19,802 nucleotides of DNA, from positions 1-19,802 of the forward strand of contig JADHUX010000001.1 in the NCBI GenBank assembly GCA_016784285.1, read 5' to 3'. Below are positions 1-19,802 of the stretch, in pieces. The notes under the pieces are model-generated. The model had not been told where the DNA came from, searched no databases, and saw nothing but the letters and a program-made list of their open reading frames with translations. Within the stretch, counting starts at the first letter, position 1. Every line of letters starts with the position of its first letter. The position numbers and the translations under genes were made by a program. Source of the stretch: Parcubacteria group bacterium. GTDB taxonomy: Bacteria > Patescibacteriota > Minisyncoccia > Phycocordibacterales > UBA2163.

Positions 1-417
1 AAAACAGCTAATGTTGTTGGACATACTATAGTAGGTAGAGTTGCCGGACCAGCCACAGTAATTGCTGGAGCTGTAGGAGTAGAAGCCGGGACAGAAAAGC
101 TTAACAAAAGAAAGGGTTCAAATACTGACACTATTTACTTCAAAAATGGAATAGTTGTTATACCTAAAGATGTAGATATAGAGATTGTTCAATCTGAACC
201 TATTGTTGATTCTTCTAATATAAGAAGATCATCTGGTAATACCACCTCATCTATAAAAAACATCTCTGGAACCGATAAGGTTTATTCATTACCAAACAGC
301 AGAGAAGTTCACAGCTCAGACTGTACTGAATTAGACAATGCAGATGGATTGATTACTTTCCCATCAGCAAAAGAAGCAAAAAATGACGGTGCAATACCTC
401 ACAACTGTATTCAGTAA
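1..417 (+). CDS. 3' end of an unknown gene with an Ada-like metal-site C-terminus (partial)
   Basis: The frame is open from base 1 to the TAA at 415-417, giving 138 residues with no start inside the window. The N-terminal part of the fragment is Gly/Ala/Val-rich (about residues 5-30) and could be a membrane-associated or glycine-zipper segment. A Ser/Asn-rich linker follows. The last 45 residues contain H104-x3-C108, then the phrase ITFPSAKEAKNDG, then P133-H134-N-C136. That order (His/Cys pair, aromatic strand, 'S-EEA--G' helix, Pro-Cys-type ending) resembles the small zinc-binding module at the N-terminus of Ada, which is often attached to secreted nucleases and unknown proteins. The similarity is by eye and one Cys is replaced by His. 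A terminator follows at 443. Function unknown. Confidence 0.7.
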   Translation, partial: KTANVVGHTIVGRVAGPATVIAGAVGVEAGTEKLNKRKGSNTDTIYFKNGIVVIPKDVDIEIVQSEPIVDSSNIRRSSGNTTSSIKNISGTDKVYSLPNSREVHSSDCTELDNADGLITFPSAKEAKNDGAIPHNCIQ

Positions 418-442
418 AATAGTAGTACACGTTACATAGAAC

Positions 443-476
443 GACCGTTCCATAACTTTATGGGGCGGTCTTTTTA
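443..476 (+). terminator. Intrinsic terminator of the gene at 1-417
   Basis: A 12-bp stem (443-454 with 459-470, two G-U pairs) closes on loop ACTT and is followed by TTTTTATTTA. It begins 26 bases after the stop codon at 417. The minus-strand helicase stop codon overlaps its T-run. In the minus direction there is no U-tract after the stem, so it serves mainly the plus-strand gene. Confidence 0.85.
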
Positions 477-477
477 T

Positions 478-2427
478 TTAATCAAAATCTATCAAATATT
501 CTTTAGTGATACTTTGCTCACTAGCTTCCCCATCAAGAGTTACTTCATCTATAAGATCATCTTCAATATCAATAATAAAATCTGATGGTAAGTTTACAGT
601 CTGTGAACCAAAGATAGTCCGTACTGATGCATAGGTTAAGAAAACCTTTTTCTTTGCGCGAGTGAGTGCTACATAAAACAGTCTTCGCTCTTCTTCGTCG
701 TCTCGTTTCTCGTCTGACATAGAAGTATGAGGGAAAAGCCCGTCTTCAAGCCCTGTGATGAACACAGTTCCAAACTCCAAACCTTTTGATGCATGTACTG
801 TCATAAGTCGTACGGCATTTTTTTCTTCTTTAAGCTCATCCTGATCACTTTGAAGTGCTGCATCCTCTAAGAGTTTACCTATTCCCTCTTCTGGCGTAAG
901 TTTGTCATAACGCATAGCAAGAGTTACGAGTTCTTTTATGTTTTCAAGTCTTTCTAGATCTTCTTCGTTTTTAGTTTTAAGCATCGCTTCTATACCAGAC
1001 TCTTTCAAAATAAATTTAATAGTTTCACTTGGTTTTTTAGTTTCTGCAACTTCTTTAATCTTCTCAAGTAATAGTTTAAAGTTTTTAACTTTCTCTTGCA
1101 TTTTAGGACTTAGCTCATTCTCTCTACCCTCAACAATCTTAAGAAGTGTTACTTTACCGATCCCACGTGCTGGCACGTTTATAATCCTTTTCATGTCAGA
1201 GATACTATCTTCATTAAGAGCCGCACTTAAGAATGCCAAGATATCTTTCACTTCCTTACGCTCAAAGAAACGTACCCCAAGTACTTGATAAGGTATATCG
1301 AGTGCTAAAAACACCTCTTCTAGGATTCTAGACTGAAAGTTAGCCCTATAAAGCACTGCTATGTCCTTAGGTGCTATTCCCTCTTCTATGAGTTCTTTGG
1401 ACTTCAGAGCGACGAACTGCGCCTCTTGCATCTCATTGTAAGCAGAAAAGAGTGAGATATTTTCTCCGTCTTTATTGTTTGTAAACAAAGTTTTTTCTTT
1501 TCTATTTTTATTTTTCTTTATAATTCTGTTTGACGCTTCTAAGATAGTTTTAGTAGAGCGATAATTCTCTTCAAGTAAAAGTGTTTTAACTTGTTTGTAT
1601 TGTTTTTCAAAGTCCAACATGTTTTGAATATCTGCCCCACGCCAACTATAAATGTTTTGGTCTACATCTCCTACTACACAAACATTGCTATGCTTGCATG
1701 CAAGTAAGTTTGCAAGTTTGTACTGCACTTTATTTGTATCTTGATACTCGTCTATATGAATATACTTCCAATTTTTTTGGTAACGCTCTAAAATATTTTG
1801 ATTCTGCTCTAAAAGGTTTACAGTTTTTAAAAGCAAGTCATCAAAGTCAAACGCTTTTTCTTTTTTTAAAATTTCTTCATACTCTCTCCAGACTTGTGCG
1901 ACAATTTTGGGGAAATATGAGTTACCGACATTTTCTTCGTACATTTTTAGAGACACTGCGTCTCCTTTTTGTTTAGAGATTATACTTAATATCTTTTTAG
2001 GCGGGTATTGCTTCGGATCATAATCAAATTTCTTAAGTGCGTCTTTTATCGCTCTGTTAGAATCATTTCTATCAAAAATTTTAAAATGTCTTATTGTATT
2101 TAGCACCCTTGCATTCTCTTTTAGTATTTTTACACCAAGTGCATGGAACGTAGCAACATATGGATATGCATTAGTATGTATCGGAAAATTAATTTCTTTA
2201 TCTTTGTCTAACAAATCTTTAACTCTCTCTTTCATCTCTTTTGCAGCTTTGTTTGTAAATGTTACTGCAAGAATACTCTCTGGTCGTTCCCCAGTTTTGA
2301 TCAGATTAAGGATTCTGTGAGTAATAGTTTTAGTTTTCCCAGCTCCCGCACCTGCAATTATCAAAAGCGGACCATCTTTATGTAGTACTGCTTCCTTTTG
2401 CTGTGAATTAAGTCCTTTTAAGTGCAT
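478..2427 (-). CDS. pcrA: UvrD/PcrA-type superfamily 1 DNA helicase
   Basis: An ATP-dependent 3'-5' DNA helicase of the UvrD/Rep/PcrA group, which in other bacteria acts in nucleotide excision and mismatch repair, replication restart and removal of RecA. All SF1A motifs are visible: Q-motif LNSQQKEAV (6-14), Walker A AGAGAGKT (25-32), DEYQD motif II (226-230), motif III GDVDQNIYSWRGA (253-265), motif IV ENYRST, motif V TVHASKGLEF, and motif VI with VALTRAKK near the C-terminus. At 649 residues it is shorter than typical UvrD/PcrA (about 720). It ends soon after motif VI in an acidic tail, so the C-terminal Tudor-like RNA-polymerase contact domain of PcrA appears to be missing. The ATG at 2425-2427 opens directly onto the conserved LNSQQ segment. 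It is divergent from the M23 gene across 217 bases. UvrD versus PcrA cannot be settled here. Confidence 0.95.
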   Translation of the reverse strand: MHLKGLNSQQKEAVLHKDGPLLIIAGAGAGKTKTITHRILNLIKTGERPESILAVTFTNKAAKEMKERVKDLLDKDKEINFPIHTNAYPYVATFHALGVKILKENARVLNTIRHFKIFDRNDSNRAIKDALKKFDYDPKQYPPKKILSIISKQKGDAVSLKMYEENVGNSYFPKIVAQVWREYEEILKKEKAFDFDDLLLKTVNLLEQNQNILERYQKNWKYIHIDEYQDTNKVQYKLANLLACKHSNVCVVGDVDQNIYSWRGADIQNMLDFEKQYKQVKTLLLEENYRSTKTILEASNRIIKKNKNRKEKTLFTNNKDGENISLFSAYNEMQEAQFVALKSKELIEEGIAPKDIAVLYRANFQSRILEEVFLALDIPYQVLGVRFFERKEVKDILAFLSAALNEDSISDMKRIINVPARGIGKVTLLKIVEGRENELSPKMQEKVKNFKLLLEKIKEVAETKKPSETIKFILKESGIEAMLKTKNEEDLERLENIKELVTLAMRYDKLTPEEGIGKLLEDAALQSDQDELKEEKNAVRLMTVHASKGLEFGTVFITGLEDGLFPHTSMSDEKRDDEEERRLFYVALTRAKKKVFLTYASVRTIFGSQTVNLPSDFIIDIEDDLIDEVTLDGEASEQSITKEYLIDFD

Positions 2428-2644
2428 ATTTCTGTACTATATCATAGTTTATGGCATGGTGGATAACATGATTGACTTTATATTTCAGACGGGTATAGTG
2501 GGTAAATACCGTACGGTAGCCGTTTTCTTTATGGCTTAATAGAGCCATATATTCTAGAAAAGCTAGTGTTGTCGCTATAAAATAAGACTTATCACAACTA
2601 TAAATCAAGACCCTGATATTTCTCATAAATCCGCTAAGAATCAG

Positions 2645-3685
2645 GTGAAAAATACAACATTTTGGACACTTTTTGCTACAAAAGTGGTATTTTCTGCATT
2701 TATAATAGGCGCTCTTTCTACTCCAGGACTTGCTCATGCTGGGGTATTTTCTTTTGTAAAAGGGTTATTTTCAGTCTCAGAAAATACAGAAATCGTATCT
2801 GCGAGCGTACATAATTCACAAACAATACCAGTACTTAGAGCTGCTCTAAACATAGACCCTAATCCATCAAAAGGTGGTGGTGGTATAACTATAGTAGACG
2901 ATGAAGCTCTTCTCTCTGAGATCGGTCCGTCTGGAACACTCGCAGAGATCGAAGAACGCCCTGCTTCTTCTGACGAGATTAGTATTTATGTAGTACGCGA
3001 AGGTGATTCTCTGTCACAGATCGCAAAGATGTTTAACGTGTCTACAAACACCATCATCTGGGCAAACGACATCAAAAGAGGTTCGTTTATCACACCCGGA
3101 CAAACACTTGTTATCCTTCCTATCACTGGGGTACGACACACTGTAGTAAAAGGTGAGACTGTTAAAAGCATTACTAAGAAATACGGTGGTGATTACGAAG
3201 AGATACTTCAGTACAACGACCTGACACTAGAATCAACGATCGCTATTGGAGATATTGTCGTAGTTCCAGACGGAGAGATAGCAATGCCTTCATACACAAG
3301 TGCTGGTCATGTAGTTAGAGGATCAGCTGCTCCTTCATATAGCGGTTACTATATCAAGCCAGTTACAGCTGGTAGACGCTCACAAGGTCTTCATGGTTAC
3401 AACGCTGTTGACTATGCAGCACCAGTGGGTACTCCTATCATCGCGGCGGCAGCCGGTGATGTGATCATAAGTAGAAGCTCAGGATGGAATGGTGGTTACG
3501 GAAAATATATCGTTATCAAACATGATAATGGTACACAAACACTTTATTCTCACAACTCAAGAAACATAGTTTACTCTGGTCAGCGTGTAGTCCAAGGTCA
3601 GGTCATCGGCTATATCGGCTCAACTGGTCGCTCTACAGGCCCTCACGTCCACTTCGAAATCCGTGGTGCTAAGAATCCGTTTTAA
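2645..3685 (+). CDS. Secreted LysM + M23 (LytM) peptidoglycan endopeptidase
   Basis: A 346-residue exported cell-wall hydrolase. Residues 1-32 form a signal peptide (basic start, hydrophobic core 14-24, A-H-A before G33). Two LysM repeats follow, about 113-158 and 164-208, which bind the glycan. The C-terminal M23 domain (about 246-340) keeps the full zinc site: H250 and D256 (HGYNAVD), H303, and the HVH pair H334/H336. It should therefore cleave peptide cross-links, unlike degenerate EnvC/NlpD activators. The GTG start at 2645 is chosen because it opens exactly onto the signal peptide; no in-frame ATG lies just upstream and only a weak AAGAA-like site precedes it. The gene stands alone, divergent from the helicase and convergent with comM. 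An AT-rich palindrome at 3687-3707 follows it but lacks a T-run. The module ends two residues after the conserved barrel, so no extra C-terminal domain is present. Confidence 0.93.
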   Translation: MKNTTFWTLFATKVVFSAFIIGALSTPGLAHAGVFSFVKGLFSVSENTEIVSASVHNSQTIPVLRAALNIDPNPSKGGGGITIVDDEALLSEIGPSGTLAEIEERPASSDEISIYVVREGDSLSQIAKMFNVSTNTIIWANDIKRGSFITPGQTLVILPITGVRHTVVKGETVKSITKKYGGDYEEILQYNDLTLESTIAIGDIVVVPDGEIAMPSYTSAGHVVRGSAAPSYSGYYIKPVTAGRRSQGLHGYNAVDYAAPVGTPIIAAAAGDVIISRSSGWNGGYGKYIVIKHDNGTQTLYSHNSRNIVYSGQRVVQGQVIGYIGSTGRSTGPHVHFEIRGAKNPF

Positions 3686-3731
3686 TATTTAAACAAAAAG
3701 TTTAAATTCTATTATTAGATTACCATATTTA

Positions 3732-5279
3732 TTAAATATTTTGTTTAGGTCTGTACTGAAGTGCTTCCAGCACATGACCTTCCTTTATATGTTCGCTCTC
3801 ATCTAGATCTGCGATGGTGCGAGAGAGTTTGATAACTCTATGATACGCACGGGGCGAGAGGTCCATAGTGCGTGCAGCATTATTTAAAGTTTTCTGTACA
3901 TCATCTTTTAATTCTACAAGTTGCGACAAATCTTTACTATTCATTTCGCTATTTGTTTTTACTCTATTTCTTATGCCACTAAAACGTTCTTGCTGGATGG
4001 TACGTGCTTTTAAAATATTTTTTCTTTTTACTTCACTTTCTTTGTATCCACTATTTTTCTCTGACAACTTTTCATGAGAAATGTTTGCAACCTCGATCCA
4101 CATATCTATACGATCAATTATCGGACCTGAAATTTTCCTCTGATATCTTTCAAGCGCCATCGGTGTACAAATACATTTACGTGTACTTCCATAGTTACCA
4201 CAAGGACATGGGTTCATAGCTGCGACCAATATAAAACTCGCTGGGAAAAGCGCGGTACCCTTCGCACGAGAGATACTTATAACCCTATCTTCAAGTGGCT
4301 GGCGAAGCGCCTCTACTACCCTCCTCTCAAACTCTGGGAACTCGTCTAAGAAGAGCACGCCTCTATGTGCAAGGGTTATCTCTCCTGGCTTGGGTACTGC
4401 ACCACCTCCTACTATCGCTACATGCGACGAAGTATGATGCGGAGTTCTAAATGGCGGACTAGTTATAAGTGTTTCATTTAAAGTACCTGCAATAGAATGT
4501 ATAGAGGTAGTCTCTAAAGAATCATCAAATGAAAGCTCAGGAAGGATATGGCAAAACGCCTTTGCAAGCATGGTCTTACCAGTGCCTGGAGGCCCGTACA
4601 TAGCTATGTTATGCCCGCCAGCTGCAGCAATCTCTAGTCCACGCTTGGCTCTTTCTTGACCTTTGATGTCACTAAAATCAATAAGATAATCTGATTTTTT
4701 ATTGTTAACCTCTGTCTTTTTTGCTTGTATTATCAGCTTATTATTTGTCTGTTTTTCATCCAAATGTTCTATCACCTCTTTTAAACTTTCGATTCCATAT
4801 ATTTTTATACCATCTATAAGTACACCTTCCTCAGCGTTTTCTTTTGGCAAGAATACTTCTTTGAACCCTTGCTTTTTAGCTTCAAGAACTATTGGAAGTA
4901 CACCATTTATCTTTCTTAGGTACCCATCTAGAGAAAGTTCCCCCAAGAAAAGCTTCTCTTCTGGGTCAAACTTTATCTCATCGCACGAAAGTAAGTATGC
5001 GAGTGCTATACCTAAGTCAAATACTGGACCTTCTTTTTTAATATCAGCTGGAGCAAGTGATATAACCACTTTCTGATTCTTACTTTTAGGAGATTTGAAT
5101 CCAGAGTTCTTTATTGCTGCAGATACTCTGTCGCGAGATTCTTCTACTGCTTTGTCAGGAAGTCCTACCACAGAAAAACTATGTAAACCTTTTGAGAGAT
5201 CAACTTCAATGTCAATAATCTTAGCAGCCAAGAGTGTTGTCTGTGCACTGTAAACTTTTGCAAAGTTTTTTATACTCAT
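3732..5279 (-). CDS. comM: ComM/YifB family AAA+ ATPase (Mg-chelatase-like)
   Basis: A hexameric AAA+ ATPase. The studied homologue ComM is a branch-migration helicase that helps integrate imported single-stranded DNA during natural transformation. Layout from the ATG at 5277-5279 (515 residues): an N-terminal ChlI/Lon-like domain beginning with the family signature 'SKGL-S--VVGLPDKAVEE--DRV--AI'; an AAA+ core with Walker A GPPGTGKT (about 229-236) and Walker B VLFLDEF (about 308-314); a four-cysteine cluster CPCG-N--CIC (about 358-371), normal for YifB; and the C-terminal Mg-chelatase helical domain. A TTG 18 bases upstream (5295-5297) is in frame, but the residues it adds (RYTYL) do not fit the family start. 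A possible -10 box TATACT at 5286-5291 would make the mRNA leaderless from the ATG. Presence in a reduced genome suggests retained competence or recombination. Confidence 0.94.
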   Translation of the reverse strand: MSIKNFAKVYSAQTTLLAAKIIDIEVDLSKGLHSFSVVGLPDKAVEESRDRVSAAIKNSGFKSPKSKNQKVVISLAPADIKKEGPVFDLGIALAYLLSCDEIKFDPEEKLFLGELSLDGYLRKINGVLPIVLEAKKQGFKEVFLPKENAEEGVLIDGIKIYGIESLKEVIEHLDEKQTNNKLIIQAKKTEVNNKKSDYLIDFSDIKGQERAKRGLEIAAAGGHNIAMYGPPGTGKTMLAKAFCHILPELSFDDSLETTSIHSIAGTLNETLITSPPFRTPHHTSSHVAIVGGGAVPKPGEITLAHRGVLFLDEFPEFERRVVEALRQPLEDRVISISRAKGTALFPASFILVAAMNPCPCGNYGSTRKCICTPMALERYQRKISGPIIDRIDMWIEVANISHEKLSEKNSGYKESEVKRKNILKARTIQQERFSGIRNRVKTNSEMNSKDLSQLVELKDDVQKTLNNAARTMDLSPRAYHRVIKLSRTIADLDESEHIKEGHVLEALQYRPKQNI

Positions 5280-5285
5280 TAAATA

Positions 5286-5291
5286 AGTATA
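5286..5291 (-). promoter_or_regulatory. Possible -10 box of comM (leaderless)
   Basis: TATACT on the minus strand, 6 bases before the comM ATG, so a start about 7 bases downstream would fall on the start codon. The position expected for -35 lies in repeat copy A and reads ACCTTT, a poor match. This is therefore a weak call. Confidence 0.4.
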
Positions 5292-5300
5292 ACGCAAAAA

Positions 5301-5358
5301 TCGCGGGAAAAGGTCTTTCCTCGCGGAACAAAGTGGAGAGAGGTGAGACCTTGAGGAG
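5301..5358 (+). repeat. Dispersed hairpin repeat, copy A
   Basis: One of five related intergenic elements (others at 7326, 15090, 17096, 17556). Read on the plus strand it begins TCGCGGGAAAAGGTCTTTCC and ends with CTTGAGGAG. The arms AAGGTCT (5310-5316) and AGACCTT (5346-5352) pair perfectly. It lies 3 bases from the dksA-like stop codon, in the opposite orientation to that gene, and just upstream of comM. Copy B is identical over about 45 bases except at one position. Confidence 0.85.
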
Positions 5359-5361
5359 CAA

Positions 5362-5733
5362 CTATTCTTCTGGGCCTAAATGTTCTGCGCAAGTTTTAGC
5401 TGATGGATTTGCTTCGAGTCGTGCTACAGGTATTTGCTCTCCTGTATCTTCACATATTCCATACTTACCATCTTCAATCTTTTGTAATGCTTCTTTAAGG
5501 TTATTAAATCTTAATTCAAGATCTTTAACTAGAGCAATATTCTGGTCAAATGCAGCTCTTCTGTCTGAACTTTCGTTTTTATCTGCTTCTTGTATGTCAA
5601 GATTCTGCGGGATAGGCTCCCAGTCATTTGGGTTTGAAGGGTTAATCCTAGCTATCTTTTCAAGCTCTTCAGTTAAGACCTTGAGCTCTGTTTCTAACTT
5701 TTCTTTAAAATATTTTATATCTATTGTTTCCAT
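5362..5733 (-). CDS. DksA/TraR-type zinc-finger-like regulator with a degenerate finger
   Basis: A 123-residue protein of the DksA/TraR superfamily, whose members enter the RNA polymerase secondary channel and modulate transcription. The N-terminal half is a long charged helix-rich segment, probably a coiled coil. The C-terminal part carries the family finger: YGICEDTGEQIPVARLEANP followed by SAKTC-AEH. The normal C-x2-C-x17-C-x2-C is reduced to Cys, Thr, Cys, His, as in cysteine-poor DksA2- and YteA-like relatives, so zinc binding is uncertain. The start is set at the second ATG (5731-5733): the promoter TTGAGT-17-TATTAT predicts transcription beginning about 3 bases before it, whereas the ATG at 5740-5742 abuts the -10 box. 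If the longer form were used, the protein would gain MYI. Repeat copy A lies directly after the stop codon. Confidence 0.85.
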   Translation of the reverse strand: METIDIKYFKEKLETELKVLTEELEKIARINPSNPNDWEPIPQNLDIQEADKNESSDRRAAFDQNIALVKDLELRFNNLKEALQKIEDGKYGICEDTGEQIPVARLEANPSAKTCAEHLGPEE

Positions 5734-5742
5734 AATGTACAT

Positions 5743-5785
5743 ATAATATCAGCAAATTCTGATTAACTCAACCTGTTGAGTTAAT
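5743..5785 (-). promoter_or_regulatory. dksA-like gene promoter with a palindrome over the -35 box
   Basis: On the minus strand, -35 TTGAGT (5766-5771) and -10 TATTAT (5743-5748) are 17 bases apart. The -35 box sits inside a perfect 10-bp inverted repeat with a 4-base centre (5762-5771 and 5776-5785, ATTAACTCAA/TTGAGTTAAT). A dyad at this place could be an operator. It could also be an RNA hairpin at the end of the upstream transcript (the gene at 5819). Confidence 0.6.
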
Positions 5786-5788
5786 ACT

Positions 5789-5818
5789 CCAACAGCGAGG
5801 TTCAACCTCACTGTTTGG
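5789..5818 (-). other. Stable hairpin directly after the stop codon of the gene at 5819
   Basis: CCAACAG and GAGGT pair with ACCTC and CTGTTTGG around loop TCA, with one C/A mismatch and one bulged T. The stem starts at the base after the stop codon (5819-5821, minus strand). No U-tract follows, so it is more likely a 3'-end-protecting hairpin than a classical terminator. Confidence 0.55.
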
Positions 5819-6742
5819 TTATTTAAATCTAGATGATGTATGCCTTATAAAAACCTCTTCAAAGGTGTGTTGGTTTGTCGTTATGACGATAGTATTTTTA
5901 TCTATAAAAGAATAGAGTAGCACTATATCTCCATCTTCATTTCTTAAAACCCTGGTGTCTTGATTTTTTATAACGATATCACCAAAAGTGAGTGTGTTTA
6001 TTTTTGAAGAGTCGTCTGTTCGTACAATCGGTGTAACATCTATAGGTCCAAACAGTGGTGCTAAGTCATCTTTTATATATCTTTCCCATTTTAGCATTCC
6101 TGCAAAAGCGTTTTCATAAAAACTTGTCTGAAGTATTATAAACGGTTGATTACCATCAAACACATGGACACCGACCATAAACCTAGGATTAAGTGAACGT
6201 AAAAAGGACGCCGGAGCATCAGTATTGATTGCATTCAAAAAGTCTTCTGCGTCAACAAGAGATCTTTTCTGTAAACCTTCTGAATCTATGAAAGATTCTG
6301 TAATAAAAATATTCTCAATACTTCCTAGGGTTACCCTTGATTCATTGTTCAATGTACTTAGTTCGTTTAATATCTGCCTTCTTGATAAATCTGTTATATC
6401 AAACTCTTTTTCTTCTTCTGCAAAAATTATAGACGAGATTTTTGATTCAGGAGTAACTACACCTGAATCAGACTTACCATAAAAATAAAGAACAGACCCA
6501 GCTCCAAGCACTATAAGCGTAGTACTTAAAATAATAATACCAATCTTTTTAAGGCGCTTTTTTTGTTCTGGAGTGTTTTTCTTACTAGTTTTTTTAAGTC
6601 TTTTTTCATTTTCAGCTGTGGCAGCACTCACGACAGATGTGTTTTGCTCTGACATTACTTGAGCAAGGTCGTCTTTATATGTACGAAGCACTTTCAACGA
6701 CGAAGAATTATCTGATTGTGGTTGTGGTTTTTCTTCTGGCAT
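5819..6742 (-). CDS. Unknown single-pass membrane protein
   Basis: A 307-residue protein that I do not assign to a known family. Residues 1-65 are polar and cytoplasmic-looking, with the phrase LKVLRTYKDDLAQVM followed by a Lys/Arg-rich stretch (about 48-66). One strong hydrophobic segment (about 67-88) follows, then an exported region of about 220 residues with alternating charged and hydrophobic stretches and no cysteines. The basic residues before the membrane segment predict a cytoplasmic N-terminus. The layout is typical of uncharacterised Parcubacteria envelope proteins. It starts 12 bases after the stop of the NYN gene, with no recognisable Shine-Dalgarno sequence, so the two are probably co-transcribed. 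Tandem hairpins follow its stop codon. Confidence 0.75.
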   Translation of the reverse strand: MPEEKPQPQSDNSSSLKVLRTYKDDLAQVMSEQNTSVVSAATAENEKRLKKTSKKNTPEQKKRLKKIGIIILSTTLIVLGAGSVLYFYGKSDSGVVTPESKISSIIFAEEEKEFDITDLSRRQILNELSTLNNESRVTLGSIENIFITESFIDSEGLQKRSLVDAEDFLNAINTDAPASFLRSLNPRFMVGVHVFDGNQPFIILQTSFYENAFAGMLKWERYIKDDLAPLFGPIDVTPIVRTDDSSKINTLTFGDIVIKNQDTRVLRNEDGDIVLLYSFIDKNTIVITTNQHTFEEVFIRHTSSRFK

Positions 6743-6754
6743 TTTTAAATATTC

Positions 6755-7273
6755 TTATCTACCTCTATACCCCATTAAATATCTTCTTGGGTTGTCAGAC
6801 ATATCGATGAAGTCGTCTGCTGCTTCTTTAAGTTTACCTGAAGACGATTTACCAAACGATATTACTTCTACCTGACATCCTTCTTTCATTTTAAGATATT
6901 CAACAAGTGGTATGAAGTCTCCGTCGCCCGTTGCAAGTATTACTGCGTCTAGCTTTGCTGCCATAGAGACAGCGTCTATAGCTATACCTACGTCCCAGTC
7001 GGCTTTTTTAGCACCACCAAAGAACACTTGGAGTTCTTTACTCTTGATTTCAATACCAAGTTTTCCTAATGCTTCAAAGAAGCTGTTTTCCTCTCCTGAT
7101 TCTGTAGTAACCACATATGCACTAGCACGGATAAGATCTCTTCCTGCTAGAGCGTCTTTTATAACGTTACCAAAGTTTACTTTTGCTTTATATAAATTTT
7201 TAGCACTATGGTATAAGTTTTGTGTATCTATAAAAATACCAACGCGCTGATTTTTGTGTTTTATAACTGACAT
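6755..7273 (-). CDS. NYN-domain (PIN-like) putative RNase, LabA/DUF88 type
   Basis: A 172-residue single-domain protein. The NYN family shares the PIN nuclease fold and cuts RNA with a cluster of acidic residues binding divalent metal. The expected acidic positions are present: D16 in FIDTQNLY, D92/D94 in ADWDV with D100 downstream, and D117/D119 in LATGDGDF. This strand-Asp, 'D-D' helix, 'TGDGDF' order is the hallmark of the NYN/LabA group. The substrate cannot be inferred. It appears to lead a two-gene operon with the unknown membrane protein at 5819, which could imply a membrane-located partner, but that is only neighbourhood evidence. No strong ribosome-binding site precedes the ATG at 7271-7273. 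Confidence 0.88.
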   Translation of the reverse strand: MSVIKHKNQRVGIFIDTQNLYHSAKNLYKAKVNFGNVIKDALAGRDLIRASAYVVTTESGEENSFFEALGKLGIEIKSKELQVFFGGAKKADWDVGIAIDAVSMAAKLDAVILATGDGDFIPLVEYLKMKEGCQVEVISFGKSSSGKLKEAADDFIDMSDNPRRYLMGYRGR

Positions 7274-7325
7274 AATATTAAAAGTTTAAAATGAAAAATG
7301 AAAAATGTAAAGTAACAACTTAGTA

Positions 7326-7374
7326 GAAAAAGGTCTTTCCTCGCGGAACGAAGTGGAGAGAGGTGAGACCTTTT
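7326..7374 (+). repeat. Dispersed hairpin repeat, copy B
   Basis: Nearly identical to copy A, with one substitution (AACGAAG for AACAAAG). Its pairing arms are longer: AAAAGGTCT (7328-7336) with AGACCTTTT (7366-7374), 9 bp. It lies between the S15 terminator and the NYN gene start and lacks the GCGGG and GAGGAG flanks that copy A has. Confidence 0.85.
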
Positions 7375-7375
7375 G

Positions 7376-7410
7376 AAATAAAAAATAAAAAGCGTATTAA
7401 TACGCTTTTT
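7376..7410 (-). terminator. rpsO intrinsic terminator overlapping its stop codon
   Basis: A 10-bp stem (7401-7410 with 7387-7396, loop TTAA) reads AAAAAGCGTA/TACGCTTTTT. On the minus strand it is followed by a T-rich run. The first stem bases are the last two bases of the rpsO TAA, so the hairpin begins inside the stop codon. Confidence 0.85.
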
Positions 7411-7675
7411 ATTTCTTTAGACCGAGTTTCTTTAAAATAATACCGTATCGTTTCTTGTCTTTTTTCTCTAAATATTTCAAATGCTTTCTACGTGTAGCAA
7501 CCATACTTAAAAGACCTCTGCGTGGATGCTTGTCTTTATTGTTTTTCTTGAGGTGTTTTGTAAGTTCAGTGATCCTTTTAGTCAAAATTGACACCTGTAC
7601 TTCAGGAGAACCAGTGTCTTTGTCGTGAACTTGCGCCTCTTTTATTGATTTTGCCTTCTTTTTTGTTGTAAGCAT
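7409..7675 (-). CDS. rpsO: 30S ribosomal protein S15
   Basis: 88 residues, the normal S15 length. Family landmarks are clear: DTGSPEVQVSILTKRI, LT-HLK-N-KDKHPRRGLL, and VATRRKHLKYLEKKD near the C-terminus. S15 binds the central domain of 16S rRNA early in 30S assembly. The gene is monocistronic, with its own promoter (TTGCAA-17-TATTAT, 7685-7713) and a terminator overlapping the stop codon. The predicted transcript begins about 3 bases before the ATG, leaving no room for the structured leader through which S15 autoregulates in other bacteria. Confidence 0.98.
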   Translation of the reverse strand: MLTTKKKAKSIKEAQVHDKDTGSPEVQVSILTKRITELTKHLKKNNKDKHPRRGLLSMVATRRKHLKYLEKKDKKRYGIILKKLGLKK

Positions 7676-7684
7676 AACCTCAAT

Positions 7685-7737
7685 ATAATAGCAGAAAACA
7701 GTACATTTTGCAAGTATTCTAGCTTTTCTGCTACAAT
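7685..7737. promoter_or_regulatory. Divergent rpsO / xer promoters sharing one palindromic -35 box
   Basis: TTGCAA at 7708-7713 is its own reverse complement. Rightwards it is 18 bases from TACAAT (7732-7737), whose start site would be at or next to the xer ATG (7744). Leftwards it is 17 bases from TATTAT (minus strand, 7685-7690), whose start site would be about 3 bases before the rpsO ATG (7675). Both genes would be leaderless or nearly so, and their transcription may be mutually exclusive. Confidence 0.7.
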
Positions 7738-7743
7738 ATAGAT

Positions 7744-8673
7744 ATGTCGCAAAATATTGAACAGTTAAAACGAGAATTTCTAGAATACCTTGAAATTGAG
7801 AAAGGTAGAAGCCTAAAAACCATTCAAAACTATGACCGATATCTCTCCCGCTTTATTGAATTTACAGAAATAAAGAAGCCTCAAAACATAAGTGACGATG
7901 TAGTACGCAAATTCCGCCTATGGCTTAACAGACAAGAAAGTGGGGCTGTCACAGAAGGTGTCAATGACACACTAAAGAAAAAGACTCAGAACTACTACCT
8001 CATAGCCCTCCGTGCATTCCTAAAGTTCTTACGTCGCCGTGAAATAGACTCCCTTTCCCCTGAGCGGATAGAGCTAGCGAAAGTTGGCGACCGGGATATA
8101 GATCTTATCTCAGCAGATGACCTAGAAAGACTTATGTTAGCTCCTGATGGTACTGATGTTAAAAGTCTACGAGACAAAGCGATACTTGAACTACTTTTCT
8201 CTACGGGTCTCCGTGTGTCAGAGCTATGTTCACTTAACAATGACATTGATTTGAAGCGAGACGAGTTCTCAGTACGAGGAAAAGGAGAGAAGATACGAGT
8301 AGTGTTTATTTCAAGTACTGCCAAAGAAGCTATCAGACAATATCTAGACAAAAGAAAAGACATGGACGAAGCTATGTTCGTACAGTTTGGTAAGAATGCT
8401 GTAAATGCAAAATCTTTACGACTTTCTTCTCGCTCTGTGGAGCGGATCGTAAAACACTATGCGATAAAAGCAGGTATCTCTAAAAAAGTTACTCCACATG
8501 TCGTCCGCCACAGCTTTGCCACCGACTTACTCCAAAACGGCGCTGACCTTCGTTCTGTACAAGCGCTCCTCGGGCATGCAAACATAGCAACTACTCAAGT
8601 TTATACACACGTGACAGACAAACACCTCCGTGATATACACAAAACATTTCATGGAAAAAAACGTAAAAAATAA
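7744..8673 (+). CDS. Xer-type tyrosine recombinase
   Basis: A 309-residue site-specific recombinase of the XerC/XerD group, which in most bacteria resolves chromosome dimers at dif. The N-terminal SAM-like core-binding domain covers about 1-110 (the typical 'YL-IEKGRS-KTI-NY-RYL-RF'), the catalytic domain about 120-300. The complete active site is present: R157 (STGLRVSEL), K180 (RGKGEK), H252 and R255 (PHVVRHSFATDLL), H278 (LLGHANIATTQ) and the nucleophile Y287 (VYTHV). The length and the housekeeping neighbour (exonuclease III, 3 bases downstream) favour a chromosomal Xer protein over a phage integrase. XerC versus XerD cannot be decided, and small genomes often have a single Xer. The predicted mRNA is leaderless. 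Confidence 0.93.
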   Translation: MSQNIEQLKREFLEYLEIEKGRSLKTIQNYDRYLSRFIEFTEIKKPQNISDDVVRKFRLWLNRQESGAVTEGVNDTLKKKTQNYYLIALRAFLKFLRRREIDSLSPERIELAKVGDRDIDLISADDLERLMLAPDGTDVKSLRDKAILELLFSTGLRVSELCSLNNDIDLKRDEFSVRGKGEKIRVVFISSTAKEAIRQYLDKRKDMDEAMFVQFGKNAVNAKSLRLSSRSVERIVKHYAIKAGISKKVTPHVVRHSFATDLLQNGADLRSVQALLGHANIATTQVYTHVTDKHLRDIHKTFHGKKRKK

Positions 8674-8676
8674 AAT

Positions 8677-9444
8677 ATGAAAATACTATCTTGGAACGTA
8701 AATGGCATTCGTGCAATGCACAAAAAAGAAAACTGGAAAGATTTCCTAGCAGAAAATCCAGACATCTTTTGTGTACAAGAGACTAAAGCTCACCCAGACC
8801 AACTCTCAGACGAACTCAAAAACATAAACGGATACTCTTCTTACTTTGACTACTCTAAAACCAGAAAAGGCTATAGTGGAGTAGCTATATATACTAAGAT
8901 CAAGCCAGAAAAGGTAGTTTACGGTATGGGTATAGAAGAACTTGACCAAGAAGGGCGTCTTGTAACTCTATATTTTAAAGACTTTGTGCTTATGACTGGC
9001 TACTTCCCTAACGGTGGGCAAGGTCCAGAGAGACTAAAGTATAAATTAGAATTTTATGATGCGTTTTTAGAATACATTGACGAGATCAAGAAGAGCGGAC
9101 ATAAAATAATCTTCTGTGGTGATGTAAACACAGCACACGAAGAAATAGACCTAGCCCGACCAAAAGCTAACGAAGACAACACCGGCTTCCTCCCGATAGA
9201 GCGCGAGTGGATAGACGAAGTGATGCGCCACGGATACATAGATACATTCCGACACCTAAATCCTAACAAAAAAGATATGTATAGTTATTGGGACATGAAG
9301 ACAAGAGCTCGAGACCGCAACGTAGGCTGGCGCTTGGACTATTTCTTTATAAGCTCTGACTTACAAAAGGATTTAAAAGATGCGTTTATCCTCACAGACA
9401 TATATGGCTCTGACCACGCACCTACTGGTATAAAGCTATATTAG
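8677..9444 (+). CDS. xthA: Exodeoxyribonuclease III (AP endonuclease)
   Basis: 255 residues, normal length for ExoIII, which incises abasic sites and trims damaged 3' ends in base excision repair. Family motifs: KILSWNVNGIRA (2-13), CVQETKAH with the metal-binding Glu (about 32-39), SGVAIYTK, GYFPNGGQGPERL-YKLEFY (the catalytic Tyr region), CGDVNTAHEEIDLARPK, W-LDYFF, and the terminal catalytic GSDHAPT. The gene starts 3 bases after the xer stop codon and must be co-transcribed with it. No separate Shine-Dalgarno sequence is evident, which suggests translational coupling. The nearest clear terminator is at 9722-9773. Confidence 0.96.
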   Translation: MKILSWNVNGIRAMHKKENWKDFLAENPDIFCVQETKAHPDQLSDELKNINGYSSYFDYSKTRKGYSGVAIYTKIKPEKVVYGMGIEELDQEGRLVTLYFKDFVLMTGYFPNGGQGPERLKYKLEFYDAFLEYIDEIKKSGHKIIFCGDVNTAHEEIDLARPKANEDNTGFLPIEREWIDEVMRHGYIDTFRHLNPNKKDMYSYWDMKTRARDRNVGWRLDYFFISSDLQKDLKDAFILTDIYGSDHAPTGIKLY

Positions 9445-9488
9445 ACATTTTTTACATAAATTAATTACTTAAGAGACACCTTACTAAG

Positions 9489-9497
9489 TTATCCACA
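9489..9497 (+). promoter_or_regulatory. Perfect DnaA box
   Basis: TTATCCACA, the consensus DnaA box, in the gene-free stretch after xthA. Other perfect copies in this window are at 11415-11423, 12311-12319 and 13957-13965. Confidence 0.5.
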
Positions 9498-9687
9498 GTT
9501 ATGTCCTTTACATGTCTTTTAGAAGGAGTATTATTAAATCAGACCCGACGCTGTTCTTTCAACATTTTAATAGTTTGAATTTTATATGTTTGTAAGTATA
9601 TATATCCACAACTTACTTACACATTTTGCAAAAAAAGATATTGATACATGCATATATATTAAATTACAAACTAGACTTTTTTTCTCT

Positions 9688-9713
9688 TTTATAACTTTTC
9701 CCCGAGTTATAAA
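9688..9713 (+). other. Hairpin upstream of the 9722 terminator
   Basis: TTTATAACT (9688-9696) pairs perfectly with AGTTATAAA (9705-9713) around an 8-base loop TTTCCCCG. It stands 8 bases before the terminator stem, so any transcript ending there would carry two hairpins in a row. Confidence 0.5.
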
Positions 9714-9721
9714 TACCCTAT

Positions 9722-9773
9722 AAATCGCCTTCGATCCTTTTCTCCCAATATGATCGCTACGGCGATTTTTTTT
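9722..9773 (+). terminator. Plus-strand intrinsic terminator (xthA operon or a small RNA)
   Basis: AAATCGCC (9722-9729) pairs with GGCGATTT (9761-9768), and an inner CGATC/GATCG helix lies inside the large loop. Eight T's begin within the stem (9766-9773). In the minus direction no T-run follows, so it does not serve cca. It is about 280 bases after the xthA stop codon, which is long for a simple 3' UTR. Confidence 0.75.
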
Positions 9774-9783
9774 GCCTTAAATA

Positions 9784-11262
9784 TTACTTAACCCAGTGTT
9801 TCCCTCTCAAACCTTCTATTTCTTTCTCTTCTACTTCGTCTTTTTTTAGTTTACCTTTATCTCCGAGCTTTTTAAGCTCTGTTTCACTTAATTTTATAAG
9901 CTTTTTTGCTGTCTCTTCAAGGTATTCACTAGTATTTAGCTTTGGATCATCAAGAACCTCTTCTAAGAGCGCATGGAGTATAAAGCCTATTTTAGGTCCT
10001 GGTGTTTCATGTGTAACCTCCATTATCCTCGCACCGTCAATCTTAAGCATTGCGACAGATACTGGGTCTCTCAGAGCCTCTTCTATCATTGATTTGTACT
10101 TTCTAAGACGATATGGATTAGCTTTTGGTCTTCCCATCCCTATTCTGTCACATTCTCGTACATCCATAAGGTGCCATATGTTCTCTTCACCTACATTACT
10201 TATCATTCTTCTTACAGCAGAGAGTGTTATTTGGTCTGGATCAGAGAAAAATAGGTGCCAACGAACAAGTTTTGTTATTTGATCTATTTGTTTCTTGGGG
10301 AACTTTAGTCTTTCTAGTATTTTCTTAGTCATTCGCCCACCAACTACGTCATGCCCATGAAAAGTCCAGTCTTTTTTGTCATCAGACCACCTACTTGTTG
10401 CTGGTTTACCTATGTCATGAAATAAAGAAGCTAACCTTATCTCAAATGGATAATTTTTCTCTGCTGAGTGTTTAACAGAACGTAGATTATGCTCCCACAC
10501 AGTAAAGGCATGTGCCTGATTCTGTTGTTTGTCGATACCTTCCTCAAGTTCAGGTATAACAAACCGTAAAACACCCATTTCATGGGCTAATTCTAGAGCT
10601 TCCATAGGTCTATCTGACATAATTATCCTTATAAATTCGTCTTTTATTCGTTCTTTTGCGATCTTTTCTAACATTTTAGCGTCTTTTTCAATAGCTTTTT
10701 TAGTCTTTTCTTCTATTTTAAAGCCAAGTTCTGCTGAAATCCTTATTGCACGCAATATCCTAAGAGCATCTTCACTAAAACGGACATCTGGGTCCCCTAT
10801 TGCTCTTATAGTCTTATCTTCTATGTCTTTTTGACCTTCATGTAAATCAACAATCTGTCCTTTACTCTCATTATATGCGATAGCATTAATTGTGAAGTCA
10901 CGTCTTTTAAGGTCGTGCTCTATAGAGTCACTAAACTCTACAGAGTCAGGTCTTCTAGAATCTGTGTATTCTGACTCTAGTCTATACGGAGTTACTTCTA
11001 CCACCTTAAGTGTTTCATCCTGTGTTTCTTCGTTTACTACACCTACTGTACCGTAATCATTGTTATAATAAGTGTTATCAAACAGTTTTTCTATTTCTTC
11101 TGGCTTTGCATTTGTAGTTATATCCCAGTCTTTAGGAGCCTTCCCTATTAGCAAGTCTCTAACACAGCCACCAACAATATATGCCTCAAAACCAGCGTTT
11201 TCTAGTGTCTCTGTTACACATGAAACCTCTTTTGGTATATTAAATTTATTAGTTTTTGACAT
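9784..11262 (-). CDS. cca: CCA-adding tRNA nucleotidyltransferase with HD domain
   Basis: A 492-residue class II nucleotidyltransferase that builds or repairs the 3' CCA of tRNAs. The catalytic head shows IVGGCVRDLLIG (29-40) and the metal-binding D45-W-D47 pair. RRDFTINAIAY (120-130) and the D-x2-R-F-xE-D-ALRILRAIR stretch (about 157-174) form the nucleotide-selecting neck. An HD phosphohydrolase motif follows (LFHDIGKP, H282/D283, with a further conserved HGHD downstream), giving the longer HD-containing form. The gene matters here because three of the four tRNA genes in the window lack an encoded CCA. It is divergent from tRNA-Arg, with a TATAAT box on its own strand at 11275-11280 giving a leader of only a few bases. 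Polyadenylating specificity cannot be excluded from sequence alone. Confidence 0.93.
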   Translation of the reverse strand: MSKTNKFNIPKEVSCVTETLENAGFEAYIVGGCVRDLLIGKAPKDWDITTNAKPEEIEKLFDNTYYNNDYGTVGVVNEETQDETLKVVEVTPYRLESEYTDSRRPDSVEFSDSIEHDLKRRDFTINAIAYNESKGQIVDLHEGQKDIEDKTIRAIGDPDVRFSEDALRILRAIRISAELGFKIEEKTKKAIEKDAKMLEKIAKERIKDEFIRIIMSDRPMEALELAHEMGVLRFVIPELEEGIDKQQNQAHAFTVWEHNLRSVKHSAEKNYPFEIRLASLFHDIGKPATSRWSDDKKDWTFHGHDVVGGRMTKKILERLKFPKKQIDQITKLVRWHLFFSDPDQITLSAVRRMISNVGEENIWHLMDVRECDRIGMGRPKANPYRLRKYKSMIEEALRDPVSVAMLKIDGARIMEVTHETPGPKIGFILHALLEEVLDDPKLNTSEYLEETAKKLIKLSETELKKLGDKGKLKKDEVEEKEIEGLRGKHWVK

Positions 11263-11324
11263 TAGTTCTATTTTATTATAAATTCTATGTTTTTACCATT
11301 AAATACTATATAATATCTTAATAT

Positions 11325-11398
11325 GCGCCCGTAGCTCAATTGGATAGAGCACTTCGCTTCGGACGAAGGGGTTGTGGGTTCAAGTCCTGCCGGGCGCA
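11325..11398 (+). tRNA. tRNA-Arg (anticodon UCG)
   Basis: A full cloverleaf: acceptor GCGCCCG/CGGGCGC, D-stem GCTC/GAGC, anticodon stem CTTCG/CGAAG with loop CTTCGGA (anticodon TCG), variable GGGTT, T-arm GTGGG-TTCAAGT-CCTGC with two G-U pairs. The discriminator A is followed by CA, so CCA is not encoded. A TATAAT box at 11309-11314 lies 10 bases upstream. Confidence 0.95.
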
Positions 11399-11414
11399 CA
11401 TTTTACGCACAAAC

Positions 11415-11423
11415 TTATCCACA
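11415..11423 (+). promoter_or_regulatory. Perfect DnaA box
   Basis: TTATCCACA between tRNA-Arg and the HTH gene. It is the second of four perfect copies between 9.4 and 14.0 kb. Confidence 0.5.
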
Positions 11424-11470
11424 GTTATTTAATTGTATATATCGGACTACCGTCTTATACTAAATATAGT

Positions 11471-12148
11471 ATGAGAAAAGACAAAGAAAAAGCTTTATTT
11501 CTTAGAAAATCAGGCAGAAGTTACAAACAGATAAAGGAAGAACTCGGAATACCTGTGAGCACTCTTTCTGAATGGTTAAGTCCACACAAATGGTCACAAA
11601 ATATTAAAAAATCTTTAACTGAAGTAGCAAAAAAAGAGAATTCTGTACGAATTCAAAGTCTAAACAATATACGCGGTGAACATTTAAAAAAGCTGTACAA
11701 AGAGGCTGAAATAGAAGCTATTAAAGAATTTGAAGGGTTGAAGTATCATCCATTATTTATAGCTGGTATTATGATTTATTGGGGCGAAGGAGATAGAGTA
11801 ACAAAACATAATATACGTGTTTCCAATACAGACCCAGTTATGATAAAATTATTTGTAGATTTTCTAATAAAGATATGCAATGCACCAAAGAATAGAATAA
11901 AATCATCTTTATTGCTATATCCAGATCTTAACGACATAGTATGCAAAGAATATTGGTCAAAAAATGCGCTTATACCAGAGAATAGTTTTAATAAAAGTAT
12001 CTTTATTACTGGCAAACATAAGACAAAAAGATTACAATACGGTGTATGTAATACCGTATTCACTAGCACATATACGAAACGGAAACTTCTTATATGGCTT
12101 AAACTCTTATCAAAAGAGATAGTTAGTAAAGAATATTACAAAATTTAA
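11471..12148 (+). CDS. HTH protein with a possible LAGLIDADG-like endonuclease domain
   Basis: 225 residues from the ATG at 11471. The N-terminus is a helix-turn-helix of the transposase/terminase type ('FLRKSGRSYKQIKEELGIPV' then STLSEWL, about 8-34). A charged helical linker follows (about 40-90). The C-terminal part starts FIAGIMIYWGEGDR, continues VSNTDPVMIKLFVDFL and LLLYPDLND, and ends in a YGVCNTVFTST strand and basic helix. 'G--YWGEG' plus 'N-DP-MI--F--FL' resembles a small family in CPR bacteria and archaea that I associate loosely with LAGLIDADG-type folds; no direct test was possible. The frame is open upstream from 11372, but that would run into tRNA-Arg. The gene sits alone between two tRNA genes and its product is rich in Lys and Ile, so a mobile or homing origin is plausible but unproven. 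Confidence 0.7.
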   Translation: MRKDKEKALFLRKSGRSYKQIKEELGIPVSTLSEWLSPHKWSQNIKKSLTEVAKKENSVRIQSLNNIRGEHLKKLYKEAEIEAIKEFEGLKYHPLFIAGIMIYWGEGDRVTKHNIRVSNTDPVMIKLFVDFLIKICNAPKNRIKSSLLLYPDLNDIVCKEYWSKNALIPENSFNKSIFITGKHKTKRLQYGVCNTVFTSTYTKRKLLIWLKLLSKEIVSKEYYKI

Positions 12149-12154
12149 TAATTT

Positions 12155-12228
12155 GCGGGCATAGTTTAATGGTAGAACATCTGGTTGCCAATCAGACAAT
12201 GGGAGTTCGATTCTCCCTGCCCGCACCA
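12155..12228 (+). tRNA. tRNA-Gly (anticodon GCC) with encoded CCA
   Basis: Acceptor GCGGGCA/TGCCCGC, anticodon arm TCTGG-TTGCCAA-TCAGA (GCC, one G-U pair), T-arm GGGAG-TTCGATT-CTCCC, discriminator A12225, CCA at 12226-12228. It is the only tRNA here with genomic CCA. It starts 6 bases after the HTH gene stop codon. Confidence 0.95.
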
Positions 12229-12300
12229 ACAAAGCGTGTAAAAAGTCCTTAATGATTTGTACTTTAAGTCTTATATGTTTAGCTAAAAACAACACTATCC

Positions 12301-12339
12301 TGTGTATAACTGTGGATAATACTGGGGATATGTGTATAA
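12301..12339 (-). promoter_or_regulatory. Cluster of phased DnaA-box-like sites (candidate oriC element)
   Basis: Reading the plus strand, TGTGTATAA (12301-12309), TGTGGATAA (12311-12319, exact complement of TTATCCACA), a degenerate TGGGGATAT (12324-12332) and TGTGTATAA (12331-12339) lie in the same direction at roughly 10-base steps. AT-rich sequence follows (12350-12450). The next landmark is parS at 12454. The cluster is what a DnaA-binding array would look like. No dnaA gene is in the window. Confidence 0.5.
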
Positions 12340-12453
12340 GAGACAATATTGACCAATAGTTAATTAATACGTCTTTTTAGTTAAAAATGGCTTAAAATAA
12401 GATTATTTGAAGTCAAAAGGTCATACAATAGACACAGATTGTATATTTAAACA

Positions 12454-12469
12454 GGTTTCACGTGAAACA
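12454..12469. promoter_or_regulatory. parS site (ParB-binding centromere-like element)
   Basis: GGTTTCACGTGAAACA matches the bacterial parS consensus TGTTTCACGTGAAACA at 15 of 16 positions, with the 14-base palindromic core intact. It lies in the leader of the yraN-like gene, 115 bases from the DnaA-box-like cluster. ParB nucleates on such sites to organise and segregate the origin region. A chance match this good in 20 kb is very unlikely. Confidence 0.75.
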
Positions 12470-12491
12470 TTCAGTAATTACTCTTCTACTG

Positions 12492-12507
12492 GGTTACACA
12501 TGTAACA
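12492..12507. promoter_or_regulatory. Degenerate parS-like palindrome
   Basis: GGTTACACATGTAACA matches parS at 12 of 16 positions and keeps the inverted arms GTTAC/GTAAC. It lies 38 bases from the good parS site and 17 bases before the next gene. It may be a decayed or low-affinity ParB site. Confidence 0.35.
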
Positions 12508-12523
12508 TATACTAGAATAAATC

Positions 12524-12985
12524 ATGGGTTCTAAGACGAATAAACAAAAAGTGGGAGAAATTGGTGAAAATGTAGCTTGTAGGTTTCTTATGAAACATAA
12601 TTTTGAGATAATTGAGAGAAATTATTGGAAAAAGTGGGGAGAAATAGATATTATTGCTAAAAAAAATAACATCTTGCACTTCATTGAAGTAAAGACAGTT
12701 TCAACTAAGCTAAACTGCGTGCCCCGTAAAGATTTTTCCGCAGAAAAATCTGATACTGGGGTTTCGTGTAGAACATTAAGTAATGTTACATATGAAACAG
12801 ATAGCTATAGACCGGAAGATAATATACATCCGTGGAAACTTAAGCGTTTGTCTAGAACTATACAAACATATCTACTTGAAAAGGGGAATGATGACCTGGA
12901 ATGGCAGTTTGACGCTATTGCTGTATATCTAGATATGACTAATAAAAAAGCGAAGATAGACTTTTTAGAAGATGTGGTTATATAA
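12524..12985 (+). CDS. YraN/UPF0102 family protein (nuclease fold)
   Basis: A 153-residue member of the YraN (UPF0102) family, predicted restriction-endonuclease-like fold and possible Holliday-junction or repair nuclease; its exact function is not established. The family core is clear: GEIGENVACRFLMKHNFEI-ERNY, then the catalytic-type motif WGEIDIIAKKNNILHFIEVKT (Asp and the E-V-K pair), and the C-terminal helix 'KLKRLSRTIQTYL'. Compared with a typical YraN of about 120 residues, an insert of roughly 35 residues (about 65-105, CVPRKDFSAEK to YRPEDNIHPWK) separates the core from that helix. The insert encodes VSCRT and VTYET from degenerate parS-like DNA. The start ATG at 12524 lacks a clear ribosome-binding site. 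A terminator begins within 2 bases of the stop codon. Confidence 0.85.
   Translation: MGSKTNKQKVGEIGENVACRFLMKHNFEIIERNYWKKWGEIDIIAKKNNILHFIEVKTVSTKLNCVPRKDFSAEKSDTGVSCRTLSNVTYETDSYRPEDNIHPWKLKRLSRTIQTYLLEKGNDDLEWQFDAIAVYLDMTNKKAKIDFLEDVVI
12760..12799. repeat. Two degenerate parS-like repeats inside the yraN-like gene
   Basis: 12760-12775 (GGTTTCGTGTAGAACA, 11/16) and 12784-12799 (TGTTACATATGAAACA, 13/16) resemble parS. Both are in the frame that reads intact parS as V-S-R-E-T; here they read V-S-C-R-T and V-T-Y-E-T. Between them AACATTA/TAATGTT forms a perfect 7-bp inverted repeat. Confidence 0.4.
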
Positions 12986-12986
12986 A

Positions 12987-13022
12987 CAAAAAGACATGTT
13001 TCTTATGAAACATGTCTTTTTG
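12987..13022. terminator. Bidirectional terminator of the yraN-like gene, with parS-like arms
   Basis: A perfect 16-bp stem with loop TTAT (12987-13002 with 13007-13022) has flanking A/T runs on both strands. Its centre, TGTTTCTTATGAAACA (12997-13012), matches parS at 13 of 16 positions with both six-base arms intact. It also faces tRNA-Pro on the minus strand. Confidence 0.85.
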
Positions 13023-13051
13023 TTGCGAAAAATCAAATCCCATTTAATTTT

Positions 13052-13122
13052 TCGGGGAGCCGAGAATCGAACTCGGGCCGCTCGGTCCCAAACCGAGTAC
13101 ACTACCACTATGCTACACCCCG
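13052..13122 (-). tRNA. tRNA-Pro (anticodon UGG)
   Basis: Anticodon arm CTCGG-TTTGGGA-CCGAG (TGG), T-arm CCGAG-TTCGATT-CTCGG, and the C1-G72 pair usual for bacterial tRNA-Pro. The acceptor CGGGGTG/CTCCCCG has a T-T mismatch at pair 6-67. CCA is not encoded. Confidence 0.93.
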
Positions 13123-13159
13123 TAACTTACTAATACTACACAATTTATCACTTTAACTC

Positions 13160-13199
13160 AAATAAAATAAAAACCCTTATTTATTAAAATAAAGGTTTT
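13160..13199 (-). terminator. Terminator of the gene at 13272
   Basis: On the minus strand AAAACCTTTATTT pairs with AAATAAGGGTTTT (13187-13199 with 13170-13182, one C/A mismatch, loop TAAT), followed by TATTTTATTT. It lies about 75 bases past the stop codon. Confidence 0.65.
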
Positions 13200-13271
13200 G
13201 TGTACTACATTACATAAGCCGCCACAGCTCTAAAGTTGATACTTTTGTTTATTGCCAATAATATTCAATCA

Positions 13272-13823
13272 TTAGCAACAACTATTTTCTTCTTTTGCAA
13301 CAGATGAAGTTTCTTCATCTTTGATAGACTCAAGGTTCCAGGTTTTATCCTCAAAAGAAGTTGCTTCAGCACTCTTAATGAGAGTGGTTTTTAGCCCTTC
13401 TACAGTGTCAACGTCACTAAGTTTGGCTATTGTTATGTTTTGGTCGACATCCTGATACCCAATCATCACATCAGTGATCATATTAGATACACAATTGTCT
13501 GGAGCGCTAGTTAGAATGATAGGAACCTCTTTGTTTAGAGCATCCTCTATCAAACCGGTAGCAGCTGAAATAAAACCAAAAACATCTGAACCTTTCTGCT
13601 TAGCGCGCTTCTCGGCTGTCGGGAAATTTTTGATATTAAGCAATAGACCGTTGATTTCTTTGTCGTCATCAATATCTATTGTTTTAACAGCCTCCGCTAC
13701 AGAACCCTTGAAGACAGATGATGTATTAATACCATCTAAAAGATTGTTGATCTGATCTCCAATACCCTCTGGAACGCCTACAATTAATAAATTTGTTTTC
13801 TTATTCTTCGAACTTGAATCCAT
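13272..13823 (-). CDS. Unknown soluble protein with alpha/beta (receiver-like) pattern
   Basis: 183 residues that I do not place in a family. After a polar start (MDSSSKNKK), TNLLIVGVPEGIGDQINNLLDG and GLLLNIKNFPTA suggest alternating strands and helices. VPIILTSAPDN near the middle looks like a receiver- or Rossmann-type strand. The catalytic Asp/Lys set of a response regulator is not evident. The tail (about 150-183) is acidic and low complexity and ends Cys-Cys. The start is fixed at ATG 13821-13823 by an AGGAGG Shine-Dalgarno sequence 8 bases upstream, the best in the window; a TTG 6 bases earlier is too close to it. A TTGACA-18-TATGGT promoter lies about 100 bases upstream. This gene, unlike its neighbours, is set up for leadered, efficient translation. 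Confidence 0.75.
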   Translation of the reverse strand: MDSSSKNKKTNLLIVGVPEGIGDQINNLLDGINTSSVFKGSVAEAVKTIDIDDDKEINGLLLNIKNFPTAEKRAKQKGSDVFGFISAATGLIEDALNKEVPIILTSAPDNCVSNMITDVMIGYQDVDQNITIAKLSDVDTVEGLKTTLIKSAEATSFEDKTWNLESIKDEETSSVAKEENSCC

Positions 13824-13920
13824 AAACAACTCCTCCTGTTATGCAAAATGTCATAAAAAATGAGTAAATTAGCCGTGGCAGGCTTATGCAATATGAAACT
13901 TTAAAGACAACGAAGTTCCT

Positions 13921-13950
13921 ACCATATCACGATCTTTAATGTACTGTCAA
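13921..13950 (-). promoter_or_regulatory. Promoter of the gene at 13272
   Basis: On the minus strand, -35 TTGACA (13945-13950, consensus) and -10 TATGGT (13921-13926) are 18 bases apart. This would give a leader of about 90 bases ending in the AGGAGG site. A perfect DnaA box lies 6 bases upstream of the -35 box. Confidence 0.6.
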
Positions 13951-13956
13951 TATTTT

Positions 13957-13965
13957 TGTGGATAA
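13957..13965 (-). promoter_or_regulatory. Perfect DnaA box
   Basis: TGTGGATAA on the plus strand (TTATCCACA on the minus). It lies in the divergent gap between the gene at 13272 and mscS and could allow DnaA to influence either promoter. Confidence 0.45.
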
Positions 13966-14023
13966 ATAGTATATTTGCAATACAAAGCAATATATTATAG
14001 AATATGTCAATAATTACATAAAT

Positions 14024-15082
14024 ATGACTAATTTAATATCAAATATCAATTTAAGTGCAGAATTCCTAGGCAATTCAACCCTTCAGTACGCTAAAGCTTT
14101 AGGGATTTTCATCGTATTAGTAGTAGTTTTCAAAATAGCCCAATATATAGTCCTCAAAAGACTAGGGAAGCTTGCGGAAAAGACTAAGACAGACATAGAT
14201 GACACCCTTATAAGCATTACAAAGAGCTTTAAGCCACCTTTCTATTGGTTTTTGGCATTTTACTTTGCAATGAAGTTCCTAGCCTTAAATGAGCTTACAA
14301 TGAAGATTATCACTGGTATCTTAGTAGTATGGGTTGTATACCAAGTTATTGCAGGAATACAGATACTTATAAACTATATTTTAAAGAAAAGATTTGCTAA
14401 AGAAGACGATGCTGGAGCAAAGTCAGCTATAAACTACATAAGTCTGATCTCAAAAGTATTGCTATGGGCAATAGGTCTACTTCTTATACTTTCTAACCTT
14501 GGTGTGGACGTGACATCACTCATTGCGGGGCTTGGTATTGGTGGTATTGCTATTGCGTTCGCACTTCAAAACATACTCTCTGATCTGTTTAGCTCATTTG
14601 CGATCTACTTTGACAAACCATTTGCAATAGGAGACTTCATAGTAACTGGAAGCCACAGCGGAACAGTGGAGAAGATCGGAATCAAGACAACTCGTATAAG
14701 AGCACTCCAAGGAGAGGAGATCGTGATCTCAAACAATGAACTTACAAGTGCGAGAATACAAAACTTTAAGAAGATGGAGAAGAGGAGAGTCGTTTCTTCT
14801 TTTGGAATACTTTATGAAACTCCGATTGAAAAAATAAAAAATATAAAGCAACTTGTAAAAAATATTTTCAATAAATTAGAAAACACAGAATTTAGTAGAA
14901 TACATTTTAAACAACTTGGAGACTTCTCACTTAACTTTGAAGTTGTCTACAACATAACAACAGGGGACTACAATACATTTATGGATGCGCAAGAAGAGTT
15001 CAACCTAAAACTCTTAGAAGTATTTGAAGAAGAAGGTATTGAGTTTGCTTACCCAACTCAAAAACTATTTGTAACGAAGTAA
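14024..15082 (+). CDS. mscS: MscS-family mechanosensitive ion channel
   Basis: A 352-residue membrane channel that opens under membrane tension to release solutes in hypo-osmotic shock. Hydrophobic segments lie at about 24-44, 74-92, 96-118 and 140-162. The pore-lining helix is the Gly/Ala-rich segment SLIAGLGIGGIAIAFALQN (about 168-186), followed by the conserved LSDLFSSFAIYFDKPFAIGD and the beta domain (GTVEKIGIKTTRIRALQGEE, VISN-ELTSARIQNF). The C-terminal cytoplasmic vestibule ends in FAYPTQKLFV. With about five segments it is slightly larger than E. coli MscS (286 residues, three segments) but much smaller than MscK. It is monocistronic, divergent from the gene at 13272 and convergent with the protease gene, with repeat copy C between the two stop codons. 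Confidence 0.94.
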   Translation: MTNLISNINLSAEFLGNSTLQYAKALGIFIVLVVVFKIAQYIVLKRLGKLAEKTKTDIDDTLISITKSFKPPFYWFLAFYFAMKFLALNELTMKIITGILVVWVVYQVIAGIQILINYILKKRFAKEDDAGAKSAINYISLISKVLLWAIGLLLILSNLGVDVTSLIAGLGIGGIAIAFALQNILSDLFSSFAIYFDKPFAIGDFIVTGSHSGTVEKIGIKTTRIRALQGEEIVISNNELTSARIQNFKKMEKRRVVSSFGILYETPIEKIKNIKQLVKNIFNKLENTEFSRIHFKQLGDFSLNFEVVYNITTGDYNTFMDAQEEFNLKLLEVFEEEGIEFAYPTQKLFVTK

Positions 15083-15089
15083 AATATCT

Positions 15090-15158
15090 CTCCTCAATGA
15101 AGAAGGAGTTTCGTAACTTCTTCATCGTCTATCACGAGGAACGACCTTTTCCCGCGAT
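15090..15158 (-). repeat. Dispersed hairpin repeat, copy C
   Basis: On the minus strand it starts TCGCGGGAAAAGGTCGTTCC, contains a 9-bp hairpin (15117-15125 with 15097-15105) and ends TTGAGGAG. The hairpin insert is shared with copy E, with one difference. The GGTC-type 3' arm seen in A, B and D is absent. It lies 4 bases after the protease stop codon and 7 bases after the mscS stop codon. Confidence 0.8.
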
Positions 15159-15162
15159 CTTT

Positions 15163-16326
15163 TTATCTCTTATTTAATTCATTCTCTAATAACTGAGTAA
15201 GAGCGGGTGCTAAGCTTTCATTAAATATATCTGCTTGAGCTGAGACGTCACTACTGAACAAAGCCTGTAAGTTAAACCCTGTGTCCTTTACAAAGCTTCT
15301 GTTTATATGGCCTATAGCGATAGCTCTTAGGTCACGCTCTCCTGTGGTCTCTGCTACAGAACTCGTTACTATGATCCCTGTTAGCTCGTTTCTATCGTTT
15401 ACTACAGCCCCTCCTGACGAACCTTGTTGTGCTACGACAGATCCACCTATTGAAAACAGATCTAAAGTTCCTTCCTTAAATGTAAATACTTCCATCACTT
15501 GTGTCACACTAGAACTTATATACAAACTTTTAGAAATAGCGATACCGCTTAGGAATCCTGCCGGATACCCTGCAAGCAGTACATTGTCTCCTTTAGTGAT
15601 ACTACCACTGTCGTAGAAAGGTTTAATAAACGAAAACTTGTCTGGGATAGTTTTAGTTGGATCAGTTCGACCTGTTATAAGAAGTAGTGCGTAGTCGTCC
15701 TCACCTGTGCCTTTAGGTTCTTGCTGTATAATACCGTTTGCATTTGCCTTAATCCAAGACGGAGATATGAAAAGTGGTTTTGCAGTATAAAGAGGTTTAG
15801 CAGGAGAGCCTGTTCTTATAACACAATTAATAAAATCTTCTGTTACATAATCTTCGATTAAAAAGTACTGAGCAACGTGCGCATTGGTAAGGATGATTCC
15901 TCGTTCGTCTATGACGACCCCACTTCCTGTCACTGGTTTGAACAAACCGCCACTCTTCGTAGTACAAAATATATTTACGAGTGCCTCTCTAGTAACTTCG
16001 TTTATTGTTGTGAACGATATCTGAGGAACTTCCTCTACGACAACTTCCTGAGCAGGCTCTTCCGCCACCTCTGGTACAGGTTTGACAGGAGCTGTCTGCT
16101 CTACAACCACTTCAGCCTCTTCTTCTACCATTACTATTTCTTGTTTTTCTTCCACTAGCTGTGATTCTGTAATTTCTGACATGATGGTCACCTCTTCCTC
16201 CAGAACCTGTACTGCCTGCAACTCTGTATCTTGCACTTGAGGTGTTACTTCGTTCGGCTCATAAGAAACCAGTGCAAAAAACACTACAATAATTAGTATA
16301 AAAATGATATACAAGACTGACTTCAT
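15163..16326 (-). CDS. Membrane-anchored trypsin-like (S1C/HtrA-like) serine protease without PDZ
   Basis: A 387-residue envelope protease. Residues 4-21 form a hydrophobic anchor or uncleaved signal. A Glu/Val/Pro-rich spacer (about 22-103) should hold the enzyme away from the membrane. The chymotrypsin-fold domain carries the triad: H150 in TNAHVA, D210 or D211 in GEDDYALLLI, and S304 in GSSGGAVV. No PDZ domain follows, only about 50 residues ending in a helical tail, so it is not a full DegP/HtrA. Cysteines at 121 and 168 could pair. It is divergent from the acidic-peptide gene. A TATAAT box at 16339-16344 on its strand gives a leader of about 5 bases; the -35 is weak. Substrate unknown. 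Confidence 0.87.
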   Translation of the reverse strand: MKSVLYIIFILIIVVFFALVSYEPNEVTPQVQDTELQAVQVLEEEVTIMSEITESQLVEEKQEIVMVEEEAEVVVEQTAPVKPVPEVAEEPAQEVVVEEVPQISFTTINEVTREALVNIFCTTKSGGLFKPVTGSGVVIDERGIILTNAHVAQYFLIEDYVTEDFINCVIRTGSPAKPLYTAKPLFISPSWIKANANGIIQQEPKGTGEDDYALLLITGRTDPTKTIPDKFSFIKPFYDSGSITKGDNVLLAGYPAGFLSGIAISKSLYISSSVTQVMEVFTFKEGTLDLFSIGGSVVAQQGSSGGAVVNDRNELTGIIVTSSVAETTGERDLRAIAIGHINRSFVKDTGFNLQALFSSDVSAQADIFNESLAPALTQLLENELNKR

Positions 16327-16338
16327 AATATTATCTAT

Positions 16339-16344
16339 ATTATA
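16339..16344 (-). promoter_or_regulatory. -10 box of the trypsin-like protease gene
   Basis: TATAAT on the minus strand, 12 bases before the ATG, so the leader would be about 5 bases. No good -35 is seen at the expected distance. Confidence 0.45.
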
Positions 16345-16391
16345 GCACTTTATTTACATAGGCTGACCACCTTATATAACCATTGTACGGG

Positions 16392-16419
16392 TTGACAAAT
16401 ATTTTCATTCGTGTATACT
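16392..16419 (+). promoter_or_regulatory. Strong promoter of the acidic-peptide gene
   Basis: TTGACA (16392-16397) and TATACT (16414-16419) with a 16-base spacer. The predicted start is near 16426, giving a leader of about 94 bases. Together with the ncRNA promoter it is one of the two most consensus-like promoters in the window. Confidence 0.75.
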
Positions 16420-16430
16420 ATAAGGTATAG

Positions 16431-16458
16431 AAGCTTAGGGTTTTCCTGAGTTTTTATT
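16431..16458 (+). promoter_or_regulatory. Attenuator-like hairpin in the leader of the acidic-peptide gene
   Basis: CTTAGG (16434-16439) pairs with CCTGAG (16445-16450, one G-U pair) around GTTTT, extendable by A-U pairs to 9 bp, and is followed by TTTTTATTTATTTATT. It has the shape of a weak intrinsic terminator immediately after the predicted start site. A palindrome CCTCTAGAGG lies further down the leader. Confidence 0.5.
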
Positions 16459-16519
16459 TATTTATTAAGCAAGTTTAAATAGACCTCTAGAGGCACGTTT
16501 AGGCTTTAAATAAAAAAAC

Positions 16520-16630
16520 ATGGAAGAAAACATGAACGTAGAAGGAGCAGAAAATACAGCTCCTGAAGCTACTCCTGAAACTCCTGCAACAGAAGGTGCA
16601 GAAGAGAATACAGAAGAAGCAGCTGCATAG
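16520..16630 (+). CDS. 36-residue acidic Ala/Glu/Pro/Thr peptide
   Basis: The ATG at 16520 follows an A-rich stretch and the TAG is at 16628-16630. The product starts MEENMNVEGAENTAPEATPE and ends EENTEEAAA. It has no hydrophobic or basic segment, is low complexity and should be disordered and soluble. The evidence that it is expressed is its setting: a near-consensus promoter, a 94-base structured leader, and a strong terminator 7 bases after the stop codon. No purine-rich AGGAGG-like site is present. I do not recognise a family. The locus could alternatively make a regulatory RNA in which the ORF is incidental. Confidence 0.6.
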   Translation: MEENMNVEGAENTAPEATPETPATEGAEENTEEAAA

Positions 16631-16636
16631 TCAGCA

Positions 16637-16673
16637 ACAAACCCCATCGCTTTGCGATGGGGTTTGTTTTTTT
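16637..16673 (+). terminator. Strong intrinsic terminator after the acidic-peptide gene
   Basis: A 14-bp perfect stem (16637-16650 with 16654-16667), loop TTT and a seven-T run (16667-16673). It ends 5 bases before the 3' end of the opposing tRNA-Gly gene. Confidence 0.93.
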
Positions 16674-16678
16674 GTCTG

Positions 16679-16749
16679 TGCGGGTAGGGGGAATCGAACC
16701 CCCGTCTACTGCTTGGAAGGCAGTCATTCTACCACTAAACTACACCCGC
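16679..16749 (-). tRNA. tRNA-Gly (anticodon UCC)
   Basis: Acceptor GCGGGTG/TACCCGC (one G-U pair), anticodon arm ACTGC-CTTCCAA-GCAGT (TCC), T-arm GGGGG-TTCGATT-CCCCC, discriminator A. CCA is not encoded. A TATTAT box lies about 10 bases upstream of the 5' end on its strand. Confidence 0.94.
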
Positions 16750-16791
16750 AATTTACGTATAATAGCAGACTTTTTATTTTTTTCACAGTTA

Positions 16792-16820
16792 TTGACACAA
16801 TTCATCAAATCCTATATTAT
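16792..16820 (+). promoter_or_regulatory. Consensus promoter of the ncRNA at 16823
   Basis: A perfect -35 TTGACA (16792-16797), 17-base spacer, -10 TATTAT (16815-16820). The predicted start falls at about 16823-16827, exactly where the first helix of the ncRNA begins. Confidence 0.8.
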
Positions 16821-16822
16821 CT

Positions 16823-17018
16823 ACCTTAGGCAGTGTTTAGTGATCCTCACTGAAAGTCTTACTTGTTTTAGGGACCAAGCAAGACGAGAAGGATAATCGA
16901 TTCCCGAATTATCTAGATTATACGGTAAGTGAGGTATATTACACGATACATGCGCGCGACCTAAGGACAAAACCCTAACAGCACAGCAGCCAACCTTAAA
17001 AAAGTTGGCTGTTTTTTT
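16823..17018 (+). ncRNA. Structured non-coding RNA of unrecognised family, about 195 nt
   Basis: No convincing ORF is present, yet there is a consensus promoter and a strong terminator. Helices seen by eye: P1 CCTTAGG/CCTAAGG (16824-16830 with 16960-16966); P2 CCTCACT/AGTGAGG (16845-16851 with 16928-16934); P3 GTCTTACTTG/CAAGCAAGAC (16856-16865 with 16876-16885, one mismatch); P4 GATAAT/ATTATC (16892-16897 with 16908-16913). The P3 loop TTAGGG (16868-16873) is complementary to CCCTAA in the 3' tail (16973-16978), a possible pseudoknot. AGTGA-TCC-TCACT (16839-16851) competes with P2, so a switch is possible. Length and the closed long-range stem recall 6S RNA, but the branched P3/P4 interior does not fit a simple rod. 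I see no RNase P, tmRNA or SRP RNA signatures. It is followed by an opposing HU gene, so it is not a riboswitch for an adjacent ORF. Confidence 0.75.
16987..17018 (+). terminator. Intrinsic terminator of the ncRNA
   Basis: CAGCCAAC (16987-16994) pairs with GTTGGCTG (17004-17011) around a 9-base loop, followed by seven T's (17012-17018). Confidence 0.93.
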
Positions 17019-17032
17019 ATTTAAATATAAAC

Positions 17033-17077
17033 AAACAACAAAACCCGCAAAGCAAAGCTTTGCGGGTTTTGTTGTTT
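17033..17077. terminator. Very long perfect hairpin between the ncRNA and hup
   Basis: A 21-bp perfect stem with an AAA loop (17033-17053 with 17057-17077) has a GC-rich core and A/T-rich flanks, so it can act on both strands. It probably ends the hup transcript (minus strand), after repeat copy D, and backs up the ncRNA terminator. Confidence 0.8.
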
Positions 17078-17095
17078 CTTCTAGAAAAAAATAAC

Positions 17096-17158
17096 ACTCC
17101 TTAAGGTCGCACCTCTCCCGTCGCTTCACTCCTCCTCGAGGAACGACCTTTTTCCGCG
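17096..17158 (-). repeat. Dispersed hairpin repeat, copy D
   Basis: On the minus strand it starts CGCGGAAAAAGGTCGTTCC and ends AAGGAGTG. Arms AAGGTCG (17144-17150) and CGACCTT (17103-17109) pair perfectly: where copies A and B have T-A at the inner pair, D has G-C, a compensatory change. It starts 1 base after the hup stop codon, in the same direction. Confidence 0.85.
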
Positions 17159-17159
17159 T

Positions 17160-17432
17160 TTATTTTACTGCGTCCTTTAGAGCTTTTGCTGCTCTAAACT
17201 TAGGAATTCGCATTGCTTGAATCTGAATGCTTTCTCCTGTGCGAGGGTTTCGCCCTTGGCGAGCTGCTCGCATTTTTGTTGAGAATATCCCAAGACCTGC
17301 TAGTGAAACCTCTTCACCGCCTTTTAGGCCTTCTACGATAGAATCAACTACCATATCTACTGCTTTTTCTGCTTGAACCTTTGTACCTCCAAGCATTTCA
17401 TGAACTTTCTCTGCAATTGTTGCTTTATTCAT
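17160..17432 (-). CDS. hup: HU-family DNA-binding protein
   Basis: A 90-residue histone-like protein that bends and compacts DNA as a dimer. It shows the standard order: helical dimer interface (MNKATIAEKVHEML to AVDMVVDSIVEGL), then VSLAGLGIFSTKMRAARQGRNPRTGESI with the flexible beta arm and its intercalating Pro in RNPRTG, and the C-terminal helix PKFRAAKALKDAV. Length and the unextended arm favour HU over the IHF subunits. Its promoter is TTGCTT-16-TATAAT, with an inverted repeat across the -10 box. The leader is about 55 bases. The 3' UTR carries repeat copy D and then a 21-bp hairpin. Confidence 0.96.
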   Translation of the reverse strand: MNKATIAEKVHEMLGGTKVQAEKAVDMVVDSIVEGLKGGEEVSLAGLGIFSTKMRAARQGRNPRTGESIQIQAMRIPKFRAAKALKDAVK

Positions 17433-17482
17433 ATTATGTAATGGTGTGAATTTATGTACTTCTAAACTCGACCGTTTTATTA

Positions 17483-17521
17483 CTTACTAGATAATTATAT
17501 AGTAAGCCACTATTTAAGCAA
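17483..17521 (-). promoter_or_regulatory. hup promoter with a dyad across the -10 box
   Basis: On the minus strand, -35 TTGCTT (17516-17521), 16-base spacer, consensus -10 TATAAT (17494-17499). CTTACTA (17483-17489) and TAGTAAG (17500-17506) form a 7-bp inverted repeat flanking the -10 box exactly, a plausible operator. Confidence 0.7.
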
Positions 17522-17555
17522 TACCCTAGTAAATATGTGTGGAAAACTCATTTAT

Positions 17556-17624
17556 ACTCCTCAAGGACGACCTATGAAGAAGGAGTTTCGTATCTTCTTC
17601 ATCGAGGAAAGACCTTTTCCCGCA
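17556..17624 (-). repeat. Dispersed hairpin repeat, copy E
   Basis: On the minus strand it starts GCGGGAAAAGGTCTTTCC, carries the same internal 9-bp hairpin as copy C (one base differs in the loop region), then AGGTCGTCC and CTTGAGGAG. It begins 6 bases after the rny stop codon, in the same direction. The outer arms pair only through AAGG/CCTT. Confidence 0.82.
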
Positions 17625-17630
17625 TAAACC

Positions 17631-19160
17631 CTATCTCGCGTATTCTACACTTCTAGATTCACGGATTACATTCACTTTTATTTCTCCTGGGTACTTAAGA
17701 TCTTCCTCTATCTTATGTGCGATGTCTTTTGCCATGTTTTTTGCTTCTAAGTCTGTTACTTTTTCTGGTGTTACAAACACACGTACCTCACGACCCGCTT
17801 GAATCGCATAAGACTTCTCTACACCTTTGTGTGTGTTTGCTATTGCTTCAAGTTCTTCGAGTCGTTTCAGATAATTCTCTACAGAATCACGTCGTGCGCC
17901 AGGTCGTCCACCTGAGATAGAGTCTGCAACTTGTACGATCACTGACTCAGTAGTCTCGTACGGATACTCTTCATGGTGCGACTGCATTGCTTTTGTTATT
18001 TCTTCATTTGCACCAAACTTTTGCAAGATCCTTCGTCCGATCTCTACATGCGTACCTTGTACTTCATGGTCTACTGCTTTACCAAGGTCGTGAAGTAGTG
18101 CACCAGCTTTAGCTACAGCTACATCAGCACCAAGTTCTTCTGCAAGCATACCTGCTATGTGCGCCATCTCTATTGAGTGTTGCAAAACATTCTGCCCATA
18201 GCTCGTACGGAAGAATAGTCTACCTAATATAGATATGATCCGTGGATCAAGCCCAAGCACACCCACCTCAAACACAGCTTGCTCGCCCTTTTCTTTTATT
18301 ATTTTATTTACGTCTTCTTTTGCTTTCTCTACTACTTCCTCTATCTTTGCTGGTTGTATCCTACCGTCTATTATCAAGGTTTCAAGCGCTACACGAGCTA
18401 CCTGACGCCTTACAGGATCAAATGAAGATATAGTTATAGCCCCTGGTGTGTCGTCAATAATCACGTCCACTCCTGTAGCTTTCTCAAACGCTTTAATGTT
18501 TCTTCCTTCCTTACCGATTATCTTTCCTTTTATCTCATCAGACGGCAAACTTACGTTTGTAGACATGACATCAGCAGGTACGGCATTGCCAAGTCTGTGT
18601 ATTGCAGACGTAAGTATTTCTTTTGCTTTCTTTTCTAGTACTTCTTTACCTGCTACTTCTACTTTTTGGATTCGTGTAAGGATATCTGCTTCGTATTCCT
18701 TTTCTGCCATACTAAGAAGTTCTTCTTTTGCTTGTTCTGTTGTAAGTTTTGAAATCTTTTCAAGTTCTTCGTGTTTTACTTTGTCCATTTCGTCTACTCG
18801 CTCCTTTACAGACCTTACGTCTTCTATTTTTTTCTTTATATTTTCTACCTCCTTATCAATATCAACTTGTCGTTTATCTAAAAACTCCTCCTTTTTGATA
18901 AGTCGGTCTTCATTCTTCTGTGCTTGTTCACTTTTCTCTTTTAACTCTACTTTAAGTTCCTGCATCGTCTCTTTGGCTTTCTGTTCGGCGCTAGCTGTGA
19001 TCCTTTTTGAATCTTCTTTTGCTTCAAGCATCATTTGCTTGATCTCCAGCTCCATAGAACCTTTCTTCCCTAAAGAAATTATCCATCGCAAGAAATAACC
19101 GAAAGCGATTCCGATTACTGCTGCGAGAGATAGCAGTACTAATACTATTTTTAATGACAT
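17631..19160 (-). CDS. rny: Ribonuclease Y
   Basis: 509 residues, full length for RNase Y, the membrane-bound endoribonuclease that starts mRNA decay in many bacteria lacking RNase E. Order: N-terminal membrane anchor (about 3-27), long charged coiled coil (about 35-185), KH domain with the GKIIGKEGRN loop (212-221), HD domain with H357-D358 (GALLHDLGKA) plus the upstream H328 (NVLQHSIEMA), and the C-terminal domain ending PGEIKVNVIRESRSVEYAR. No residue of the HD set seems missing. A short hairpin lies 3 bases before the ATG. It is separated from clpP by a terminator and from hup by repeat copy E, so it is probably monocistronic. The NYN nuclease and Cca are the other RNA-processing genes here. 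Confidence 0.97.
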   Translation of the reverse strand: MSLKIVLVLLSLAAVIGIAFGYFLRWIISLGKKGSMELEIKQMMLEAKEDSKRITASAEQKAKETMQELKVELKEKSEQAQKNEDRLIKKEEFLDKRQVDIDKEVENIKKKIEDVRSVKERVDEMDKVKHEELEKISKLTTEQAKEELLSMAEKEYEADILTRIQKVEVAGKEVLEKKAKEILTSAIHRLGNAVPADVMSTNVSLPSDEIKGKIIGKEGRNIKAFEKATGVDVIIDDTPGAITISSFDPVRRQVARVALETLIIDGRIQPAKIEEVVEKAKEDVNKIIKEKGEQAVFEVGVLGLDPRIISILGRLFFRTSYGQNVLQHSIEMAHIAGMLAEELGADVAVAKAGALLHDLGKAVDHEVQGTHVEIGRRILQKFGANEEITKAMQSHHEEYPYETTESVIVQVADSISGGRPGARRDSVENYLKRLEELEAIANTHKGVEKSYAIQAGREVRVFVTPEKVTDLEAKNMAKDIAHKIEEDLKYPGEIKVNVIRESRSVEYAR

Positions 19161-19163
19161 ATA

Positions 19164-19178
19164 AGCGGAAGCCCCGCT
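19164..19178 (-). promoter_or_regulatory. Hairpin abutting the rny start codon
   Basis: AGCGG and CCGCT pair around GGCTT on the minus strand and end 3 bases before the ATG (19158-19160), where a ribosome-binding site would be. GCGA/TCGC arms lie further upstream. It may limit translation or be cut by RNase Y itself; this is inference. Confidence 0.4.
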
Positions 19179-19356
19179 AGTCGCGATTTAATTGCTCGCA
19201 CAAAAACACCCTAATGGATTCTTATGACTATATTTAAGATTGTTTAACGATAATTTTAATTCTTTCTGAAAATACTGCATAAATCTGGTAACTAACAAAG
19301 TTTCAAGTTTAATTTTTTAAATAATTGTACGTTTATTACTTTACCACGATTTCACT

Positions 19357-19409
19357 AAAAACGCAAAAATACCTCGTTTCTTACAGAAACGAGGTATTTT
19401 TGCGTTTTT
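19357..19409 (-). terminator. clpP terminator
   Basis: A 24-bp perfect stem (19357-19380 with 19386-19409) with loop TGTAA (minus strand) and A/T runs on both sides. It lies 12 bases after the clpP stop codon. There is no plus-strand gene before it. Confidence 0.9.
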
Positions 19410-19420
19410 TTCACCGTCTT

Positions 19421-19802
19421 TTATTTCAAAATCTCATCTACGATACCGTACTTCTTAGCGTCCTCTGAGCTCATGTAGAAGTCTCTTTCTACGTCTTTTT
19501 CTATTTCTTTAAGAGTTTTACCTGTATTCTTAGACAAAATCTTGTTTAGCTTATCGCGAGTACTTAAGATATGCTTTGCTGTGATCTCTATGTCAGTAGC
19601 TTGACCTTGCGCTCCGCCCCATGGCTGGTGAATCATTACTTCAGCGTTTGGTAGTATATGTCTTTTACCTTTCTTACCTGCAGAAAGTAGCACTGCACCA
19701 CCTGAAGCAGCAAGTCCTACACATACAGTAGCTACATCTGGCTTTATATGGTTCATAGTGTCCAACATTGCGAGAGTTGCAGTGACTGAACCTCCCGGAG
19801 AG
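19421..19802 (-). CDS. clpP: ATP-dependent Clp protease proteolytic subunit (5' end missing)
   Basis: The frame runs through the window edge: codons before 19768 read [11 protein letters not shown], the normal ClpP segment ahead of MLDTM, so the ATG at 19766-19768 is internal and not the start. Catalytic residues are present: Ser in [11 protein letters not shown] (most relatives have ASMGA), His in [14 protein letters not shown], and Asp in ERDFYMS. The family end [16 protein letters not shown] closes the protein. About 126 residues are visible, two thirds of a typical 195-residue ClpP. ClpP forms the tetradecameric chamber fed by ClpX or ClpA/C, for which no gene is in the window. A 24-bp terminator hairpin follows. 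Confidence 0.96.

Follow-up and report, generated by a model that had tools for sequence, protein, structure and literature searches.

The palindromic elements of Rickettsia are short palindromes that occur between genes and also in frame within unrelated genes (Ogata et al., 2000, 2002, as cited in the excerpt of PMC10969869), and the same excerpt gives their length as about 150 bp. REPs of the GTAG/CGTC type are palindromes of 20–40 bp, and RPE-4 and RPE-6 of R. conorii are CGTC REPs (PMC3733652). The repeats described here came to notice in the window, the whole stretch of 19,802 nucleotides of Parcubacteria group DNA that was analysed, where an earlier note had seen five copies of a REP/MITE-like hairpin family, possibly mobile. 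All five were found where the note had placed them. A structured, apparently mobile family of this kind is supported by many further copies genome-wide and by real covariation which extends beyond the single base-pair change that the note had reported. As in Rickettsia the palindrome lies in frame in unrelated protein genes, without a stop codon in any of the 14 of 78 matches concerned (host families assigned by Pfam). Set against the REPs, the matches are long, at 46–115 nt (most 68–98 nt, exactly 77 nt in 26 of 78) with a core of mostly 53–60 nt; they end in GCGGGAA and GAGGAGC and hold GGTC within a paired stem where a REP has an unpaired GTAG/CGTC tag; and none flanks a tyrosine transposase gene at 32 Y1_Tnp loci. 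The repeats are probably copies of a mobile palindromic element, non-autonomous and acting as a folded single strand, that occurs in the tiny and mostly uncultured Patescibacteria.

A family of folded repeats

With a cut-off of E up to 1, a covariance model of the repeat gave 46 matches in the organism's own 376-kb draft genome, none of them weaker than E 0.012. The nearest relative (G005, record JABGQE01) has 13 matches and G001 has two; G004 has two weak ones (E 0.12 and 0.83), and G002 and G003 have none. Elsewhere in the phylum the distribution is patchy: five of 379 sampled genomes, the own included, carry the element, and one further genome came from a pattern scan. An exact-pattern scan of genome contigs returned 14 stretches, of which six belong to G005 and three (L281, L289 and L291) are true copies; L280, L284, L285, L287 and L293 were rejected, the model match being none or weak (11.9 bits for L287), and viral contigs gave no match in the pattern scan. 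A pattern search of 98 genomes, again with the own included, was likewise dropped as a signal, since outside the genus matches with one or two mismatches were about as frequent as with a reversed-pattern control. Within the window the head of the repeat, AAAAGGTCKTTCCTCG, matches exactly five times and seven times at up to three mismatches, compared with a mean of 0.21 and a maximum of 2 in 200 shuffles at up to three mismatches. Rfam at the gathering score reports only four tRNAs in the window and no known RNA family at the copies. The set of 78 matches includes one chance match by eye (L114:481-541) and two partial ones; an earlier set of 40 copies lost five (no tail, contig end or compound), and the remaining 35 divide into 27 (group A1) and eight with long or different loops (A2).

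Copies of the element in the window and one empty site (CM, covariance-model score)
Feature	Position	Strand	Description	Evidence
Copy A	5293..5369	+	between dksA/traR-type and ComM-type (Mg chelatase) genes	CM 85.9 bits; genes by Pfam
Copy B	7313..7389	+	core stem intact; GCGGG foot, AGGAG tail and arm pairing missing	CM 67.7 bits
Copy C	15079..15165	-	inner-hairpin variant without GACCTT return arm	CM 24.0 bits, E 0.00094
Copy D	17086..17167	-	G-C version of covarying pair, 3' of HU-type gene	CM 72.7 bits
Copy E	17546..17633	-	inner-hairpin variant, 3' of RNase Y gene	CM 37.8 bits
Empty site	8671..8679	.	between XerC-type integrase and exonuclease genes; G005 carries a copy here	genes by Pfam

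The core has the layout GGGAA-AAGGTCK-TTCCTC-loop-GAGG-TG-MGACCTT-GAGGA with a GC/GC foot, beyond which most copies add a few more pairs in an outer stem that is specific to the site. In the model-fitted alignment of the 78 matches, 93.9% of the cells are paired compared with 79.5% after shuffling, and covariation reaches 0.392 as against 0.141 in shuffled and at most 0.099 in slid alignments; an unfitted MAFFT alignment of 27 copies gives 0.326 against 0.156. The T-A to G-C change which the note had seen among the copies of the window is real and recurrent, the 75 scorable rows of 78 showing U-A in 41, G-C in 16, U-G in nine, A-U in four, C-G in one and no pair in four. This inner-stem change is common to many copies and is consistent with constraint on the element's own fold; the reading of covariation as selection on structure is weak for the outer stem with its site-specific arms. 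The different inner hairpin noted for copies C and E is likewise confirmed, recurring in three other copies (L012, L041:1186 and L039:4859); by eye, L021 and L038 carry it as the reverse complement.

The arms of copy A are weakly complementary. Copy B is separated from the S15 gene by the terminator-like hairpin of that gene and stands upstream of a NYN-domain gene (Pfam), and copy C is placed between convergent MscS-type and trypsin-like genes; Pfam agrees with the earlier gene calls at C, D (HU) and E (RNase Y).

Strand, gene context and transcript ends

The fold favours one strand. Outside one constant T.G pair, G.T outnumbers A.C by 48 to 17 in the model-fitted alignment (p=1.5e-4), and the excess is just 16:10 (p=0.33) in the four outermost arm pairs, so that it is the foot and inner stem which carry the strand bias. 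The written strand is the more stable in 72 of 75 copies by RNA energies, a rule which rewards G-U, and in 68 of 75 by DNA energies, three of the 78 being too short for this test.

Gene context was scored on frames of at least 100 codons, not on curated genes, for 35 rows of the own genome (47 less five coding, three partial or nested and four with no gene on one side). Twenty-six of these lie between co-directional genes, four between convergent and five between divergent ones, and among the 26 the orientation to transcription is neutral at 13:13. A facing stop codon falls within 20 nt of the core in 17 of 30 cases, one of them overlapping. The earlier statement that copies are always 3' of a gene is not confirmed by these counts. 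In 28 of 53 non-coding copies the written strand runs into a T-rich stretch, and the other strand does so in 19 of 53, the background being 33% of random 20-mers from the same loci, unmatched for intergenic DNA; the stretch after the written strand is a point in favour of the note's reading. A terminator scan, which sees loops of up to 8 nt only and hence not the whole element, picked up no more of the copies than one small piece in C and another at the foot of A.

The 14 matches within genes comprise ten sense and four antisense copies, an orientation that is not neutral, though the copies are few. The relatives of rnhB exist with and without the insert at one site, and together with the leuS loops they provide natural sets of enzymes that differ in its presence. 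Frames that seem to hold a copy close to the start (C22 phosphoketolase, C20 SMC, C36 IPP transferase and C43 ATPase) were regarded as extended at that end, and their copies were left out of the coding count.

These observations weaken the proposed role at mRNA 3' ends. A hairpin which stabilises transcripts or ends transcription, and which was spread or kept for that role, would fit the strong covariation, the nearby stop codons, the T-rich stretch after the written strand and the different, terminator-like hairpin which occupies the place of copy A in G005. It is nevertheless a very unlikely account of the family: copies are read in frame within genes, orientation is even, five of 35 lie between divergent genes and a fixed strand folds better, while the T-rich stretch of the other strand is near background, so that half of the copies would offer it facing the wrong way. 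A role confined to mRNA ends is therefore unlikely, given the in-frame copies and the 13:13 orientation; the T-rich stretches and the nearby stops would still allow some secondary influence on transcripts.

Inverted arms and empty sites

Most copies, coding ones included, are flanked by a short inverted repeat of their own. In the arm-pairing test, from which two of the 78 copies lacking full arms were left out, arm positions 3–8 are Watson–Crick paired in 58 of 84 cells (28.0 on average after shuffling) for the 14 coding copies and in 248 of 372 cells (139.1) for the 62 non-coding ones, neither value being reached in any of 5000 shuffles. Because the arms are site-specific and paired in coding copies too, covariation of the outer stem is no proof of selection on RNA. 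Direct target repeats are no more frequent than expected (198 compared with 200.7 in shuffled flanks for 76 copies, 620 of 1000 shuffles being as high), whereas inverted runs number 382 against 190.2 in the same 76 copies. Across 27 copies there is no link between similarity of the arms and similarity of the core, which leaves unsupported the idea that arms are carried from donor to daughter copy. The copy-specific complementary flanks, like the coding copies, were absent from the earlier note.

Comparison with relatives reveals sites with and without the element. G005 lacks copies A–D of the window and has a copy at the site of E that differs in its arms and loop; G001, G002 and G004 have none at that site. 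Copy B is missing from the bridged stretches of G005, G001, G002 and G004, copy D is absent in G005, G001 and G002, and copy C is absent in G005 and G001, where by eye some 4–6 nt separate the stop codons. Of twelve further sites of the own genome nine could be bridged to a relative, two of them (L026 and L037) with gaps of 500–720 nt in between, and every bridged relative is without the element; L027 was not bridged, and the search covered contigs other than the one that holds L011 and L028. One copy is nested within the loop of a second one, and in an LTD/PKD gene the own genome and G005 carry opposite orientations at one point.

Two origins of the arms may be considered, between which the relatives compared do not separate; these are about 65–95% identical at the compared sites, so that the extent of native flank is uncertain. 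The arms may be pre-existing short AT-rich inverted repeats whose loop the element replaces. This possibility, which we hold tentatively, agrees with the residues coded by both arms in gatB, which resemble those of element-free relatives, with copy L042, which occupies a leader-hairpin loop in a place where relatives seem to keep the hairpin (both by eye), and with the nested copy in its hairpin loop. Against it, the arms of that nested copy, TTTGC/GCAAA, are by eye unlike the usual loop, no clear palindrome is seen by eye at the sites of C and D in G005, and at five of the nine bridged sites (L009, L010, L042, L013 and L014) the homology that BLAST finds with the nearest bridged relatives stops 5–14 nt short of the core at either end. 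Alternatively one flank may be copied inversely along the hairpin by template switching, at insertion or in later replication, to give a fitting outer stem and occasionally an in-place inversion. We regard such copying as a serious possibility at somewhat less than even chances. It would account for arms that are site-specific and independent of core similarity, for several compensated differences which are seen by eye between the own genome and G005 at the shared site E, and for the flipped orientation in the LTD/PKD gene and, by eye, in the rnhB relative P0003. Template switching is itself a published process, and can make compensatory changes in one step (excerpt of PMC8794818). However, gatB suggests two native arms, and at the xerC|xth site, where the right arm seemed a fresh inverted copy, a native AT-rich stretch in G001 is a possible source.

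A probable mobile hairpin and its known counterparts

The note had also suggested a RAYT-type transposase as the mobiliser. If the family were an ordinary REP which a RAYT/Y1 transposase mobilises, this would suit the abundance of Y1_Tnp genes, which occur in nine of the ten genomes examined (frames of 141–301 aa: six in the own genome, five in G005 and 16 in G258, G032, G048 and G147 together). No link emerged from these ten genomes and 32 Y1_Tnp loci. No copy lies within up to 1.5 kb on each side, where the contig allowed, of the 16 loci in the genus or the 16 in four other genomes, best scores being 11.6 and 12.5 bits respectively; presence does not track, as G001 has the element without a Y1_Tnp match and G002–G004 have Y1_Tnp without a convincing element; and an unpaired GTAG or CGTC end tag is not seen. 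This origin is therefore unlikely. Neither a recombinase linked to the element nor a parent insertion sequence was found among the Y1_Tnp genes of these genomes and loci.

In the reading that we prefer, that of a non-autonomous element acting as a folded single strand, the functional form would be the written strand, most likely as DNA, folded as a hairpin with purine internal loops, and a putative recombinase acting in trans would move this folded strand. Short intergenic gaps would receive copies, as would the loop of an existing copy in at least one case and tolerant protein loops, where only in-frame events would survive. Each insertion would tend to gain an inverted flank, either because a short inverted repeat takes the element into its loop or has the loop replaced by it, or because repair or replication copies a flank back along the hairpin. 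A bolder version, which we consider rather doubtful, is that a mobile hairpin DNA writes an inverted and not a direct copy of its target flank, which would give each insertion its own outer stem and permit in-place flips, and that it has spread across Patescibacteria, with repeated entry into the same tolerant loops of leuS and rnhB, by which essential enzymes would have gained peptides such as GKGLSSGSEADGGETLRS. The family is also a case for caution: outer-stem covariation should not be taken as a signal of RNA selection, because every site, within genes as well, gains arms of its own.

None of the open-licence literature matches listed describes a palindromic element within protein-coding sequence for Patescibacteria. 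MITEs are similarly short and multi-copy with imperfect terminal inverted repeats, whereas the element here makes no direct target duplication (76 copies). GTAG/CGTC REPs are also dispersed palindromes, mostly by gene ends and some within genes (PMC3733652), while the present element has longer, stacked stems and a site-specific outer stem. The Rickettsia palindromic elements, as described in the excerpt of PMC10969869, are likewise short palindromic repeats of small genomes, both intergenic and in frame; they belong to another phylum, and the element here differs in that most matches span 68–98 nt and carry site-specific arms. That this nearest known case also comes from reduced genomes suggests that small genomes may harbour in-frame palindromes as a recurrent kind of parasite.

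Extent, anatomy and fold of the hairpin family

All five copies of the dispersed hairpin repeat reported for the window were found where the earlier note placed them, with a shared head whose frequency is far above chance; the observation is real and was understated. The window, as contig 19, belongs to a draft genome (376,478 bases, 70% complete). Its nearest named protein relatives carry the source labels Candidatus Paceibacteria or Pacebacteria, which makes the organism a patescibacterium. In this genome the head pattern, with up to two mismatches, occurs 40 times against once for the reversed pattern. The covariance-model search that the note had proposed, run with a model built from 27 copies and counting matches at E up to 1, gave 46 matches in this genome, 13 in the nearest genome (G005, JABGQE01), two in the relative G001 and two weak ones in G004; G002 and G003, the latter only 59% complete, had none. 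At E up to 0.001, matches were present in five of 379 genomes sampled across the phylum, the window's own counted and with at most 12 candidates scored per genome shown. The copies of G147, another Patescibacteria genome, equal those fetched by pattern from JACPGU01, labelled Candidatus Microgenomates.

Read in one orientation, the unit comprises an arm, a GC foot, GGGAA, AAGGTCK, TT, CCTC and a variable loop, followed by GAGG, TG, MGACCTT, GAGGA, a GC foot and the complementary arm. In an alignment of 78 matches fitted to the covariance model, of which one (L114:481-541) is by eye a chance match and two are partial, 93.9% of the cells are paired (79.5% when shuffled). Both partners vary in 13 of 17 pairs. 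The alignment scores 0.392 for covariation, where shuffled versions give 0.141 and slid ones no more than 0.099; a MAFFT alignment of 27 copies gives 0.326 against 0.156. The compensatory T-A/G-C change noticed earlier ranks among the best-supported covarying pairs.

By eye, a small GCGAAGC-like hairpin is frequent within the loop. Another inner hairpin occurs in five aligned copies and, by eye, as its reverse complement in two. In a nested copy, one element lies in opposite orientation within the loop of another, with its own arms TTTGC/GCAAA. The inner hairpin ATGAAGAAG...CTTCTTCAT of the variant copies listed below, present as its reverse complement in loci L021 and L038, may be a mobile hairpin in its own right. 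Sequences resembling the window's separate perfect inverted repeat occur at several places in G005, so that this repeat may represent another dispersed hairpin family.

Coordinates of element copies and neighbouring hairpins
Feature	Location	Strand	Remark
Copy A	window 5293..5369	+	
Copy B	window 7313..7389	+	
Copy C	window 15079..15165	-	variant without GACCTT return arm
Copy D	window 17086..17167	-	
Copy E	window 17546..17633	-	
Variant copy	L041 1186-1274		without GACCTT return arm
Variant copy	L039 4859-4942		without GACCTT return arm
Separate inverted repeat	window 19357-19409		perfect, 25-nt arms, terminator-like
Hairpin	window 17033-17077		terminator-like, strong
Hairpin	window 16636-16668		terminator-like, strong
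Leader-like hairpin	L116 3407-3483		own copy inserted within its loop (by eye)

Occupied and empty sites and the origin of the arms

G005 lacks the element at sites A, B, C and D and has it at E; between xerC and xth a copy is present in G005 and absent from the window's genome. Nine of 12 further sites could be bridged to at least one relative (L027 was without a bridge, and the contig holding L011 and L028 was outside the searches), and in none of those relatives is the element there. By eye, the flanks in the two genomes are alike at C22:8038 (L011)/C32:10365, C1:777/C18:2532 and C23:2424/C25:973 (contig:position, G005 second). The leader-like hairpin of L116 has counterparts in L209, L215 and L212 and is apparently conserved in the genus (by eye).

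The arms, complementary flanks specific to each copy, are Watson-Crick paired at positions 3-8 in 58/84 cases for 14 coding copies (28.0 expected) and in 248/372 for 62 non-coding copies (139.1 expected), values reached in 0 of 5000 shuffles for either set. Pairing is not found in all copies, B being without arms and A having weak ones. Arm similarity does not track core similarity, and the arms thus do not seem to be carried over from a donor copy. At five of the nine bridged sites, BLAST homology with the closest bridged relatives breaks off 5-14 nt short of the core on either side. No direct target duplication was found at the copies. At site E, common to both genomes, the arms differ at several positions with pairing kept (by eye).

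Comparison of element-free places with copies gives a mixed picture of how the arms arise. They may reflect target choice, as suggested by gatB, where the residues that the two arms encode look like those of four element-free relatives; however, no clear palindrome was seen at sites C and D in the relative lacking it. Alternatively the arms may arise by inverted copying; template switching is a published process giving compensatory change (PMC8794818).

Copies in genes and the probable acting strand

Coding copies account for 14 of the 78 matches, with stops in none, and the sense frame yields a recurrent peptide, e.g. GKGLSSGSEADGGETLRS. Five belong to the window's genome (rnhB, leuS twice, ksgA and an LTD/PKD gene, named from Pfam) and one to a comparable LTD/PKD gene in G005, the element having opposite orientations at one point in the two. 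Outside the genus, G258 has copies in leuS, gatB, a methyltransferase gene and an aminotransferase gene; further copies occupy leuS in JAHIYV01, an N6-methylase gene in G147, a recJ-type gene in G032 and an LCAT-like gene in G048. By eye, one of the two leuS insertion sites is common with JAHIYV01 and the other lies within a few residues of that of G258; element-like words appear in four rows, own included, among the 120 leuS relatives listed. At one point in rnhB, 10 of 20 aligned proteins, counting that of the window's genome, have an insert, eight have none and two (P0013, P0014) are ambiguous; the insert of P0003 resembles the antisense frame (both by eye).

Of the non-coding copies in the window's genome, 35 are flanked by genes at either end (frames of 100 codons or more; window genes named from Pfam): 26 lie between co-directional, four between convergent and five between divergent genes. 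A facing stop is within 20 nt for 17 of the 30 copies having one, and a facing start for 8 of 31. Over 53 non-coding copies of this genome, G005 and G001, a T-rich stretch follows the written strand (GGGAA head first) in 28 and the other strand in 19, against 33% of random 20-mers from the same loci, a background not matched to AT-rich intergenic DNA. The role at mRNA 3' ends proposed earlier is unlikely to be the only one, since copies between co-directional genes divide into 13 sense and 13 antisense and matches also fall inside genes.

Folding favours the written strand over its complement in 72 of 75 rows by RNA energies and in 68 of 75 by DNA energies. Mispairs are G.T in 48 cases vs A.C in 17 once a pair reading T.G in 56 rows is set aside; for just the four outermost arm pairs, the difference (16 vs 10) is not significant. 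Ten of the 14 coding copies are sense and four antisense. A fold tied to one strand and mostly indifferent to which way transcription runs indicates that the acting form is the folded strand of the element itself and not host mRNA.

Mobiliser search and comparison with known repeats

No link to a RAYT-type transposase, as suggested earlier, emerged. The presence of Y1_Tnp genes, found in nine of ten genomes examined, does not track the element: G001 has the element yet no Y1_Tnp, G002-G004 have Y1_Tnp yet no convincing element, and none of 32 Y1_Tnp loci scanned holds a copy. The window's genome has six such IS200-like genes (contigs 6, 18, 25, 30, 33 and 35; frames of 141-233 aa).

We found no report of such an element in Patescibacteria among the open-licence papers listed. 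By our analysis it would work like Rickettsia palindromic elements (RPEs; PMC10969869) and like intragenic REPs (PMC3733652); it differs from the GTAG/CGTC REPs in size and in tag. The copies make up a family of palindromic mobile elements with in-frame members, for which we found no earlier description, notable for its site-specific inverted flanks.

What the first reader, a model, noticed from the sequence alone, without database searches (positions are those of the whole stretch)
5301..17624. Five-copy dispersed hairpin repeat, always 3' of a gene, with a compensatory base-pair change
Copies at 5301-5358 (+), 7326-7374 (+), 15090-15158 (-), 17096-17158 (-) and 17556-17624 (-) share the head GCGGGAAAAGGTCKTTCCTCG (B lacks the GCGGG; D has GCGGA) and, except B, the tail AGGAG. 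A, B and D form arms AAGGTCT/AGACCTT or AAGGTCG/CGACCTT: T-A in A and B becomes G-C in D, which is covariation and argues for selection on structure. C and E carry a different internal hairpin of about 29 bases. A, C, D and E start within 1-7 bases of a stop codon (dksA-like, protease/mscS, hup, rny); B follows the rpsO terminator. Orientation relative to the gene varies, as expected if the paired form matters. This looks like a REP/MITE-like family with a role in mRNA 3' ends, possibly mobile.
Basis: partly seen in the sequence, partly recalled or inferred. Interest (0 to 1): 0.82.

Follow-up and report, generated by a model that had tools for sequence, protein, structure and literature searches.

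The report
Mobile hairpin repeats in Patescibacteria genome
A short DNA hairpin has spread to about 45 places in the small genome of an ultra-small bacterium, some of them in frame inside essential genes, and where it inserted, the new DNA on one side mirrors the old host DNA on the other, a clue to how such parasitic repeats copy themselves.

Summary
The five copies are real and belong to a mobile hairpin family. A covariance model finds 46 matches in the 376-kb genome (43 at E <= 0.01), 14 and 3 in two congeners and 0 in three others, and strong matches in 31 of 397 genomes of the order. Four of the five window copies were found in no congener. Some copies lie in frame inside essential genes (LeuRS twice, RNase HII, RsmA; elsewhere RecJ, GatB, MnmA, Tgt), as Rickettsia palindromic elements do. 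So "3' of a gene" holds here but is not the rule, and an mRNA 3'-end role is not supported as the main function. The structure covaries strongly. Its outer stem differs from copy to copy yet stays complementary. At 14 sites with an empty relative, where the left flank is old and the right flank new, 31 of 38 cells pair, against 47% in shuffles (0 of 5000 as high) and 22 of 56 in the empty sites: the right arm looks like an inverted copy of the left target, not a pre-existing palindrome. No transposase gene flanked by the element was found. Other Y1 transposase genes there carry palindromes of their own with copy-specific complementary arms. New variant of a known kind (REP/RPE).

The parts
5299..5364 (+). 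Copy A: full element, simple apex; between the dksA-like gene and the Mg-chelatase-like (yifB type) gene, antisense to both
   Evidence: genes by Pfam; no element at the aligned places in G001, G002 and G004, no match there in G005
7319..7384 (+). Copy B: full hairpin, degenerate outer arm (AGT instead of YGC, no AGGAG); downstream of rpsO
   Evidence: absent at this place in G005, G002, G001 and G004
15084..15159 (-). Copy C: head and outer arms, apex replaced by a second hairpin, inner tail half missing; between the convergent MscS-like and trypsin-like genes
   Evidence: weak model match E 0.35; absent in G005, G002 and G001
15097..15127 (-). Second hairpin (GAAGAAG...CTTCTTC type) inside copy C
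   Evidence: repeat family D13, 97% identical to the one in E; other places
17091..17161 (-). Copy D: AAGGTCG/CGACCTT version; 1-2 nt after the stop of the gene at 17160-17432 (hup by eye)
   Evidence: absent in G005, G002, G001 and G004; right arm new, left old
17551..17627 (-). Copy E: apex replaced by the second hairpin; after the RNase Y gene
   Evidence: shared with G005 (L098) with paired changes in both arms; absent in G002, G001 and G004
17574..17604 (-). Second hairpin (GAAGAAG...CTTCTTC type) inside copy E
   Evidence: repeat family D13

Best explanation
The copies belong to a non-autonomous mobile hairpin DNA family (REP/RPE-like) of Patescibacteria, about 60-85 nt long. On the head strand: target-derived arm, YGC, GGGAA, AAGGTCT, TT, CCTC, variable apex, GAGG, TG, AGACCTT, GAGGA, GCR, complementary arm. 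Shown: high copy number; presence/absence between relatives; covariation in nearly all stems; in-frame insertions in essential genes; at most of the sites compared, a new right arm complementary to the pre-existing left flank. Inferred: a single-stranded hairpin is joined by its head end to the target; its 3' end folds back on GC and copies the adjoining target before the second junction closes, so that each copy gets its own arm. Also inferred: a Y1 (HUH) REP-type transposase acting in trans makes the joints. The element is mainly selfish; copies persist next to stop codons or in frame in tolerant loops because other insertions are selected away.
For: 46 matches in the own genome, 14, 3, 0, 0, 0 in five congeners. 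Window copies A-D found in no congener, E only in G005; a G005 copy (L092) has its empty site in the window. In-frame copies in LeuRS (two sites), RNase HII and RsmA and an LTD-like protein of the own genome, and in LeuRS, RecJ, GatB, MnmA and Tgt of other genomes (names). Covariation: score 0.336 against 0.142 in shuffles, 0 of 500; 0.315 against 0.132 on 63 distinct rows. Arm copying: 31 of 38 cells complementary where left is old and right new, shuffled mean 47%, 0 of 5000; the empty sites' own flanks 22 of 56. The new left part is exactly YGC in 5 of 14 sites (L015, L117, L092, L027, window D). Y1_Tnp genes of these genomes carry gene-specific palindromes with copy-specific, complementary arms: 18 of 32 loci, 16 with a copy inside the frame.
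Against: Polarity is only suggestive: the new right part is longer in 10 of 14 sites, shorter in 3 (L121, L082, window C), tied in 1; sign p 0.09. At murG and nusG (names by eye) the flanks carry direct repeats instead. The relatives are 11-27% divergent in the aligned pieces of G005, so some 'empty' sites may have changed or lost the element. No Y1_Tnp gene flanked by the element was found in 32 loci, and G001, 99% complete, has copies (2 at E <= 0.001) but no Y1_Tnp match. Paired changes between orthologous copies can also arise by correction after insertion.
Confidence: 0.6

Rival explanations
1. The element moves by some ordinary route, and the complementary arms arise afterwards by replication template switching inside the hairpin (quasipalindrome correction, a mechanism recalled from the literature and not read here), which makes imperfect flanks perfect without selection.
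For: E and its G005 orthologue L098 lost one base on both arms; L115/L082 differ by T-A against G-C in the inner helix and have quite different apices; at one LTD-like gene the same point holds the element in opposite orientations in G000 and G005.
Against: In 10 of 14 sites it is the tail side that is new; correction alone would not be tied to the orientation of the element, but the bias is weak (p 0.09).
Confidence: 0.25
2. A structured RNA element kept by selection, acting in mRNAs (3'-end stability or processing).
For: 20 of 44 copies lie within 40 nt of a stop codon. G-T pairs exceed A-C in 16 copies sense to a gene (11 to 2) but not in 12 antisense copies (5 to 5), which is what pairing in mRNA would give. 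Strong covariation.
Against: Copies inside coding frames in both orientations, patchy presence, absence from orthologous sites, no Rfam family, few terminator-like hits.
Confidence: 0.07
3. The element inserts into the centre of pre-existing palindromes, so both arms are old.
For: YPAL elements of Yersinia are reported to use targets that span or adjoin dyad symmetry (PMC2229807, passage). The empty site of L117 is itself TTTT/AAAA.
Against: Own flanks of the 14 empty sites pair in 22 of 56 cells (39%), no better than the shuffled 47%.
Confidence: 0.04
4. A conventional MITE whose target-site duplication is a self-complementary word such as TTAA, which would look like complementary arms.
For: TTAA on both sides in L015 and L123; direct repeats ATTAAAAA in L121 and ATGTTTTTTAA/ATGTTTTTTTAA in L082.
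Against: Many arms are not self-complementary, for example AAATTATTGC/GCAATAATTT at L109.
Confidence: 0.04

Closest known systems
Rickettsia palindromic elements (RPE; known here through passages of PMC2229807 and PMC10969869)
   Same: Short palindromic repeats, intergenic and in frame inside unrelated conserved genes, translated as extra peptides; no known transposase.
   Different: RPEs are 105-146 or about 150 bp and are described from Rickettsia; this element is 60-85 nt, in another phylum, with its own sequence; copy-specific complementary arms are not mentioned in the passages read.
REP / REPtron with TnpAREP (RAYT) (PMC8266576, PMC6006769, PMC3733652, passages)
   Same: Imperfect hairpins with conserved unpaired bases, many copies, mostly intergenic, often near stop codons, sometimes inside genes; Y1 transposases in the same genomes; repeats inside tnpAREP genes are listed for one subclass.
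   Different: No GTAG foot; no Y1 gene flanked by this element; outer stem taken from the target.
CGTC-tagged repeats (PMC3733652, section read)
   Same: Short palindromes without a dedicated transposase, also intragenic; the tag is CCTC in some repeats, and the reverse strand here begins (G)CTCCTC.
   Different: Stems of 8-9 bp that begin with A-T pairs and CCA tails are not seen; here the hairpin is longer and enclosed by variable arms.
Bacterial MITEs such as YPAL/RU-2, ERIC, Correia (PMC2229807, passages)
   Same: Small, non-autonomous, stem-loop, empty/filled sites in relatives (YPAL), in-frame fusions.
   Different: No constant terminal inverted repeat with a regular target-site duplication was found.
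IS200/IS605 single-strand transposons (PMC6006769, passages)
   Same: Proposed here as the kind of chemistry: single-strand hairpin recognition and a defined left junction.
   Different: The left flank here is not one fixed target word, and the right arm is a copy of the left flank.

Membership tests
REP (GTAG type, RAYT-associated) | GTAG (or close) tetranucleotide at the 5' foot of the hairpin | tested here: not met
   Consensus foot is YGCGGGAA on the head strand and GCTCCTC on the other
REP (GTAG type, RAYT-associated) | Cognate Y1 transposase gene flanked by the repeat (REPtron) | tested here: not met
   0 of 32 Y1_Tnp loci in ten genomes flanked by it in a motif search; the own genome is only 70% complete, so a cognate gene could be missing
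REP (in the wide sense) | Many dispersed, mostly intergenic hairpin copies | tested here: met
   46 matches in 376 kb; 9 of 44 inside an ORF of at least 120 aa
CGTC repeats | CGTC/TGTC/CCTC end, stem of 8-9 bp beginning with A-T, CCA tail | tested here: not met
   CCTC next to the stem on the reverse strand, but no CCA tail and a different stem
Rickettsia palindromic elements | In-frame insertion into unrelated protein genes | tested here: met
Rickettsia palindromic elements | Sequence similarity to an RPE family | not tested
   No RPE sequence was compared; only a recalled motif was searched, with no match
MITE | Terminal inverted repeats of constant sequence | tested here: not met
   Arms differ from copy to copy
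MITE | Target-site duplication | tested here: inconclusive
   Clear direct repeats at L121 and L082, possible TTAA at L015 and L123, not evident at the others of 14
Known RNA family (Rfam 15) | Match at gathering score | tested here: not met
   Only four tRNAs in the window
Intrinsic terminator | G+C-rich stem followed by a T run | tested here: inconclusive
   Two weak hits touch C and A, none lies on B, D or E

The most novel reading that the evidence does not exclude
A class of hairpin DNA in Patescibacteria, covering this element and the palindromes of the Y1 transposase genes, moves as single-stranded hairpins that copy the target as an inverted arm by fold-back, self-primed synthesis at insertion. 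Each copy then carries its own target signature, and repeated rounds build nested hairpins. In the passages read, no such mode of integration is described for REP or IS200/IS605 elements.
Probability: 0.3. Interest if true: 0.82.

Novelty: new variant of a known kind. Interest (0 to 1): 0.6.

Why it matters
[quoted passage not shown] passage). Here filled and empty sites carry a readable trace, one arm old and the other its new inverted copy, which makes the integration step testable. It also shows a very small genome that carries a selfish hairpin about every 8 kb, some of them translated inside essential enzymes if those genes are expressed as they stand. And it warns that covariation in such repeats need not mean an RNA function, because arm copying or template switching can give compensatory-looking pairs without selection.

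Tried and rejected
Rejected: chance; a known RNA family; terminator as the main identity; insertion into palindromes. Without result: a recalled motif of RPE-like repeats of other phyla, no match in the 253 loci then held; a Y1_Tnp gene flanked by the element; the strand test by G-T against A-C, which favours the head strand overall (44 to 16) but not in the antisense copies, so ssDNA against mRNA stays open (the classes were my own lists). The pattern scan of genome contigs also hit two Bacteroidota records (L071, L077) without the tail, taken as chance matches in coding DNA.

Dropped before a count: of 26 filled/empty comparisons, 12 were left out. L010, L095, L013 (two sites) and L108: the relative has 22-32 nt of its own at the site. 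Window B: likewise 20 nt. L109:1003, L116, L122, L125 and L096: one flank aligns poorly. And a second comparison of window C (with G001; its new left part is the longer, 16 to 3). The 14 kept had both flank scores at least 21 and at most 16 unaligned nt in the empty site. In one search the empty-site control used 4 positions per site, the filled sites up to 6.

In-frame copies were found by looking for ORFs that span a copy (63 rows, of which ten spans were translated; 16 loci; 12), so out-of-frame insertions would be missed, and no claim is made that all genic copies are in frame. The phylum and order scans scored only 13 candidates per genome and are lower bounds.

Literature: 10 searches, open-licence papers only and mostly capped listings (8 to 25 rows shown). 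No listed title or abstract describes such repeats in Patescibacteria; two searches found 0 papers. Papers seen: passages of PMC3733652 (with two whole sections), PMC2229807, PMC10969869, PMC6006769 and PMC8266576; outline and abstract of PMC2996958.
Full report
Observation. The window is contig C19 of a 376,478-base genome (43 contigs, 70% complete). Copies of its phylum mate G110 and its congener G005 read the same as public records titled Candidatus Microgenomates (JACPGU) and co234_bin49 (JABGQE), and a further copy comes from a record titled Patescibacteria (JAHIYV). So the host is taken to be a Patescibacterium; this is inference. All five copies are at the stated places, and the head motif is far above chance. 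It occurs 20 times in the genome, the reversed control 0 times.

Anatomy. Eighteen aligned copies give, on the head strand, YGC-GGGAA-AAGGTC[T/G]-TT-CCTC-apex-GAGG-TG-[A/C]GACCTT-GAGGA-GCR, enclosed by an outer stem that differs from copy to copy. There the structure pairs 95.3% of cells, the covariation score is 0.336 against 0.142 in shuffles (0 of 500), and 5 of the 6 outer pairs have changes on both sides. On 63 distinct rows: 93.0% of cells paired, score 0.315 against 0.132 (0 of 500), 13 of 19 pairs with a change on both sides; that alignment was fitted to the model and so leans towards it. GGGAA/GAGGA stays an unpaired, purine-rich internal loop. The apex is modular: often a short stem that closes a GAA-like triloop, or a second hairpin (GAAGAAG...CTTCTTC) that occurs in both orientations with variable complementary arms of its own.

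Copy number and distribution. Model R1 gives 46 matches in G000 at E <= 1 (43 at E <= 0.01), 14 in G005, 3 in G001 (2 at E <= 0.001), 0 in G002, G003 and G004. At E <= 1e-5 it matches 5 of 379 genomes sampled over the phylum and 31 of 397 of the order, in 19 of 179 genera; both counts include G000 and are lower bounds, since 13 candidates per genome were scored. The spread is patchy, as for a mobile family.

Mobility. At the orthologous places, B is absent from G005, G002, G001 and G004; C from G005, G002 and G001; D from G005, G002, G001 and G004; E is present in G005 and absent from G002, G001 and G004; A is absent from G002, G001 and G004, and no G005 match lies at its place. The G005 pieces aligned to the window are mostly 73-89% identical. 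G005 copy L092 has its empty site in the window.

In-frame copies. In G000, copies lie inside open frames of LeuRS (two sites), RNase HII, RsmA and an LTD-like protein (LTD is a guess by eye). Elsewhere: the LTD-like protein of G005; LeuRS at the first site in L070 (the same record as L271 of G484) and near the second site in G222; RecJ in G032; GatB in G222; MnmA in G522; Tgt in G714 and, cut by a contig end, in G715; and two methyltransferase-like proteins that stay below NCBIfam cut-offs. NCBIfam names LeuRS, RNase HII, RsmA, RecJ, GatB, MnmA and the G714 Tgt above cut-off; the G715 Tgt passes only the superfamily cut-off. PDB matches of RNase HII leave out the inserted stretch; the best RsmA match has gaps across it. 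The relatives aligned at the LeuRS, RNase HII and RsmA sites have no element there, but other sequence of 22-32 nt, so these sites do not give a clean junction. In the LTD-like gene G005 and G000 carry the element at the same point in opposite orientation, and G001, G002 and G004 lack it.

Arms. In 59 copies put in register, the outer stem pairs well to position 5 (42-54 of 59 Watson-Crick) and then drops to 26 of 59. With 25 copies, dealing right flanks among copies lowers pairing at positions 2-5 from 68-84% to 42-49%. Twenty-six filled/empty comparisons were scored by one procedure; 14 sites were kept. Where the left flank is old and the right flank new, 31 of 38 cells at positions 3-8 are Watson-Crick pairs; the shuffled mean is 47%, and 0 of 5000 shuffles reach the observed value. 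The empty sites' own flanks pair in 22 of 56 cells. The new left part is exactly YGC in five sites (L015, L117, L092, L027, window D). Clear cases: L109 near 2458, old AAATTATTG, new GCAATAATTT; L092, old AAATAA, new GCATTATTT. Against: the new right part is longer in 10 sites, shorter in 3, tied in 1 (p 0.09), and L082 and L121 (next to murG- and nusG-like genes, by eye) show direct repeats with a long new left part.

Structure over time. Orthologous copies show paired changes: E/L098 differ by one base on each arm; L115/L082 differ by T-A against G-C in the inner helix and have quite different apices. Selection on pairing or template-directed correction can do this. G-T pairs exceed A-C on the head strand, 44 to 16 over all helices of 63 distinct rows (binomial p 0.0004). 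By class over all 68 rows: 5 to 5 in 12 copies antisense to a gene, 11 to 2 in 16 sense copies, 33 to 9 in the other 40. One strand seems to be the folded one overall, but the antisense copies do not show it, so DNA against RNA is not settled.

Transposase. Y1_Tnp matches: 6 in G000, 5 in G005, 0 in G001, 1, 2 and 2 in G002, G003 and G004; 6, 6, 3 and 1 in G222, G032, G048 and G110. In these 32 loci a motif search finds the element beside none of the genes; one element-like sequence lies about 1 kb from the gene in L263. But 18 of the 32 have a gene-specific perfect palindrome at least twice near the gene, 16 with a copy inside the stop-to-stop frame, 10 with copies at both ends; L026, with a bulged palindrome, was missed by that strict scan. 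Outer arms often differ between copies of one core and stay complementary, for example AAAAAA, ATTCAA and AAAAC around TAAAGGAC in L199; in others (L194, L259) they are alike. Of four such proteins scanned, L199, L195 and L257 match NCBI's REP-associated tyrosine transposase model below its cut-off and L026 matches nothing. Repeats inserted in tnpAREP are listed for subclass 2.4 in PMC6006769 (table passage).

Reading. The data show a mobile hairpin family and, at most compared sites, a new right arm complementary to the old left flank. The joining enzyme and the fold-back step are inferred. Correction by template switching after insertion is the main rival. A role at mRNA ends is possible for single copies but does not explain the family.

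Noticed in passing
L023, L193-L196, L198-L200, L255, L257, L259, L260, L264-L269, and L026 (Y1_Tnp loci of G000, G003, G004, G005, G222, G032, G048, G110): Y1_Tnp genes carry gene-specific perfect palindromes (loop mostly 3 nt) before, inside and after the gene, often with outer arms that differ between copies and stay complementary.
   Followed up: partly
L194:953-3224 (G003, around the Y1_Tnp frame 1357-2049): Seven copies of the palindrome (AT)CCAAGGACAGTCCTTGG(AT) within 2.3 kb, a dense local array.
   Followed up: no
window 15097-15127 and 17574-17604; L109:2458-2534, L110:966-1038, L111 near 1204; reverse orientation in L115 and L124: A second hairpin, GAAGAAG..CGAAACTC..CTTCTTC, sits at the apex of several copies in both orientations, with variable complementary arms.
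   Followed up: partly
L028 (G005) and L126 (G000): Same insertion point in an LTD-like gene, opposite element orientation: independent hits on one site, or inversion in place.
   Followed up: partly
L013:1456-1525 (G000) and L070:1962-2031: In-frame copies at the same place in LeuRS (before VFTTR.DT) in genomes of different genera; a second LeuRS place is hit in G000 and G222.
   Followed up: no
window 11474-12148: A 224-aa ORF between two tRNA genes (11325-11398 and 12155-12225) has no Pfam match.
   Followed up: no
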